Shown here one piece after another: positions 1 to 64,000 of a DNA stretch of 64,000 nt. Both the position numbers and the translations under genes were made by a program. Source of the stretch: Sphingobacterium hotanense (lineage in GTDB: Bacteria > Bacteroidota > Bacteroidia > Sphingobacteriales > Sphingobacteriaceae); NCBI RefSeq assembly GCF_008274825.1, contig NZ_CP030848.1, forward strand, positions 3,657,618 through 3,721,617, given 5' to 3'. Position 1 is the first letter of the stretch, and each line of letters starts with the position of its first letter. The notes under the pieces are model-generated. The model ran no database searches, was not told where the DNA came from, and was given only the letters and a program-made list of their open reading frames with translations.

Positions 1-1
1 A

Positions 2-1045
2 TCAGCTGAAAGAAATCTTTTAGACGAAGCAACACTGAATCACAACGTAGCATGTTTGAAAAAACAGCTCGCGAAGTTCTTAAACTTTGGTGACGGTGAA
101 ACCGACGCAAAGATGGTAAACAACTACGACTGGTTTAAGGATTTCAAATTCTTAGATTTTATTCGTGATGTTGGTAAGCTGATTACCGTGAATTACATGA
201 TGTCCAAAGATTCTGTAAAGAAACGTTTGGAGGGTGACAATGGTCTATCTTTTACCGAATTTACCTATCAACTAATTCAAGGTTATGATTTCTATTATCT
301 ATGGAAACACCACAATTGTAAAATCCAAATGGGTGGTTCCGATCAATGGGGTAATATTGTAACAGGTAGCGAAATGATCCGTCGTCAGGATCAGGGAACT
401 GCCTTTGCATTGACTACGCAATTGATCAAGAAAGCAGATGGTCAGAAGTTTGGTAAAACAGAATCGGGTGCTGTGTGGTTAGATGCTAAGAAAACATCGC
501 CATACAAGTATTATCAATTCTGGTTGAACACATCTGATGATGATGCTAAAAACTGGATCAAGATCTTTACGTTACTTCCTAAGGAAGAAATCGATGCAAT
601 CATTACAGAGCACGATGCTGCTCCGCACCTACGTGTTGTTCAGAAAGCATTAGCAAAAGATATCACGATCAGAACGCACTCGGAGAAAGACTATGAAACT
701 GCTGTGAAAACTTCAGAATTCTTATTCGGAAACGGATCATTAGAATTCCTAGCAGACCTAGATCATGAGGCTGTATTAGAAGTATTCGACGGAGTTCCTC
801 AGTTCGATCTAGCGAAAGACAAATTAGCTGCAGGCATCAATGTATTAGATCTGTTAGCAGTAGATACGGCTGTATTCCCTTCAAAAGGAGAGGCTCGTAA
901 AATGCTACAGGGCGGTGGAGTATCTTTGAACAGAGAAAAACTTAGCGATATCGAGCAAGTTGTCAATGAGTCAAACTTGATTAATAACAAGTATTTGGTT
1001 ATACAACGTGGTAAGAAAAACTACTACTTGGTAACTGTTGCTTAG
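2..1045 (+). CDS. tyrS: Tyrosyl-tRNA synthetase (5' end outside window)
   Basis: The reading frame is open from the left edge, so the gene is truncated by the window; 347 residues remain of a protein usually about 420-430 long. The enzyme charges tRNA-Tyr with tyrosine in the cytosol. Visible parts are the catalytic-core segment [12 protein letters not shown], the KMSKS-equivalent loop written KFGKT, and a C-terminal S4-like RNA-binding domain (around [19 protein letters not shown]). A TTG at 56 and an ATG at 52 lie inside the gene and are not the start: the upstream codons read [18 protein letters not shown], typical of TyrS. A hairpin terminator follows. Confidence 0.95.
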
Positions 1046-1064
1046 TCAACATAAAGCAAATAGA

Positions 1065-1091
1065 AAAGGGCCGATCGATGATCGACCCTTT
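1065..1091. terminator. Bidirectional hairpin between convergent genes
   Basis: Arms at 1065-1076 and 1080-1091 pair over 12 bp with one mismatch and a GAT loop. The hairpin lies between the convergent tyrS and lipoprotein genes, and an A-rich/T-rich flank on each side lets it serve both strands. Confidence 0.7.
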
Positions 1092-1102
1092 CTTATATCT
1101 GT

Positions 1103-1813
1103 CTAATTATGCTCAATGACCTGGATTTCATAATCCGGCATCGATATTCCTTCCACATTGGAGACAATTCTTGGTATTAAAAACACCGTATAAACACCTC
1201 TATCTTTGGGTTTGAATTCGATTGACATTTGTGAGAATTCACTTTCATTTTCAAACTGAAATCTCACCTTTTCTGCGTTGAATTCATAGAAAGTAGTAAC
1301 CTCCTGGGCAGAAAGCACCTTATCTCCTGCTGTTGCCGTCTGCCCCTCTTTCACTTTGAAGTCAATACGACGATTATTCGCGAAATTTGCTATTCTTATC
1401 TTTGCTTTCCCTGCTGATGGCGCGATCATATTATCTTCCACTACTTTCATCTGCACATTATCCTTCCCATAGAAAAACGCGGAATATACCTTTCCGGGAT
1501 CAACCAGATGCTCACCACGGAATACCTCCACTTTTTTATCCTTATCATACAGGCTGATGCTTCTTCTGCCCGGAAAAACGCTCTTATGCTTCACAGCGCC
1601 CCCCATATCAAAATATTCATCGGAATTGATTACCCGATCGTCGATCTTCAAATCCAGCCCCAAGCTGCGATAGACTGCATTAAATCCTGCAATACCCGAA
1701 AATGACGGCGCATCCAGTGCAAGGTCTCCCACGCTATCTTTCTGACAACTGATCAGGAAGAATGCCGACAATAGAGCGATGGAAAATAGCTTTGCGTTTC
1801 TTAGAAAATTCAT
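1103..1813 (-). CDS. DUF4397-like lipoprotein
   Basis: A 236-residue protein with a lipoprotein signal peptide: a hydrophobic stretch and lipobox ending LISC, Cys at residue 23. The mature part is beta-rich and contains a segment of the type AKIRIANFANN, as in DUF4397 domain proteins, which are common as surface or periplasmic lipoproteins in Bacteroidota. No catalytic motif is visible. It converges with tyrS and diverges from ftsK, so it is a single-gene unit. The family assignment is by resemblance; function is unknown. Confidence 0.75.
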   Translation of the reverse strand: MNFLRNAKLFSIALLSAFFLISCQKDSVGDLALDAPSFSGIAGFNAVYRSLGLDLKIDDRVINSDEYFDMGGAVKHKSVFPGRRSISLYDKDKKVEVFRGEHLVDPGKVYSAFFYGKDNVQMKVVEDNMIAPSAGKAKIRIANFANNRRIDFKVKEGQTATAGDKVLSAQEVTTFYEFNAEKVRFQFENESEFSQMSIEFKPKDRGVYTVFLIPRIVSNVEGISMPDYEIQVIEHN

Positions 1814-1923
1814 ATCAACAAAAAAGAATTATTATTTATTCTATCTAACGAGTTTGGAAAGCTTATTGCTACAAGGATAGATAAATCAAATCAATCAACA
1901 CAAACAATTCTGTCATTTTTTTT

Positions 1924-1931
1924 TAAGTTTG
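1924..1931 (+). promoter_or_regulatory. -7 element of ftsK promoter
   Basis: TAAGTTTG matches the Bacteroidota -7 consensus TAnnTTTG and lies 24 bp before the ftsK ATG. No clear TTG -33 box is seen at the right distance. Confidence 0.45.
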
Positions 1932-1955
1932 TAGAAGAAAAATAGCGTCATTTAC

Positions 1956-4568
1956 ATGGCTAAATTAAATACATTTAAAAACGGTAGTGGATCGACAGGG
2001 ACAAAGAAGGCTAAGAATACTACTTTATCCTATCAAAAACGAAGCGCACGAAAATCATTTGACCAAATAAACTTCTCTGAGGGACAGCGTAAAGCGTTGA
2101 AAATCCTAGGATTATTTCTTTTGTTACTTGCTGGACTTTTCGCAGTCGCTTTTATATCCTATTTATTTACTTGGAAAGCAGACCAAAGCTACATCGCTGC
2201 CACCAATGGCGGTTGGAGCACACTCCTCAATACGGCAGATGAGCTCCACGATGAAAATACAGAAATACCTTTGGTCGAAAATAAACTTGGAAAGTTTGGT
2301 GCACTATTGGCAAACCAGTTTATCTATGAATGGTTTGGCGTAGCATCCTTCCTTTTTATCGTCGTGTTATTCGTTATCGGCTACAAATTCCTATACAAAA
2401 GATCTATCCTTCCCGTATGGAAGACCCTGTTGTACTCAGCGGTGGCTATTTTATTCTTATCGGTGACCTTCGGATTTATCCAAGACTTCATATACGATAC
2501 TCCACATATCTTGGAAGGTAAATTTGGCTTCTGGACCAATCAAATCTTAAAATCGCAAGTTGGTGTTGTAGGAACAGCCGGCTTATTGATTTTCATCCTT
2601 TTAACCGCTTTGGTACTTATCTATAACTTGGACTTGAAATGGTCTTTCCAAAGCAATAAAGGCGAAATGGAAGAAGATGAGGAGGAGGACGAAGAATTTA
2701 TCGAAGACAGCCTAGTTAGCCACAGCAATACGATCAATAAGCAAAAAACGAACGAAGTTGCGACCCATACGTATTCGCATCCCGTTGAAGAGCCAAACGC
2801 TCGAAATAATTTCACGGAGAAGGAAGAGATCGAAGAGCCGGAAGATTTGACCGTATCCCTCCCTCTTTCTGTCAACACGCCTAAACCGACGCCAGTTGCT
2901 CCAGTAGTAAATTCTGATGAGATTGAGTTCAGTATCGAAGAGCCGGAATTTGAGGAGCCAGAGGAAACCGTAGTTGGGCCTGACCTGACGGTAGCGAAAG
3001 TGGTGGAGGAAAAAGCAATCTCTGCCAATGATCTGGTTGAAAAATTCGGAGAATACGACCCTAAGCTTGATCTTTCGGGCTATAAATACCCGACTTTAGA
3101 CCTATTAAAAGAATACGGCACTGGAAAGATCACCATCAACCAGCAAGAGCTAGAGGCGAACAAAAACAGAATTGTTGAAACGCTACGTAACTATAGCATC
3201 GAAATCGAACATATCAAAGCGACTATCGGTCCGACCGTAACGCTTTACGAAATCATCCCGAAACCGGGGGTTCGTATTTCGAAGATCAAGAATCTGGAAG
3301 ACGATATCGCATTAAGCTTAGCAGCTTTAGGTATTCGTATCATTGCCCCAATGCCGGGTAAAGGTACGATTGGTATCGAAGTACCGAACAGTAGCCCGGA
3401 AATGGTATCCATGCGCTCTATTTTGGCGACAGAGAAGTTCCAAAAGACAGAGATGGATTTGCCTATCGCTTTAGGTAAAACAATCTCTAACGAGGTATAT
3501 ATAGCCGACTTAGCGAAAATGCCGCACTTACTCGTGGCTGGTGCGACCGGACAGGGTAAATCAGTCGGAATCAATGCCATCTTGACTTCCCTCCTATTCA
3601 AAAAGCACCCGGCAGAGCTAAAATTCGTATTGGTCGATCCGAAAAAAGTAGAGCTCTCGCTATTTAAGAAGATCGAAAGACACTTCTTAGCAAAATTGCC
3701 GAATGAGGACGAAGCAATTATAACCGACACTAAAAAAGTAATCAACACCCTCAATTCCCTATGTATCGAGATGGATCAGCGTTATGATCTATTGAAGAAC
3801 GCCCAAGTAAGGAATTTGAAGGAATATAATGCAAAATTTATCAATCGTCGATTAAACCCTGAGGAGGGTCATCGATTCTTACCGTTTATAGTTCTTATTA
3901 TTGATGAGTTTGCCGATTTGATGATGACGGCAGGGAAAGAAGTAGAAACTCCGATTGCTCGTTTGGCGCAGTTAGCCCGTGCGGTAGGTATTCACTTGGT
4001 TATTGCTACGCAAAGACCTTCAGTAAATATCATTACCGGTACGATCAAAGCTAACTTCCCGGCGCGACTAGCATTCCGCGTATTGTCTAAGGTCGATTCA
4101 CGAACGATCCTCGACAGCGGTGGTGCAGACCAGTTAATTGGTCGCGGAGATATGCTACTTGCCACAGGATCTGACCTAATTCGTATTCAATGTGCATTTG
4201 TGGATACACCGGAGGTCGATGAGGTTTCTGAATTTATTGGCTCCCAACGCGGATACCCATCTGCCCATTACCTCCCGGAGTATGTAGATCCGAATGGCGA
4301 TGGCGAAGGAATATCCGACTTCGACCCGGCTGACAGAGATCAGCTATTCGAAGAGGCTGCACGCCTGATCGTTATGCATCAACAAGGCTCAACATCTTTA
4401 ATACAGCGCAAGTTAAAATTAGGTTATAACCGCGCTGGACGAATTATCGATCAACTGGAAGCTGCAGGTATCGTAGGTCCATTTGAAGGCAGTAAGGCAC
4501 GCGAGGTGCTATACCCTGATGATTATTCGTTGGAACAGTATTTGGAAACGTTAAGAAAAGACAATTAA
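1956..4568 (+). CDS. ftsK: DNA translocase FtsK
   Basis: An 870-residue FtsK/SpoIIIE motor that pumps chromosomal DNA at the division septum and helps resolve chromosome dimers. In order: a basic N-terminus; four membrane segments within residues about 45-225; an acidic, proline-rich low-complexity linker (about 230-345, including a run of Glu/Asp); the alpha/beta motor with Walker A GATGQGKS (about 529-536) and Walker B LLIIDEFADL (about 646-655); and a C-terminal winged-helix gamma domain (from about 808, STSLIQRKLKLGYNRAGRII). The length is within the family range. lolA starts 2 bp after the stop, so the two form an operon. Confidence 0.96.
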   Translation: MAKLNTFKNGSGSTGTKKAKNTTLSYQKRSARKSFDQINFSEGQRKALKILGLFLLLLAGLFAVAFISYLFTWKADQSYIAATNGGWSTLLNTADELHDENTEIPLVENKLGKFGALLANQFIYEWFGVASFLFIVVLFVIGYKFLYKRSILPVWKTLLYSAVAILFLSVTFGFIQDFIYDTPHILEGKFGFWTNQILKSQVGVVGTAGLLIFILLTALVLIYNLDLKWSFQSNKGEMEEDEEEDEEFIEDSLVSHSNTINKQKTNEVATHTYSHPVEEPNARNNFTEKEEIEEPEDLTVSLPLSVNTPKPTPVAPVVNSDEIEFSIEEPEFEEPEETVVGPDLTVAKVVEEKAISANDLVEKFGEYDPKLDLSGYKYPTLDLLKEYGTGKITINQQELEANKNRIVETLRNYSIEIEHIKATIGPTVTLYEIIPKPGVRISKIKNLEDDIALSLAALGIRIIAPMPGKGTIGIEVPNSSPEMVSMRSILATEKFQKTEMDLPIALGKTISNEVYIADLAKMPHLLVAGATGQGKSVGINAILTSLLFKKHPAELKFVLVDPKKVELSLFKKIERHFLAKLPNEDEAIITDTKKVINTLNSLCIEMDQRYDLLKNAQVRNLKEYNAKFINRRLNPEEGHRFLPFIVLIIDEFADLMMTAGKEVETPIARLAQLARAVGIHLVIATQRPSVNIITGTIKANFPARLAFRVLSKVDSRTILDSGGADQLIGRGDMLLATGSDLIRIQCAFVDTPEVDEVSEFIGSQRGYPSAHYLPEYVDPNGDGEGISDFDPADRDQLFEEAARLIVMHQQGSTSLIQRKLKLGYNRAGRIIDQLEAAGIVGPFEGSKAREVLYPDDYSLEQYLETLRKDN

Positions 4569-4570
4569 AG

Positions 4571-5212
4571 ATGATTAGATTTTTGTATGTATTATTAGCA
4601 TTCTTCTCGGTGAGCACAGCTTTTGCGCAAGACCGTTATGCTAAATCATTATTAGACGAGGTATCAAAAAAATACGATAGCTACAGAACAATCCAGTCCA
4701 ATTTTACTTTTAAAGCCGTGCAGGCAAAAGGCGAAAACTATTCGGACAAGGGCGAAATGTTTATGAACAAACCTGCTCAGCAGTACAAAATTGTACTGCC
4801 GGAACAAGATTTGATTTCCGATGGTAAATCCGTATGGTCGGTCTTAAAAGAAGATAAGGAAGTGCAAGTATCGGAAGCCGATAACAGCAATGAATCTATC
4901 GGCCCCAACAATATCTTCACTTTCTATCGCACCGGCTTTAAATACATCAGCATGGACGATGAAAGCGTATCAGGCGCCGGTAAACTGAAAGTAATTGAGC
5001 TATCTCCTGAAGATACAAAACGCAACTACTTTAAGATCAAATTGCGCATCAACAAGAATAACCACATCCATGATGTGACAATCTTCGACAAATCAGGATC
5101 TCGTTATACCTATACCATCAATACGCTGTATGTTAACAATCCTATTCCTGCAAGCACCTTCCAATTCCAGAAAGCCAATTACGCCGGCTTCGAAGTGGTG
5201 GATTTGAGATAG
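4571..5212 (+). CDS. lolA: Outer-membrane lipoprotein carrier protein LolA
   Basis: A 213-residue periplasmic chaperone that takes lipoproteins from the inner-membrane release complex to the outer membrane. It has a cleavable signal peptide (MIRFLYVLLAFFSVSTAFAQ) and the beta-strand pattern of the LolA fold, with the family-like segments SNFTFKA, KGEMFMNKPAQQYKIVLP and SDGKSVW. It is probably co-transcribed with ftsK, a pairing seen in many Bacteroidota. The stop codon is followed within about 5 bp by a family A heptad array and then a strong terminator. Confidence 0.92.
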   Translation: MIRFLYVLLAFFSVSTAFAQDRYAKSLLDEVSKKYDSYRTIQSNFTFKAVQAKGENYSDKGEMFMNKPAQQYKIVLPEQDLISDGKSVWSVLKEDKEVQVSEADNSNESIGPNNIFTFYRTGFKYISMDDESVSGAGKLKVIELSPEDTKRNYFKIKLRINKNNHIHDVTIFDKSGSRYTYTINTLYVNNPIPASTFQFQKANYAGFEVVDLR

Positions 5213-5215
5213 GAC

Positions 5216-5250
5216 GTTAGATATTAGACATAAGACATTAGATTTTAGAA
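5216..5250 (+). repeat. Family A TTAG-heptad array after lolA stop
   Basis: A 7-bp periodic array (TTAGATA, TTAGACA, TAAGACA, TTAGATT, TTAGA) starts about 4 bp after the lolA stop. It reads TTAG in the sense of the gene it follows, like the other arrays in this window. Confidence 0.8.
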
Positions 5251-5255
5251 TTGGA

Positions 5256-5287
5256 GAAGCTGTCCCGAAAAGGACAGCTTCTTTTTT
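5256..5287 (+). terminator. Rho-independent terminator of ftsK-lolA
   Basis: A perfect 10-bp stem, GAAGCTGTCC paired with GGACAGCTTC, has a CGAAAA loop and is followed by six T residues. Confidence 0.9.
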
Positions 5288-5334
5288 ATTGCACTCTATT
5301 TGAGTACCGTAATTTCATGTTTAAGACTAGCTTG

Positions 5335-5431
5335 GCCTAAAGCCCTTTCAAACCCAATACAAACCCAATATAAAGCCCTATCATAACCCTTACCAATTGG
5401 GATTGATAGGGGTTTATATTGGGAGAGCATT
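5335..5431. repeat. Family E palindromic repeat
   Basis: Blocks of CAAACCCAATATAAAGCCC are followed by their inverted counterpart GGGTTTATATTGGG, giving an imperfect long hairpin. Related copies occur near 40772 and 61633. No coding potential is evident; ORFs here are by-products of the repeat. Confidence 0.65.
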
Positions 5432-5499
5432 TGGTTTGTATGGAGAGACACATTACTGAGCTCTGTTTTGAACCTTTGCTTTAAAAAGGAAAGGTTGTT

Positions 5500-5692
5500 T
5501 TGAACCAGGAAAGGAAGGATGCAACGATTGGCAGGATCATGTCGAAAGAAAAAAGAGGGGTTCGTTTCTGAACCAGGAAAAAAAGGATACAAGGATGAAC
5601 AGGATCCCGCTAATCTTTTCATCCTTCCTTTCCTGGTTCAAGACAACACGTCTGATCCCAGCCATCCTTGCATCCTTCCTTTCCCAGCTCAA
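5500..5692. repeat. Cluster of family C GGATC-centred repeats
   Basis: A single forward copy starts at 5500 (TGAACCAGGAAAGGAAGGAT...CAGGATC). A forward/reverse pair at 5568-5641 is a near-perfect palindrome centred on GGATCC (5602-5607). A further reverse copy lies at 5654-5692. These repeats fill the gap between the convergent lolA and uxuA genes. Confidence 0.8.
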
Positions 5693-5698
5693 GACAAC

Positions 5699-5722
5699 AA
5701 AAAAAGGCGCCTATCCGGCGCC
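5699..5722 (-). terminator. Family D GGCGCC terminator of uxuA
   Basis: On the minus strand: GGCGCC, five-base loop, GGCGCC, then seven T. It is one of several near-identical GGCGCC terminators that follow heptad arrays in this window. Confidence 0.85.
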
Positions 5723-5723
5723 A

Positions 5724-5759
5724 TACTCTAATATCTAATGTCTATTATCTAAAATCTAT
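5724..5759 (-). repeat. Family A array overlapping the uxuA stop codon
   Basis: On the minus strand this is a run of TTAG/TAGA heptads. The TAG stop of uxuA (5749-5751) is itself one of the repeat units, so the array supplies the end of the protein. Confidence 0.75.
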
Positions 5760-6918
5760 TCGAACGGATAATCCCCAGCTCTAGACCGCGAAGTTCTGCC
5801 AGGCCTCTCAAGCGTCCGATGGCAGAATATCCAGGATTAGTCACTTTATTCAAATCGTCTAACATTTGGTGGCCATGATCTGGACGGAAAGGAATAGGTT
5901 GCTCTCTTTTTTGATTTTCTGCAACTAAGGCTTCCATCACCTTGAACATATCCACATCGCCATCCAAGTGGTCGGCTTCGTAGAAACTTCCGATCTCGTC
6001 GCGCTTCACGTTGCGTAGGTGCACAAAGTTGACACGATGTTTTACCTGATCAAATATTGCGGGAAGATCGTTCTTTGGCCCCGCTCCTAGCGAACCTGTA
6101 CAGAAACAAATTCCGTTGAATTGTTTTTCTTGTTCGCTGATAATGTAGTTCAGATCTTCGGCGTTGCTTACAATACGCGGAAGTCCTAGAATCGGGTAAG
6201 GAGGATCGTCGGGGTGAATGGTCATCAAAATGCCGTTTTCCTCACAAACCTCAGCAATGCTATTTAAGAAGTAAAGCAAGTTTTTGCGCAAGCCATCAAA
6301 GCCAATTTCTTTGTAAACTGAAATACTGTTTTGCAAAGAATCCAGCGTAATATCGCTTTCGCCCGGAATACCCATCAATACCACACGCTCCAATTCGTTC
6401 AACGCATCCTGATCTAAGGTTCCAAACTTCTCTTCTGCCGCTTGTTGAACGTTTGCCGGATACTCAGCTTTCGCATCCTGACGCTTTAGGATATAAATAT
6501 CAAAAATCGCCAAGTCGATCCAATCAAAATATAAGGCCTTGGAGCCATCCTTCATGGTTAAATCCAATTGCGTACGCGTCCAATCCAAAACAGGCATAAA
6601 ATTATAGCATACCGTTTTGATGCCGCATGCTGCCAGATTTTTCAGCGACTCTTTATAGCGTTCTAAATATTCGTCGGCGTTTGCTGCTCCTGTCTTGATT
6701 GCCTCATGAACGGGCACACTTTCCACCACCGACCAAGTCAGTCCTGCTTCCTCAATAATGCGCTTGCGTTCCTGAATATCTTCCAACGGCCATACTTCGC
6801 CATGTGCTATATGATGTAGTGCGGAAACAATGCCCGTCGCACCAGCCTGTTTTACGTCTTGTAAGGACACCGAATCGTTCGGGCCATACCATCTCCATGT
6901 TTGTTCTAAAAATTGCAT
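5749..6918 (-). CDS. uxuA: Mannonate dehydratase
   Basis: A 389-residue enzyme that dehydrates D-mannonate to 2-keto-3-deoxygluconate (KDG). The sequence begins MQFLEQTWRWYGPNDSVSL, the usual UxuA start. A further 38 codons are open upstream but overlap uxuB and look unlike the family, so the ATG at 6918 was chosen. Family segments include GATGIVSALHHIAHGEVW, MTIHPDDPP, CTGSLGAGPKNDLP, NFVHLRNVKR and RPDHGHQM, which carry the metal-binding His/Cys/Asp residues. The length matches E. coli UxuA. It lies 13 bp after uxuB in one operon. Confidence 0.95.
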   Translation of the reverse strand: MQFLEQTWRWYGPNDSVSLQDVKQAGATGIVSALHHIAHGEVWPLEDIQERKRIIEEAGLTWSVVESVPVHEAIKTGAANADEYLERYKESLKNLAACGIKTVCYNFMPVLDWTRTQLDLTMKDGSKALYFDWIDLAIFDIYILKRQDAKAEYPANVQQAAEEKFGTLDQDALNELERVVLMGIPGESDITLDSLQNSISVYKEIGFDGLRKNLLYFLNSIAEVCEENGILMTIHPDDPPYPILGLPRIVSNAEDLNYIISEQEKQFNGICFCTGSLGAGPKNDLPAIFDQVKHRVNFVHLRNVKRDEIGSFYEADHLDGDVDMFKVMEALVAENQKREQPIPFRPDHGHQMLDDLNKVTNPGYSAIGRLRGLAELRGLELGIIRSNRF

Positions 6919-6931
6919 ATACGCCTTTAAA

Positions 6932-7753
6932 TTAAACGCCACACCATGTATTAAATCCTCCATCCACAAATACGGTCTCTCCAGACACAAATGCAGACGC
7001 ATCGCTAAGCAGATACACCAAGGTTCCCTCAAGTTCGCTAGGATCGCCTAGACGCTGGTAAGGTGTTCCGTTGATGAATTTCTGCGCCCGTGGGCTATAG
7101 CTGCCATCAGGGTTGGTCAACAAAGTTCTATTTTGTTCGGTCAGGAATACGCCCGGTGCAATCGCATTCACGCGCACCTTATCGCCATAACGAAGCGCCA
7201 ACTCGGTAGACATCCATTTGGTAAATCCATCGATACCATGTTTTGCTACCGTATAGCCTAGCACGCGTGTCAATGGGCGACTCGCAGCTAGTGAAGAGAT
7301 GTTGATAATCGCTCCTGCACCTTTCTCAGCAATCACCTGACCTAGTATCATGGTCGGGATAATCGTGCCATATAGGTTCAACTCGATCGCTTTGATCGTG
7401 TCTTGAATCTTATTGTCAAATATATTTTGGTCATCGCCGATTGTCGCGCCTGGAATGTTACCACCAACTGCGTTGACAAGGCCATCAATGGTTCCGAAGG
7501 CTTCCACGATGCTATCCTTCGCCTCTTTTACAGACTGCTCGTCCATCACGTCAGCAACAACACCTAATGCTTCCGCACCTAATGCTTTTGCTTGTGCAAC
7601 ACGCTCATCGATTTTTTCTTGATTGCGACCAATGACGCAAACCTTAGCGCCGGCTTCTGCAACGGCATGGACAAAGGATTTACCCAAGATACCGGTACCA
7701 CCAGTGATTACAATAACCTTATCTTTTAGGGAAAATTTGTCTAGAATACTCAT
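6932..7753 (-). CDS. uxuB: SDR-family D-mannonate oxidoreductase (UxuB/YjmF type)
   Basis: A 273-residue short-chain dehydrogenase. It shows the nucleotide-binding TGGTGILG (about residues 17-24), the catalytic Ser in NISSLAA and the YxxxK pair in YTVAKHG. From its place immediately before uxuA it most likely reduces D-fructuronate to D-mannonate with NAD(P)H. This is the SDR solution seen in Bacillus subtilis (YjmF), not the long-chain UxuB of E. coli. The SDR family is certain; the substrate is inferred from context. Confidence 0.85.
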   Translation of the reverse strand: MSILDKFSLKDKVIVITGGTGILGKSFVHAVAEAGAKVCVIGRNQEKIDERVAQAKALGAEALGVVADVMDEQSVKEAKDSIVEAFGTIDGLVNAVGGNIPGATIGDDQNIFDNKIQDTIKAIELNLYGTIIPTMILGQVIAEKGAGAIINISSLAASRPLTRVLGYTVAKHGIDGFTKWMSTELALRYGDKVRVNAIAPGVFLTEQNRTLLTNPDGSYSPRAQKFINGTPYQRLGDPSELEGTLVYLLSDASAFVSGETVFVDGGFNTWCGV

Positions 7754-7897
7754 AGTTTTTGGTTAGATTATATTTTCAATGATAAGCAATTTATCAATAA
7801 AATATAGGTATTTCATGGAGTATAATTACGTAATCGTTTGCGAAGATTATCCTTGAGAAGCCACTTAAAAGCATTATATTGCATTATTTAACAACCT
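7754..7897. promoter_or_regulatory. Divergent uxuB/kdgK control region with a palindrome
   Basis: The 144-bp gap between the two divergent halves of the pathway holds the 10-bp palindrome ATTACGTAAT at 7826-7835. That could be an operator for a LacI- or GntR-type regulator. A weak TATATTG lies near 7877 on the plus strand. No regulator gene is in the window. Confidence 0.35.
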
Positions 7898-8887
7898 ATG
7901 CCACACGTTTTATCATTTGGAGAAATACTAATCAGACAGCAGAGTGTCGGAGATAGTTTCTTTGGAAGTCAAGAGAATTTATTACGGATTTATCCCGGAG
8001 GATCAGAAGCCAATGTCGCTTGTTCGCTTGGACAAATGGGAACCCCGGTACAATATGCCAGCGCTTTTCCGAACAATAAGCTAAGTGAAGAGATATTGGC
8101 AGTTTTGAACGGTCATCAGGTCGACACGTCTAAATGTCTTCAAATTGGCGACCGTATTGGTTCCTATTTTCTGCTTTCGGCAAATGGATTGACGAAGGGA
8201 GAAGTAATTTACGACCGTAAATACTCTAGTTTTTCGCAATTAAGTCCGGAAGACCTAAACTTCGATGTGCTGTTTGAAGATGTAGATTGGTTGCATTGGA
8301 CGGCATTGACTCCTGCGTTGAACCAGGAGATGGCCAACGTAATGTTAAAAGTATTGCAAGCGGCAAGCAAACGTAACATCTATATTTCTGTCGATCTAAA
8401 CTACCGCAATAGACTTTGGCAGTATGGTAAAAATCCCTTGGAGATTATGCCAGACCTGTTGGCTTATTGCCATGTCATCATGGGAAATATTTGGGCTGCG
8501 CATACCATGATTGGAATCGCCGTTCCCGAGGGGTTAGATAGGAATACAGAGAAGGAGGTTTTGGTCGAAGCAGCAACGGTATCCGCAGCTGCCTTGTTTG
8601 AAAAATATCCGAGATTAGAACATATCGCCAATACTTTTCGATTTATGGATAATCCCACGCATAATCTATTTTTCGGAACTTATCATTCCAGAACCGAGAA
8701 TGCAGTTTCGCATACATATGAAACCAATGAGATTGTCGATCGTATCGGCAGTGGCGATGCCTTTATGGCGGGGTTGATTCATGCCTTACGAAAAACCCAA
8801 CAGGCACAGGAAATAATAGATATCGCAACGGGCGCAGGATATGAGAAGCTGTTCGTAGAGGGCGATTTTGGAAATGGAAAATACTAA
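7898..8887 (+). CDS. kdgK: 2-keto-3-deoxygluconate kinase (PfkB family)
   Basis: A 329-residue PfkB-type sugar kinase that phosphorylates KDG to KDPG. The N-terminal substrate region contains GGSEANVACSLGQMG. The C-terminal signature DRIGSGDAF holds the catalytic Asp, with Ser in place of the usual Ala in GAGD. The next gene is a KDPG aldolase whose start lies inside this one, and the divergent operon makes KDG, so the substrate is well supported by context. The last residues (YEKLFVEGDFGNGKY) differ from the usual AA(G/A)A-rich end, though the fold ends correctly. Confidence 0.88.
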   Translation: MPHVLSFGEILIRQQSVGDSFFGSQENLLRIYPGGSEANVACSLGQMGTPVQYASAFPNNKLSEEILAVLNGHQVDTSKCLQIGDRIGSYFLLSANGLTKGEVIYDRKYSSFSQLSPEDLNFDVLFEDVDWLHWTALTPALNQEMANVMLKVLQAASKRNIYISVDLNYRNRLWQYGKNPLEIMPDLLAYCHVIMGNIWAAHTMIGIAVPEGLDRNTEKEVLVEAATVSAAALFEKYPRLEHIANTFRFMDNPTHNLFFGTYHSRTENAVSHTYETNEIVDRIGSGDAFMAGLIHALRKTQQAQEIIDIATGAGYEKLFVEGDFGNGKY

Positions 8888-9539
8888 CAAGATGCAGATC
8901 GATCAAATTATAGAGAAAATTAAGGCTTATCCCGTGATCCCGGTATTTTATCACGATGATGTGGAAGTATGTAAACAGGTACTCAAAGCTTGTTATGATG
9001 GCGGTATTCGCGTATTCGAATTTGTTAACCGAGGGAAGAACGCTGAGGCTAATTTTAAAGCTTTGGTAGACTACAAGAAAGAAGCGATGCCGGAATTGAC
9101 ATTGGGCATTGGCACTATTCTAGACCGTGCGGCTGCAGAAAGCTTTCTAGCGCTAGGTACCGAGTTCTTAGTGAGTCCTATCTTCGTTGCTGAACTTGCG
9201 AAAACGGCCAAGGCAAACAATTGCTTATGGATTCCCGGCTGTATGACACCTACAGAAATTGCAAATGCTATGTTCGCAGGTTGTGGATTTGTAAAGCTAT
9301 TTCCAGGAGAAACGCTCGGAACAGGATTCTTAAAAGGAATTAAGCCGCTATTCCCGAACATGAAGTTTATGCCGACCGGTGGTGTGGATGTGGAAGAGAA
9401 TAACATCAAAAACTGGTTCGCTGCTGGTGTGACGTCCGTAGGCATGGGCTCCAAATTGTTTAAACAACAGGATGGACAATATAATCTAGAAGAAATCAGT
9501 GCTAACTGTAGAAAGGTTTTAGGCTGGGCAACAGCCTAA
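8874..9539 (+). CDS. eda: KDPG / 4-hydroxy-2-oxoglutarate aldolase
   Basis: A class I aldolase of about 221 residues that splits KDPG into pyruvate and glyceraldehyde-3-phosphate. Seen are the FEFVNRG segment near the catalytic Glu, the PGCMTPTEI motif, the Schiff-base Lys in FVKLFPGE, and the phosphate-binding PTGGV and GMGSKLF loops. The start is uncertain: TTG at 8868, ATG at 8874 and ATG at 8892 are in frame. I take 8874, which overlaps kdgK by 14 bp and implies translational coupling. Confidence 0.92.
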   Translation: MENTNKMQIDQIIEKIKAYPVIPVFYHDDVEVCKQVLKACYDGGIRVFEFVNRGKNAEANFKALVDYKKEAMPELTLGIGTILDRAAAESFLALGTEFLVSPIFVAELAKTAKANNCLWIPGCMTPTEIANAMFAGCGFVKLFPGETLGTGFLKGIKPLFPNMKFMPTGGVDVEENNIKNWFAAGVTSVGMGSKLFKQQDGQYNLEEISANCRKVLGWATA

Positions 9540-9542
9540 AAC

Positions 9543-10211
9543 TTATAAAGATACTTCGGAAATAGAATGGTGAGCCATGATTTTGTTTTCGAAGTCTCTA
9601 ATATTGCCCTTATCGAGCAAGACCTCCAAAACCAATACCAATCCTTCCTTATTCAACGTCTGCGTCTTGATCTTCACTTGTTTGGTCAACGGACGAATAT
9701 CGTTGATAAAGCTATCTTTCTCGGAGAGTTTATGGGTATCAAACCTAACGGTCACAACCTTCACTAAATTCCGTAATACGTATCGATTTAAGATCGGGCC
9801 GGAGATAATAATCAAAAAACAGGCTCCTAAAAACAGGATCGCCGTGATGAACATACCGAATCCTATAGCCATCCCCACAGCGGCCGACATCCAGATAATA
9901 CTTGCCGTAGTCAATCCATTCACATTGACGCCATCTTTGAAGATGACACCTGCACCTAAGAAACCAATACCGGATACGACGTAAGAAGCAATCCGAGTCG
10001 CATCTTCAGACTCCCCAGCTCCGAGTTTCATCGATAAGATCGAAAACAAGGTACTTCCCAAACAAATAATCGAGATGGTTTTGAATCCTGCGGATTTATC
10101 TTTCCATTCTCGCTCAAAGCCCAATAGGAAGCCGGCCCCTAGCGATAAAAATGCTTTGAACAAATCATTCCAGTCAAAAATAAATTGATCTGTTATCATT
10201 TCAATATTCAT
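9543..10211 (-). CDS. MgtC/SapB family membrane protein
   Basis: A 222-residue protein with about four to five membrane segments and a soluble C-terminal domain. The motif GFLLGFEREWKDKSAGFKT and the later GIGFLGAGVIFKDG are the hallmarks of the MgtC/SapB family. Some members help cells cope with low magnesium or acid, or regulate the F-type ATPase; the exact role here cannot be read from sequence. It converges with eda with only 3 bp between the stops and no terminator between them. Confidence 0.85.
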   Translation of the reverse strand: MNIEMITDQFIFDWNDLFKAFLSLGAGFLLGFEREWKDKSAGFKTISIICLGSTLFSILSMKLGAGESEDATRIASYVVSGIGFLGAGVIFKDGVNVNGLTTASIIWMSAAVGMAIGFGMFITAILFLGACFLIIISGPILNRYVLRNLVKVVTVRFDTHKLSEKDSFINDIRPLTKQVKIKTQTLNKEGLVLVLEVLLDKGNIRDFENKIMAHHSISEVSL

Positions 10212-10238
10212 ATTTAGTCTTACCCTTCAATTTAAACC

Positions 10239-10246
10239 CAAATCTA
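10239..10246 (-). promoter_or_regulatory. -7 element before the MgtC-like gene
   Basis: TAGATTTG on the minus strand matches TAnnTTTG and lies 28 bp before the start codon. No convincing -33 TTG was found. Confidence 0.4.
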
Positions 10247-10321
10247 CTTAACATTAAATAAATATTAACTACATATTGTTCTATATAATCTCGATTTGGT
10301 GGTGATTTTTTTATAAAAGAA

Positions 10322-10355
10322 AATGGTCTGGACTCCAAAAGGAATCCAGACCATT
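10322..10355 (-). terminator. Terminator of the rpoBC operon
   Basis: Arms 10322-10336 and 10341-10355 pair over 15 bp with one mismatch and a 4-base loop. On the minus strand a T-rich stretch follows. A small extra hairpin (CATGCC/GGCATG, 10365-10379) lies between it and the rpoC stop. Confidence 0.8.
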
Positions 10356-10393
10356 ATTTCTTGCCATGCCTTAGGCATGTCTATCGTTAATTA

Positions 10394-13300
10394 CTAGTCT
10401 TCTTCTTTCGAAGCTAATAATTGATCGTACTCTTCGCGAGAACCTACGATGATGTTGCTGTACTGACGTAAACCGGTACCTGAAGGAATCAAGTGACCAA
10501 CAATTACGTTTTCTTTCAAGCCTAACAAGTTATCGCGTTTACCTGCGATCGCTGCCTCATTCAATACTTTCGTAGTTTCCTGGAAGGAAGCTGCGGAGAT
10601 GAATGATTTAGTACCTAGGGACGCTCTAGTGATACCTTGTAATAAAGGACTTGATGTTGCAGGGATAGCATCACGTACTTCCACTAACTTCATATCCTGA
10701 CGTCTTAGGCTAGAGTTCTCCTCACGTAATTTACGTAAAGTAACAATCTGACCTGGACGTAGAGTTTTAGAATCACCCGCTTCAACAACAACTTTTTTGT
10801 CGTATAATGAATCGTTTTCTTCCATGAAGTCCCATTTGTTTACTGCTTCTTTTTCTAAGAAACGTGTATCTCCTGGATCCTCGATATTCACTTTCTGCAT
10901 CATTTGGTGAACGATAGTTTCAAAGTGTTTATCGTTGATTTTTACCCCTTGCAGGCGGTAAACCTCTTGGATACCATTTACGATATATTCTTGTACTGCC
11001 GCAGGACCTTTGATCGATAAGATGTCTGAAGGAGAAATCTGACCGTCAGATAATGGCATACCTGCTTTAATAAAGTCGTTATCTTGAACTAAGATGTGCT
11101 TAGAAAGTGGTACTAAGTATTTCTTAACTTGACCGTCACGAGACTCGATAGAGATCTCACGGTTACCACGTTTAACACCACCTAAAGAAACAACACCATC
11201 AATTTCAGTTACAACAGCTGGATTTGAAGGATTACGAGCCTCGAACAACTCAGTTACACGAGGAAGACCACCCGTAATATCTCGGGTCTTACCTGTAGAA
11301 CGAGGGATCTTAACTAATACCGCACCTTCTTTAACTTTCTGTCCATCAGAAACTGATACGTGAGCTCCTACCGGAATATTGTATGAACGAATGATTTCGC
11401 CTTTGTTATCCAATACCTTGATAGTAGGGTTTTTCGTTTTATCACGAGTTTCGATAATTACTTTTTCTTTGTGACCTGTTTGTTCATCAGACTCTTCACG
11501 GAAAGTTACACCTTCGATGATTGCATCGAATTCTACCTTACCCGCAAACTCAGAAATAATTACCGCGTTATATGGATCCCAGTCAACTAGTTTAGTGCCT
11601 TTCTCTACGTTCTCACCTTCTTTAACGAATAAGTTCGAACCGTAAGGGATGATTTGTTGGTAAAGTACTTTGTTATCAGCATTTACAACTTTAATCTCAC
11701 CTGAACGACCTAATACGACTTGGTATGGACCATCTTCACCTTCTTTTTCTACTGTACGAACGTTTTCAAATTCGATACGTCCGTCGTATTTAGCGATGAT
11801 AGTAGACTCAGCAGCAATGTTCGAAGCCGTACCACCGACGTGGAACGTACGAAGTGTCAACTGCGTACCTGGCTCACCGATGGACTGTGCAGCAATTACA
11901 CCAACAGCCTCACCTAATTGAACACGCTTACCTGATGCTAAGTTACGACCGTAACAACAAGCACATACTCCACGCTTAGACTCACATGTCAATACCGAAC
12001 GAATTTCTACGCCTTCGATACCTGCATTCTCAATTGCTTCCGCAACTTCCTCTGTGATATCTTCATTTGCAGCAACAATAACTTCGTTAGTAACAGGATC
12101 AATAACATCGTTCAACGGCGTACGACCTAAGATACGGTCATATAATGGCTCAACGATATCGTCGTTATCTTTAAGTGCTGTAGTGTAGATACCACGTAAA
12201 CCGTTACAATCTTGTTCTACAACAATCATATCTTGTGCTACGTCATGTAAACGACGAGTTAAGTAACCCGCATCCGCCGTTTTCAATGCCGTATCCGCAA
12301 GACCTTTACGCGCACCGTGGGTAGAGATAAAGTACTCTAATACCGATAATCCTTCTTTAAAGTTAGATAAGATTGGGTTTTCGATAATCTCACCACCTGA
12401 AGTACCAGACTTCTGAGGCTTCGCCATCAAACCACGCATACCACATAACTGACGGATCTGCTCCTTAGAACCACGAGCTCCTGAATCCAACATCATGTAA
12501 ACAGAGTTGAAACCTTGGTTGTCGTTCGAAAGGATATCCATTACGTGTGCTGTCAAACGGTTGTTGATACGAGTCCAGATATCGATAATCTGGTTGTAAC
12601 GCTCGTTGTTTGTAATGAAACCCATGTTATAGTTGTTCATTACTTCCTCAACTTCGTTCGTAGCTTGAGTAATAAGGTCTGCTTTAGCAGCAGGAATATT
12701 TAAGTCTTGCAAGTTGAATGACAAACCACCTTTGAAAGCCGTTTGGAATCCTAACTCTTTCATATCATCTAAGAACTTCGCTGCACGAGCCATACCTGTG
12801 CTCTTCACGATTTCTCCAATGACATTACGCAATGACTTCTTAGTCAACAATTCATTGATGTAACCTACTTCTTCTGGTACAATCTGGTTAAAGATTACAC
12901 GCCCAACAGTAGTATCGATGATTGCTTCTTTGATTTCACCTTCTTTTGTTCTGATGTTAGTCTTAACCTTGATGAACGAGTGAAGATCAACTTTCTTCTC
13001 ATTTAAAGCGATGATAACCTCTTCAGCTGAGTAGAATGTACTTCCTTCACCGTGCATTTTACGGCTGTCATCAGATTTACGGCCTTTAGTAATATAGTAA
13101 AGACCCAATACCATGTCTTGAGATGGTACTGTAACTGGTGATCCGTTTGCAGGGTTAAGAATGTTGTGTGCTGCCAACATTAAGATTTGGGCTTCCAAGA
13201 TTGCAGCATTACCTAAAGGTAAGTGAACCGCCATCTGGTCACCGTCGAAATCGGCGTTGAACGCTGTACACACTAATGGGTGTAATTGGATCGCTTTACC

Positions 13301-14671
13301 TTCTACTAATGTAGGTTGGAAAGCCTGAATACCCAAACGGTGAAGCGTAGGAGCACGGTTTAGTAATACAGGGTGGCCTTTCAATACATTCTCAAGGATA
13401 TCCCATACTACAGGATCTTTACGATCAACGATTTTCTTAGCAGATTTTACTGTCTTAACAATACCTCTTTCAATCATCTTACGGATGATGAACGGTTTGT
13501 ATAACTCAGCCGCCATGTCTTTCGGAAGACCACACTCGTGTAATTTCAAGTGAGGACCAACGACGATTACCGAACGAGCAGAGTAGTCAACACGTTTACC
13601 TAATAAGTTCTGACGGAAACGACCTTGCTTACCTTTCAAAATATCTGAAAGTGATTTCAACGCACGGTTACCTTCAGTTTTCACTGCATTTACCTTACGT
13701 GAGTTATCAAACAAAGAGTCAACAGCCTCTTGAAGCATACGTTTTTCGTTACGTAAGATAACTTCAGGAGCTTTGATTTCGATCAAACGCTTCAAACGGT
13801 TGTTACGGATGATAACACGGCGGTATAAGTCGTTCAAATCGGAAGTCGCGAAACGACCACCATCCAAAGGAACTAAAGGACGTAACTCTGGTGGAATAAT
13901 AGGAACGATTTTCACGATCATCCATTCCGGACGGTTCTCGATGTGATCATTAGCACCACGGAAAGCTTCTACAACGTGTAAGCGTTTTAACGCTTCGTTT
14001 TTACGTTGTTGCGAAGTCTCATTAGCTGCCTGATGACGTAAATCGTATGATAACTGATCTAGGTCTAGACGTTTTAATAAATCTTCTAGAGCCTCAGCAC
14101 CCATCTTAGCAACGAATTTCTGAGGATCAGTATCATCTAGGTATTGGTTTTCTTTTGGAAGCGTATCAAGAATATCTAAGTATTCTTCTTCTGTTAAGAA
14201 ATCCATGTAAGAGATACCATCATCTTCTTTGATACCTGGTTGGATAACCACATATCTTTCGTAGTAGATGATCATATCTAATTTCTTCGTAGGAAGACCT
14301 AATAAGTAACCAATTTTGTTAGGTAATGAACGGAAATACCAAATATGAGCAACAGGAACCACCAAGTTGATGTGTCCCATACGCTCACGACGTACTTTCT
14401 TTTCCGTTACTTCAACACCACAACGGTCACAAACAATACCTTTATAACGGATACGTTTGTATTTACCACAGTGACATTCGTAGTCTTTTACTGGACCGAA
14501 AATACGCTCGCAGAATAGACCATCACGTTCCGGTTTATACGTACGGTAGTTGATAGTTTCTGGTTTAGTAACCTCACCACTTGAGCGCTCCAAAATAGTC
14601 TCTGGAGAAGCTAAGCTGATCGTAATCGATGTAAAGTTACTTTTGATTTTATTATCTTTTTTGTAAGACAT
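10394..14671 (-). CDS. rpoC: RNA polymerase subunit beta'
   Basis: A 1425-residue catalytic subunit of RNA polymerase. It has the N-terminal zinc-binding cluster ([20 protein letters not shown], about residues 65-85), the active-site Mg2+ motif [12 protein letters not shown] (about 470-480), the second Cys cluster ([13 protein letters not shown]) and a C-terminal tail. No split or frameshift is seen. It follows rpoB after a 72-bp gap that contains a perfect hairpin. Confidence 0.98.
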
Positions 14672-14701
14672 ACTTCGTAAAAAGTTATAGCTGTATGTAA
14701 A

Positions 14702-14730
14702 AGCTTAAGAGGAACGAGTCCTCTTAAGCT
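14702..14730 (-). other. Perfect hairpin between rpoB and rpoC
   Basis: The 12-bp arms AGCTTAAGAGGA and TCCTCTTAAGCT pair around ACGAG. No T-run follows on the minus strand, so it is more likely an RNA-processing or stability element within the operon transcript than a terminator. Confidence 0.6.
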
Positions 14731-14743
14731 CTGTATTGCTTGA

Positions 14744-17700
14744 TTAATCCAATGTGATATCTAAACCTAAGCCGCGTAACTCATGTACCAATACGTTGAA
14801 CGATTCTGGTACGGATGGAGTTGGTAAGTTATTACCTTTAACGATCGCTTCGTAAGTTTTAGCACGTCCGACAACGTCATCCGATTTCACGGTCAAGATC
14901 TCTTGTAGGATGTTGGAAGCACCGAATGCCTCTAACGCCCAAACCTCCATCTCACCAAAACGCTGACCACCGAACTGTGCCTTACCACCTAATGGCTGTT
15001 GAGTAATCAACGAGTAAGGACCGATAGAACGTGCGTGCATTTTATCATCAACCATGTGACCTAATTTCAACATATAGATCACACCTACAGTAGTAGGTTG
15101 GTCGAAACGCTCACCTGTCAAACCATTGTATAGGTAAGTACGTCCAGACTTAGGCAATGCTGCTTTTTCTACCCATTCTTCCACTTGATCCATCTCTGCA
15201 CCGTCGAAGATTGGAGTAGCAAATTTCACACCTAATTTCTGACCTGCCCATCCTAAAACAGTTTCATAGATCTGTCCAAGGTTCATACGCGAAGGTACAC
15301 CAAGTGGGTTTAACACGATATCAACAGGAGTTCCATCTTCTAAGAATGGCATATCTTCATCACGTACGATACGTGCCACGATACCTTTGTTACCGTGACG
15401 ACCCGCCATCTTGTCACCAACTTTCAATTTACGTTTCTTCGCCACGTAAACTTTAGCCATTTGAACAATTCCTGATGGAAGCTCATCACCCACAGAGATA
15501 GCAAATTTCTCACGTTTGAATGCACCTAACTCCTCATTAACTTTAATGCTGTAGTTATGTAATGCATACTTGATCAATTCGTTCTTATCTTCGTCAGTCG
15601 TCCATCCAGTTGGATTTACGTTGTTATAGTCGATATCTGTAAGAATCTTCTGCGTGAATTTTGCACCCTTAGCTACGAATAACTCTTTGTAGATATTGTA
15701 AACACCTTGACTAGTCTTTCCGTTAACGATGTTGAACAATTTGTCAACTAAGCGCTCTTTAAGACCTCTAAGGTTCTTCTCATGTGCTGTTTCCAATTTC
15801 TCTAAAGCTTTACGCTCAACTTCTTTGGACATTTTCTTCGCACGAGAGAATAATTTTGTATCAATAACTACACCTTTGATTGAAGGAGGAGTTTTTAAAG
15901 ACGCATCTTTAACATCACCTGCTTTATCACCGAAGATAGCACGTAATAACTTCTCTTCTGGTGAAGGATCAGACTCTCCTTTTGGAGTAATCTTACCGAT
16001 CAAGATATCACCTTCGCCAACCTCAGCACCGATACGGATAATACCGTTTTCGTCAAGGTCTTTAGTCGCTTCCTCAGAAACGTTAGGGATATCTGCAGTT
16101 AATTCCTCTTCACCACGTTTTGTATCACGAACCTCTAACTCGAATTCCTCAATATGTAATGAGGTAAACAAGTCTTGTGATACAACACGCTCAGAAATTA
16201 CGATCGCATCCTCAAAGTTGTATCCTTGCCAAGGCATGAATGCTACTTTTAAGTTACGGCCTAATGCTAATTCTCCATCTTCAGTTGCATAACCCTCACA
16301 CAATACTTCACCTTTTTGTACTTTTTGACCTTTTCTTACGATAGGCTTCAAGTTGATACAAGTATTCTGGTTGGTCTTTTTGAACTTCGTTAATTTGTAC
16401 ACTTTAATGTCGTCGTCAAATGAAACTAAACGCTCATTCTCGTTACGGTCGTAGCGGATGTGGATTTCTTGTGCATCTACATACTCTACAGTACCCGAAC
16501 CTTCGGCATTAATTAATGTACGCGAGTCGCTGGCAACACGTGCTTCCAAACCAGTACCTACAACAGGTGCTTGCGGACGCAACAATGGCACAGCTTGACG
16601 TTGCATGTTCGATCCCATCAACGCACGGTTGGCATCATCATGCTCCAAGAAAGGAATCAATGAAGCCGCAATTGATGTAATCTGGTTAGGAGCAACGTCC
16701 ATATAGTCTAATTTCTCAGGCTCGATAATCGGGAAGTCACCCTCGTATCTAGCTTTAACCTTAGGATCTAAGAAATTACCTTTATCATCATAAAGCGCAT
16801 TCGCTTGTGCGATCGTTTTACCGTCTTCGTCCTCTGCCGACAAGTAAACAACCGGTTGGTCAACGACTACTTTACCATCTTTAACTTGACGATAAGGTGT
16901 TTCGATGAAACCTAAGTTGTTGATCTTCGCGTGAACAGATAATGAAGAAATCAAACCGATGTTTGGTCCCTCAGGAGTTTCGATAGTACACAAACGACCG
17001 TAATGCGTGTAGTGAACGTCACGAACCTCGAAACCAGCACGCTCACGAGAAAGACCACCAGGACCTAAAGCTGAAAGACGACGCTTGTGCGTAATCTCCG
17101 CCAATGGGTTTGTCTGGTCCATAAACTGTGACAACTGGTTTGTTCCGAAGAACGAGTTGATAACAGATGATAATGTACGAGCATTGATCAAATCTGTTGG
17201 AGTGAACACCTCGTTATCACGAATGTTCATGCGCTCGCGGATAGTACGTGCCATACGAGCCAAACCAACACCAAACTGAGCGTACAATTGTTCACCAACA
17301 GTACGAACACGACGGTTTGACAAGTGGTCGATATCATCCACCTCTGCTTTAGAGTTGATTAAATTGATCAAGTACTTCACGATAGCGATAATATCTTCGC
17401 GCGTTAAAACTTTCGTATCTGAATCAGTACCAAGTTTCAATTTACGGTTGATACGGTATCTACCCACATCACCTAAATCATAACGCTTGTCTGAGAAGAA
17501 TAAACGATCGATGATACCACGTGCAGTTTCCTCATCAGGTGGTTCAGCGTTACGTAATTGACGATAGATGTGCTCCACCGCTTCTTTCTCAGAGTTAGAA
17601 GTATCCTTTTGTAAAGTATTGTATATAATTGAATAGTCCGCATTGTTAGACTCATCTTCTTTAGCAAGGATAATAGATTTAACACCTGCTTCAATGATTA

Positions 17701-18553
17701 AGTCAATGTGGTCTTCTTCTAAAACTGTTTCACGTTCAAAGATGATCTCGTTACGATCGATAGATACTACTTCACCAGTATCCTCATCTACGAAATCCTC
17801 TGTCCATTTATTTAATACCCTAGCCGCTAAACGACGACCAACGTATTTTTTCAAGCCCGACTTGCTAACTTTAACTTCGTCAGAAAGGTCGAACAATTCT
17901 AAGATATCTTTATCTGAATCAAATCCGATAGCACGTAATAACGTAGTAACCGGGAATTTTTTCTTACGGTCGATATAAGCATACATCACGTTATTTACGT
18001 CTGTTGCAAACTCGATCCAAGATCCTTTAAAAGGAATAACCCTAGCAGAATAAAGTTTAGTACCGTTTGTATGTCTACTTTGACCGAAGAACACACCAGG
18101 TGAACGGTGTAGCTGAGAAACGATTACACGCTCTGCTCCATTGATCACGAAAGTACCTTTTGGAGTCATGTATGGAATTGTTCCTAAGTACACGTCTTGT
18201 ACTATGGTTTCGAAATCTTCGTGTTCCTCATCATTACAAGACAACTTCAATTTAGCCTTCAAAGGTACGCTATAAGTCAAACCACGCTCTATACACTCTT
18301 GGATATCGTAACGCGGCGGATCAATGAAATAATCCAAAAACTCTAGCACAAAGATGTTTCTTGAATCAGAAATAGGGAAGTTTTCGGCGAAAACCTGATA
18401 AAGCCCCTCCTGATGGCGGTTGTCAGAAGTAGTTTCTAGTTGAAAAAACTCCTTGAAAGACTCCAATTGCACATCCAAGAAATCTGGGTAATCAATTACC
18501 TTCTTACTTGTCGCAAAATTTACTCTTTCTTTTTGCATATTATTGTTTGCCAA
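14744..18553 (-). CDS. rpoB: RNA polymerase subunit beta
   Basis: A 1269-residue RNA polymerase beta subunit. The rifampicin-pocket region is visible ([34 protein letters not shown]), as are GRHGNKG and, near the C-terminus, [21 protein letters not shown], which interacts with beta'. It carries no obvious resistance-type change in the DQTNPL...[10 protein letters not shown] segment, as far as reading by eye allows. It is transcribed with rpoC. Confidence 0.98.
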
Positions 18554-18609
18554 GGGAATAAGAATTTAGTTTAAAAAAACTGAGCTAACGTCTGTTGATT
18601 TCTTCTTCC

Positions 18610-18691
18610 GATCACACCTCAACAGGCGTGTGATCCGTGGTATTTGTTATAAACAGGAATAGACTCTGATAGATTATACCTATCAGAGTCT
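18610..18691 (-). other. Structured rplL-rpoB intergenic region
   Basis: Two hairpins lie in the 162-bp gap. One is GATCACAC/GTGTGATC (18610-18635). The other has perfect 12-bp arms at 18661-18672 and 18680-18691 around ATTATAC. The second has a T-run on the plus side but not on the minus side. It sits where other bacteria have an rplL-rpoB attenuator or RNase processing site; its role here is inferred from position only. Confidence 0.5.
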
Positions 18692-18715
18692 AAGTTTTTG
18701 GTGCGTTATGCGAGA

Positions 18716-19093
18716 TTATTTAATCTCAACAACAGCTCCAGCTTCTTCTAATTGTTTTTTCAAAGCTTCAGCTTCGTCTTTAGAAACACCAGCTTTTAAT
18801 TCTTTAGGTGCTCCGTCAACTAAATCTTTAGCTTCTTTCAAACCTAAACCAGCTAAGTCTTTAACTAATTTAACTACTGCTAATTTCTGACCACCAGCTT
18901 CTTTCAAGATTACGTCGAAAGAAGTTTTTTCTTCAGCAGCAGCAGCGCCGTCACCAGCAGGTGCAGCAGCAACAGCTACAGCAGCAGCAGCAGGCTCGAT
19001 ACCGTACTCATCTTTTAAGATGTCAGCTAATTCTTTAACTTCTTTTACTGTTAAGTTCACTAACTGTTCAGCAAGTTGTTTTAAATCTGCCAT
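18716..19093 (-). CDS. rplL: 50S ribosomal protein L7/L12
   Basis: The 125-residue stalk protein that recruits translation GTPases. It has an N-terminal dimerisation helix region, an Ala/Gly-rich hinge ([23 protein letters not shown]) and a C-terminal domain with the conserved [24 protein letters not shown] segment. It lies 79 bp after rplJ. Confidence 0.97.
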
Positions 19094-19172
19094 TTTATTT
19101 TGAATTTTTGAATGTTCTTTAAAAAATATTGTTAATTAAATTGTAACGAACGATAATTTAGTCGAGGGTTCG

Positions 19173-19691
19173 TTAGCCTCTTTCTTCTAATGCTTTTACT
19201 AAGCCTGAAATTGTATTTCCACCCGATTGAAGAGCAGAGATAACATTCTTCGCAGGAGATTGTAATAAAGCGATAACGTCTGCGATAAGTTCTTCTTTAG
19301 ATTTAAGAGTTACTAATGCTTCAAGTTGGTTGTCACCTACGAATGCAGTTTCTTGAATGTAAGCTGCTTTCAATACAGGTTTGTCACCTTCTTTACGTAA
19401 TTGCTTAATTAATTTCGCTGGAGCATTTCCGGTCTCTGAGAACATCATCGTAGATGCACCCTTTAACACGCCGAAAAGTTCTTCTGAATCAACACCTGCT
19501 TCTAATAAAGCTTTCTTAATCAAAGTGTTCTTAACCACTTGGATCTCGATGCCTTGCTCGAAACATTTGCGACGAATGTTGTTCACTTTTTCAACAGTTA
19601 AATCAGCAGTATCAGTAATGTAGAAATTACCGTAGGATTTAATCTGCTCTGCTAAAGCTTGAACAATGTCTTGTTTTAGTTCTTTTCTCAT
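19173..19691 (-). CDS. rplJ: 50S ribosomal protein L10
   Basis: The 172-residue base of the ribosomal stalk, which binds L7/L12 dimers through its C-terminal helix. It starts only 2 bp after the rplA stop, so the long L10-binding leader found before rplJ in E. coli has no room here. Any L10 autoregulation must act elsewhere in the transcript. Confidence 0.96.
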   Translation of the reverse strand: MRKELKQDIVQALAEQIKSYGNFYITDTADLTVEKVNNIRRKCFEQGIEIQVVKNTLIKKALLEAGVDSEELFGVLKGASTMMFSETGNAPAKLIKQLRKEGDKPVLKAAYIQETAFVGDNQLEALVTLKSKEELIADVIALLQSPAKNVISALQSGGNTISGLVKALEERG

Positions 19692-19693
19692 GA

Positions 19694-20392
19694 TTAAATT
19701 CCCGCTACTGATTTAGTCTCCACATGAATACCAGGACTCATGGTTGAAGAGATGTGAATACTCTTGAAGTACGTTCCTTTTGCTGCAGACGGTTTCAAAC
19801 GAGAGATAGTTTGTAATACCTCTAATGCGTTGTCATAAATCTTGTCTGCGTCGAAAGACACTTTACCAACTGAAGTATGGATGATACCGGTTTTATCAAC
19901 TTTGAAATCGATCTTACCACCTTTAACCTCTGTTACAGCTTTACCTACCTCAGTAGTAACTGTACCAGTTTTAGGGTTAGGCATTAAGTTTCTTGGACCT
20001 AAAATACGACCCAATTTACCTACTTTCGCCATAACACTAGGCATAGTGATGATGATGTCAACGTCAGTCCAACCACCTTCGATTTTGCTGATGTAGTCGT
20101 CAAGACCTACGAAATCGGCACCTGCTGCTTTAGCTTCTTCTTCCTTATCAGGAGTACACAATACTAAAACGCGAACAGTTTTACCAGTTCCGTGAGGTAA
20201 TGTTGCAATACCACGAACCATTTGATTTGCTTTACGAGGATCTACGCCCAAACGAACGTCGATATCCACTGAAGCATCAAATTTGGCTGTTGTAATCTCT
20301 TTTACTAAAGCCGCAGCTTCTTTCAAAGAGTACGCTTTACCAGCTTCAATTTTGGATAGTGCCGCTTTTTGATTTTTTGTTAATCTAGCCAC
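19694..20392 (-). CDS. rplA: 50S ribosomal protein L1
   Basis: A 232-residue large-subunit protein of the L1 stalk. The signature region ([29 protein letters not shown]) is intact. It is 22 bp from rplK in the same operon. L1 is often an autogenous repressor of its own operon; no binding site was identified here. Confidence 0.97.
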
Positions 20393-20414
20393 TTTCTTAA
20401 ACTGATTTCGTTAA

Positions 20415-20858
20415 TTAATTTTTCCAAGGAGCATCACCGGATACAGTGATACCCATACTACGCGCAGTACCTGCTACCATTTTCATAGCAGATTCTACTG
20501 TAAATGCATTCAAATCTGGCATTTTATCTTCCGCGATAGTCTTTACTTGATCCCAAGTAATTGAAGCTACCTTCTTACGGTTTGGCTCTCCAGATCCACT
20601 TTTTAGCTTAGCAGCATCTTTTAATTGAACTGCAACTGGAGGAGTTTTGATGATAAAATCAAAAGATTTGTCGGCATATACAGTGATAACAACAGGTAAT
20701 ACTTGACCTGGTTTATCTTGCGTACGAGCGTTAAATTGCTTACAGAAATCCATGATGTTCACACCTTTAGCACCTAATGCAGGTCCTACTGGAGGAGATG
20801 GATTCGCAGCACCGCCCTTCACTTGTAATTTTACTAACGCACTGACTTCTTTTGCCAT
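20415..20858 (-). CDS. rplK: 50S ribosomal protein L11
   Basis: The 147-residue protein of the GTPase-associated centre. The N-terminal segment [30 protein letters not shown] and the C-terminal rRNA-binding GTARSMGI are typical. It is the first gene of rplK-rplA-rplJ-rplL-rpoB-rpoC and appears to have its own promoter. Confidence 0.97.
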
Positions 20859-20968
20859 TTTGTTTTGTTATTTAATTTGTTAAATGTTTGTTAGTAAGTT
20901 GGAAGCAATAACGTAACATTTACTTTTTCTCGCCGCAACAAAACGGAGTTTTGCATACAAACGAGGTG

Positions 20969-20976
20969 CAAAGATA
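20969..20976 (-). promoter_or_regulatory. -7 element of the rplKAJL-rpoBC promoter
   Basis: TATCTTTG on the minus strand matches TAnnTTTG and lies 110 bp before rplK, leaving a long leader. The same octamer serves the tRNA-tuf transcript. A family B array lies just upstream. Confidence 0.55.
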
Positions 20977-21021
20977 TATATAAATTCCGAGAAACTAAAA
21001 GAATTTTTACTTTTTATCTGA

Positions 21022-21080
21022 ATAAGTACTTAGAAGTGAGTATTTAGTAGTTAGTACTTACTAGTTAGTAGTTAGACCTA
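21022..21080 (+). repeat. Family B TTAG-heptad array between the chitinase gene and rplK
   Basis: Heptads of the type TTAGTAN end in TTAGACCTAG. Seen from rplK this is the CTAA orientation found upstream of start codons elsewhere in the window. Confidence 0.75.
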
Positions 21081-21148
21081 GACTTGAGTATACTACGATT
21101 AAATAAAACAATGAATATCTCCCGATTTAATTCCTGGCAAATATAACA

Positions 21149-22147
21149 TTAATTTAAAGATTCAAAAAGCGCCTTACTCATCGACAACTGCTCGTCATCA
21201 CCATAAAACTCCCAATACATCGCTCCCAATAAACCTTGCGATTTAATATAGGCAGCTTTTAATTTCAAGGATTCCACGTTCTCAAATGTAAAAACCAAAG
21301 TACCATCCTCATTCAACAAATAAGGAACCTTCGCCACATCATCCCATTTTTCCTCAAAACCCGCTAACTTAGCATAGTCCTTAAACATGACATAATCCGG
21401 CGTTTCCTTTTTATCGCCTCGACCATAAAACGGAATACCCATGACCAATTTCTCTTTCTTCACTCCAGCATTCATGTGAGCTTCCATGGCTTCAACCAAG
21501 GTTACCCGGCCAGATCGCTCCGATCTATACAAGCTATTATGTAGAAATGGCGGCAAAGTCACATCATACATCATCACATTCACAAAGTCAATGTAAGGAT
21601 CGATCCCCTTAAAATCTATATACTTGGCATCAGCAATCGTAGCAAGTGTCAACAGTTTCTTTTTTCCAATCGTCTTTCTGATATCCCTCATAAGTTGTGT
21701 GAAATTATCGACATCATCCGGCGAAGAGGAAATTCCCGATTCGCTGCTGCTCGGATATTCCCAGTCCAAATCAATACCATCCAAATCAAAAGCCTGTACG
21801 ATACGTTGGCAGTCCTTGGCAAAAGCTTCCCTGTTTTCGGCCGTTGCGGCCATCTCGCTGAAGCGACCGCTCCCCCATCCGCCAATAGAAAGTAATACTT
21901 TCAAATGTGGACTCTTCTTCTTCATGGCGACAACCTCGCGCAAACGAGATTCATTAGAAATTACGACTCCATTGAACGTCTTATTCACCTGACCAAACGC
22001 ATAATTAATATGCGTGATCAAGTTCGGGTCCGGCAATGCCTTTGTCCCAGCGGTGACATATGAAATAATAAAAGGTTTTTGTTGTGCGTGCAACAACAAA
22101 GAAGCGCAGACAAAGAATGTGACTAGAATGGTGCGGTAAATTTGCAT
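21149..22147 (-). CDS. Secreted GH18 chitinase-like glycosidase
   Basis: A 332-residue glycoside hydrolase family 18 protein. A signal peptide (MQIYRTILVTFFVCASLLLHAQQ) is followed by a TIM-barrel domain with the substrate-site strand LLSIGGWG and the catalytic DGIDLDWEYP, where the acid is Glu130. VMMYD, MGIPFYGR and GAMYWEFYGD follow. It probably acts on chitin or N-acetylglucosamine polymers outside the cytoplasm. The frame is open for 42 more codons, but those residues are Cys-rich and unlike a leader, so the ATG at 22147 was chosen. It splits the usual nusG-rplK neighbourhood, with heptad arrays on both sides. Confidence 0.9.
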   Translation of the reverse strand: MQIYRTILVTFFVCASLLLHAQQKPFIISYVTAGTKALPDPNLITHINYAFGQVNKTFNGVVISNESRLREVVAMKKKSPHLKVLLSIGGWGSGRFSEMAATAENREAFAKDCQRIVQAFDLDGIDLDWEYPSSSESGISSSPDDVDNFTQLMRDIRKTIGKKKLLTLATIADAKYIDFKGIDPYIDFVNVMMYDVTLPPFLHNSLYRSERSGRVTLVEAMEAHMNAGVKKEKLVMGIPFYGRGDKKETPDYVMFKDYAKLAGFEEKWDDVAKVPYLLNEDGTLVFTFENVESLKLKAAYIKSQGLLGAMYWEFYGDDEQLSMSKALFESLN

Positions 22148-22271
22148 AGTGGTTAGGTTGAAAATTATACAGTAAGATATGCAATAAATAATTCCCAGCA
22201 AATAACAGCAAGTAACGTTTTTGTTCAACACAAGATCAACAAATCTCCTCCTATCCCCCGATATGCAACAC

Positions 22272-22297
22272 AAAAAAGGCGCTGCAATTGCAACGCC
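22272..22297 (-). terminator. Terminator after nusG
   Basis: GGCGTTGCAA/TTGCAGCGCC (with one G-T pair) can form up to 10 bp, the innermost pairs opening as the loop; six T follow on the minus strand. It separates nusG from the chitinase-like gene and rplK. Confidence 0.75.
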
Positions 22298-22336
22298 TAA
22301 GGTCTTTATACTAAATACTAAGTACTAACTACTAGA
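22298..22336 (-). repeat. Family B array directly after the nusG stop
   Basis: On the minus strand the TTAGTAN-type heptads begin within a few bases of the nusG TAA and end in AAAGACCTTAGG, just before the terminator. The stop-array-terminator order is the same as after other genes here. Confidence 0.8.
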
Positions 22337-22882
22337 TTATTCTTTTTCTACTTGCATGTAGTTCAATTCAAGAGGAGTCTTACGACCGAATACTTTAACC
22401 ATTACAGTTAACTTCTTCTTATCTTCATGTACCTCTTCAATTTCACCTGTAAATCCGTTGAAAGGACCGTCACTTACTTTTACAGTTTCACCTACATAGT
22501 AAGGAACATTGATACTTTCACCTTGCTCAGCCATTTCATCAACCTTACCTAAGATACGGTTAACTTCTGACGGACGTAAAGGAATTGCATTTCCGGCTTT
22601 ATCACCTAAGAAACCAATTACGCTATTTACATTTTTGATTGCGTGTTCAATCTCACCATCCAATGCTGCTTCGATCAAAACGTATCCAGGGTAATAGTTA
22701 CGTTCTTTAGCCACCTTTTTACCATCACGCATCTGGTAGTATTTCTCCATAGGGATTAATACTTGCGTAACAAGGTGTTGAATGCCTAAGCGATTGATTT
22801 CTGCCTCAAGATATTGTTTTACTTTCTTCTCTTTCCCGCTTACAGCACGTACCACGTACCATTTTAAACTTTGATCTGCCAT
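22337..22882 (-). CDS. nusG: Transcription termination/antitermination factor NusG
   Basis: A 181-residue elongation factor that binds RNA polymerase through its N-terminal domain (KWYVVRAVSGKEKKVKQYLE) and carries a C-terminal KOW domain (VSDGPFNGFTGEIEEV). It starts 20 bp after secE. Confidence 0.96.
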   Translation of the reverse strand: MADQSLKWYVVRAVSGKEKKVKQYLEAEINRLGIQHLVTQVLIPMEKYYQMRDGKKVAKERNYYPGYVLIEAALDGEIEHAIKNVNSVIGFLGDKAGNAIPLRPSEVNRILGKVDEMAEQGESINVPYYVGETVKVSDGPFNGFTGEIEEVHEDKKKLTVMVKVFGRKTPLELNYMQVEKE

Positions 22883-22902
22883 ACTAATATTGGATTAGAA
22901 AA

Positions 22903-23097
22903 TTAAGCTCCCGTACCGTACAACAACTCCATAACGTTACTTGAAGCCTTGTCCATAATTAGGATAACGATCGCAATAATTAAGGACGCAACAAGCACGA
23001 CTACAGCGTGACTTTGCAATTGAGACCAAGTAGGCCAAGTCACTTTTTCAGTAATCTCTGTATAAGAGTCTTTAATAAAATCAAGTACTTTTGCCAT
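22903..23097 (-). CDS. secE: Preprotein translocase subunit SecE
   Basis: A 64-residue single-span membrane protein of the SecYEG channel. It has an amphipathic helix with TEKVTWPTWSQLQSHAVVV, the conserved SecE segment, followed by one membrane helix. It lies between tRNA-Trp and nusG, the usual place. Confidence 0.93.
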   Translation of the reverse strand: MAKVLDFIKDSYTEITEKVTWPTWSQLQSHAVVVLVASLIIAIVILIMDKASSNVMELLYGTGA

Positions 23098-23120
23098 TTA
23101 TAATTTTTCTAAGTTAATTG

Positions 23121-23191
23121 CACGGGCACTAGGATTCGAACCCAGATCGAAGGTTTTGGAGACCTCTATTCTACCTTTGAACTATGCCCGT
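23121..23191 (-). tRNA. trpT: tRNA-Trp (anticodon CCA)
   Basis: A cloverleaf of 71 nt: acceptor ACGGGCA pairs with TGCCCGT, discriminator G73, T8-A9, anticodon CCA within TCTCCAA, and T-loop GTTCGAATC. No 3' CCA is encoded. It lies between tuf and secE. Confidence 0.95.
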
Positions 23192-23212
23192 GTAGCTTTT
23201 TATTTAACGTTG

Positions 23213-23243
23213 CAAATATAGGTTTTCAACCCCATTACAACAA
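23213..23243 (-). promoter_or_regulatory. Promoter of tRNA-Trp-secE-nusG
   Basis: On the minus strand TATATTTG (23213-23220) is preceded by TTGTTG, giving a TTG 17 or 20 bp upstream. The tuf terminator lies further upstream, so this transcript is independent of tuf. Confidence 0.6.
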
Positions 23244-23367
23244 ATATTATTTCAATTTATTATCAAAAAAAACAACCTTCTTTTGATACAAAGAACCAAA
23301 CCGAATCTATTGAAATACAATAAAGAAAAAGTTCATCCTCTGACCATCTAGAAATCAGATGGTTTTG

Positions 23368-23402
23368 AAAAAATAAGCTAACCGACTTGCATCGGTTAGC
23401 TT
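23368..23402 (-). terminator. Terminator of tuf
   Basis: Perfect 11-bp arms AAGCTAACCGA/TCGGTTAGCTT (23375-23402) have a 6-base loop and are followed by a run of T on the minus strand. Confidence 0.9.
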
Positions 23403-23436
23403 AATTTCTATGTTTTAGAGATAATCTCTTTCGAGA

Positions 23437-24624
23437 TTACGCTAAGATTTCAGTTACCTGACCAGCACCTACTGTACGACCACCCTCACGGATAGCGAAA
23501 CGTAGACCTTTTTCCATAGCGATAGCGTTGATCAACTTAACAGTGATTGTTACGTTATCACCTGGCATAACCATCTCAGTACCTGCTTCTAGAGTGATTT
23601 CTCCAGTTACGTCTGTTGTACGGAAATAGAATTGAGGACGGTATTTGTTGAAGAATGGAGTGTGACGACCACCTTCAGCTTTTGATAATACGTAAACCTC
23701 AGCTTTGAAATCTGTGTGAGGAGTTACTGAACCTGGTTTACAGATAACCATACCACGACGGATATCAGTTTTCTCAATACCACGTAACAATAAACCTACG
23801 TTATCACCAGCTTCACCGTAATCTAAGATTTTACGGAACATCTCAACACCTGTTACTGTAGATTTCAAGTTCTCAGCACCCATACCTAAGATCTCAACTG
23901 GATCACCAGAGTTGATTACACCTCTTTCGATACGACCAGTTGCAACTGTACCACGACCTGTGATCGAGAATACGTCTTCGATAGGCATTAAGAAAGGTAA
24001 GTCTGTCAAACGTGGAGGAATTGGAATGTAGTTATCTACAGCGTCCATTAGTTCCATGATTGAATCAACCCATTTCTCTTCACCGTTCAATGCACCTAAT
24101 GCAGAACCTTTGATTACTGGAATATCATCACCTGGGAATTCGTAGAATGATAATAATTCACGAACTTCCATCTCAACTAAGTCTAATAACTCAGTGTCAT
24201 CAACTAAGTCAACTTTGTTCAAGAATACTACTAACGCAGGAACACCTACCTGACGAGCTAAAAGGATGTGCTCGCGAGTTTGAGGCATAGGACCATCTGT
24301 AGCAGCAACAACGATGATAGCACCGTCCATTTGAGCAGCACCAGTTACCATGTTCTTAACGTAATCGGCGTGACCTGGACAGTCAACGTGTGCATAGTGA
24401 CGGTTAGCTGTTTGGTATTCTACGTGTGAAGTGTTGATTGTGATACCACGCTCTTTTTCTTCAGGAGCTGAGTCAATTGAATCAAATGAACGAACTTCTG
24501 ACAAACCTTTATCAGCTAATACTTTAGTGATAGCAGCTGTTGTAGTCGTTTTACCGTGGTCAACGTGACCAATAGTACCAATATTTAAGTGCGGTTTACT
24601 ACGGTCAAATTTCTCTTTTGCCAT
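23437..24624 (-). CDS. tuf: Elongation factor Tu
   Basis: A 395-residue GTPase that delivers aminoacyl-tRNA to the ribosome. The G motifs are intact: GHVDHGKTT (about 19-27), the switch [10 protein letters not shown], and NKVD. It lies downstream of four tRNA genes, an order like the E. coli tufB operon. Confidence 0.98.
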
Positions 24625-24695
24625 GTTTATGCGAATTAGTAATTATAAAATATTTCTTTTAATTATGTTACAAAGTTAAAAAAACTTTTGTGTCG

Positions 24696-24767
<72 letters not shown>

Positions 24768-24855
24768 TTACAAAAACCTTATTTACAGCTATAAGCCTCT
24801 AGTCTTTACATAAAAATATCAAAGAAGACAGAGACTTGTTTTGTTTTATAAATTG

Positions 24856-24928
24856 AGCGGAAGACGAGGTTCGAACTCGCGACCTATAGCTTGGAAGGCT
24901 ATCGCTCTACCAACTGAGCTACTTCCGC
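24856..24928 (-). tRNA. glyT: tRNA-Gly (anticodon TCC)
   Basis: Acceptor GCGGAAG pairs with CTTCCGC. The anticodon stem ATAGC/GCTAT encloses CTTCCAA, giving anticodon TCC. The T-loop is GTTCGAAC. Confidence 0.95.
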
Positions 24929-24989
24929 TTTTTTTTGTTTACGCTTTGAGAAAACTGCAAGCAGCTAAAGCGTAAACAAAGAGTGTGTG

Positions 24990-25070
24990 TGGAGGGAGAA
25001 GGATTCGAACCTTCGAAGCCGAAGCAACGGATTTACAGTCCGTCCCATTTGACCGCTCTGGAACCCCTCC
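24990..25070 (-). tRNA. tyrU: tRNA-Tyr (anticodon GTA)
   Basis: A class II tRNA with a long variable arm (about 81 nt). Acceptor GGAGGGG pairs with TCCCTCC, the discriminator is A, and the anticodon loop ACTGTAAAT gives GTA. Confidence 0.95.
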
Positions 25071-25095
25071 AGACCTGTAACCGAAGTTACGTTTG

Positions 25096-25168
<73 letters not shown>

Positions 25169-25326
25169 GTATATAAATTTAATAAAACTTTCTTAAAGAA
25201 CGGCTACCTGTAGATAGCGAGTGCAAAAATCTGATATTATTTTGACTTCTGCAAGTTTTATTTTCATTTTTTTTCACTTAAAGAACTCATCAAAACTTCG
25301 TTCGTTATTTCCCCGTTTTGATGATG

Positions 25327-25355
25327 CAAAGATAGCTACTGAAAGCACATTACAA
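25327..25355 (-). promoter_or_regulatory. Promoter of the tRNA cluster and tuf
   Basis: On the minus strand TTG, 18 bp, then TATCTTTG (25327-25334) fits the Bacteroidota TTG-N19-TAnnTTTG pattern. About 160 bp of leader precedes the first tRNA. Confidence 0.65.
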
Positions 25356-25442
25356 AATATATTTATCCTTTTTTTTGCGCTTCAAAAACCATTTACCTGA
25401 TACGCAAGTAAATAATTTTTATTTTCAATTCTATAGAACCCC

Positions 25443-25450
25443 TATATTTG
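25443..25450 (+). promoter_or_regulatory. -7-like element touching the barrel gene start
   Basis: TATATTTG matches TAnnTTTG exactly but lies only 3 bp before the ATG at 25454. If used, it would give a transcript that starts at or near the start codon. No -33 box is clear. Confidence 0.3.
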
Positions 25451-25453
25451 CGC

Positions 25454-26623
25454 ATGTTTAATACCAGATTATTCAAAATTCTACCTCTTGCAGCCTTAAC
25501 ATTAGGTTTGCATCTGAATGCAACAGCGCAGGAAACTAGCCCTGACAGTACAAACTTCATTAAAAAAATCATCAAAAAATTCGTCTCCTCCGAGAAAGAT
25601 TCCACGCGATCGGCAAGCTTTATGGTGCTCCCGGCAGTAGGGTATGCTCAAGAAACAGGTTTCGAATACGGAATTGCAAGTACGTATAACTTCTATATCG
25701 ATAAACAAGATCTAAATAGCCGAACGTCCAACCTAACCCTAATCGGTACCCTGACGACGAAAAAACAAAAAAACATTAAGCTAATTTCCGATATCTGGAC
25801 CAAAGGAAATGAATACCACATCCTCTCCGAACTTCGCTATCGCGATTGGCCATTCAATTTCTATGGCATCGGCAATGATACTTGGAAGGCAGATGAGGAT
25901 TACCTCGACCAAAAGCTATACCGCATCAAACTTGACGGCGAGAAACGCTTCGCTCCAAACTTCTACGCCGGATTAAATGTAAACTACGAGCATTTAAAAT
26001 TCAAAGACATGGAAGCTGGCGGTATTTTCGAAGAGCCAACCGTTTACGGAAAATCTGGAGGACAATACCTCGCCATCGGTGCATCGGCATTATACGACAA
26101 CAGAAATAATACCACTTATACTACGCGTGGTTTCTATGGCCGCGCCAAATACAGCTATGCTCCCAACTTCTTTGGCAAAGACAACTTCATCGGCTCACAA
26201 GTGGAGGTCGATGTTCGCGGTTTTTACCCCATCAACAACACCCTGACGATCGCTGCCCAAGGATTATTCCGCGGAACTTACGGTGATAATGTCCCATTCT
26301 ATGTGCTACGTGATCTTGGAGGCGATATGACCATGCGCGGATATTACCTCGGCCGATACAAAGACAACAATTACGCGACAGCCCAGGCTGAAATACGCTA
26401 TAGATTCCACCCCCGCATCGGAATCAACGGATTCCTCGGAACCGGAAGCACATTCTCCAAGGAAAACGACATCCGCTTGCTCCCTAGCTACGGCGCAGGA
26501 CTTCGCTACTTCTTCAGCTTAGAACATAATAGCAGCATCCGCTTCGACTACGCCTTCGGCGAACAACGCCCCGGCGAGAAAAGACAATCAGGATTTTATT
26601 TGAGTATAAGTGAAGCGTTTTAG
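25454..26623 (+). CDS. BamA/TamA-family outer-membrane barrel protein
   Basis: A 389-residue protein with a signal peptide (MFNTRLFKILPLAALTLGLHLNATAQ) and then a 16-strand-type barrel of the Omp85 / bacterial surface antigen family. Evidence is alternating aromatic strands, the segment DLGGDMTMRGYYLGRYKDNNYATAQAEIRYRF near the characteristic lid motif, and a C-terminal strand ending in F. The usual POTRA repeats are absent or reduced to a short N-terminal stretch, so it is not BamA itself. Cargo is unknown. A TTG at 25448 is in frame but the ATG is preferred. It is a single-gene unit followed by array and terminator. Confidence 0.82.
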   Translation: MFNTRLFKILPLAALTLGLHLNATAQETSPDSTNFIKKIIKKFVSSEKDSTRSASFMVLPAVGYAQETGFEYGIASTYNFYIDKQDLNSRTSNLTLIGTLTTKKQKNIKLISDIWTKGNEYHILSELRYRDWPFNFYGIGNDTWKADEDYLDQKLYRIKLDGEKRFAPNFYAGLNVNYEHLKFKDMEAGGIFEEPTVYGKSGGQYLAIGASALYDNRNNTTYTTRGFYGRAKYSYAPNFFGKDNFIGSQVEVDVRGFYPINNTLTIAAQGLFRGTYGDNVPFYVLRDLGGDMTMRGYYLGRYKDNNYATAQAEIRYRFHPRIGINGFLGTGSTFSKENDIRLLPSYGAGLRYFFSLEHNSSIRFDYAFGEQRPGEKRQSGFYLSISEAF

Positions 26624-26631
26624 GGAGATGT

Positions 26632-26708
26632 TAGTATTTAGTAGTTAGTATTTAGTATTTAGACCTAGGGTGGAATTAGATTTTAGAAATTAGACGCTAA
26701 ATATTAGA
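26632..26708 (+). repeat. Family B then family A heptad arrays after the barrel gene
   Basis: B units (TTAGTAN, 26632-26668, ending TTAGACCTAGG) are followed by A units (TTAGANN, about 26677-26708), both in TTAG orientation relative to the gene just ended. Confidence 0.8.
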
Positions 26709-26712
26709 GCAG

Positions 26713-26733
26713 GGCGCCCATTAGGCGCCTTTT
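26713..26733 (+). terminator. Family D GGCGCC terminator of the barrel gene
   Basis: GGCGCC, CATTA, GGCGCC, then TTTT, with an extra outer AGCA/TGCT pairing. Confidence 0.85.
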
Positions 26734-26748
26734 GCTGTTTCGAGTTTT

Positions 26749-26822
26749 CTGAACCAGGAAAGGAAGGATACAAGGATGGTCAGGATCCTGCAAATCGTTT
26801 CATCCTTCCTTTCCTGGTTCAG
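26749..26822. repeat. Family C palindrome, full copy
   Basis: A 74-bp near-perfect palindrome is centred on GGATCC (26783-26788). The arms begin CTGAACCAGGAAAGGAAGGAT and end in the inverse. Confidence 0.85.
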
Positions 26823-26843
26823 AAATCCTTTTTTTCTTTCAAC

Positions 26844-26883
26844 ATGATCCTGCCAATCCTTAAATCCTTCCTTTCTTGGTTCA
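26844..26883 (-). repeat. Family C half-element
   Basis: A single copy in reverse orientation, GATCCTGCCAATCCTT...TTGGTTCA, lies between the full palindrome and the kinase 3' end. Confidence 0.75.
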
Positions 26884-26919
26884 AAACAAACTTCCCCCTT
26901 TCCCAAACAACTCAAACAC

Positions 26920-27026
26920 AAAAAAGGCGCCTAATCGACAACCTACTCTAATATCTAACGTCTAATTTCTAAAATCTAATTCCAGCCCTACTCTTATGTC
27001 TAACGTCTAATATCTAATATCTACTC
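26920..27026 (-). repeat. Degenerate family D hairpin and family A array at the kinase 3' end
   Basis: The A units (TCTAA on the plus strand) run from about 26946 to the kinase stop. The GGCGCC terminator next to them (26926-26931) has lost its partner arm: GGTTGTC instead of GGGCGCC, with the T-run kept. Termination here is probably weaker. Confidence 0.65.
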
Positions 27027-28346
27027 TCAAAACTGCAAAGTAAAAACACTCCCCTCGCCTTCTTGGCTGTCGACTAAGAGGTTTCCGTTGTGCATCAGCA
27101 TAATCTGCTTACTAAGGGTAAGTCCGACGCCTGTTCCGGTTTTTTTGGTGGTAAAGAATGGGGTAAAGATCTGCTCTTGGATTTCGGGCGACATGCCGAC
27201 GCCGTTGTCTTGAATTTTGATCTGTATTCGGCCGTTGCTTTCGATGCCAGATAGGCTGATATAGGGGTCTTCTTGATCCTTGACGGCTTCAATGGCGTTA
27301 AGCAATAAATTGATGAGGACCTGCTCGACTAAGTTGATATCTGCCAAGAGTACCATCCGGGTATTTTTGATGATGATATCCACATCGATATTCTTTTGGA
27401 GGAGCGTTGGTTCGAGAAGTTGATAAATATTTTCGAAAAGCTGCACGAGCAGAATCTCCGCCACTTGTGGCTGATCGACCTTATTAATCAGGCGATAACT
27501 CTTCGCAAACTGCAACAGCCCTTCGCTTCGACGTTTAATGGTGAATATTCCCACTTTGAGGTCTTCGATATCCTGATCGCCTTCCCATTGTTCCAAGCGG
27601 CTATGCAGGGTTTCTGCCAAGGAGCTGATCGGACCAATGGAGTTCATGATTTCATGGGTCAGCACGCGGAGCAGCTTATGCCAAGCTTTTGTTTCCGTTT
27701 CATCGATTGCTTCGTTGATGTTTTGATAGACCACGATGCGAAACTGTCCGTCCTGCGTCTCAAACTCCGAGCATTGCAAGAGTACCTTGATCTTACCGGA
27801 GGCAGAATTGGTGGTCTCCATTTGCTGCTTCCCTACCTTCAGCTGCATGGTCTTCTCATACAGATCTGCATTTCTGCGCTGTAAGCCTGCAATATTCCCA
27901 AGATGAGGAACCTGAAAAAGCGATTTGAAGGCATCGTTTACCCAGATGACTTTACCGGTATCGGCATGGAAAAACAAGATGGCGGTATCCAGCATATTGA
28001 TTACCTTATTGAGGTACTGATGCTGAAGGGCTTGATCGATGCTTATATTTTTATAAATTTCGTTGATCTGGTTGAAAGCCTGGTACAATTTGCCCTCGGT
28101 CGACTGGTTATTCTTTACCACAAAACGGCGCGTGAAATCTCTATATTTTACGGCTTCGGAAAACTCTAGCATTTGTTTCACTAGAAACCGATGGCTGGCA
28201 ACAAAGCGATAGGCTAGATAAAAAGTGATCAGAAATAACAAAAGCGCATAGCTGTAGTAGCCTAAGAAAATCAAGTAGGCGATTCCAACAGCAAGCGACA
28301 AGAGTGCCAGCACTTTAAAAAAATCAGCAATCGCTAATCTCGACAT
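27027..28346 (-). CDS. NtrY-like sensor histidine kinase
   Basis: A 439-residue membrane kinase. Two membrane helices near the N-terminus (about 8-50) leave almost no periplasmic loop, so sensing is probably in the membrane or cytoplasm. A PAS-like region (about 110-215, ILFFHADTGKVIWVNDAF) follows. Next come the phospho-acceptor H-box LTHEIMNSIGPISSL (His at about 232) and an ATPase domain with the N-box NLLLNAIEAV, DNGVGM and FTPFFTTKKTGTGVGL. It starts 2 bp after the response regulator, forming an operon tolC-regulator-kinase. It is likely the partner of that regulator. Confidence 0.9.
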   Translation of the reverse strand: MSRLAIADFFKVLALLSLAVGIAYLIFLGYYSYALLLFLITFYLAYRFVASHRFLVKQMLEFSEAVKYRDFTRRFVVKNNQSTEGKLYQAFNQINEIYKNISIDQALQHQYLNKVINMLDTAILFFHADTGKVIWVNDAFKSLFQVPHLGNIAGLQRRNADLYEKTMQLKVGKQQMETTNSASGKIKVLLQCSEFETQDGQFRIVVYQNINEAIDETETKAWHKLLRVLTHEIMNSIGPISSLAETLHSRLEQWEGDQDIEDLKVGIFTIKRRSEGLLQFAKSYRLINKVDQPQVAEILLVQLFENIYQLLEPTLLQKNIDVDIIIKNTRMVLLADINLVEQVLINLLLNAIEAVKDQEDPYISLSGIESNGRIQIKIQDNGVGMSPEIQEQIFTPFFTTKKTGTGVGLTLSKQIMLMHNGNLLVDSQEGEGSVFTLQF

Positions 28347-28348
28347 AT

Positions 28349-29704
28349 TTACAAATTGTATTTTTCCAGGCGTCTATACAAGGCTGCTCGCGTCAGTCCT
28401 AATTCCTTCGCTGCCTTGCTGATGTTCCCATTATAGCGTTCAATTGCTGATTTAATCGCCTTACGTTCCATCTCTTCTAGGTTATGGGAAGAAAAGTCGG
28501 TACTTGAGCTTGTCGCTTCAGGAACAGACTCAATGGGAGAAAATAGGATATCCTCGGCGCGCAAACTAGATTGATCAGACATGATAACCGCCCTTTCGAT
28601 GCTGTATTGTAATTCGCGGACATTCCCCGGAAAATGATACTGCTTCAGCTTATGTAGCGCGTCTGCTTCTAAACCGGCGATATTCTTATGATATTTCCTG
28701 TTGTAGAAATCAAGAAAATGGTTAGCTAAAAGGGGGATATCATCTGTTCGCTCACGCAATGCCGGTACCTGAATTTCTAGGGTGTTTATTCTGTAGATTA
28801 AGTCCTTTCGGAATCTCGACTCATCCGCCAATGCCTTCAATGGAACATTGGTTGCGGAAATTAAGCGCATATCCACTGCAACGGGCTGGCTAGAACCCAA
28901 AGGAACGACAGCGCGGTTTTGCAATACACTCAATAGCTTCGCCTGTTGTTGCAGATTGATATTCCCGACCTCATCCAGAAAAAGAGTACCACTGTCGGCA
29001 TTCTCAAAACGGCCTTTTCGATCTTCCCTGGCGTCAGTAAATGCACCTTTCTTATAGCCGAATAGTTCACTCTCGAAAAGTGTTTCGGTCAGTGAACCTA
29101 CATCGACTTTAATAAATGGATTTTTATTGCGCAAAGAGCGCTGATGAATAGCGTTTGCTATCAAATCTTTCCCTGTTCCGTTTTCTCCGAGAATAAGAAT
29201 ATTGGCTTCCGTAGGTGATACCTTGTCGAGTTTGTAAAACAGATCGTTCATAATTGCCGACTTGCCTACAATGCCCTGATCCGAAACCATTGGCTTCGAC
29301 TTCACATTCGCCTGCGCCGGTTTATGCTCGTCCATCAACCCCTGCAGCGTACTCAGCAACTGTTCATTCTGCCAAGGCTTAACGATAAAGTCCGCTGCCC
29401 CTTGCTTCAAAGATTTAACGGCTAAATCAACCGCACCATAGGCCGTAATCATCACGACCTGAACGGCAGGAAAATTCTCCTTTACTTTCCCCAACCAGTA
29501 TAAGCCCTCATTACCGGTGTTTATCGCACTCTTAAAGTTCATATCCAACAAGAGGATATCAACCGAATGCTTCTCTAGAATATTCAGTAATTTCTCTGGG
29601 TTATGTTCAACAATAACCTCTTTAACTTTAGGTCTTAACAGGATACGGGTGGCGGTTAATAAATCCTGATCATCATCTACAACAAGTACGGTTGCTTTCT
29701 TCAT
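28349..29704 (-). CDS. Sigma54-dependent response regulator (NtrC family)
   Basis: A 451-residue activator. The receiver domain has phospho-acceptor Asp54 in ILLLDMNF and the acidic pair in VVDDD. The AAA+ domain has Walker A GENGTGKD (about 170-177) and the sigma54-contact loop GYKKGAFTDAREDRKGRFE, reading GAFTDA where most activators have GAFTGA. A C-terminal Fis-type helix-turn-helix (NISKAAKELGLTRAALYRRLEKYNL) binds DNA. The NtrC-type fold means it should switch on sigma54 promoters from upstream sites. Matching pairs of TGTTCG-N4-CGAACA sites are found only around this locus in the window, so it is the obvious candidate to bind them. Confidence 0.93.
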   Translation of the reverse strand: MKKATVLVVDDDQDLLTATRILLRPKVKEVIVEHNPEKLLNILEKHSVDILLLDMNFKSAINTGNEGLYWLGKVKENFPAVQVVMITAYGAVDLAVKSLKQGAADFIVKPWQNEQLLSTLQGLMDEHKPAQANVKSKPMVSDQGIVGKSAIMNDLFYKLDKVSPTEANILILGENGTGKDLIANAIHQRSLRNKNPFIKVDVGSLTETLFESELFGYKKGAFTDAREDRKGRFENADSGTLFLDEVGNINLQQQAKLLSVLQNRAVVPLGSSQPVAVDMRLISATNVPLKALADESRFRKDLIYRINTLEIQVPALRERTDDIPLLANHFLDFYNRKYHKNIAGLEADALHKLKQYHFPGNVRELQYSIERAVIMSDQSSLRAEDILFSPIESVPEATSSSTDFSSHNLEEMERKAIKSAIERYNGNISKAAKELGLTRAALYRRLEKYNL

Positions 29705-29720
29705 GCTAGGTCTAAGTTAA

Positions 29721-31034
29721 TTATAAATTTAATGCCCCTGCATAGTAATCGTTAATATATTTTTGAAGCAACCACTCATATTGTTTGATTACCAACTGAC
29801 TACGCGTATTGTCTAATTTGTTTTTCGCCGTCAAGTAAATGACCGAATTGCTATTACCCGCTTCAAAATGTACATTGGCGATACGAAAAGCCTCTTGATA
29901 GCTCTGTTCCTGCTCCTTCAAGTTCTGTACATGCGTCTGTGCTGTTCGCAAGTCAAATACGGCTTTAGCCGTGTTCATACGGAGTTCGTTTTCACGAATA
30001 CTTTTATTCAGCACTGCCTCGTTAAAATCAACCTGCGCCAAACGCACATTCGTACGCGTCGCAAATCTATTGAATATGGGAATGGTTAGGCTTAAAGAAA
30101 GGCTTTTCCGAAGATTATTCTTCATCTGGTTGAAAGCCTCTCCCCCATCCTTGCTATAGTTGGATCCTAAGCCTGCGCCAAAGGATAAGGAAGGATAATA
30201 TTCTGACTTCATCAATTTAATATGCTGCTCCATCTCCTTCATCCGCCAGTCCAATGCACGATACTCAGGTAGCACCGTCAATGAAGAACGAAAAAGATCA
30301 TCAGCGCTATAAGCAGTGCTCGCTTGCTCTGTCTCCAATTTTTCTAATGCGGGTAGTTCTGCAATATTGATATTCAAAAACGTTGCTAATGTCAGCTTCG
30401 CATCATTTAAAGATTGCTTCGTTTGTTCCAACAAATTCAGATCGCTATTATACTGTCCTTTGATATCGTAAAGATCGCCCGGAGCAACCGCACCTTCTCT
30501 ATTCAGTACCTCATGTCTATGTAATTGTTCCTTTGTTACAGCGATCTGCCCCTCAATCTGGGTTAGCATATCCTGCGCTGTTAAGACTTTCAGGTATGCC
30601 TCAATGACATCCAGTTTCAATTCATTTCTAGCACCTTCAAATTCTAGCTTTCCGGCCTCCTTCGCATTCGCACGACGACGAATATTGTGTAAGATGGCAA
30701 AGCCGTTGAAGATCGGGACATTCGCATTGAGGTATTGATTGCCATAGCTGTTATAGCGGTCTACATACTGGTTGGTCGTCGGGTCAATACTTCGACCTTG
30801 ACTAAGCTCATGTGCCAATCCGCCGCTCACCTCCGGCAACCGATCGTAGCGCGCCTGCTTATACTGAAGATCCGCCCGGTCGATATTAAGTTCCGAACGT
30901 AATAACGTCGGATTATTAGCTACCGCCATACGAATGCAATCCGAAAGGGACAAGGTGCGAGTTTGCCCCTTAAGATTGCTAACTAAACAACAACAAATTG
31001 TTACGATATATAAATAGATGGTTAAGTATTTCAT
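29721..31034 (-). CDS. TolC-family outer-membrane efflux protein
   Basis: A 437-residue outer-membrane exit duct. It has a signal peptide (MKYLTIYLYIVTICCCLVSNLKGQ) and two OEP repeats of long alpha-helices with paired beta strands; typical segments are LSLSDCIRMAVANNPTLLRSELN and SLSLTIPIFNRFATRTNVRLAQVDF. It would serve the HlyD-type adaptor and ABC permeases encoded divergently. It is the first gene of the operon with the regulator and kinase, whose promoter region carries the sigma54-like element and binding sites. Confidence 0.9.
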   Translation of the reverse strand: MKYLTIYLYIVTICCCLVSNLKGQTRTLSLSDCIRMAVANNPTLLRSELNIDRADLQYKQARYDRLPEVSGGLAHELSQGRSIDPTTNQYVDRYNSYGNQYLNANVPIFNGFAILHNIRRRANAKEAGKLEFEGARNELKLDVIEAYLKVLTAQDMLTQIEGQIAVTKEQLHRHEVLNREGAVAPGDLYDIKGQYNSDLNLLEQTKQSLNDAKLTLATFLNINIAELPALEKLETEQASTAYSADDLFRSSLTVLPEYRALDWRMKEMEQHIKLMKSEYYPSLSFGAGLGSNYSKDGGEAFNQMKNNLRKSLSLSLTIPIFNRFATRTNVRLAQVDFNEAVLNKSIRENELRMNTAKAVFDLRTAQTHVQNLKEQEQSYQEAFRIANVHFEAGNSNSVIYLTAKNKLDNTRSQLVIKQYEWLLQKYINDYYAGALNL

Positions 31035-31055
31035 GTATGCAATTTCCTATGGCAT

Positions 31056-31071
31056 TCCATAGCCTATGCCA
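31056..31071 (-). promoter_or_regulatory. Sigma54-like promoter of tolC-regulator-kinase
   Basis: On the minus strand TGGCATAGGCTATGGA: the GG at the -24 place is followed 12 bp later by GG where GC is usual. The predicted start is about 11 bp before the tolC ATG. The proximal TGTTCG site is centred 62 bp upstream of the -24 GG. Confidence 0.55.
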
Positions 31072-31123
31072 ATTATACTAATTATTGATTATCAGTGATT
31101 TAAAACACCGAAAAAGAAAGGGA

Positions 31124-31161
31124 TGTTCGGAGACGAACAACAAAGTGTTCGGTAGTGGACA
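31124..31161. promoter_or_regulatory. Tandem activator sites upstream of tolC
   Basis: Two 16-bp sites: 31124-31139 TGTTCGGAGACGAACA (perfect) and 31146-31161 TGTTCGGTAGTGGACA (degenerate right half). Centres are 22 bp apart, about two helical turns. Confidence 0.75.
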
Positions 31162-31162
31162 A

Positions 31163-31727
31163 TTGGGATTAGACATTAGATATCAGATTTTAGATATTAG
31201 ACCGTTGTCTTGAACCAGGAAAGGAAGGGAACATTAGTCTTGAACCAGGAAAGGAAGGATGCAAGGATGGGCAGGATCGGGTCTAATGTCTCATATCTAA
31301 TATCTAGTGTCTAGTGTCTAGTCTGAACCAGGAAAAAAAGGATGCAAGGATGGGCAGGATCAGTGATCTGTTAAAGTTGGAGACGTTTAGTGAAACGTCT
31401 CTACGCGGTTCGTCATGATTACCGCCTATATATTTCAAAATTATATGGAAGCCAATTGGACGCCAATACGTAGAGACGTTTCACTAAACGTCTCCTAAAA
31501 TGTATATAACCCATACCATCTTTCGCCGCTATACCTGATCCTGCCAATCCTTGCATCCTTCCTTTCCTGGTTCGAAACAAAATATCCTTCCTTTCTAGTT
31601 TAAACCAAAGGTTCAAAACAAAATTCCCGTTCTAAACCAAAGTTTCAGACAAAAATCCCCTCACCCCACCACTCCCACTCGTCCAAAGTCTAACATCTAA
31701 AATCTCATATCTAACATCTAACATGGA
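31163..31727. repeat. Repeat island separating the tolC and hlyD control sites
   Basis: No gene is seen in this stretch. In order: family A array (31166-31200); truncated C copy (31210-31230); C copy (31240-31279); A array inverted (31280-31322); C copy (31323-31362); two family F hairpins in inverted orientation (31380-31401 and 31473-31494); C reverse copy (31536-31575); decayed C fragments (about 31580-31670); A array inverted (31682-31724). It pushes the tolC and hlyD activator sites about 600 bp apart. Confidence 0.75.
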
Positions 31728-31763
31728 CATAAGCGAACATCTACTGTTCGCTAACGAACAGTA
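31724..31763. promoter_or_regulatory. Tandem activator sites upstream of hlyD
   Basis: The perfect site TGTTCGCTAACGAACA lies at 31745-31760, extended to 9-bp arms at 31742-31763. A degenerate site TGGACATAAGCGAACA lies at 31724-31739. Centres are 21 bp apart. Confidence 0.78.
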
Positions 31764-31813
31764 GCCAAGTAGCCAAACACAAAATAACACTGATTTACAA
31801 TAGTTTACAACTT

Positions 31814-31829
31814 TGGCACAACCTTATCT
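31814..31829 (+). promoter_or_regulatory. Sigma54-like promoter of hlyD
   Basis: TGGCACAACCTTATCT: a perfect -24 TTGGCAC with a weak -12 (TATCT for TTGCW). The -24 GG is 63 bp from the centre of the proximal activator site and the ATG is at 31857. Confidence 0.5.
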
Positions 31830-31856
31830 ATGCATTTATCGTAAAGAATAAAATAA

Positions 31857-33110
31857 ATGGACAGACCAATTAAACAGAAGACATGGAATACGAAGCGGCT
31901 CTTAACGGTTGGCGGCGTGGTTGCCTTGGTTGGCTTGATCGGCGCGAGTTATTATTTCACGAGCGGCAATAGCAAACTCAATGTAGAAGCGGAGCGTATT
32001 GCTATCTTTGAAGTAAAAGAAGATACCTTTCAAGAGTTTATACCTATCAATGGAACCGTACTTCCTATCAGCAGTATTTATCTGGATGCTTCGGTTGGTG
32101 GTCGTGTGGAGGAGAAATATGTAGAAGATGGGGCGCATTTGAGAAAAGGAGACCCTATCATGCGTCTTTCGAATACGGATTTGGAGCTGAGCCTTATCAA
32201 TCAGGAAACGCAGGTTTTGAACCTCTTGACACAGGCTCAAATTGCGCAGACCAGTGCACAGCAGGCTACCATCAACAATCGTAATCAAATGGCGGATGTG
32301 GAACAAGCGCTGAAGGAAGCGGAGCGCGTTTATACCTTGAACAAAAAGTTGCTGGCGGAAAAGGCGATTGGTTCGCAGGAATATCAAAAGTCGCTGAATG
32401 AGTACAATTACCAGAAAGAACGTATCGGGTTAACGAATCAGATCGTGAGACAAGATGAGGTTTCGAATGCACAGAAACTAAATCAGGACCGCGAAACCTA
32501 TAAACGTACGCAGAGCGCTTTGCAGCTGATGCGCCAAAAAGTGGGGGATCTAATATTAAGAGCCCCTGTGGATGGGCAACTGACTTCCTTTGACGCCGAG
32601 ATCGGACAGAATAAAACGGCTGGCGAGCGTCTAGGACAGATTGATGTATTGACAGGTTTTAAAGTGCGTGCAGAAATCGATGAGCACTATATCAACCGCA
32701 TCTTTCCTGATTTGAAGGGGCAGTTCAGCATTGACGACAAGTCCTATGAGCTGCGCATTAAAAAAGTGTACACCCAGGTGAAAGATGGTCGCTTCTTGGT
32801 AGACATGGAGTTTATCGGAGCACGACCGGAGAGTATCCGTCGCGGACAGACCCTGCCAATACGTTTAGCATTGAGCGATAAGACCAAAGCGGTGTTACTC
32901 GCAAAGGGAGGCTTTAATCAACAAACGGGCGGAAACTGGATTTTTAAATTAGATAAATCAGGAAATACAGCTTATCGTACGGATATTCAATTAGGCCGTC
33001 AGAACCCGGAATATTATGAGGTATTAGGAGGCTTGAAACCCGGCGATAAAGTCGTTATTTCAAGCTATGAAACCTACGATAAGATTCAAGAATTGAGCAT
33101 AAAACAGTAG
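31857..33110 (+). CDS. HlyD/MacA-type periplasmic adaptor
   Basis: A 417-residue membrane fusion protein. One N-terminal membrane helix (about 14-33) is followed by a barrel-sandwich lipoyl half (IYLDASVGGRVEEKYVEDGAHLRKGDPIMRL), a long alpha-helical hairpin (about 110-215), the second lipoyl half (LILRAPVDGQLTSFDAEIGQNKTAGERLGQI) and a beta-barrel domain. It would join an inner-membrane ABC permease to TolC. It heads hlyD-ATPase-permease 1. Confidence 0.9.
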   Translation: MDRPIKQKTWNTKRLLTVGGVVALVGLIGASYYFTSGNSKLNVEAERIAIFEVKEDTFQEFIPINGTVLPISSIYLDASVGGRVEEKYVEDGAHLRKGDPIMRLSNTDLELSLINQETQVLNLLTQAQIAQTSAQQATINNRNQMADVEQALKEAERVYTLNKKLLAEKAIGSQEYQKSLNEYNYQKERIGLTNQIVRQDEVSNAQKLNQDRETYKRTQSALQLMRQKVGDLILRAPVDGQLTSFDAEIGQNKTAGERLGQIDVLTGFKVRAEIDEHYINRIFPDLKGQFSIDDKSYELRIKKVYTQVKDGRFLVDMEFIGARPESIRRGQTLPIRLALSDKTKAVLLAKGGFNQQTGGNWIFKLDKSGNTAYRTDIQLGRQNPEYYEVLGGLKPGDKVVISSYETYDKIQELSIKQ

Positions 33111-33197
33111 AAGTCATTGCGCCTGCTGCTTCACCCCCTAACCGAAGTAGTAGGTCGCAAATGATGAAAAGATAAACAAAGAAATTATAGATACCAT

Positions 33198-33875
33198 ATG
33201 ATCAAGATAACCAACCTACAGAAATTCTATCGCACCGAAGAGGTGGAGACTGTTGCGCTCAACGATGTTAATATACATGTGAAAGAGGGAGAATTTGTTG
33301 CCGTAATGGGCCCCTCTGGATGTGGGAAGTCGACCCTATTAAATATAGTTGGTCTGTTGGACGATTTAGACGAGGGCAGTTATCTATTCAACAGTATCGA
33401 AGTAGCAAAATTTAAGGAGAATAAGCGTTCGGATTTGCGCAAGCATAACATCGGCTTTGTCTTCCAGTCGTTTAACCTAATCGACGAGCTAACGGTTTTT
33501 GAAAACGTGGAACTTCCGCTTGTTTACACCAATGTGCCTGCTGCCGAACGTAAGAAACGCGTGGAGGAAGTGTTGGAAAAAGTGCAGATCATGCACCGCC
33601 GCAATCACTTTCCACAGCAGCTGTCTGGTGGTCAGCAACAACGTGTCGCCGTAGCGCGCGCCGTAGTCAACAACCCTAAATTGATCCTAGCCGACGAGCC
33701 CACAGGTAACTTAGATTCGAGCAACGGTAATGAAGTTATGCAATTACTAACCGAACTCAACGAAGCCGGAACAACCATCGTCATGGTAACACACTCTGAA
33801 TACGACGCCAAGTTCGCCGACCGTGTAATCAGAATGCTCGACGGACAGGTGATATTGGAAGATGTAAGAAATTAA
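33198..33875 (+). CDS. MacB/LolD-type ABC transporter ATPase (1)
   Basis: A 225-residue ATP-binding subunit with Walker A GPSGCGKST (38-46), Q-loop in VFQSFNL, signature LSGGQQQRVAVARA and Walker B LILADEPTGNLDS. All motifs are canonical. It would drive the FtsX-type permeases of this locus. It is followed by a 460-bp repeat island rather than directly by permease 1. Confidence 0.93.
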   Translation: MIKITNLQKFYRTEEVETVALNDVNIHVKEGEFVAVMGPSGCGKSTLLNIVGLLDDLDEGSYLFNSIEVAKFKENKRSDLRKHNIGFVFQSFNLIDELTVFENVELPLVYTNVPAAERKKRVEEVLEKVQIMHRRNHFPQQLSGGQQQRVAVARAVVNNPKLILADEPTGNLDSSNGNEVMQLLTELNEAGTTIVMVTHSEYDAKFADRVIRMLDGQVILEDVRN

Positions 33876-34338
33876 TTTATAGATATGAGATGCTAGAAAT
33901 TAGATATAAGATGTTAGACATTAGATATAAGATATGAGATGTTAGACATTAGATATAAGATTTTAGACATTAGAATGGCGTTTGAATCAGGATAGATGGG
34001 CAGTTGTCTCGAAAGAAAGAAAGGAACATTTGTCTTGAACCAGGAAAGGAAGGATTTTAGGATTAACAGGATCCTCCTTATCGTTTTTTTCCTTCCTTTC
34101 CTGGTTCAAAACACAACTCTAATATCTATTATCTACTGTCTAATATCTAGTCTGAAAGGAAGGATTTTAGGATTGACAGGATCCTGCATATCGTTTTTTT
34201 CCTTCCTTTCCTGGTTCAAGACACAACTCTAATATCTATTATCTACTGTCTAATATCTAGTCTGAAAGAAAGGCTCCTAATCGGCGTCCTACTCTAAAAT
34301 CTAATGTCTAAAATCTAAAAAACACTAAATACAACCAC
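33876..34338. repeat. Repeat island between ATPase 1 and permease 1
   Basis: Family A units run from about 33880 to 33975. A full C palindrome lies at 34035-34108 (centre GGATCC 34069-34074), then an inverted A array, a second C palindrome (about 34152-34220, left arm truncated), another inverted A array, a decayed D hairpin (about 34265-34290) and a last inverted A array just before the permease start. The block 34045-34154 is repeated at 34155-34264 (110-bp period). No gene is seen. Confidence 0.8.
34045..34264. repeat. 110-bp tandem duplication inside the repeat island
   Basis: Two copies of about 110 bp (34045-34154, 34155-34264) each hold a C element and an inverted A array. They differ at only a few bases, so the duplication is recent. 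Confidence 0.75.
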
Positions 34339-36687
34339 ATGTTTAAAATAGCCTTTCGCAACCTCAAGAAGAATAAGGGATTCACGGCGATCAATATTAT
34401 TGGTTTAGCTATTGGTATGGCGGCCGCGATACTGATTATATTATGGATTCGGAGTGAAGTGACTTTTGATCGTCAGTACAGCAATCTCGACCGGACCTAT
34501 GTTGTCGGGAATAAAGCAATCTGGGGCGATAAGATTCAGGTATGGTTCTGGACCCCTCGTGTGATGGCAAGAACGCTGGAAACGGAATTTCCGGAGATCG
34601 AGCATGCTGTGCGCGTTGAAGGTGGTGGCAATGATTTACTTTCTGTCGGAGAGAACAAGTTGAATAAGGAAACTGGCATTTTTGCAGATGAGCACTTTTT
34701 TGACATCTTTGATTTCGAGGTTCTCGCTGGTGATACGAAAACTGCGCTCTCCAATGTGAATAGTATCGTCTTGACGGAATCATTAGCGAAGAAATTATTC
34801 AATTCGACAGATGTTGTCGGGAAATTCGTTCAACGAAATAATGAGGAGCAGTTCGCTGTATCGGCTGTATTGAAAGATCTGCCAGCCAATAGCACCTACA
34901 ATAGAACGAGTTATCTGCTTCCGATGAAGTATCATGATAGCAAAAACCCCGGCGATACACAGTGGAACAACAATACATTGCAGACCTACATCTTATTGAA
35001 AGAAGGAGCAAACGTTGAATTGCTGAGCAAGAACATCAAAGGACTTGTACAAAGACACACCGAAACAAACGCTGACAATCTAATCAAGCCTTTGGCCGAC
35101 ATGCATTTGTATGATAAATACGAGAACGGTGTGGTCGCTGGTGGTAGAATTGATACGGTACGTGTTTTTCTTGTGATCGCTTGCTTTATCCTGCTTATCG
35201 CCTGTATCAACTTTATGAATCTGAGTACAGCGCAGAGCGAAAAAAGAGCGAAGGAAGTTGGTATCCGAAAAGTAGTTGGTGCGGGAAAATCATCCTTGAT
35301 CAAACAGTTTCTATCGGAGTCCATTTTGCTGGCTATTTTTGCGGGACTTGCCGCGCTCCTAATTGTGATCGTCGCGCTTCCGAGTTATTCCAAATTAGTA
35401 GATCGGGCACTAACATTGCCATACGATAGCATTGCTTTTTGGATTGCGTTTATGGCATTCACCATCTTTACGGGTTTAGTGGCCGGCAGCTATCCCGCTT
35501 TCTTTTTATCCTCGTTCAAACCAATCCGTGTGCTTAAAGGCAAGTTTGTATTCAAGGTGAATAGCTTTAGCACAAGAAAGGTCTTAGTCGTGAGTCAGTT
35601 TATTATCGCTATTGTATTAATCGTCAGTACCATCACTATCCGCAAGCAAATACAACATGCGCAAGACCGTGAGGTTGGTTACAACAAAGAACGTTTGATT
35701 TTCTTGTATGAAAATGGGGATGTTGAGAAGAATTTCAAATCGATTAAACAGGAGTTATTGGAACAAGGTATCGCTAGCAGCGTGACCCGCACTATGTCGC
35801 CAATTACCCTCCGATGGAGCAACAGCAACGGTTTTGAGTGGGCAGGGAAATCCAAAGACAATACCGTGATCTTTAATAGAACAGCAGCCGACGATAAGTT
35901 GATAGAAACAACAGGTTTAGAGTTAGTGAAGGGTCGTGATTTTGACCTCAGCAAATTCCCTACAGACTCGGCAGCGGCGATAATCAATGAATCTGCGGCA
36001 AAGGAAATTGGGTTTGCGGATCCTATCGGACAGATTATCAAGGACGGCAGTCAGTCTTACCAAATCATCGGTGTGATCAAAGACTTTATACAAGAGTCGC
36101 CATATGATCCTATAGCACCGCTGATCATCGAGGGTGCCCATGGCTATCTAGCGACCACACATATCAAGTTCCAACCGAATATTCATACGCGTGAGGCCCT
36201 AGACAAAACGGAAGCAATTCTAAAGAAATACAATCCGCTATACCCTTTCGAGTACACCTTCGTTGATGAAGACTATGCGAAGAAGTTTAACGAGTCAGAA
36301 AAAACCGGACAACTAGCTTCTCTATTCGCCGGGCTAACCATCTTTATCTCTTGTTTGGGACTATTCGGACTTTCGGCGTTCATGGCAGAGAACAGAACGA
36401 AAGAAATCGGTATCCGCAAAGTATTGGGTGCATCTGTATTTTCAGTTACCCGAATGCTTTCCAAAGAGTTTGTACTGCTTGTAATCATCGCTTGCATCGT
36501 CGCATTCCCATTGGCTTACTGGGCAATGAACAGCTACCTGAGCACTTATGCCTACCGCATATCGGTAAGCTGGGAGATATTTTTGATAACAGCAATAACG
36601 GCTATTTTGATTGCCATATTTACGGTAAGCTATCAGTCGATAAAAGCCGCAATAGCAAATCCAGTGAATAGTTTGAGGGATGAGTAA
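34339..36687 (+). CDS. FtsX/MacB-type ABC permease (1)
   Basis: A 782-residue permease. A first membrane helix (about 20-40) and a periplasmic MacB core domain are followed by a three-helix FtsX block (from about 275, containing KRAKEVGIRKVVGA). A further helix, a second periplasmic domain and a second FtsX block (from about 670, RTKEIGIRKVLGASV) come next, and the end is NPVNSLRDE. Such long fused permeases are common in Bacteroidota; their substrates are mostly unknown. It is most like permease 3 in this locus (shared YPAFFLSSF and similar tails). Confidence 0.88.
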   Translation: MFKIAFRNLKKNKGFTAINIIGLAIGMAAAILIILWIRSEVTFDRQYSNLDRTYVVGNKAIWGDKIQVWFWTPRVMARTLETEFPEIEHAVRVEGGGNDLLSVGENKLNKETGIFADEHFFDIFDFEVLAGDTKTALSNVNSIVLTESLAKKLFNSTDVVGKFVQRNNEEQFAVSAVLKDLPANSTYNRTSYLLPMKYHDSKNPGDTQWNNNTLQTYILLKEGANVELLSKNIKGLVQRHTETNADNLIKPLADMHLYDKYENGVVAGGRIDTVRVFLVIACFILLIACINFMNLSTAQSEKRAKEVGIRKVVGAGKSSLIKQFLSESILLAIFAGLAALLIVIVALPSYSKLVDRALTLPYDSIAFWIAFMAFTIFTGLVAGSYPAFFLSSFKPIRVLKGKFVFKVNSFSTRKVLVVSQFIIAIVLIVSTITIRKQIQHAQDREVGYNKERLIFLYENGDVEKNFKSIKQELLEQGIASSVTRTMSPITLRWSNSNGFEWAGKSKDNTVIFNRTAADDKLIETTGLELVKGRDFDLSKFPTDSAAAIINESAAKEIGFADPIGQIIKDGSQSYQIIGVIKDFIQESPYDPIAPLIIEGAHGYLATTHIKFQPNIHTREALDKTEAILKKYNPLYPFEYTFVDEDYAKKFNESEKTGQLASLFAGLTIFISCLGLFGLSAFMAENRTKEIGIRKVLGASVFSVTRMLSKEFVLLVIIACIVAFPLAYWAMNSYLSTYAYRISVSWEIFLITAITAILIAIFTVSYQSIKAAIANPVNSLRDE

Positions 36688-37018
36688 GATTAGTAGTTAG
36701 TATTTAATAGTTAGTATTTAGACCTATGCTGGCTTGGTATAGCAGCACATATTCTTGAACCAGGAAAAAAAGGATTATAGAATTGGCAGGATCGGGTCTT
36801 GATACTAAATACTATTTTGAATCAGGAAATAGATTATTGGCTTGAAATAAAGGAAAAAGTGTTGTCTTTGAACCAGGAAAAAAAGGATTATAGGATTTGC
36901 AGGATCCTGTATATCTTAAAATCCTTCCTTTCCTGGTTCAGACAAACGATATAAAAAATATATAAATACCAGCAAAACAAGACGCCATAGGTCTAAATAC
37001 TAACTACTAAATACTAAC
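36688..37018. repeat. Repeat island between permease 1 and the insertion sequence
   Basis: A family B array follows the stop (36690-36726), then a C half-element (about 36753-36795), a partial inverted B fragment (about 36797-36812), a full C palindrome (36869-36940) and the left part of an inverted B array (from about 36989). That array is cut by the insertion sequence. Confidence 0.75.
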
Positions 37019-37023
37019 TACTA
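37019..37023 (+). repeat. Left target-site duplication TACTA
   Basis: TACTA directly precedes the left inverted repeat; the same five bases follow the right one at 38057-38061. Both lie inside a family B array, so part of the match could be chance. Confidence 0.6.
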
Positions 37024-38056
37024 ATGCGAATTAAGGGTTGAAATATATTGGAAAAAGCTTCTTAAAAAGAGGGGTGAAAACTTGCATAAAAGCCTGATTA
37101 TCAGTATATTTATAATGTTCCTTACGCATTATTAAACAACATGATCAATCAGGCCAAGGCTCTAAAATTAATAAAATTATACCAGTATGTTTGTGATAAA
37201 TATGACAGTGAACTGCAATATTACTGTCAGCGATTTTCAAACAATAACAAACCTGACTTTACTGATCAGGAGGTTTTGACCATCTATTTATTCAGTGTGC
37301 ACGAGGAACAGCGGCTAAGGATCAAGCAGATCCATAAATTCGCCTCGGATTATCTGATGGATTGGTTTCCCAAGCTAACTTCATACGTAGCATTCAACAC
37401 CCGTATCAACCGCCTTTTTGATGTTTTGAGATCTCTTTGTCAGTCAGTTATAGAGGACTTTACACCAGAGGAGTGCTCCAGAGAATTTTCCCTACTGGAC
37501 TCTATGCCCATCATAACCTGCAGTGGGACTAGAAGGGCAAAGGTAGCTCTGGAGATAACGGATAAAAGCTTCTGCTCAACGAAGAGGCTTTGGTATTTTG
37601 GATTAAAGCTTCATGCGCTCAACAGCTATAACAAATCCACGCTGCCTCGTCCGGAAAGCATTGTAATAAGCAAGGCATCTGAAAGTGACCTGAACATATT
37701 TAAGGAGAATTGGGCATCCATCGCAGGTAGGACGTTCTTTGGTGACAAGATATACCGTGACGCCCCGTTCTTCGAGTGGTTTTATAAAGAAAAAAAATCA
37801 ATTATGTATACTCCGATAAGGGAAACCCAAGGAAAACCAGATTGTTTAAAAAACAGGGATCGTGCTTATAATGACCTGTTTTCAAGAGCAGTATCTAAGG
37901 TAAGACAACCAATCGAATCCTTTTTTAATTGGATAAATGAAAAAACACAGATACAAAACGCAAGTAAGGTCAGATCTACCAAAGGACTATTAGTACATGT
38001 GTTCGGTAAATTAACAGCCTGTTTCATAAAGCCTATTTTCAACCCTTAATTCGCAT
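37024..38056 (+). mobile_element. Insertion sequence, probably IS982 family
   Basis: A 1033-bp element bounded by perfect 20-bp inverted repeats (ATGCGAATTAAGGGTTGAAA at the left, its inverse at the right end 38037-38056). It encodes one intact transposase. It sits in a B array between two permease genes and may reduce read-through into permease 2. Confidence 0.88.
37141..38049 (+). CDS. DDE transposase, IS982-like
   Basis: A 302-residue transposase. The catalytic pattern fits a DDE enzyme: the first Asp in FSLLDSMPI, the second in GDKIYRD, and the Glu in RQPIESFFNWI; YFGLKLHAL is typical of IS982 relatives. The frame is intact and reaches almost to the right inverted repeat, so the element may be active. 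Family assignment is by motif layout and could be a neighbouring IS group. Confidence 0.82.
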   Translation: MINQAKALKLIKLYQYVCDKYDSELQYYCQRFSNNNKPDFTDQEVLTIYLFSVHEEQRLRIKQIHKFASDYLMDWFPKLTSYVAFNTRINRLFDVLRSLCQSVIEDFTPEECSREFSLLDSMPIITCSGTRRAKVALEITDKSFCSTKRLWYFGLKLHALNSYNKSTLPRPESIVISKASESDLNIFKENWASIAGRTFFGDKIYRDAPFFEWFYKEKKSIMYTPIRETQGKPDCLKNRDRAYNDLFSRAVSKVRQPIESFFNWINEKTQIQNASKVRSTKGLLVHVFGKLTACFIKPIFNP

Positions 38057-38087
38057 TACTAAATACTAACTACTAAATACTACAAAA
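38057..38087 (+). repeat. Right part of the split family B array
   Basis: Heptads of CTAAATA/CTAACTA type resume after the insertion sequence and run to the start of permease 2, continuing the array interrupted at 37023. The first five bases (38057-38061) are the right target duplication. Confidence 0.8.
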
Positions 38088-40538
38088 ATGTTTAACAGTC
38101 TACGCCACTTAAAAAGAAATAAGCTATTCAGCTTTTTGAATATCCTGGGATTAACTATCGGGATTAGCTCCTGCTGGTTGATTTACCGATTTGTAAGTTA
38201 TGAGCTCAGTTATGAGCAGGGCATTCCAGATAAAGAGAACATTTATCGAGTATTATCGAATTTTAAGCGCGATGGCCAGGATGAGCTATTTGGTGGCTTG
38301 TCGCGACCGATCTACTTCCATATGAAGCAGGAGATGGATGGTCTTGAAAATGTTGTTCCGAGCTTCCGGATGTTTGTTGCAAAGATCGATATACCTGCTA
38401 TCGCCGGTCAGGACGCAAAGCAGGAAGAGCCTGATTATTTGGAGACTGCAGTGATTAATACGGTTCCTAGTTATTTTGATATGCTACCCTATAAGTGGCT
38501 CGCGGGAGATAAGAGGACCGCGTTGAACGACCCGTTTCAACTCGTGCTGACGGAGAAACGCGCAAAGTATTACTTTCCAACCTTAAGCCCGCAGGAGATT
38601 GTAGGAAAAACGATTGTATATAATGATTCGTTGAAGAAAACAGTTTCCGGCATTGTAGAGAATCTACCATTCCCGTCTGAATTTATTGGTCAAGAATTTC
38701 TCCTACTGAAGGAACGAGCGGAAGATAAAAGACTAGCCAGTTGGACAAACAGCAACGGTGCGGACAAGGTTTATATTTTAGTCAAGGATAAAGCCGCCGC
38801 TGATAAAGCTCTTACGGAAATACAGGCTACCGTCAAAAGTAAATGGGAAGAATTTAAAGCAGAGACCAAGCCGACTTATGAATATACGAGAAGCATTAAC
38901 TTCATGCCGATCAAAGACTCGCATTTTGCGTCGCACATGAACGAGCGCGACGCTGATAAAACCAGCTTACAGGTGATCTATGGTTTAATTGGTGTTGGAA
39001 TTTTCTTGCTATTGTTGGCTTGCATCAATTACATCAACCTGACCACCGCACAGTTACCGCAACGTTATAAAGAAATTGGGATTCGCAAAACGCTTGGTGG
39101 ATCTAACAAATCGCTAGTACTGCAGATGATGACAGAAACAGCAATCATCGTTGGATTAGCGACCGTCTTATCGGCTTTCGTTGTCCAGATTGCCATGCTG
39201 TTCCTTGGCGACTTACTATCCGAAGGTGCCAAGACCAATTCCAATCCGCTACTCTTTATAGTCTTCATCGCTTTTGTATTATTAACGACTAGTGTATTGG
39301 CAGGATTTTATCCCTCGTGGATCATCAGCAAGGTCAATGCTGTGGATATCTTTAGAAATAAAGGAACAGTTGCCGTCGGTCAGAACAGAATAAACCTTCG
39401 TAAGGCACTTATCGTTTTCCAATTTATCATTGCGCAGATATTTATTGTTGGAGCATTGATTGTTGGGCAGCAATTAAAATATCTGGTGGAAAAAGATATG
39501 GGTTTCAACAAAGATGCCGTGATTCTTTCTGAAATACCTTACAAGCTTTTCGAAGACCCTAATTTCGAAACGAAGAAGATAACCCTCAGCAATGAACTAC
39601 GTCAGATTCCAGGTGTTGAGGCTGTAACGATGGGGACTGCTCCATTATCGCCGGACTATAGTTCTTCTCACATGAACTACTATCCGAAGGGACAGTTGGA
39701 GCCTATCTCACAAAACATATTCACTAAAGTAATCGATCAGGAGTACTTCTCCTTTTACGATTTGAAGCTCACTGCTGGTGCTCCCCTTTTACCATCTGAC
39801 ACAACCAACGGCTATATTATCAATGAAACCGCAGCTAGAGGATATGGATTTAAGAATCCACAAGATGCGATAGGCGAAATAATTGGACAGAAAGGATATG
39901 AGCAGCGAATTGTAGGCGTTATGAAAGATTTCCATACCAGAGACTTTTATTCAAACATTGAGCCTTTAGCACTTCTCCACTCAAAGGAACAGTTAGGGGA
40001 TTATGGTATCCGACTAAGCTCAACGAATAGAAAAGAATGGCCGCAAATCATCGAACAAGTGAAGTCTACCTGGGCAAAGTTCTTCCCGGAAGATACATTT
40101 ACATATAAGTTCTATGACGAGTCGATTCTCGCGATGTACAAAAAGGAACAAAACCTATACAAACTGACGAACATCAGCACGGGCATCGCGATTATCATCA
40201 GCTGCCTGGGTCTATTCGGACTTGCAACTATAACCGCATTTCAACGCAGCAAAGAAATCGGCATCCGTAAAGTATTGGGTGCAACCGTGTCGGGAATTGT
40301 CGGCATGCTTTCCAAAGACTTCGTGAAGATGGTTATCCTTGCAATCCTCATCGCAAGCCCTATCATCTGGTGGGCGTGTAACAAGTGGTTGCAAGACTTC
40401 GTTTACCGCATCGAGCTATCATGGATTCCGTTTGTTTTGGGCGGATTATTCGCCTTAGTGGCAGCCCTATTAACCGTGAGCTATCAGGCTATCAAGGCGG
40501 CAAAGACTAATCCTGTGGATAGTTTGAGGGATGAGTAA
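38088..40538 (+). CDS. FtsX/MacB-type ABC permease (2)
   Basis: An 816-residue permease with the same plan as permease 1: N-terminal helix, periplasmic domain, FtsX block (YKEIGIRKTLGGS), second periplasmic domain and second FtsX block (SKEIGIRKVLGATV), ending NPVDSLRDE. It is the most divergent at the N-terminus (FNSLRHLKRNKLFSFLNILG). Its natural promoter is likely upstream of hlyD, but an insertion sequence now lies in between. It ends in B and A arrays and a terminator. Confidence 0.88.
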   Translation: MFNSLRHLKRNKLFSFLNILGLTIGISSCWLIYRFVSYELSYEQGIPDKENIYRVLSNFKRDGQDELFGGLSRPIYFHMKQEMDGLENVVPSFRMFVAKIDIPAIAGQDAKQEEPDYLETAVINTVPSYFDMLPYKWLAGDKRTALNDPFQLVLTEKRAKYYFPTLSPQEIVGKTIVYNDSLKKTVSGIVENLPFPSEFIGQEFLLLKERAEDKRLASWTNSNGADKVYILVKDKAAADKALTEIQATVKSKWEEFKAETKPTYEYTRSINFMPIKDSHFASHMNERDADKTSLQVIYGLIGVGIFLLLLACINYINLTTAQLPQRYKEIGIRKTLGGSNKSLVLQMMTETAIIVGLATVLSAFVVQIAMLFLGDLLSEGAKTNSNPLLFIVFIAFVLLTTSVLAGFYPSWIISKVNAVDIFRNKGTVAVGQNRINLRKALIVFQFIIAQIFIVGALIVGQQLKYLVEKDMGFNKDAVILSEIPYKLFEDPNFETKKITLSNELRQIPGVEAVTMGTAPLSPDYSSSHMNYYPKGQLEPISQNIFTKVIDQEYFSFYDLKLTAGAPLLPSDTTNGYIINETAARGYGFKNPQDAIGEIIGQKGYEQRIVGVMKDFHTRDFYSNIEPLALLHSKEQLGDYGIRLSSTNRKEWPQIIEQVKSTWAKFFPEDTFTYKFYDESILAMYKKEQNLYKLTNISTGIAIIISCLGLFGLATITAFQRSKEIGIRKVLGATVSGIVGMLSKDFVKMVILAILIASPIIWWACNKWLQDFVYRIELSWIPFVLGGLFALVAALLTVSYQAIKAAKTNPVDSLRDE

Positions 40539-40542
40539 GAGT

Positions 40543-40624
40543 AGTAGTTAGTATTTAGTAGTTAGTATTTAGACCTATGGCGGATATGAGATTTGGATAT
40601 AAGATTTTAGACATTAGATTTTAG
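40543..40624 (+). repeat. Family B and A arrays after permease 2
   Basis: B units (40543-40577, ending TTAGACCTATGG) are followed by A units (about 40582-40624), both TTAG-oriented relative to permease 2. Confidence 0.8.
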
Positions 40625-40629
40625 AGCAG

Positions 40630-40650
40630 GGCGCCGACTAGGCGCCTTTT
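40630..40650 (+). terminator. Family D GGCGCC terminator of permease 2
   Basis: GGCGCC, GACTA, GGCGCC, TTTT. It closely resembles the terminator after the barrel gene. Confidence 0.85.
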
Positions 40651-41228
40651 GCTGTTTGAGGAGTTTTCTGAACCAGGAAAGGAAGGATGCAAGGATGAAC
40701 AGGATCTGGATACACCTACTATTACTGAATAACATTTTACACCTCATTCTTAACCATATTATAGCCAATTCCGAGCGCTTATGATTGGGGTTTGAATTGG
40801 GTTTACATTGGGTTTGAAATGGGTGTAAGTAGACTGACTTACCTTTGGGTTACTAAAAAGGGAACAATAAAATATAACATAGGTATTTAAAGGTTAAACC
40901 TGATCCTGTCAATCCTTAAATCCTTCCTTTCCTGGTTCAGACAAAATATCCTGACAATCCCTAGATACTTTCGTTCCTAGTTCAAAGACAAAATATCCTA
41001 ACAATCCTTCCTTTCTTCAAAAACAAACTTTCCTTTCTTGTTTAAAACAAATGTTCAGGATGTGTGGAGTGACGGGATTGAATTGTCTTGAACCAGGAAA
41101 AAAAGGATGAAATGATTATCAGGATTGGAAAGAAAGGTAGACGATTGATCCTGCCAATCCTTAAATCCTTCCTTTCTTGATTCAGAAAAATTTTCCTTTC
41201 TAAACCAAAGAAAAAAACAACGCATCCC
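40651..41228. repeat. Repeat island between permease 2 and the lipoprotein gene
   Basis: C half-element (40669-40707), family E segment (40772-40830), C reverse copy (about 40901-40941), decayed C fragments (about 40950-41050), then a C forward/reverse pair (41088-41127 and 41146-41184). ORFs here are repeat by-products; no gene is seen. Confidence 0.75.
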
Positions 41229-41252
41229 AAAAAAAGCGCCTAATCGGCGCCC
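41229..41252 (-). terminator. Family D terminator of the lipoprotein gene
   Basis: On the minus strand GGGCGCC, GATTA, GGCGC, then seven T. Confidence 0.8.
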
Positions 41253-41258
41253 TGCTCT

Positions 41259-41290
41259 AAAATCCTAATATCTTATATCTAATATCTAAA
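41259..41290 (-). repeat. Family A array after the lipoprotein stop
   Basis: On the minus strand TTAG/TAGA heptads begin directly after the stop, before the GGCGCC terminator. Confidence 0.75.
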
Positions 41291-41704
41291 CTATTGTTTC
41301 GGTCCCTGAAAGCTAAACTGAACAGCATCCGCTGCTAGGGGCTGGCTACTTATAGATAACTGAGATGTCGCCGTGTAATAAATAAAGATTCCTGCAGGAT
41401 CTTGAGGATCTTCGCTCATAATATCGCCGTCCAAACTTGCTACTTTGATTACTCGGGTGTAAGCTCCTTCCGGAAACGGCATGGTAATTTTCATTTCCGA
41501 ACCATTTTGTTTACTCACCGTTACGATGGCGTTGGCAGTCGTATTAAATGCTTTTCCGGGAAGTCTGGATTTTAGCGTCCCTTTGAAGGAGCCTGTCGCC
41601 ACATCAATCGACGGACCTGCTTCTTCATCTTTACTGCAAGAAGAATGTGCTGTTGTGCTGACTGCTAACAAGGCTAGGACAGCAAGTTTAATTGTTGATT
41701 TCAT
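41291..41704 (-). CDS. Small putative lipoprotein of the efflux locus
   Basis: A 137-residue protein with a lipoprotein leader (Cys at residue 23 in AHSSC) and a mature beta-rich domain with no recognisable catalytic motif. It diverges from permease 3, and the two share one pair of activator sites; a sigma54-like element precedes it. It therefore looks like part of the same regulon, perhaps a periplasmic or surface accessory. No family was recognised. Confidence 0.72.
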   Translation of the reverse strand: MKSTIKLAVLALLAVSTTAHSSCSKDEEAGPSIDVATGSFKGTLKSRLPGKAFNTTANAIVTVSKQNGSEMKITMPFPEGAYTRVIKVASLDGDIMSEDPQDPAGIFIYYTATSQLSISSQPLAADAVQFSFQGPKQ

Positions 41705-41737
41705 AGGGTTTTATTATAGTTGTGTATCAAGATAGGA

Positions 41738-41753
41738 TACAATTATCTTGCCA
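41738..41753 (-). promoter_or_regulatory. Sigma54-like promoter of the lipoprotein gene
   Basis: On the minus strand TGGCAAGATAATTGTA: -24 TGGCA, -12 TTGTA (one change from TTGCA). It is 97 bp from the centre of the nearer activator site, about three helical turns further than elsewhere. Confidence 0.5.
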
Positions 41754-41840
41754 TTTCTTCGATATGCTTCTAAGAGAGAATAGCTTGTTAAGACGCTGAT
41801 ATATAAGTTCTAAACATGTAAATTGAAAACAAATAATGAT

Positions 41841-41877
41841 TGTTCGCATACGCACAAATACTGTTCGAATTCGAACA
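41841..41877. promoter_or_regulatory. Tandem activator sites shared by lipoprotein and permease 3
   Basis: TGTTCGCATACGCACA (41841-41856) and the perfect TGTTCGAATTCGAACA (41862-41877); centres are 21 bp apart. Confidence 0.8.
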
Positions 41878-41930
41878 ATAAACAAATGAGATTAACACAC
41901 AAACAACTGAATTTCAGAACATTAAAACAA

Positions 41931-41946
41931 TGGCATCCTAGTAGCT
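41931..41946 (+). promoter_or_regulatory. Sigma54-like promoter of permease 3
   Basis: TGGCATCCTAGTAGCT has GG at -24 and GC at -12 with correct spacing. The -24 GG is 63 bp from the centre of the perfect activator site. Confidence 0.65.
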
Positions 41947-41974
41947 ATCCAATAGTTGTCGAATAAAATAGCCC

Positions 41975-42013
41975 CTAAGGGTCTAAATACTAAGTACTAA
42001 ATACTAAATACTT
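41975..42013 (+). repeat. Family B array before permease 3
   Basis: GGTCTAAATACTAAGTACT-type heptads in CTAA orientation fill the leader between the predicted transcription start and the ATG. Confidence 0.75.
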
Positions 42014-42018
42014 CATCG

Positions 42019-44403
42019 ATGATTCGTAATTACTTTAATATCCTAGCTCGCAGTCTTGCAAAGAACAAAGTGTTTTCCTTTATCAATATTATCGGATTGT
42101 CGATCGGTATGGCTGCAGCTATCCTAATTACGCTCTGGATTCAGCGAGAATACAGTATGGATAAGTTTCATGAGAAATCTGATCGTCTATATGTAGTCTA
42201 TAATCGTGATACGGATGGAATCGAAACATGGGTAAACAATAATACCCAGAAAATATTGACGACGACTTTACAATCGGATTATCCTGAGGTTGAGGGCGCA
42301 ACTATATATAATGGGAGCTCGAATCTCTTCCGAATTGGCGACAAGAAAATAAAAGGTTATGGTGCAGTCGTAGACAGTGTGTTTCTAAATATGTTCAGCT
42401 TTCCTCTACTGGAAGGCGATGCGAATACAGCGTTGGCAGACCCTAGCCATATCGTGTTGACAGCCTCCTTTGTGAAAACCTTATTTGGGAATGAGAATCC
42501 GGTTGGAAAGACATTAACTGTCGACTCTGCATCGCAGTTTACAGTGACCGCTGTGCTCCAAGATCTACCAAACAATACCAAGTTTGGTTTCAAATACTTG
42601 ATCCCTCGTTCTTATGCCAAACGCATAAATCCAGACCAAGATGGATGGGGAGCATTTTCGACAACAAGCTATGTATTATTGAAAGAAGGAGCCTCGCAGA
42701 CCGCTTTAGAAAACAAGATTAAGAACCTGGCAAAGGATAACACCAAAAGTGCTGGCCTTCCGATTACGGCAGAGCCCTTTCTACATCCAATAGACAAGAA
42801 GTACTTGTATAATAAAGATGTGAATGGGCAGCTCGTCGCTGGCGAGATTAGTAAGATTCGATTGTTTACCGCCATTGCCGGCTTCATACTGCTAATTGCA
42901 TGCATCAACTTTATGAACTTGAGTACAGCTAAGAGTGAAAAGCGTGCGAAAGAAGTGGGGATCCGCAAGGTAGTAGGCGTGACGAAAATGGGATTGATAC
43001 TACAGTTTATCTTCGAGAGTGTGTTCCTAAGCTTCGTGTCCTTCCTCATTGCACTGGGACTAGTTTATTTGGCCCTTCCACATTATAGCCAATTAGTTGG
43101 CGGGAAACTGATTGTACCAATACAAGAGCCAGGGTTTTGGTTGCTTAGTATTGCTTTCATTTTGTTTACCGGACTTTTGGCCGGTAGCTATCCAGCCTTC
43201 TTCCTATCCTCCTTTAATCCTGTTAAAGTATTGAAAGGTACATTTAAGTCAGCAAGAAGTACTGTCTCTGCGCGGAAAGTCTTGGTTGTTATCCAATTTA
43301 CCTTTGCTATCACATTGATTATTTCTACGATTATCATTTACAATCAAATACGCTATGCACTAGACCGCGATGCGGGATATGACAGGGAGCAGTTAATTGC
43401 TGTACCGATGGAAGGGAAAATACGTTCGAATTATGATTTGATAAAAAATGAAATATTAAATACTGGAGCAGTTAGCTCGATGACCAAGAGTCTGAGCCCT
43501 ATAACACAAAAATGGAGCGATCAATGGGGGCTAGAATGGGATGGCAGCACGAAACAGGACGAGCAGACCGTATTCGTAAAATTTGGAACGGATGCCGACT
43601 TTGCGAAGACGATGGGCTTGAAGATTGTCGAAGGTCGCGATATTGACGTCAATAAATTCCCAACGGATACTAGTGCTATATTACTGAATGAGGCGGCCAT
43701 TAAGGCGATGCGTATAAAGGACCCTATCGGTAAACTGATCAATCATGTGGGTTATAAAGAAGCGAACTATAAAATCGTCGGCATTGTAAACGACTTTGTG
43801 TTTGGATCGCCTTTTGTCGATAAGATTGAACCTATGATGATCTGTGGACCGCGTGCGTATTATGCGACGACCATACATATGAAACTGTCGGATAAATTTG
43901 AGACGAAAGAAAGTCTGTCGAAGATTGAACAGGTCTTGAAGAAGTTAAATCCGGATTATGAGTTTGTTTATGATTTCACCGATGAAGACTATGCTTACAA
44001 AGTTGCCTCTGCCGAACGCACGGGCAAATTAGTAACCCTCTTTGCAGGATTAACTATCTTGATTTCTTGTCTCGGGTTGTTTGGCCTTGCAGCGTATATG
44101 GCGGAGAACAGAACGAAAGAGATCGGAATCCGCAAGGTGTTGGGAGCCTCGGTCCTGCAAGTGACGAGCTTATTATCAAAAGAGTTTATCGTGTTGATCT
44201 TTATCGCATTCCTAATAGCTTCTCCAATTGCTTGGTATGCCATGAAAAACTGGTTATCTGATTACAGCTATAGAACCGAGATTTCTTGGTGGGTATTTGC
44301 AATAACGGGCGGATTGGCAGTCATTATTACCATGCTGACCATTAGCTGGCAGTCCATTAAAGCTGCAATAGCAAATCCAGTGAGCAGCATGAGAGATGAA
44401 TAA
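42019..44403 (+). CDS. FtsX/MacB-type ABC permease (3)
   Basis: A 794-residue permease: N-terminal helix (FINIIGLSIGMAAAILITLWI), periplasmic domain, FtsX block (KRAKEVGIRKVVGVT), YPAFFLSSF, second periplasmic domain, second FtsX block (RTKEIGIRKVLGASV), end NPVSSMRDE. It is the closest paralogue of permease 1. It heads a probable transcript with permease 4, from its own sigma54-like promoter. Confidence 0.88.
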   Translation: MIRNYFNILARSLAKNKVFSFINIIGLSIGMAAAILITLWIQREYSMDKFHEKSDRLYVVYNRDTDGIETWVNNNTQKILTTTLQSDYPEVEGATIYNGSSNLFRIGDKKIKGYGAVVDSVFLNMFSFPLLEGDANTALADPSHIVLTASFVKTLFGNENPVGKTLTVDSASQFTVTAVLQDLPNNTKFGFKYLIPRSYAKRINPDQDGWGAFSTTSYVLLKEGASQTALENKIKNLAKDNTKSAGLPITAEPFLHPIDKKYLYNKDVNGQLVAGEISKIRLFTAIAGFILLIACINFMNLSTAKSEKRAKEVGIRKVVGVTKMGLILQFIFESVFLSFVSFLIALGLVYLALPHYSQLVGGKLIVPIQEPGFWLLSIAFILFTGLLAGSYPAFFLSSFNPVKVLKGTFKSARSTVSARKVLVVIQFTFAITLIISTIIIYNQIRYALDRDAGYDREQLIAVPMEGKIRSNYDLIKNEILNTGAVSSMTKSLSPITQKWSDQWGLEWDGSTKQDEQTVFVKFGTDADFAKTMGLKIVEGRDIDVNKFPTDTSAILLNEAAIKAMRIKDPIGKLINHVGYKEANYKIVGIVNDFVFGSPFVDKIEPMMICGPRAYYATTIHMKLSDKFETKESLSKIEQVLKKLNPDYEFVYDFTDEDYAYKVASAERTGKLVTLFAGLTILISCLGLFGLAAYMAENRTKEIGIRKVLGASVLQVTSLLSKEFIVLIFIAFLIASPIAWYAMKNWLSDYSYRTEISWWVFAITGGLAVIITMLTISWQSIKAAIANPVSSMRDE

Positions 44404-44405
44404 TG

Positions 44406-44527
44406 TTTTAGATATGAGATATTAGATTTTAGACATTAGACCAGCACTGAATATTAAGCAGGTTAATAATGAATAAGTTTCATCAACTATAGGTCTTAAT
44501 ACTAACTACTAAATACTAAATACTACA
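44406..44527 (+). repeat. Arrays between permeases 3 and 4
   Basis: A family A array in TTAG orientation follows the stop (44406-44441). A spacer and then a family B array in CTAA orientation (about 44491-44526) end just before the next ATG. Confidence 0.75.
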
Positions 44528-44529
44528 AA

Positions 44530-46926
44530 ATGTTAAAAATAGCCTTTCGCACTATATTAAAAACAAAGTCTTTGACTTTTGTTCAGATCTTCGGGTTCTC
44601 TATCGCGATAGCGACAGCTACCATTCTATTCTTAACGGCCATGTTTGAGCTATCCTTTGACAAATTCCATAAGGATATTGACCGAATTGGTGTTGTCTAC
44701 ATAGAGACCAATACAGCTAATGGTACTAACTATAACACCAGTGTTGCTGCGCCATTAGCACCATTAATGAAAAAAGAGCTTCCTAATGTAGAAGAAGTCA
44801 GCAGGCTTTTAAACGGCAATATCTTATTGCGAAATGGGGACAAAGAACTCCGAAGCAATAATAAATATGTTGACCAGTCTTTCTTTTCGATGTTTGATTT
44901 CGAACTGATCGCTGGGAATAAAACAGCACTTGATAATCTTGATGGACTTGTCATTGACGAAAACACCGCAACAGCGCTGTTTGGAACGACCGATGTTGTC
45001 GGCAAAACTGTCGAATTTAATCAAACTGGAACCTGGGAAAACAATGTTGTCACCGCCGTGACAAAATCTGTTCCAGCGAATTCTAGCATACAATTTAACA
45101 GTTTAACGCGCTTTGAGAAATCACCGCAATACCAAGAGCGGATGAATGAGTGGACCCACAAAGACCATACGTTATTAGTGAAAGTAAAGTCTTCCAAATT
45201 GGATGATCGGAAATTTGCAGACGCTACGAGATCCTTTGCTCAAGTACATTACAACGATGAGATTACCAAGCTGAAAAGAGATGGCGCAAAGCCTGATGAA
45301 CATGGCGCCTATATCAATATTCATTTGCTCCCGCTGTCGGATTTGCATTTAACGAGTGTTGAATATGGGTCGATAGAAAAAACGCCATTCCCATGGATAC
45401 TCCTTTTGATCTCCGGACTCATCCTGTTTATCGCGGGTTCTAACTTTGTCAATCTGTCTTTAGCGAACTCCTTAAGTCGCATTAAAGAAATTGGTACAAG
45501 AAAAACAATTGGAGGCACTACCTTCCAACTTTTCAAACAACTGTGGTTAGAATCGTTTATCATTTGTGTAATCGGATTGATTCTAGGAATTCTATTCGCC
45601 ACGCTACTATTACCGGAATACAATGCGACGCTAGGTTACCACTTTAAGATAGCGCAGCTCTTTGACCCTGTGAATATCGCTGTATTTCTTACTGCTTTCC
45701 TTATTTTGACATTGATTACCGGAGGCTATCCTGCCCTCCGTATGGCTCGCGCCAATATCATCCAAAGTCTCAAAGGCACGGGAAAGATAAAATCAACTCC
45801 AATGCAGAATAGTTTGACGGTATTGCAATTCGCTATCGCTATCATCCTATGTATTGCGACCATTGTAATCAGCTTTCAATTGCACTACCTTACGAACCGA
45901 CCTTTGGGCTTTAACAAGAGCGAGGTAGTCAGCATTCCTATTGGCAATAGTATTGATGGTCAACAAGCATTAGAACGCATGCGTATTGAACTAGCTGCTC
46001 ATCCTTGGGCAAAAAGTGTCAGCGGATCCGATATTAACCTGGGTCGAGGACGGGACAATAGTACATCGACGAGCAGATTCGGATTCGATCATGAAGGCAA
46101 AGAGATTATCACGAACTTCCTAAGGATAGATTATGATTATCTGAAAACCTTGGATATCAAACTCATTGCCGGTAGAGATTTTAACAAAAGCTTTGGAACT
46201 GATACCAATGCTGTGCTTATCAACAAAGAAATGGCATTAGCTGTTGGCGGAGAAGATGCAATATTAGGGAAACCATTAGGAATGGATGGATCGCCGACAG
46301 TAATCGGCATTGTCGATAACTTCAACTTTCAAGACTTAAAACAACAAGTCGGCCCCTTGACCATGTCTGTCAATCCCAATATATTCCCTGTGCAATATAT
46401 CTTTGTTCGCGTGGAGACTAATGATCTCGCCAAAACACTGGAAGATGTTGAGTCCATCTGGAAAAAAGTCAATCCACGCTCCAATATTGACGCAAGTTAT
46501 CTCGACGAGAATACGCAAAATCTATATAAGAACGACCGACGTTTTGGGAAAATAGTGATTACTGGAGCATCGGTAGCTATCGTTATCTCTTGCCTTGGTT
46601 TATTCGCTTTGACCGTGCTTCTGATCAATGGAAAGATCAAAGAGATCGGAATACGGAAAGTATTAGGATCCTCGATCAGCAATATCATTCTATTGCTGTC
46701 CAAAAACTTTATCAAGCTGATCAGTATCGCCTTCCTAATCGCCGCACCTATCGCTTGGATAGCGATGAACAAATGGTTGCAAAGCTTCGCCTTCCGTATA
46801 GAAATCGAATGGTGGATGCCTGCCCTAGCAGGGCTAATCGCACTAGCTTTCGCTATGCTTACCATCGCTTGGCAAACCTATAAAGCGGCGCGCGTCAATC
46901 CGGTGGATAGCTTGAGGGATGAATAA
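44530..46926 (+). CDS. FtsX/MacB-type ABC permease (4)
   Basis: A 798-residue permease with the same two-half layout; the first FtsX block reads LSRIKEIGTRKTIGGT and the second GKIKEIGIRKVLGSSI, ending NPVDSLRDE. No activator site or sigma54-like element precedes it, so it is likely transcribed from the permease 3 promoter. Confidence 0.87.
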   Translation: MLKIAFRTILKTKSLTFVQIFGFSIAIATATILFLTAMFELSFDKFHKDIDRIGVVYIETNTANGTNYNTSVAAPLAPLMKKELPNVEEVSRLLNGNILLRNGDKELRSNNKYVDQSFFSMFDFELIAGNKTALDNLDGLVIDENTATALFGTTDVVGKTVEFNQTGTWENNVVTAVTKSVPANSSIQFNSLTRFEKSPQYQERMNEWTHKDHTLLVKVKSSKLDDRKFADATRSFAQVHYNDEITKLKRDGAKPDEHGAYINIHLLPLSDLHLTSVEYGSIEKTPFPWILLLISGLILFIAGSNFVNLSLANSLSRIKEIGTRKTIGGTTFQLFKQLWLESFIICVIGLILGILFATLLLPEYNATLGYHFKIAQLFDPVNIAVFLTAFLILTLITGGYPALRMARANIIQSLKGTGKIKSTPMQNSLTVLQFAIAIILCIATIVISFQLHYLTNRPLGFNKSEVVSIPIGNSIDGQQALERMRIELAAHPWAKSVSGSDINLGRGRDNSTSTSRFGFDHEGKEIITNFLRIDYDYLKTLDIKLIAGRDFNKSFGTDTNAVLINKEMALAVGGEDAILGKPLGMDGSPTVIGIVDNFNFQDLKQQVGPLTMSVNPNIFPVQYIFVRVETNDLAKTLEDVESIWKKVNPRSNIDASYLDENTQNLYKNDRRFGKIVITGASVAIVISCLGLFALTVLLINGKIKEIGIRKVLGSSISNIILLLSKNFIKLISIAFLIAAPIAWIAMNKWLQSFAFRIEIEWWMPALAGLIALAFAMLTIAWQTYKAARVNPVDSLRDE

Positions 46927-46965
46927 TTTAGACTTTAGATCTAAGACATTAGACATTAGAGCATA
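46927..46965 (+). repeat. Family A array after permease 4
   Basis: TTAGACTTTAGATCTAAGA-type heptads start within a few bases of the TAA stop. Confidence 0.75.
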
Positions 46966-46985
46966 GTGAAACAGCAAGTATCTAG

Positions 46986-47022
46986 TGTTCGAAATTGGAC
47001 TGAGACTGTTCGAAAATGAACG
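46986..47022. promoter_or_regulatory. Tandem activator sites upstream of permease 5
   Basis: TGTTCGAAATTGGACT (46986-47001) and TGTTCGAAAATGAACG (47007-47022); left halves are intact, right halves degenerate; centres 21 bp apart. Confidence 0.7.
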
Positions 47023-47075
47023 AACAAAGGGAACAAAATAAAACAAAAACACTATAAACCAACACATTACAATAT

Positions 47076-47091
47076 TGGCAAAGCCATTGCA
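47076..47091 (+). promoter_or_regulatory. Sigma54 promoter of permease 5
   Basis: TGGCAAAGCCATTGCA has -24 TTGGCA and -12 TTGCA with standard spacing; the best match to consensus in the locus. The -24 GG is 63 bp from the centre of the proximal activator site. Confidence 0.75.
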
Positions 47092-47107
47092 ACTCGGATA
47101 ATACCGT

Positions 47108-47152
47108 CTTCAAGCTCTAAAGTCTAGTATCTTATGTCTAATATCTAACATA
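47108..47152 (+). repeat. Family A array before permease 5
   Basis: CTAA-oriented heptads (TCTAAAGTCTAGTATCTTA and onwards) fill the leader up to the ATG. Confidence 0.7.
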
Positions 47153-47153
47153 G

Positions 47154-49538
47154 ATGTATCTAAAAACAGCATTCCGAAATATCAGGAAAAACAGAGGTTT
47201 TTCATTGATCAACATCCTTGGATTTAGCTTAGGAATAACATGCTTCTTATTATTAGCAGGATATATCTATCATGAGGCTAACTACGACAGGTTCTTGGGG
47301 AACTCAGAGCGGATAGCCTTGGTGAGTGCGGCATTTAAATCGGGAGAAAGTAACGAATTCCAACAAAGCAGTGTTACTCCTACAGCCGTAGCACCCTTAT
47401 TGATGCGTGAGTTTCCGGAGGTCGAAAAAGCCGTGCGTGTTTATCAGTATAACGATGCAGCATTGGTTAGAAAAGGAAATGACTGGCTGAAGGAAAGCAA
47501 ACTTAAGTTTGTAGACCGTGAATTTCTGGAAGTATTCGACTATCCTGTTATCGCCGGAGATGCCAATACTCCACTTGTTAACCCAAATGCTATTATTCTA
47601 ACTAAAGATCTGGCCGATAAATATTTCCAGAATGCAGATCCCATTGGCAAAACACTGCGAATTGATGATACCGACCGAATTGTGACAGCAGTGATTGACA
47701 ATCCTCCTACCTACTCGGAAGTCCAGTTCTCTGGCCTTTTATCTAACGTTGGGCTAGAACGCTATAAGAAGGAAGATTGGGGAGCCGCAAATGATGTTAC
47801 ATTTATTCTATTAAAAGATCCGAGCCAACTTAGCGCACTTGAAAAGAAATTCAACACCCGCATCGGGGAAATGTTCAAAGAGGCTTTCACCAACGGATTT
47901 TCCATCAAAATGAATATGGAAAGCCTGCCGAGGTTACATTTGCATTCTAAGGCTGCGGGTTCTGGACAGATAGTCTATATCTACGTATTTGCCTGTCTTG
48001 CCCTCGCCCTATTGCTAATCTCCTGCATTAACTTCATGAACCTCTCTCTCGCTCAGGCGCCCGAAAGAGCAAAAGAAATTGGAGTAAAAAAAGTATTAGG
48101 TGCTCGTAAAGACACAATCTTCAAACAGTTCCTTTTTGAAGGTAGTTTGATGGTATTCATCAGTCTAGTGATCGGATTTGTACTGGCCTATTTATTGTTT
48201 CCATTTTTTGCCAAATACCTAGGTTCGGAAATGCAGTTGCAAGTATGGAAAGAACCATTATTCTTTGTCGCAATCATTGTATTCTTCATCACGCTATCGC
48301 TATTAGCTAGCGGATGGCCGGCATGGTTGATAGCACAATACAGACCTATAAAAGCACTGAAGGCTAAACTCTCTACGCGATCTTCAAAATTCAACATTGG
48401 CAATGTTCTGATAACTATCCAATATACCGTCTCCATCTTTTTGGTCATCTGTACATTCTTCGCTTACAAACAGATGCAGTTCCTGCAAAATACGGATACG
48501 GGCTTGAACCGAGAGCGCATTGTTGTATTGGATGGAGACGTATGGAGCCAGCAAGAAAGGGAAACGATGAAGACGATGTTGCTCGGAAAGAATACAATAA
48601 AATCGGTATCTGCGTCCTATGATTCCCCTGTAGACATACAGGGTGGATATACCATTACTGAAGCCGAAGGAAAGGCCAATGATTTCTCATTAAGTATTAC
48701 TGCTATTCCTATTGAAAAGGATTTCTTGTCGGTATTCGAGATACCGGTATTAGCTGGAGAAACCCTAACGGATGCCGATATTCTGAAAGCAAGAGATACA
48801 TCCGACAACCGTTCGGTAGCATTTGTAATCAATAAGCTTGCAGCGCAGAACTTAGGCTGGACTCCAGAACAGGCTATCGGAAAAAGATTAGTCCTCAACG
48901 GTCGAAAAGGAAATATCAAAACAGTGGTCGACAACTTCAACTTTGCATCGCTCCGCGACGAGGTAAAGCCTGTCGTATTATTCCCTGAATACAACTACTT
49001 TGGAAATATATTCGTTAAAATACAGGATCAAGCCGACAGCAGACAAGCGCTCGCAGAAATGGAAACCGTATGGAAATCAATGAAACCGAATAGCACATTT
49101 GAATACCATTTCTTAGACGATGATTATGCTAAATTATATCAGCAGGAGCAGCAAACCACTAAGATCATGCAGCTATTCGCCTTCATTACCATCAGTATTG
49201 CCTGCATCGGATTATTCGCATTATCAGCATATGCAACACAAAAACGCGTTAAAGAGATCGGCATACGCAAGGTATTAGGTGCCTCAATTGGCAAAATTGT
49301 CAGAATGTTGACCAGCGATTTCATCAGCCTAATCTGCATTGCATTTCTAATAGCCGTACCTTTAGGATTTCTGGCAATGAATAAATGGTTAGGAAACTTC
49401 GCTTATCATACCAACATGGACTGGTGGGTATTCGTTTTAGCTGGTCTCATGACGCTGTTTGTGTCATTCCTGACGATAGGATCCCATGCTATTAAAGCCG
49501 CAAAGGCAAACCCGGTAGACAGCTTAAGAGATGAATAA
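47154..49538 (+). CDS. FtsX/MacB-type ABC permease (5)
   Basis: A 794-residue permease: N-terminal helix (SLINILGFSLGITCFLLLAGYI), periplasmic domain, FtsX block (ERAKEIGVKKVLGAR), second periplasmic domain, second FtsX block (KRVKEIGIRKVLGASI), end NPVDSLRDE. The well-formed sigma54 element upstream suggests it is the first gene of a transcript with ATPase 2. Confidence 0.88.
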   Translation: MYLKTAFRNIRKNRGFSLINILGFSLGITCFLLLAGYIYHEANYDRFLGNSERIALVSAAFKSGESNEFQQSSVTPTAVAPLLMREFPEVEKAVRVYQYNDAALVRKGNDWLKESKLKFVDREFLEVFDYPVIAGDANTPLVNPNAIILTKDLADKYFQNADPIGKTLRIDDTDRIVTAVIDNPPTYSEVQFSGLLSNVGLERYKKEDWGAANDVTFILLKDPSQLSALEKKFNTRIGEMFKEAFTNGFSIKMNMESLPRLHLHSKAAGSGQIVYIYVFACLALALLLISCINFMNLSLAQAPERAKEIGVKKVLGARKDTIFKQFLFEGSLMVFISLVIGFVLAYLLFPFFAKYLGSEMQLQVWKEPLFFVAIIVFFITLSLLASGWPAWLIAQYRPIKALKAKLSTRSSKFNIGNVLITIQYTVSIFLVICTFFAYKQMQFLQNTDTGLNRERIVVLDGDVWSQQERETMKTMLLGKNTIKSVSASYDSPVDIQGGYTITEAEGKANDFSLSITAIPIEKDFLSVFEIPVLAGETLTDADILKARDTSDNRSVAFVINKLAAQNLGWTPEQAIGKRLVLNGRKGNIKTVVDNFNFASLRDEVKPVVLFPEYNYFGNIFVKIQDQADSRQALAEMETVWKSMKPNSTFEYHFLDDDYAKLYQQEQQTTKIMQLFAFITISIACIGLFALSAYATQKRVKEIGIRKVLGASIGKIVRMLTSDFISLICIAFLIAVPLGFLAMNKWLGNFAYHTNMDWWVFVLAGLMTLFVSFLTIGSHAIKAAKANPVDSLRDE

Positions 49539-49540
49539 CT

Positions 49541-49565
49541 TAGATTTTAGATCTAAGACATAGCA
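49541..49565 (+). repeat. Family A array after permease 5
   Basis: TTAGATTTTAGATCTAAGACATAG starts right at the stop; it is nearly the same as the array after permease 4. Confidence 0.7.
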
Positions 49566-49587
49566 AAGTGGGAGAGCAAGTATCAAT

Positions 49588-49624
49588 TGTTCAAAATTGG
49601 ATTGAGACTGTTCGAAACAGGACA
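49588..49624. promoter_or_regulatory. Orphan copy of the activator site pair before ATPase 2
   Basis: TGTTCAAAATTGGATT (49588-49603) and TGTTCGAAACAGGACA (49609-49624), centres 21 bp apart. The surrounding 49566-49655 resembles 46966-47055 before permease 5, but the sigma54-like element is missing; a B array lies where it should be. Confidence 0.6.
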
Positions 49625-49657
49625 AATAAAGAGAACAAAATAAAAAAATAACAAACA

Positions 49658-49695
49658 TAGGTCTGACTACTAAGTACTAAATACTAACTACTACA
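49658..49695 (+). repeat. Family B array before ATPase 2
   Basis: TAGGTCTGACTACTAAGTACT-type heptads end 2-3 bp before the start codon region. They occupy the position expected for the lost promoter. Confidence 0.75.
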
Positions 49696-49697
49696 AA

Positions 49698-50363
49698 ATG
49701 ATTCGTCTAGAAAACATATTCAAATGGTATAACCTAGGAAGTACAAAATCTTTTGTACTCAAAGACATCAATTTAGAGATCGAAGAGGGCGATTTTATCT
49801 CCATTATGGGACCTTCAGGATCTGGAAAATCGACACTATTAAATGTCATCGGCATGCTCGACGAGCCTAATGAAGGAAAGTACTTCTTTATGGACGAAGA
49901 TGTTTTGGCAATGAAAGCCAAGAAGCGTAATCAGCTATTTCAATCACATATTGGCTATGTCTTTCAATCGTACCATCTAATCGATGAATTAACAGTTTAT
50001 GAGAATATTGAAACCCCACTTATATATAAAAACATGTCCTCTTCGGAACGTAAAGCCATCGTCAGCGACATGCTGGATCGCTTCAACATCGTTGGCAAGA
50101 AAGACCTGTTTCCAGCACAGCTATCCGGTGGTCAGCAACAGATTGTAGGTATTGCACGTGCATTAGCTGGCTCACCCAAATTGCTCCTAGCAGATGAGCC
50201 TACGGGAAATCTAAACTCCAAACAAGGCGAAGAAATTATGGAATTGTTCAAGCAGTTGAATAATGATGGCGTGACGATTATCCAAGTTACACACTCAGAG
50301 AAAAACGCCGAATATGGTAAAAGGATAATCGACTTACTCGACGGTCAGATCGTAAAGCGTTAA
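49698..50363 (+). CDS. MacB/LolD-type ABC transporter ATPase (2)
   Basis: A 221-residue ATP-binding subunit with Walker A GPSGSGKST (38-46) and VFQSYHL Q-loop. The signature reads LSGGQQQIVGIARA, with Ile where the usual Arg follows QQQ, and Walker B is LLLADEPTGNLNS, with Asn in place of Asp in the D-loop region. It is related to ATPase 1 but diverged in these coupling motifs. It is probably transcribed with permease 5. Confidence 0.9.
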   Translation: MIRLENIFKWYNLGSTKSFVLKDINLEIEEGDFISIMGPSGSGKSTLLNVIGMLDEPNEGKYFFMDEDVLAMKAKKRNQLFQSHIGYVFQSYHLIDELTVYENIETPLIYKNMSSSERKAIVSDMLDRFNIVGKKDLFPAQLSGGQQQIVGIARALAGSPKLLLADEPTGNLNSKQGEEIMELFKQLNNDGVTIIQVTHSEKNAEYGKRIIDLLDGQIVKR

Positions 50364-50404
50364 GCCATTCTTGTATATATGTCTTTATTTCCTTAAATTT
50401 AATT

Positions 50405-51250
50405 GTGAATGAGAAGGAAATAAAGGCACTTATATCCTTATTGGATGACCCGGATAAAGGAATCTTTCAGGAAATTGAACATAAACTCATTACCTGTGGA
50501 CCGGAAGTAATTCCTTTATTGGAAAGCTCATGGGAATCCTCATTCGACCCACTCTCGCAAAGCCGAATCGAAAATATCATCCATAAAATACAATTCGATC
50601 AGGTTAAGAACGATTTACAACTCTGGAAATTAAACAATCAGGAAGATCTTCTTGAAGGTCTATTGATTATCAACCGCTACCAATATCCCAATCTCAACGA
50701 AGATCAGGTGTACTACCAGCTGGCAGAATTACGACGCAATGCCTGGTACCACTTGATGTACGACATGAGCCCATTGGAACAGGTCAAACTCCTAAATAAT
50801 ATCATCTTCCGCGAATTCGGACTGTCAGGAAATACCTCTAGTTACCATGACCCTCAGAATTCTTTTATCCACAAGGTGCTCGAAACTAAAAAAGGCAATC
50901 CAATTAGCCTTGCTTGTATCTATGCCCTTGTTGCTCAGAAATTAGATATACCAATTTATGGAGTAAACTTACCGAAGCATTTTGTCCTCGCCTTTATGGA
51001 TAGCCAAGACAATGATAAGGTAGCTTTTTACATCAATGTATTCAATCGCGGGCAAATCATGCGCGAAGAAGATATATTTGCCTTCCTAAGACAGCTAAAT
51101 CTTCCCCTTTCTGAAGAATACACCCTACCCTGCGACAACTTAGCCATCGTCAAGCGTGTGCTACGGAACCTCGTCGCTGCATACGAACATATCGATAACG
51201 CTGAAAAACGCATGGACATCGAGCTATTGCTGGGTTTACTTGAAGATTAG
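50405..51250 (+). CDS. SirB1-type transglutaminase-like protein
   Basis: A 281-residue cytosolic protein with a GTG start (no ATG is near). The N-terminal part is helical; the middle carries the SirB1/transglutaminase-like core motif KGNPISLACIYALVAQKLDIPIYGVNLPKHFVLAF, where Cys and His could form the active pair. No protease or transferase activity is established for this family. It lies 41 bp downstream of ATPase 2 and may be co-transcribed, but is likely unrelated in function. Confidence 0.78.
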   Translation: MNEKEIKALISLLDDPDKGIFQEIEHKLITCGPEVIPLLESSWESSFDPLSQSRIENIIHKIQFDQVKNDLQLWKLNNQEDLLEGLLIINRYQYPNLNEDQVYYQLAELRRNAWYHLMYDMSPLEQVKLLNNIIFREFGLSGNTSSYHDPQNSFIHKVLETKKGNPISLACIYALVAQKLDIPIYGVNLPKHFVLAFMDSQDNDKVAFYINVFNRGQIMREEDIFAFLRQLNLPLSEEYTLPCDNLAIVKRVLRNLVAAYEHIDNAEKRMDIELLLGLLED

Positions 51251-51606
51251 ATACTAGACTTTAGATATAAGATTTTAGATATTAGAGCATTGTCTTGAAC
51301 CAGGAAAGGAAGGATTTTAGGATGAGTAGGATCATGGTCATCGCTTAATCTTTTCTTTCCAGGTTCAGAACAGAAATTAGATATCAGACTTAAGATATTA
51401 GACTTCAGATCCGATCCTGACTATCCTTAAATTCTTCCTTTAATCGTTCAAAGACAATATGTCTATGCCCTTTAAGCTTCCTTCCTCTACTGATTCAAAC
51501 AAACTTTCCTCCCTTTCCTACCGTTTCAAACAAGAAAAATCCACATAAAAAAAGGGCACCTTATCGGCGCCCTACTCTAATATCTAAAATCTAATGTCTA
51601 ACATCT
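51251..51606. repeat. Repeat island between the convergent SirB1 and M28 genes
   Basis: Family A array after the stop (51251-51284), a C palindrome with decayed right arm (51293-51368), a further A segment (51371-51410), decayed C reverse fragments (51411-51500), a D terminator (51547-51572) and an A array for the M28 gene (51573-51606). No gene is seen. Confidence 0.75.
51547..51572 (-). terminator. Family D terminator of the M28 peptidase gene
   Basis: On the minus strand GGGCGCC, GATAA, GGTGCCC (7 bp with one G-T pair), then seven T. Confidence 0.85.
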
Positions 51607-51609
51607 CAT

Positions 51610-53199
51610 TTATAAAGCCTCTGGCTTTTTATCAACTACTAGTCTGTTATCACGGTTTGCGATTTCCCATGCTGTGTGGAATACTAGTTTCTCACGTTTG
51701 GTCATCATATTGAAATCGATACGATCAACTGTATCGTTTGGTGTATGATAATCTGGGTGCAAGCCCGAGAAGAAGAAGATTACAGGAATACCGTGCTTTG
51801 CTAAGTTATATTGATCTGAGCGGTAGTAAATACGCATTGGATCCTTAGGATCATCATACATGTAATCCAATTCCATTTGCGTATAAGTCTTATTAGCTTC
51901 CTCGTTGATCGCTTTCAGCTCGCTGCTCAACATATCCGAACCAATGGCATGGATATAATTGTGATTTCCTGCTAGGTGCTTGTCATCGATACGACCGATC
52001 ATATCCATATTCAAACAAGTAACGGTATTTGCTAATGGGAATATAGGGTGCTCTGAATAGTAGCTAGAACCTAACAAGCCTTTTTCTTCAGCCGCAAAGC
52101 CCATGAAAAGAATCGTTCTTCTAGGTCCATGTCCATCTTTTTTAGCCGCAGCGAAAGCTTTCGCTAACTCTAATACACCTACAGTACCTGAACCGTTATC
52201 ATCAGCACCAGGGAAGAACGTTCCGTCAGGTAGAATACCATCGTGATCGTAGTGGCCAGAGATAATTACAATCTCATCCTTCTTATCTGTTCCCTCAATT
52301 ACGCCCAATACGTTTGGATCATTGAACTCTTCTGCCTTTACGCCCATCTTCGCTTTAACATCAGCTTTGACAACGAAAGAGTTCGGTTTCTTAGAAGTGT
52401 TGATCTTTGCAAGCGCCTTCTCAACCGTAGTTTTCTTTGTTGCTAAGACCTGGTTCGCTGTCTCTAATGTGATATTCACTACTGGAGCTGCTGTGCTGCC
52501 TGTAGATTGACTCTTCTTTTCCTCAGAGCGCAACATGAAGCGACCACCTGTTAAGCGACCTCCAAAGCGAGCAATCATATCAGAAGTCTGTTTGCCGGTA
52601 GCAATAATAAGCTTCGGCTGCAACTTCATCAATTCTTGTGCTTTCTTAAAGCGGCTTGTAGCCCAGTCCGATTGGTTTTTAGTACCAGTTATGAGCGAGT
52701 TTCCATTATTATCCGTTGGCTCTCCATCGCTTATGAACATCACTATCTTTCCAGCAATGTCAAGACCTTTTAAATCATTGTACTTCTCCGATTGAATACC
52801 ATAGCCTACAAATACAATCTCATTAGCATCAAAGCTCGCTAGATCATTCGACCCTTGAACGAAGAAATCTTTTCCATTGGTGAATTCGTGCGTATTGATC
52901 TTGAATTGCTCAACAGCATACGAAGACTTTTCTAAAGCGACAGGTTGAAAATATGAACCATTCACTGCAGGCTTTAAACCAAGTTCTTTGAAGGTGTTAG
53001 CAATATATTCTGCTGCTTTCTGACCACCCTCTTGTCCGGTGCCACGTCCTGCATATTCTTTAGACGTCAGCGTCGTCAAATGGGCTTTTGCCGATTCTAC
53101 AGTTAATAGCTCAGCATATTTACTTTGTGTAGGATTCTGTGCCATCGAGCAACTGAACATTGCTGGTAGCAAGAATGACAGTACTAAATATTTCCTCAT
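51610..53199 (-). CDS. Secreted M28-family metallopeptidase
   Basis: A 529-residue exported zinc peptidase. A signal peptide or lipoprotein leader (MRKYLVLSFLLPAMFSCSMAQ) is followed by an inserted PA-type domain (about 125-270). The catalytic core has zinc ligands in SGHYDHDG, PGADDNGSG and FAAEEKGLLGSSYY, then NMDMIGR and YHTPNDTVDRI. Relatives are aminopeptidases or glutamate carboxypeptidases; the substrate is unknown. It lies 22 bp downstream of rpiB. Confidence 0.9.
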   Translation of the reverse strand: MRKYLVLSFLLPAMFSCSMAQNPTQSKYAELLTVESAKAHLTTLTSKEYAGRGTGQEGGQKAAEYIANTFKELGLKPAVNGSYFQPVALEKSSYAVEQFKINTHEFTNGKDFFVQGSNDLASFDANEIVFVGYGIQSEKYNDLKGLDIAGKIVMFISDGEPTDNNGNSLITGTKNQSDWATSRFKKAQELMKLQPKLIIATGKQTSDMIARFGGRLTGGRFMLRSEEKKSQSTGSTAAPVVNITLETANQVLATKKTTVEKALAKINTSKKPNSFVVKADVKAKMGVKAEEFNDPNVLGVIEGTDKKDEIVIISGHYDHDGILPDGTFFPGADDNGSGTVGVLELAKAFAAAKKDGHGPRRTILFMGFAAEEKGLLGSSYYSEHPIFPLANTVTCLNMDMIGRIDDKHLAGNHNYIHAIGSDMLSSELKAINEEANKTYTQMELDYMYDDPKDPMRIYYRSDQYNLAKHGIPVIFFFSGLHPDYHTPNDTVDRIDFNMMTKREKLVFHTAWEIANRDNRLVVDKKPEAL

Positions 53200-53221
53200 A
53201 ATCTATGATTTAAATAATGGA

Positions 53222-53659
53222 TTAGGAACAAGCGATTTTGTTCACTCGGTTCTCATGACGACCGCCTTCAAAGTCGGTAGTTAAAAACGTTTTTACGATG
53301 CGCTTCGCAAGATCTAAATCAATGAAACGTGCTGGAACACAAACAACGTTTGCATTGTTATGCTGACGTGCTAATGCAGAGATTTCCTCCAACCAACAGA
53401 TTGCTGCACGAATTCCTTGGTGTTTGTTTGCTGTGATAGCAACGCCATTCGCCGAACCGCAAATCAGGATACCCATATCATTCGACTGATCTTCAACGCT
53501 GCTCGCCACAGGGTGAGCAAAATCAGGGTAATCAACTGAATCTGTAGAATAGGTACCGAAGTCTTGAACGGTATAACCTAATTCCTGTAAAAATTCAATG
53601 ATCGCTGCTTTATATTCAAAACCAGCATGATCTCCACCAATTGCAATTTTTTTTGACAT
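53222..53659 (-). CDS. rpiB: Ribose-5-phosphate isomerase B
   Basis: A 145-residue isomerase that interconverts ribose-5-phosphate and ribulose-5-phosphate in the pentose phosphate pathway. Segments GGDHAGFEYK, GICGSANGV-type (ILICGSANGVAITANKHQGIRA) and HNNANVVCVPAR carry the conserved Asp, Cys, His and Arg residues. It lies 9 bp from tatC. Confidence 0.94.
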   Translation of the reverse strand: MSKKIAIGGDHAGFEYKAAIIEFLQELGYTVQDFGTYSTDSVDYPDFAHPVASSVEDQSNDMGILICGSANGVAITANKHQGIRAAICWLEEISALARQHNNANVVCVPARFIDLDLAKRIVKTFLTTDFEGGRHENRVNKIACS

Positions 53660-53668
53660 GATATGTTA

Positions 53669-54538
53669 TTAACTGTTATAGAATTCTTTTTCCGCTTGTT
53701 CTCTCGCTCGTTTTACATTCGCCGAAACCATAATACTCAATTCATATAAAATGAACATAGGCGCAGAAACCGTCAATAGGGTAATGACATCTGCCGTTGG
53801 AGTAATGATTGCAGCAATAACTAAGATAATCACAATAGCGTAACGACGACTAGCACGCATGAACTCTGGAGTCATGATACCAATCTTCGATAAAATAAAT
53901 ATTAAGATGGGAAGAAGGAAGATAATCCCACAGCCCAAAGTTAAAGTCGCGATAGTAGATAGATAGGAGTCAATCGTAATTTGATTCGTGATTTCCTCAC
54001 TTAAGGATACGTTTGCTAAGAAGTTTACCGATAAAGGAACTACGATATAGTATCCAAATAAAGCTCCGATAATAAAAAGTATCGTCGCATAGAATACGAA
54101 ACCACGCGCCGATTTACGCTCAATATCCGTCAATGCGGGTTTGATAAAAAGCCAAACCTCAAACAATAAATAAGGGAAGCCCAAGGCTACCGCCATTAGT
54201 AAACAGGAGTTGATCTGAAGCATAAACTGCCCGGCTAACTCGGTGTTAATGATATTGAAGGGAATTTTTTCCACGCAGAAACCGGCTAAGTTAAGCGCAT
54301 CCCCTACTTTACACATCATACGATACGTCCAGAAATTCAGATTCTTTGGCCCCATGATGATTTCGTTGAAGACAAAATCATAAAAGGTGAAAGATAAAAT
54401 AGCAAAAATAGTAACCGCGATTACCGCACGGATAATATGCCAACGAAGTACCTCAAGATGATCAAAGAAAGACATCTCCGATTCAATATTCTTGCCTTTG
54501 TTCTTTATAGCTTCGATTAATTTTAGATTCTTGGACAT
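53669..54538 (-). CDS. tatC: Sec-independent translocase TatC
   Basis: A 289-residue six-span membrane protein that recognises twin-arginine signal peptides. It has the conserved N-terminal FFDHLEVLRWHIIRAV and the first periplasmic-loop pattern, and FEVWLFIKPALTDIERKSARGF. No tatA is in the window. Confidence 0.94.
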   Translation of the reverse strand: MSKNLKLIEAIKNKGKNIESEMSFFDHLEVLRWHIIRAVIAVTIFAILSFTFYDFVFNEIIMGPKNLNFWTYRMMCKVGDALNLAGFCVEKIPFNIINTELAGQFMLQINSCLLMAVALGFPYLLFEVWLFIKPALTDIERKSARGFVFYATILFIIGALFGYYIVVPLSVNFLANVSLSEEITNQITIDSYLSTIATLTLGCGIIFLLPILIFILSKIGIMTPEFMRASRRYAIVIILVIAAIITPTADVITLLTVSAPMFILYELSIMVSANVKRAREQAEKEFYNS

Positions 54539-54574
54539 GTAAGTTTATGTACGTGTAAATTGTTCGTAAGAAAA

Positions 54575-54605
54575 CAAAAAATACCATTCTTCGCAAGAAG
54601 AATGG
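54575..54605 (-). terminator. Terminator of the accBC operon
   Basis: CCATTCTTC pairs with GAAGAATGG around GCAA (54584-54605), and a TATTTTTTG tail follows on the minus strand. Confidence 0.85.
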
Positions 54606-54630
54606 CATTTTTGCTTATGTAAAATAAATT

Positions 54631-55992
54631 TTATACAACTTCCTCATCAGGATACTGCGTCAGGTCGAAAGTCTCCATAAATTTAGTGGTAAAATTACCA
54701 GCTCTAAAGTTAGGATCACGCATTAGACGTAGGTGAAGTGGAATTGTTGTTTTCACACCCTCGATTACAAATTCGCTCAATGCGCGTTCCATTGTGTTAA
54801 GCGCCTCTTCGCGAGTCTGTGCCACACAAATTAATTTCGCAATCATCGAATCGTAGTTCGGTGGAATGGTATATCCAGAATATACGTGCGTATCTACACG
54901 AACGCCATGACCTCCTGGAGAGTGGAAGTTCGTAATCTTCCCTGGCGACGGACGGAAATTATTAAAAGGATCTTCCGCATTGATACGACACTCGATAGCA
55001 TGCATGGTTGGCTCATAGCTCTTTCCTGAAATAGGAATACCTGCTGCTACCTTAATTTGTTCTTTAATTAGATCGAAGTTGATTACTTCTTCAGTTACCG
55101 GGTGCTCTACTTGAATACGCGTATTCATTTCCATAAAGTAGAAATTACGGTGCTTGTCTACCAAAAACTCGATAGTACCCGCTCCCTCATACTTCACTGC
55201 CATTGCACCTTTGATAGCTGCTTCGCCCATTTTAGCACGCAACTCTGGCGTAATAAATGGAGATGGAGCTTCCTCTACCAATTTTTGGTGACGACGTTGG
55301 ATAGAACAGTCACGCTCCGAAAGGTGACATACTGTTCCATATTGATCTCCGATCACCTGGATCTCGATATGACGTGGGTCTTCCACATATTTCTCCAAAT
55401 AGATACCGTCGTTTCCGAATGCGGCACCAGCTTCTTGACGAGCTGAATCCCATGCTGGTTCAAACTCTTCATCTTTCCATACGATGCGCATACCACGACC
55501 ACCACCACCGGCAGTAGCTTTCAAAATGATAGGATAGCCCATGTCGTTGGCAAGCTTAAGTCCCGTTTTCACATCAGGCACCAAACCATCCGAACCCGGA
55601 ACCGTTGGAACACCTGCTTGCTTCATCGTTTCTTTTGCCGAAGCCTTATCACCCATTTTTTCGATCTGCTCCGCAGTAGCACCAATAAATTTGATACCGT
55701 ATTCCGCACAGATAGCAGAGAACTTCGCGTTTTCCGAAAGGAAACCGTAGCCTGGGTGAATAGCATCTGCATTTGTTAATTCTGCAGCTGCAATGATATT
55801 AGGAATATTTAAATAGGAATCTTTACTTGCTGGCGGACCGATACAAACTGCTTCATCTGCAAAACGTACATGCAGACTATCGCGGTCTGCGGTAGAATAT
55901 ACCGCAACACTTTGAATACCCATCTCTTTACACGTTCGGATAATTCTTAATGCGATCTCGCCCCTATTGGCAATTAATATTTTTTTAAACAT
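54631..55992 (-). CDS. accC: Biotin carboxylase subunit of acetyl-CoA carboxylase
   Basis: A 453-residue ATP-grasp enzyme that carboxylates the biotin on AccB. It shows [17 protein letters not shown], the glycine-rich loop [12 protein letters not shown] and [15 protein letters not shown]. The length is close to E. coli AccC (449). It is last in the operon yceD-rpmF-plsX-fabH-accB-accC. Confidence 0.97.
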
Positions 55993-56051
55993 AGTTCTGA
56001 ATGATGTAATACTTTAATCCTGAGCAATAATGTCTGCGAGCAGACGACAGA

Positions 56052-56537
56052 TTAGCTAGGATCTACCAAGAATAATGGTTGATCGTATTCCACAGGTTGT
56101 GCATCATTAACTAAGATTTTCACGATTTTACCAGAAACCTCCGACTCAATCTCATTGAAAAGTTTCATCGCTTCTACAATACACAATACTTTACCAGGAG
56201 CGATTTCATCACCAACATTCACAAATGACCCTTTATCCGGACCTGGAGAACGGTAGAAAGTACCGATGATAGGAGACTTAACCGTGATATACTTCGATTC
56301 ATCATCAGCTACTGGTGCTGCTGCAACTGGCGCTGCCGCTGCCGGAGCCGCTGCAGGTGCTGCCGCTACTGGAGCCGCAACTGGCGCTACTGCAGGAACT
56401 GAAGCTGTAACGTAAGTTGGTTCTTGATTTGTTTTAATAGTGATCTTGAAATCTTTCTCTTCGATAGAAACTTCATTAACACCCGATTTCGAAACAAATT
56501 TGATTAAATCTTGAATTTGTTTAATATCCATACTCAT
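56052..56537 (-). CDS. accB: Biotin carboxyl carrier protein
   Basis: A 161-residue carrier. An N-terminal helical part and a long Ala/Pro/Val linker (about 47-77) are followed by the lipoyl-like domain with the biotinylated Lys125 in [10 protein letters not shown]. Phe replaces the more common Met after EAMKL. Confidence 0.95.
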
Positions 56538-56604
56538 ATGCTAGTAGGTTAGTTTATTTAATGTGAAAAAATTGTTAACTGTAAAGGTAATAAAATCCCG
56601 GAGA

Positions 56605-57594
56605 TTAGTATGCCCATTTTAAATAAACGGAACCCCAAGTAAATCCACCGCCAAAGGCCGCTAGGATTAAATTATCGCCTTTTTTCAACTTGCTCTCCCA
56701 TTCCCATAAACACATAGGAATCGTTGCGCTTGTTGTATTTCCGTATTTCTGGATATTCACCATTACTTTTTCTTCTGGCAGTCCAGCGCGCTCTGCTGTC
56801 GCATCAATAATACGCTTGTTTGCCTGATGTGGAACTAACCAAGCTACATCGTTCGCAGTTAGGTTGTTACGATCCATAATTTCAGCAGCAACATCAGCCA
56901 TATTTGTAACGGCAAACTTAAATACTGTGCGTCCCTCTTGGTAAGCATAGTGCAATCCTGCATCCACCGTTTCGTGGCTCGCAGGGTGTAATGAACCGCC
57001 TCCTTTAATATTCAGGTATTGTCCTCCCGAACCATCAGTACGCAGGATAGAATCCTGAAGTCCATTTCCTTCTGTATCCGGCTCTAATAACACACATCCA
57101 CATCCATCGCCAAATAAGATACAGGTATTTCTATCGGTATAGTTGACAACCGATGACATCTTATCACCACCAACAACTAATACTTTTTTGTGTTTGCCCG
57201 ACTCGATGAACTGAGCACCGGTAGTTAATCCAAATAAGAAACCCGAACATGCTGCTTGTAGGTCATATCCCCACGCATTTTTTGCTCCAATCTTATCTGC
57301 GAGGATATTCGCAGTAGCTGGAAACAACATATCTGGTGTACTGGTACAGAAAATAATCAATTCGATATCCTCTGCAGAGATTCCTCTTTTTTCTAGAAGA
57401 CCCTTTACTGCAGGAACGGCTAAATCAGAAGTCGCTTTATTCGGATCTTTTAGAATTCTTCTCTCGCTGATACCTGTGCGGCTTACAATCCACTCGTCGT
57501 TGGTATCAACCATGGTTTCCAACTCTTTGTTGGTAAGGATATAATCCGGAACATAACCATTTACAGCGGTTATCGCCGCATGAATTTTCGACAT
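56605..57594 (-). CDS. fabH: 3-oxoacyl-ACP synthase III
   Basis: A 329-residue condensing enzyme that starts fatty acid synthesis from acyl-CoA and malonyl-ACP. The catalytic Cys is in [10 protein letters not shown], the His in [11 protein letters not shown], the Asn in [11 protein letters not shown]. It lies 5 bp after plsX. Confidence 0.96.
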
Positions 57595-57599
57595 ATCAA

Positions 57600-58538
57600 T
57601 TAATTAAAAGCTGATCTGATCTTCTCGATAAATTGAGAAGCAATCATATCTCTTGACAATAAAACCATATTTTTAATAGCCTCAGGAGTTGATATACCAT
57701 GGCCAATAATAACTGGAGCATTTACACCTAGAATAGGGCTTCCTCCATATTGCTCGTAGTTAAAGCGGTCGAAAAAAGGATCTTTCATCCCTTTTTTCAA
57801 GGTAACCACATAAAACGACTCAGCAAGTTTTAGAACCACATTCCCGGTATAACCATCACAAACGACAACGTCCGCATGATCAGTGAACAAGTCACGGCCT
57901 TCTGCGTTTCCAATAAAATTGATCTTATTGTTTGCTTTTAATAATGGGTAAGTTGCAACAGTTAGGTTATTTCCTTTTTCCTCTTCTTCGCCAATGTTTA
58001 GTAAACCAACTTTCGGGCTTGGGATGCCATATACATGCTCGGCATATAAACTACCAAGCAATGCAAATTGATTCAACATTTCAGGCTTACAGTCTGCGTT
58101 TGCACCAACATCAAGCAGGATTCCGAATCCTTCTTTTAATTTAGGAACATTGGTAGCAATTGCGGGGCGTAGCACTCCCGGGATGGTCTTGACACTGAAC
58201 ATAGCGCCAACTAACATGGCTCCGGTATTTCCAGCTGAAGAGAAAGAGTCTATCTCACCGTTTTTTAATAATTCAAAACCTTTTGCAATGGATGAATCGG
58301 GTTTTTGTGTGATAGCTTTGGTTGGATGTTCGTGCATGCTGATATTTTCAGGAGCATGAACATAATCAAATTTTGAGGGGTCGGATCCCGCCGCTTCAAT
58401 AGCTTTTTTGGTGGCTTCTTCGTCGCCAAATAACACTATGCGTTGAGATTCGTCTAGCAATTGTTGAGCTTCGATAGCACCTTTGATATTTGAGTCCGGT
58501 GCATAATCTCCCCCCAATACGTCTAATCCAATCTTCAT
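57600..58538 (-). CDS. plsX: Phosphate acyltransferase PlsX
   Basis: A 312-residue enzyme that makes acyl-phosphate from acyl-ACP for phospholipid synthesis. It begins [14 protein letters not shown] and has family segments such as [12 protein letters not shown] and [14 protein letters not shown]. In the family GD motif many members read DAMGGD; here DVLGGD. Confidence 0.95.
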
Positions 58539-58572
58539 TCGTAATTATTTAGAATATTCAATAATACGCAAA

Positions 58573-58627
58573 AAACATCCCAAAGTAAAGTGAATAATAT
58601 AAAATATTACACTTTTTTGGGATGTTT
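58573..58627 (-). terminator. Terminator after rpmF
   Basis: Outer arms AAACATCCCAAA and TTTGGGATGTTT (12 bp) enclose an inner AAAGTG/CACTTT pairing; a T-run follows on the minus strand. It lies between rpmF and plsX, so read-through or a second promoter must feed plsX onward. Confidence 0.75.
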
Positions 58628-58643
58628 ATTCTGAATGATGTCG

Positions 58644-58835
58644 TTAGACAGTAGCAGTATTTTCGATAATTAATTTACCGTTGTAGTATAAATTACCGTC
58701 TACTGTGTAAGCACGGTGTGGTGTATGAACCGCGCCAGTTTCTTTACAAACTGTTAAGCTAGGTAACTCAGCTTTATAGTGTGTTCTTCTTTTGTCTCTT
58801 CTAGATTTAGAAGTTTTACGTTTTGGATGTGCCAT
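58644..58835 (-). CDS. rpmF: 50S ribosomal protein L32
   Basis: A 63-residue basic protein beginning [19 protein letters not shown]. The usual zinc-binding Cys pairs are reduced to a single Cys, a zinc-free form seen in many bacteria. It lies 15 bp after yceD. Confidence 0.95.
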
Positions 58836-58850
58836 CTCGTATTTCTCGTT

Positions 58851-59390
58851 TTAGTTATTCTTAATATTTTTTAATGCTTCCCAACGTGGATCGATGTTCT
58901 CATCGTCCGCTATTGATGATTCTTCGTCTTGCTCGTTTTGAATCATATTCAACATCTCCGGATCGCAGCTGATGTTTTCGCCCTGCTCACTACATTTAGT
59001 GTATGGCGGAACAGCAACATTGATATATTCATATAGCAACGGAGCAATGTCTAGTTCGTAATCGTTTTTAGATAACATAACGACCTCTTCGGTATCGTCT
59101 TGCCAATCTTCTTCCGAAAACTTAATCAGAGCGCGCTCTTGAATATGAATCGGAGCGTCAAATTGAGATAAACAAACGTCACAAGTAAGCTTCATGCTGC
59201 CTTTGATATCAAAATTGGCAATCAGCATATTCTCCTGTTTCTGTAGTTCAACTACAACTTTTAGGTCTCCTTCCTTTATCAAGGAATGTTCGTAACAAGC
59301 AAAGAACTTCTCATCTACTTCAAAGTCAAAACTGTGTTTACCTGTCGAAAGACCTGAAAATGGTATTCTATATTTTTTTAGATACTTCAC
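58851..59390 (-). CDS. YceD/DUF177 family protein
   Basis: A 179-residue protein with the DUF177 hallmark KLTCDVCLSQFDAPI, normally encoded just before rpmF as here. It has been linked to 23S rRNA accumulation in other bacteria. It is the first gene of the lipid operon. Confidence 0.9.
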   Translation of the reverse strand: MKYLKKYRIPFSGLSTGKHSFDFEVDEKFFACYEHSLIKEGDLKVVVELQKQENMLIANFDIKGSMKLTCDVCLSQFDAPIHIQERALIKFSEEDWQDDTEEVVMLSKNDYELDIAPLLYEYINVAVPPYTKCSEQGENISCDPEMLNMIQNEQDEESSIADDENIDPRWEALKNIKNN

Positions 59391-59409
59391 AATCCTGCAT
59401 TTGAGCCTG

Positions 59410-59417
59410 CAAAAATA
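59410..59417 (-). promoter_or_regulatory. -7 element of the yceD operon
   Basis: TATTTTTG on the minus strand matches TAnnTTTG, 20 bp before the start codon. No clear -33 box. Confidence 0.4.
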
Positions 59418-59464
59418 ACGATTAATAAAGTATAAACGAAATTTATTTTAAAAAATCCTTATAC

Positions 59465-60133
59465 CTATTCGTAATAGTTTTTTCCTAATTCTATTTTATC
59501 GCGATTATTCGCCATACGCCACTTATTCGTGTCGCGAAGCGAGTAGGCACAACCGCAGTATTCCTGCATATAGAAGCGTTCGCGCTTGCTGATTTCTAGC
59601 ATACGCGCCGAGCCTCCCTTTTTACGCCAATTAAAGGTCCAGTATTCCATGTCAGGATAACGCGACGCTGCACGAACCCCACAATCATTAATCTGGCTCA
59701 TCGTTTTCCAACGCGAAATACCTAAGGAACTGGAAATAACATCGAAGCCATGCGCCGCGGCATACTCCGCAGTCTTCTCAAAGCGCATATCAAAGCACAT
59801 CGTGCAACGAATACCGCGCTCCGGCTCGTTTTCCATACCTTTAGCAAGTTCAAACCAATGGTCTACATCATAGTCCGCGTCGATAAAGGGAATATTATGC
59901 TTTTCCGCAAATCGAATGTTCTCTTCCTTGCGTAAATCATATTCCTTGCGTGGATGGATGTTGGGGTTGTAAAAATAGATCGTAAATTCGATGTCCGAAG
60001 CAACCAGCGCTTCCATCACTTCCCCCGAACATGGTGCACAGCAGGAATGTAGCAATAGTTTCTTCCCTTCGTTGGGCAATTCCAACTTCTCCCTTACAAA
60101 TTCTTTATTATCCATTGCATTCAATTCAATCAT
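59465..60133 (-). CDS. queH: Epoxyqueuosine reductase QueH
   Basis: A 222-residue iron-sulphur enzyme of the QueH (DUF208) family, the non-QueG route to queuosine in tRNA. Cysteines are CCAPC (31-35), the [11 protein letters not shown] segment (about 107-117) and [12 protein letters not shown] (about 191-202). Met at residue 7 is an alternative start. Confidence 0.93.
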
Positions 60134-60214
60134 GCAATGTTACATAAATACCTTTATTTAATCAAATTAACATTTCTTGACGCTTCCATCTGCGCCTGAA
60201 TAGCGATAAATTTT

Positions 60215-60222
60215 TACATTTG
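60215..60222 (+). promoter_or_regulatory. -7 element before the propeller lipoprotein
   Basis: TACATTTG matches TAnnTTTG, 17 bp before the ATG; no matching -33 TTG at the right distance. Confidence 0.45.
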
Positions 60223-60239
60223 TAATAAAATAAAAAAAC

Positions 60240-61304
60240 ATGAACTTAAGATGGATTTTCGCGCTAGCTATGATAACAACACTAATCGGAATTGTTGCTT
60301 GCGAGCGTGATGATGACGAACCTTTTGTAAATAGAGATTTTTCTAGATTGTATATCTCATTCTCTGATTATTCTACCAATCCGCAAGTAGCGAGCCCTAC
60401 CAACATTGGCGTGATCAAACGAGCAGACTCGACAAATTTTGCCGATGTTAATAACTTTCAGCCATTTCAATCCCGTACTTTCGGAGGCAATGCGATCAGC
60501 TTCAGTCCTGCCGCGCAGCGTGTATTTATGAGCTCTATTAATCAAGTTGTATCCGACACGAGCTTACAGATCTTTATGGTAGGCCCCGAAGGCAACCTAG
60601 CTAATAATGGAAAGATCGATAACAAACATGCCAATAAAGTAACAGGTTTAGTATATTATCCCAGCGTAGATGTACTATTCGGTATAGATGTTTCTACATC
60701 GACAATCATATCATACGATATTCCAAAGAATAGAACGGGGTATATGAAAGTGTCGCGCCGTTTCATCATTGAAGACGAGCTCTTGCCGTGGGCACTTGCC
60801 ATTCACAACAACATCATGTATGTATCTCGAAACGGAACAAATGGTGGGGTCGATATTTATGAAGGACTAATTTCTCGCAGAACAGATACACTCTACAACG
60901 ATGTTAAACCTACGAGATCCCTTCGTATTGCGGATACGCACAATATTCAAGGGATGTCGCTTGACACGGTAAACAATACCCTAGCATTAACCGACTATAC
61001 GACATCAGGAACCACATCAACCGGGAGAATCCTTCTATTTGAAAACTTTTCTGAGTTAGCAAAAAATGGAGGCAATATTACCCCTACGCGCATCATCACC
61101 GGTCCAAATACTGGATTGATACGTCCGTCAGATGTCGCCCTAGATTTCAAAGAAAACTCTAAATATCTGTATGTTGCCGATCCGGGAGCCAAGAAAGTAT
61201 ATCGTTTCTTAAAAACGGCCGAAGGAGATGCCGAACCAGATAGCGAATTCTCTTATCGCAATGGCGCATCAACACCTGTTGGGTTGTCTTTAGACTCGCG
61301 ATAG
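60240..61304 (+). CDS. Putative beta-propeller lipoprotein
   Basis: A 354-residue protein with a lipoprotein leader (lipobox GIVAC, Cys21) and a mature part rich in short repeated strands: VTGLVYYPSVDVLFGID, IQGMSLDTVNNTLALTD, PSDVALDFKENSKYLYVADPGAKKVYRF, PVGLSLDSR. This is the pattern of NHL/SMP-30-type propellers. No catalytic residues are evident. It is a single-gene unit with its own promoter and terminator. Confidence 0.72.
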   Translation: MNLRWIFALAMITTLIGIVACERDDDEPFVNRDFSRLYISFSDYSTNPQVASPTNIGVIKRADSTNFADVNNFQPFQSRTFGGNAISFSPAAQRVFMSSINQVVSDTSLQIFMVGPEGNLANNGKIDNKHANKVTGLVYYPSVDVLFGIDVSTSTIISYDIPKNRTGYMKVSRRFIIEDELLPWALAIHNNIMYVSRNGTNGGVDIYEGLISRRTDTLYNDVKPTRSLRIADTHNIQGMSLDTVNNTLALTDYTTSGTTSTGRILLFENFSELAKNGGNITPTRIITGPNTGLIRPSDVALDFKENSKYLYVADPGAKKVYRFLKTAEGDAEPDSEFSYRNGASTPVGLSLDSR

Positions 61305-61326
61305 GAAAATCTTTATAACGATACAG

Positions 61327-61356
61327 TCCAGCATGCAATCATGCTGGATTTTTTTT
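61327..61356 (+). terminator. Terminator of the propeller lipoprotein gene
   Basis: Perfect 9-bp arms TCCAGCATG/CATGCTGGA with a CAAT loop, followed by eight T. Confidence 0.92.
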
Positions 61357-61386
61357 GCCTATAATTTTATTGCAAAGGGGAATGCT

Positions 61387-61506
61387 ATGTGGAATGCGTG
61401 GTTGGAGCCGTCGTTGGATTCAATATGGAGTACACTATGGAATTCATCGAGGAATCGGTAGAGGAATTACGTTTTGTAATACAATGTGGAATACGTGGTT
61501 GGAGCC
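61387..61506 (+). repeat. 23-bp direct repeats
   Basis: The sequence ATGTGGAATGCGTGGTTGG with its following GAGCC occurs at 61387-61409 and again, with one change, at 61484-61506. The second copy runs into the family F hairpin. Confidence 0.65.
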
Positions 61507-61523
61507 CTTTAGTGAATGGGCTC
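61502..61523. repeat. Family F hairpin, variant stem
   Basis: GAGCCCTT-TAGTGA-ATGGGCTC followed by CTACGCAGTTCGTCAT-type flank. Compared with the copies at 31380 and 31473, the loop is kept but the stem differs by compensating pairs. Confidence 0.65.
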
Positions 61524-61632
61524 TACGCAGTTCGTCATATTTACTGCCTAAATAGTTGATTGCATAATTGTTTTCATTAAGCCCATATATTTAATCCATT
61601 TTGTATAGCACCTTCTCGAAACTTCTTCGACA

Positions 61633-61712
61633 TAAAGCCCTTTCAAAACCCTTTCAAACCCAAATCATAAGCGCTCGGAATTGGGTTTGATTGGGCTTTA
61701 TATTGGCATTTA
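61633..61712. repeat. Family E palindromic repeat
   Basis: AAAGCCC and AAACCCAAATC blocks face GAATTGGGTTTGATTGGGC with a GCGCTC centre. The CCAATTCCGAGCGCTTATGA core is also present near 40772. Apart from these repeats, 61360-61800 holds nothing recognised as a gene. Confidence 0.6.
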
Positions 61713-61798
61713 AAGGTCATTAACTGGACGTTGATAGTTAGATGCGTCCTTTCATCCTGAAACACAAGCTGTTTCACTACATTATTTTTATTTTCTAC

Positions 61799-61828
61799 TT
61801 GCATTTTCAAAATCAATTTTTACATTTG
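61799..61828 (+). promoter_or_regulatory. Promoter of the ABC-GntR operon
   Basis: TTG (61799-61801), exactly 19 bp, then TACATTTG (61821-61828): a full match to the Bacteroidota promoter pattern. Confidence 0.75.
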
Positions 61829-61830
61829 TA

Positions 61831-61852
61831 GTGTATTAGTTCATTAATACAC
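61831..61852. promoter_or_regulatory. Operator of the GntR/YtrA-type regulator
   Basis: A perfect inverted repeat GTGTATTA-N6-TAATACAC directly follows the -7 element, covering the likely transcription start. The operon's fourth-from-window-end gene encodes a YtrA-type GntR protein, so autorepression is the simplest reading. Confidence 0.7.
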
Positions 61853-61865
61853 TAAAACTTAAATT

Positions 61866-62684
61866 ATGTTGAGCATCAAATCACTATCTTATTCCTACAA
61901 AAAGAGGAAGCGGGTGCTAGAGGAAATCAGCACAACGCTAAAACCCGGTCATATCTACGGACTTTTAGGTTTGAACGGCGAAGGCAAAACAACTTTGTTA
62001 AAATTGATGGTCGGTTTATTACTGCCAAAAGAGGGGAATGTGTTTTTCGGAACATTGAAGAGCGCTGATCGTTCTGCGGCATATTATAACGAGGTGTTCT
62101 ACTTATCTGACAGCAGCAAGCTACCTGATATGAATATTGAAGCTTTCGGAAAGATATATGGAGCTTTCTATACCAGATATGACCATCAGGAATATATCAA
62201 CAACCTGAAGTCATTCAATATTCCTATCGAAAATGGTTTACGAGAACTGTCTTTAGGCCAACATCGCAAAGTGCATCTCGCCTTTGCATTAGCCTGCAAC
62301 ACGTCAGTATTGCTTATGGACGAACCAAGCAATGGCCTTGATATTCCTTCTAAGGGAATCTTCAGAAAATTGTTGGCCAAGTCAATGTCGACTGATAAGA
62401 TCTTTGTGATCGCTACCCACCAAATTCGAGACGTCGATAATCTGTTCGACCATCTGCTGATCTTAAACGAAGGCAAGCTACTTATCGATGCGAACCTATT
62501 TGACTTATCAAAAGAATATAGCATCACAAGAACCCCGGAACCGGAAGATGAAATTGTCTATAGCCAACAGGAATTTGATGGAGCAGTCCATCTTGTTAAA
62601 ACGACGGCGCCAAACGAGGCAAAACTCGATATTGAATTCCTGTTTAATGCTTTTACTAAATCAAACCAAACTGTAGAACTATGA
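61866..62684 (+). CDS. ABC transporter ATPase (GntR operon)
   Basis: A 272-residue ATP-binding subunit with Walker A GLNGEGKTT (35-43), Walker B VLLMDEPSNGLD and switch His in ATHQIRD. The signature is LSLGQHRKVHLA where LSGGQ is usual: Leu replaces the first Gly. A C-terminal extension of about 60 residues follows. The next gene overlaps it by ATGA. Confidence 0.88.
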   Translation: MLSIKSLSYSYKKRKRVLEEISTTLKPGHIYGLLGLNGEGKTTLLKLMVGLLLPKEGNVFFGTLKSADRSAAYYNEVFYLSDSSKLPDMNIEAFGKIYGAFYTRYDHQEYINNLKSFNIPIENGLRELSLGQHRKVHLAFALACNTSVLLMDEPSNGLDIPSKGIFRKLLAKSMSTDKIFVIATHQIRDVDNLFDHLLILNEGKLLIDANLFDLSKEYSITRTPEPEDEIVYSQQEFDGAVHLVKTTAPNEAKLDIEFLFNAFTKSNQTVEL

Positions 62685-63469
62685 GAACCTCCCTATTATA
62701 TACAAAAACCATCTTATTAGGTAATCGGTACTTGCTAATCTCCATTCCATTGCTTGCAATAATTGGATTTGTTGGGTTATTCTTGCTGACCTGGAACCAT
62801 TCATTTGAGTTGATGGAAGCTACAATCAGCGACGCGGGAATTGTAGATTACAATGCTGCTATGCAATTGGCAGGCTATTCTTATTTCGAACCCAGCATTG
62901 TCCTTGTATTCGTATTACCGTTAGTACATTTACTATTACTTCAGAAATTGTACTATAGATTCTATGAACTGTCCCTTCCGGTAAGTCCTGCTCAACGGTT
63001 TTTATCGTATTTGATTACAGCGGCAATCATTTACGTAGCGAACCTATTGATCATTATTTTGCTAAACTATTTGACACAAGTTTATTTTCAAAGTCGCTAT
63101 CTAGAGGTATGTACAGAAGCGTTTGATAAATTGGGTTATCTATACGAAGGAATACGTGAAAACAGCATACTAAATAACGCCAACATTAATTACCCCTTAA
63201 TGAAGATTGGGTTATTCTTTTTTGTCTTGTTGCCACTGCATCTATATGCTCTTCTCTATTTCAGAAAATATAGCCTACTGAAATTTATAGGAATTATCAC
63301 GGTCTTAATGACTATCGGTATCTACTTCCTGAACAAGGTATGGTCCGCCCATCCGTACTATATCAATAACGAATCCTATGTAGAACTATTCCCGATTGTC
63401 CTTTATTTATTAGCATCAATAGCATGTTACGTGGGTTTTTATTTTTTATTAAAAGAGAAGGAGGTTTAA
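62681..63469 (+). CDS. ABC-type membrane permease component
   Basis: A 262-residue hydrophobic protein with about six predicted membrane helices (starts about 17, 75, 115, 170, 200, 235 by eye). It overlaps the ATPase gene by 4 bp and is followed directly by the GntR gene. From this context it is the membrane partner of the ATPase. The substrate is unknown; a drug, peptide or envelope-stress role would fit YtrA-type operons. Confidence 0.75.
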   Translation: MRTSLLYTKTILLGNRYLLISIPLLAIIGFVGLFLLTWNHSFELMEATISDAGIVDYNAAMQLAGYSYFEPSIVLVFVLPLVHLLLLQKLYYRFYELSLPVSPAQRFLSYLITAAIIYVANLLIIILLNYLTQVYFQSRYLEVCTEAFDKLGYLYEGIRENSILNNANINYPLMKIGLFFFVLLPLHLYALLYFRKYSLLKFIGIITVLMTIGIYFLNKVWSAHPYYINNESYVELFPIVLYLLASIACYVGFYFLLKEKEV

Positions 63470-63829
63470 ATGCAGTTTACAAATGATAAACCCATCTATC
63501 AACAGATCATCGATCTAGTGATGGAAAAGATTCTGAAAAAGGAATGGGCCGCTGGGGAAAAAATCCTCTCAGTTCGCGACCTGGGCGCAACTTTGGAGGT
63601 AAACCCGAATACCATCATGCGGTCTTACGAAAAACTGCAACAGGATGAAATCATCTTCAATAAAAGAGGCTTAGGTTTTTTTGTTGCAGAAGACGCTCAA
63701 GACCGAATTATCGGCCTACGGAAAGAAAGCTTTTTGGAACAAGAAGCGCCACGATTTTTGCAGACAGCAAAATTGTTAAACATATCAATCGATGAAATAA
63801 CCGACTTATATAACGCTATAGAATTATGA
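63470..63829 (+). CDS. GntR-family (YtrA-type) transcriptional regulator
   Basis: A 119-residue regulator: an N-terminal winged helix (PIYQQIIDLVMEKILKKEWAAGEKILSVRDLGATLEVNPNTIMRSYEKL) and only a short C-terminal tail, the YtrA layout without a large ligand domain. It starts at the base after the permease stop. It probably represses its own operon through the inverted repeat at 61831-61852. Confidence 0.9.
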   Translation: MQFTNDKPIYQQIIDLVMEKILKKEWAAGEKILSVRDLGATLEVNPNTIMRSYEKLQQDEIIFNKRGLGFFVAEDAQDRIIGLRKESFLEQEAPRFLQTAKLLNISIDEITDLYNAIEL

Positions 63830-64000
63830 AAAAGTCCACCATTATAATTATCGTCACAGGGTTAACCTTATTCCTTTGCTTTTTTATTTTTCGCCCGATA
63901 ACAGGTCGCATCCTTGTTAAAGACAAGATTACAAAGGAACCGGCGGATCCAATATCTGCCTTTATGATGGGCTTTAGTGAGCCTGAAACAGCAAAACCAG
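63826..64000 (+). CDS. Membrane-anchored protein, 3' end outside window
   Basis: An ATG at 63826 overlaps the GntR stop by ATGA. The frame stays open to the window edge (58 codons): MKKSTIIIIVTGLTLFLCFFIF is a single membrane helix or signal, then RPITGRILVKDKITKEPAD... . It is the fourth gene of the operon. Too little is visible for a family call. Confidence 0.6.
   Translation, partial: MKKSTIIIIVTGLTLFLCFFIFRPITGRILVKDKITKEPADPISAFMMGFSEPETAKP

Follow-up and report, generated by a model that had tools for sequence, protein, structure and literature searches.

A probable sigma-54 regulon with a variant NtrC-type activator at a tripartite exporter locus of Sphingobacterium hotanense

Introduction

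What connects a sensor kinase and its response regulator to the tripartite exporter genes among which they are encoded in Sphingobacterium hotanense? NtrC-type activators bind paired upstream sites and drive sigma-54 promoters; in regulons of the ZraSR/NtrBC type, paired palindromes are found upstream of -24/-12 promoters. An initial annotation of the locus (a 64,000-nucleotide stretch of contig NZ_CP030848.1, hereafter the window) proposed an arrangement of this kind, in which the kinase and regulator would act through paired sites and sigma-54 promoters to control a TolC/HlyD/ABC exporter, a reading that comparison across genomes now makes highly probable. For Bacteroidia, the available portion of PMC12316311 describes an in silico link between sigma-54 and FtsX-type ABC permeases (COG0577), while that of PMC9723704 reports mapped -24/-12 promoters in Flavobacterium psychrophilum, including those of envelope-stress genes.

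Results

The regulator (28349..29704, minus strand) contains, in order, a receiver, a sigma-54 AAA+ domain and a Fis-type helix-turn-helix (Pfam), i.e., the NtrC-type architecture; its relatives in the PDB comprise ZraR and proteins of the NtrC family, and the NCBIfam ZraR and AtoC models match it below cut-off. The sensor histidine kinase (27027..28346, minus strand) has one or more short N-terminal membrane segments, a PAS domain and HATPase_c, with no sizeable periplasmic domain visible by hydropathy. Both belong to an operon whose first gene encodes a TolC-type outer membrane factor (29721..31034, minus strand). On the plus strand are found a DarC-like HlyD-type periplasmic adaptor (31857..33110), a DarD/LolD/MacB-like ABC ATPase (33198..33875), permease 1 (duplicated MacB_PCD + FtsX; 34339..36687), permease 2 (38088..40538), permease 3 (duplicated FtsX/MacB_PCD, ADOP/DarB-like; 42019..44403), permease 4 (44530..46926), permease 5 (47154..49538) and, downstream of the latter, a second, DarD-like ABC ATPase (49698..50363). 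A small putative lipoprotein without a Pfam match (41291..41704, minus strand) is encoded divergently from permease 3. Short repeats are numerous in the intergenic regions of the window.

All four TGTTCG-N4-CGAACA pairs reported by the initial annotation are present. The predicted activator sites for tolC (31124..31161, minus strand; copies at 31124 and 31146) have centres 22 bp apart, while those for hlyD (31724..31760; 31724/31745), permease 3 (41841..41877; 41841/41862) and permease 5 (46986..47022; 46986/47007), all on the plus strand, have a spacing of 21 bp. No upstream pair scoring like these four was found in the window for permeases 1, 2 or 4, the last of which is probably co-transcribed with permease 3. 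The next-best pair in the window, which the initial annotation had not listed, is weaker (49588..49624, plus strand; 49588/49609); it lies in a stretch that duplicates the region upstream of permease 5 with 79% identity, is not followed by a TGGCA, and is best described as decayed. Scanning of the 4.49-Mb genome for the pair pattern (up to three mismatches) recovered three pairs at 21 bp and one at 22 bp, all in the window, with none in the reversed control at either spacing; the equally good pairs elsewhere that would have spoken against the proposal are thus absent. Single sites were dropped as evidence, being near chance genome-wide (146 versus 135 in the reversed control, up to two mismatches); within the window, 37 were counted against 26.1 expected (up to three mismatches), a number reached by 1 of 100 shuffles, and the three exact copies in the genome are all inside the window.

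Beside each of the four pairs there is a -24 GG element at a fixed distance, with TGGCA starting at 31071 (minus strand), 31814, 41931 and 47076 (plus strand), 60 or 61 bp past the proximal centre. This agrees with the 62–63 bp given earlier once the counting convention is allowed for; only the permease -12 boxes fit the accompanying description as acceptable or good. In the standard register, these boxes read TTGC for permease 5 (TGGCAAAGCCATTGCA, 47076..47091, plus strand), TAGC for permease 3 (TGGCATCCTAGTAGCT, 41931..41946, plus strand), ATGG for tolC (TGGCATAGGCTATGGA, 31056..31071, minus strand) and TATC for hlyD (TGGCACAACCTTATCT, 31814..31829, plus strand), such that the -12 GC is present at both permeases and absent from tolC and hlyD. 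The same class of -12 box recurs in tolC promoters of relatives, where GC occurs in 1 of 27 and the G is kept in all 27; among 32 hlyD promoters of relatives, neither GC nor the G occurs, and in 21 a TTG sits one base too close to the -24 element. In relatives as in the window, the tolC and hlyD boxes hence depart from the consensus, hlyD most of all, and with its box out of register the hlyD -12 was ruled out as a plain variant of TTGC. For the divergent lipoprotein, the TGGCA placed at 97 bp by the initial annotation indeed exists, starting at 41753 (minus strand) with an offset of 95 in our counting (TGGCAAGATAATTGTA, 41738..41753, minus strand). The closest relative (G100) keeps this element, with TGGCA at 93 bp and a TTGC -12 box; this one close relative makes a lipoprotein promoter possible, and no homologue of the protein was detected in 61 orthologous loci (E up to 1e-8, frames of at least 100 aa, within 10 kb of the regulator).

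The out-of-register hlyD box slightly lowers our confidence in a sigma-54 regulon and slightly raises that in an alternative, namely that the regulator, though bound to the pairs, works at least in part through some RNA polymerase form other than that with sigma-54. This alternative draws on the poor tolC and hlyD -12 boxes and on the AAA+ loop, which in the regulator reads GAFTDA rather than GAFTGA, the latter being termed invariant in sigma-54 activators in the part of PMC12316311 available to us; among 61 orthologues, 53 have GAFTDA, 4 GAYTDA, 3 GAFTGA and 1 GSFTGS. Against it, TGGCA lies at 58–64 bp in 56 of 60 distinct pairs from the window and orthologous loci, and TTGC occurs in the standard register not only at permease 5 but also at 10 of the 18 distal targets with TGGCA described below. 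The initial annotation had further made its reading depend on rpoN, one copy of which is present in the genome. Action through another polymerase form is highly unlikely, and sigma-54 remains the favoured partner of the regulator.

The arrangement extends well beyond the window. Using the degenerate consensus TGTYCG-N4-YGRACA, fixed after inspection of the loci, a spacing of 21 or 22 bp was found in 64 of 71 pairs from the window and 61 orthologous loci (one pair in the reversed control), and offsets of 60, 61 and 62 bp account for 64 of the 76 TGGCA motifs found from 0 to 165 bp on both sides. Pairs at 21/22 bp occur in 36 of the 61 loci, including 27 of the 28 titled Sphingobacterium, with the strict pair absent from the other 25. 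When sites were scored in alignment with TGGCA at the 48 loci having hlyD on the expected strand (the remaining 13 of 61 fall outside this scoring), 32 loci reached 12/12 and 4 reached 11, one of the latter resting on TGGTA instead of TGGCA; a further 9 scored 9, 2 scored 8 and 1 had no match, bearing in mind that the best TGGCA and centre were picked per locus, so that 9-of-12 scores alone are not significant. When a score floor was imposed, a scan by position weight matrix proved overly stringent for certain loci of Pedobacter and Hufsiella. A general search of the hlyD–regulator interval for tandem palindromes gave nothing convincing in 20 loci from other families. Intergenic sequences read at 15 loci and the alignment on TGGCA suggest a reason: several loci have TGTATCA as one half-site, making their sites imperfect palindromes and the footprint in these other families a variant one. 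G012, with a regulator 90% identical to that of S. hotanense, has the tolC and hlyD pairs only, and from this distribution the permease-3 and permease-5 promoters are judged to be lineage-specific.

The pairs also travel with the regulator. Of 40 genomes sampled in the genus, all 32 carrying the regulator have 21-bp pairs, versus 1 of the 8 regulator-free genomes, there a marginal three-mismatch match on one strand. In a family-wide sample of 151 genomes (best 11 candidates per genome scored), 60 have both, 21 the regulator only, 2 pairs only and 68 neither, though relatedness among genomes means that Fisher values from this sample overstate independence; put otherwise, 21 of 81 regulator-positive genomes have no 21-bp pair of this consensus. 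The pairs persist without proximity: in G066 and G075 one contig carries the regulator and another hlyD, whose pair is kept, with TGGCA at 60 and 62 bp; in G100, 2.4 Mb of the record separates the tolC–regulator block from the hlyD/permease block, with no loss among the four pairs. Upstream of permease 3 in G100, several spacer indels have accumulated, yet the pair, the TGGCA and the distance between them persist; its permease-5 element reads CGGCA-N6-TTGTA. Together, co-occurrence with the regulator, a TGGCA distance fixed at 60–62 bp across species, and persistence of the pairs where the regulator is not adjacent support the sigma-54 regulon reading.

Sites away from the locus precede different gene families, the distal targets in other species being FtsX/MacB permeases and small exported proteins. 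Of 24 distal pairs read, 18 have TGGCA at 60–63 bp (10 of these with the standard TTGC -12 box) and 6 have no TGGCA. This recurrence off-locus, the spacing kept across genera and the survival of pairs where flanks diverge by indels make it scarcely credible that the pairs, rather than being regulator sites, represent locally conserved sequence in the form of hairpins, repeats or remnants of duplication, a view that the duplicated upstream regions of permease 5 and the second ATPase, along with the abundance of intergenic repeats, might otherwise encourage.

Were the pairs bound by a different protein, either an NtrC-type paralogue of the regulator or a dimeric repressor unrelated to it, their linkage to this regulator would be incidental. 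Paralogues about 40–52% identical to it do exist in other genomes, and in G033 a pair is found at the start of one such paralogue; moreover, 13 forward pairs occur in G054, which lacks both the regulator and this HlyD, and G082, with 2 pairs and the HlyD, has no regulator orthologue. These exceptions might stem from gaps in the assemblies or from a paralogue that recognises the site as well. Still, the S. hotanense genome yielded no paralogue of this kind: the other three of its four strong sigma-54 activators differ in recognition helix and have loops of the GSFT type; in the genus, presence and absence of pairs follow the regulator orthologue; and a distance of 60–62 bp to TGGCA suits an activator, not a repressor. 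We thus consider a different binding protein unlikely, and take the regulator encoded in the window as the probable pair binder.

Discussion

Under the sigma-54 reading, the kinase would phosphorylate the regulator, as its family membership suggests, and dimers of the regulator would bind the two tandem palindromes via their Fis-type helix-turn-helix domains. With a spacing of 21–22 bp, i.e., two helical turns, both sites would lie on one face of the DNA. The AAA+ ring would then contact sigma-54 RNA polymerase at the TGGCA -24 element, 60–62 bp from the proximal centre, and the promoter would open. The conserved core targets would be the divergent tolC–regulator–kinase operon, affording positive autoregulation, and the hlyD–ATPase–permease genes, together specifying a TolC/HlyD/ABC tripartite exporter akin to MacAB-TolC and the darobactin exporter. 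Single permease genes, whether inside the cluster or at other places in the genome, would acquire control regions of their own by copying, a duplication being visible in one case. As to signal and cargo, envelope-damaging compounds are our guess.

A broader scheme, more doubtful than not, would have a class of sigma-54 activators with a GA[FY]TDA loop present across Bacteroidota, acting on hub promoters whose -12 boxes deviate from consensus by design (the C being absent at tolC, and TTG at hlyD sitting one base too near the -24 element). A single TolC/HlyD/ATPase hub would be joined, via the paired-site module, by scattered and changing permeases, amounting to a pump frame with interchangeable permeases on demand.

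Ultimately, the locus most probably represents a familiar type of regulon whose activator departs from the norm; new are the decayed pair at 49588, the distal targets in other species, the variant footprint in other families and the GAFTDA loop. For Bacteroidota, a phylum in which few activators or activator sites have been described as far as the literature searched shows, the analysis offers the DNA site, the candidate activator and the list of targets of a sigma-54 regulon. No literature on the site or the regulator was found among the matches listed in a search of titles and abstract openings of open-licence papers, and a term search of PMC3162934 gave no matches. In the available portion of PMC12316311, sigma-54 promoters are predicted for this class of permease in Bacteroidota, with no activator or activator site named for these permease genes; the present results make of that statistical link a testable circuit, for which genomes with the regulator separated from its targets serve as natural experiments. 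The activator list of that study, as described there, retains GAFTGA proteins only and would drop the GAFTDA regulator, suggesting that lists filtered in this way miss a branch. The F. psychrophilum regulon is likewise a sigma-54 regulon of Bacteroidota, and the table of selected sigma-54-motif promoters in PMC9723704 contains no ABC permease; activator sites are not assigned in the accessible part of the text.

Among known systems, ZraSR and NtrBC share with this locus a receiver–AAA+–Fis regulator with a kinase, paired palindromes and an autoregulated operon, and differ from it in that here the loop is GAFTDA, the target is a tripartite exporter and no sizeable periplasmic kinase domain was seen. 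We also take the site sequence to differ from those of NtrC and ZraR. With respect to the darobactin exporter DarBCD, the adaptor, ATPase and permease match the NCBIfam models DarC (171.9 bits, curated cut-off 450), DarD (301.8, cut-off 375) and DarB (136.4, cut-off 700), all below cut-off. Among solved structures, the adaptor scores best against MacA and the permease against MacB, both of MacAB-TolC; however, in MacB the ATPase is fused to the permease, whereas a separate ATPase and duplicated permeases are encoded here, with several permeases per adaptor setting this locus apart from both the darobactin exporter and MacAB-TolC.

Paired sites in this genome are confined to the export locus

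The genome consists of one contig of 4.49 Mb, in which tolC (29721-31034), the gene for the NtrC-type response regulator (28349-29704), and that for a histidine kinase (27027-28346) nearly touch on the minus strand and thus probably constitute one operon. The plus strand carries hlyD, an ABC ATPase gene, five duplicated FtsX/MacB_PCD permease genes, and a second ATPase gene; a transposase gene (DDE_Tnp_1; 37141-38049) lies between permeases 1 and 2, where no homologue was found in genome G012. Short direct and inverted repeats occur in the tolC-hlyD spacer (31190-31560), e.g., GTAGAGACGTTTCACTAAACGTCTC with its partner arm.

The four candidate activator-site pairs were located exactly where the initial annotation had placed them (31124/31146, 31724/31745, 41841/41862, and 46986/47007; spacings of 22, 21, 21, and 21 bp), each with one TGGCA element (starting at 31071 on the minus strand and at 31814, 41931, and 47076 on the plus strand). 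Single sites are near chance both in the window (37 versus 26.1 expected; ≤3 mismatches) and genome-wide (146 versus 135; ≤2 mismatches). Scanning the genome for TGTYCGNNNNYGRACA occurring twice, at ≤3 mismatches, returned four places, three with 21-bp and one with 22-bp spacing, all inside the window, and 0 matches for the reversed pattern at these spacings; equally good pairs elsewhere, which had been named as an outcome that would undermine the regulon proposal, were thus not found in the genome at ≤3 mismatches and 21 or 22 bp. Rarity resides in the pair, not in the single site. The next-best pair in the window, a decayed one at 49588/49609 (49588-49624) before the second ATPase gene, has no TGGCA at the expected place and falls within a second copy of the region upstream of permease 5 (133 columns, 79% identity), affording a glimpse of promoter-module copying.

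Spacing and promoter distance are conserved

The closest named relatives of the regulator are from Sphingobacterium species (top, S. humi, 86% identity). Across the window and 61 loci encoding relatives of the regulator, searched at ≤5 mismatches for any spacing from 18 to 36 bp, 71 pairs were obtained (40 at 21 bp, 24 at 22 bp, and 7 at all other spacings), against 1 for the reversed pattern. A 21- or 22-bp pair was present in 36/61 loci and absent from 25; for loci titled Sphingobacterium, the count was 27/28. For 56 of the 60 distinct pairs, at least one side had TGGCA 58-64 bp past the proximal centre, and the 76 such elements at offsets 0 to 165, both sides counted, were distributed as 40 at 60, 19 at 61, 5 at 62, and 12 elsewhere. 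From 79 distinct sites in Sphingobacterium loci, the consensus was TGT[T/C]C[G/A]-N4-[C/T]G[A/G]ACA. The same layout upstream of hlyD was found in Olivibacter and Hufsiella; in Chitinophagaceae and Flavobacteriaceae loci, it was recognized by eye with one half-site TGTATCA, a weaker result than that for Sphingobacterium.

The regulator and the pairs co-occur, even in split loci

Among 40 sampled genomes of the genus, this one included, a regulator orthologue (E ≤ 1e-128) was present in 32 (broken in G038) and absent from 8. All 32 orthologue-bearing genomes contained 21-bp pairs, and all 32 contained 22-bp pairs; seven of the eight others had neither, and the eighth (G020) had one 3-mismatch match on one strand. 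The reversed control in these genomes was empty at 22 bp and nearly empty at 21 bp (29 matches per strand in G006 and strays in four other genomes). In a family sample of 151 genomes (21-bp pairs only; laxer cut-off of 1e-100; best 11 candidates per genome scored), 60 had regulator and pairs, 21 the regulator alone, 2 pairs alone, and 68 neither, with Fisher values inflated by kinship of the genomes. Regulator-only genomes would be expected where the site has drifted. Genome G054 has 13 forward pairs, with neither a regulator nor an HlyD of this type found when all candidates were scored; G082 has no regulator orthologue, and its HlyD gene carries a pair, with TGGCA at 61.

The persistence of the pairs in genomes where regulator and hlyD are separated is hard to attribute to conservation of the neighbourhood alone. 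In the draft genomes G066 and G075, the two genes are on separate contigs, and the hlyD pair is kept with TGGCA at 60 and 62, respectively; in G066, neither tolC nor the regulator was seen within 5.6 kb upstream of hlyD. In G100 (97% identity in the regulator), both blocks are on one contig, tolC-regulator at 3.13 Mb and hlyD plus permeases 3 and 5 at 0.69-0.70 Mb; similarity to the window stops inside the tolC-hlyD spacer, between the two pairs. All four pairs are retained despite this split: at permease 3, the spacer has several indels, with both sites, TGGCATCCTAGT, and the distance preserved; at permease 5, the -24 is now CGGCA.

Pair rarity, conservation, co-occurrence, split loci, and the single rpoN gene found in the genome, the absence of which had likewise been named as fatal, support the regulon interpretation. 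Judged from sequence, it is thus highly probable that the regulator controls the tolC-hlyD hub and several of the permeases via paired sites, as a predicted sigma-54 regulon.

Activator, kinase, and promoter elements

The regulator comprises receiver, AAA+, and Fis-type HTH domains. The genome encodes four strong sigma-54 activators plus four weak matches, which we read as other AAA+ proteins. The HTH end is LGLTRAALYRR in 28 Sphingobacterium loci and similar elsewhere, as would fit a site that changes slowly. As 21-22 bp corresponds to two helical turns, two bound dimers would share one DNA face. Simple hydropathy assigns to the kinase a short membrane region at the N terminus and no sizeable periplasmic region (59 kinases: one hydrophobic segment in 29, two in 29, none in 1), a topology we take to resemble that of kinases whose sensing is intramembrane or relies on a partner transporter.

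The TGGCA elements stood as initially annotated; the tolC and hlyD -12 boxes proved worse than the acceptable or good quality ascribed to them. In relatives, the -12 GC is in place in 1/27 tolC and 0/32 hlyD promoters, and the -12 G is kept in 27/27 tolC versus 0/32 hlyD promoters. The hlyD elements have TGGCA at a fixed place, with TTG one base too near the -24 in 21/32 (window element, 31814-31829). Such poor hub boxes also argue against hlyD being a plain sigma-54 promoter. The sigma-54 contact loop in 61 orthologues is GAFTDA in 53, GAYTDA in 4, GAFTGA in 3, and GSFTGS in 1; GAFTGA is called invariant, and used as a filter, in PMC12316311. Since the loop is reported (title of reference 36 therein) to sense promoter DNA conformation, a hypothetical tie between loop variant and poor -12 boxes can be drawn.

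Distal and recruited targets

Around pairs chosen among the matches listed, because they were distant from the regulator or close to a paralogue, 23 stretches were read. Their 24 pairs had TGGCA at 60-63 in 18 cases and lacked it there in 6; in the 18, the standard -12 register was occupied by TTGC in 10, TTGA, TTGG, or TTGT in 7, and TGGC in 1. A permease homologue adjoins the pair in 10/23 stretches, and 9/23 encode a small exported protein, whole or in part. The three such proteins tested all match Pfam PF12893 (those of L180 and L198 above cut-off, that of L184 below). In five stretches from other Sphingobacterium genomes (L180, L181, L182, L183, and L185), near-identical pairs and -24/-12 elements precede small exported NTF2-like genes; the L181 copy is frameshifted. 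Other distal pairs, lacking TGGCA, are close to genes for a DUF2807 protein (L186) and a beta-lactamase-fold protein (L187). In G033, a paralogous regulator of 44% identity is encoded divergently from an HlyD and an ATPase of its own; a perfect 22-bp pair lies right at the gene starts (L199, 2501-2538), with no TGGCA at 60, perhaps reflecting another binding geometry.

In G012 (regulator 90% identical), the genes follow the same order between hlyD and the second ATPase, and pairs occur at tolC and hlyD only. Permease promoters thus come and go; therefore, tolC and hlyD would form the regulon core, with permeases recruited.

Relation to known systems

The survey PMC12316311 has previously connected sigma-54 promoters with FtsX-type permeases in Bacteroidia, so this link as such is not new. 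Literature searches (titles and abstract starts of the results listed) did not retrieve the activator, site, spacing rule, split loci, or recruited targets. NCBIfam models of the darobactin exporter match the adaptor (DarC), the ATPase (DarD), and the permease (DarB), all below cut-off. An Omp85-superfamily gene (25448-26623) lies near the kinase end of the locus; BamA, the darobactin target, is an Omp85 protein, and this proximity may be coincidence. The permease is also similar to the ADOP family (NCBIfam), below cut-off. Among solved structures, MacB scores best with the permease and MacA with the adaptor.
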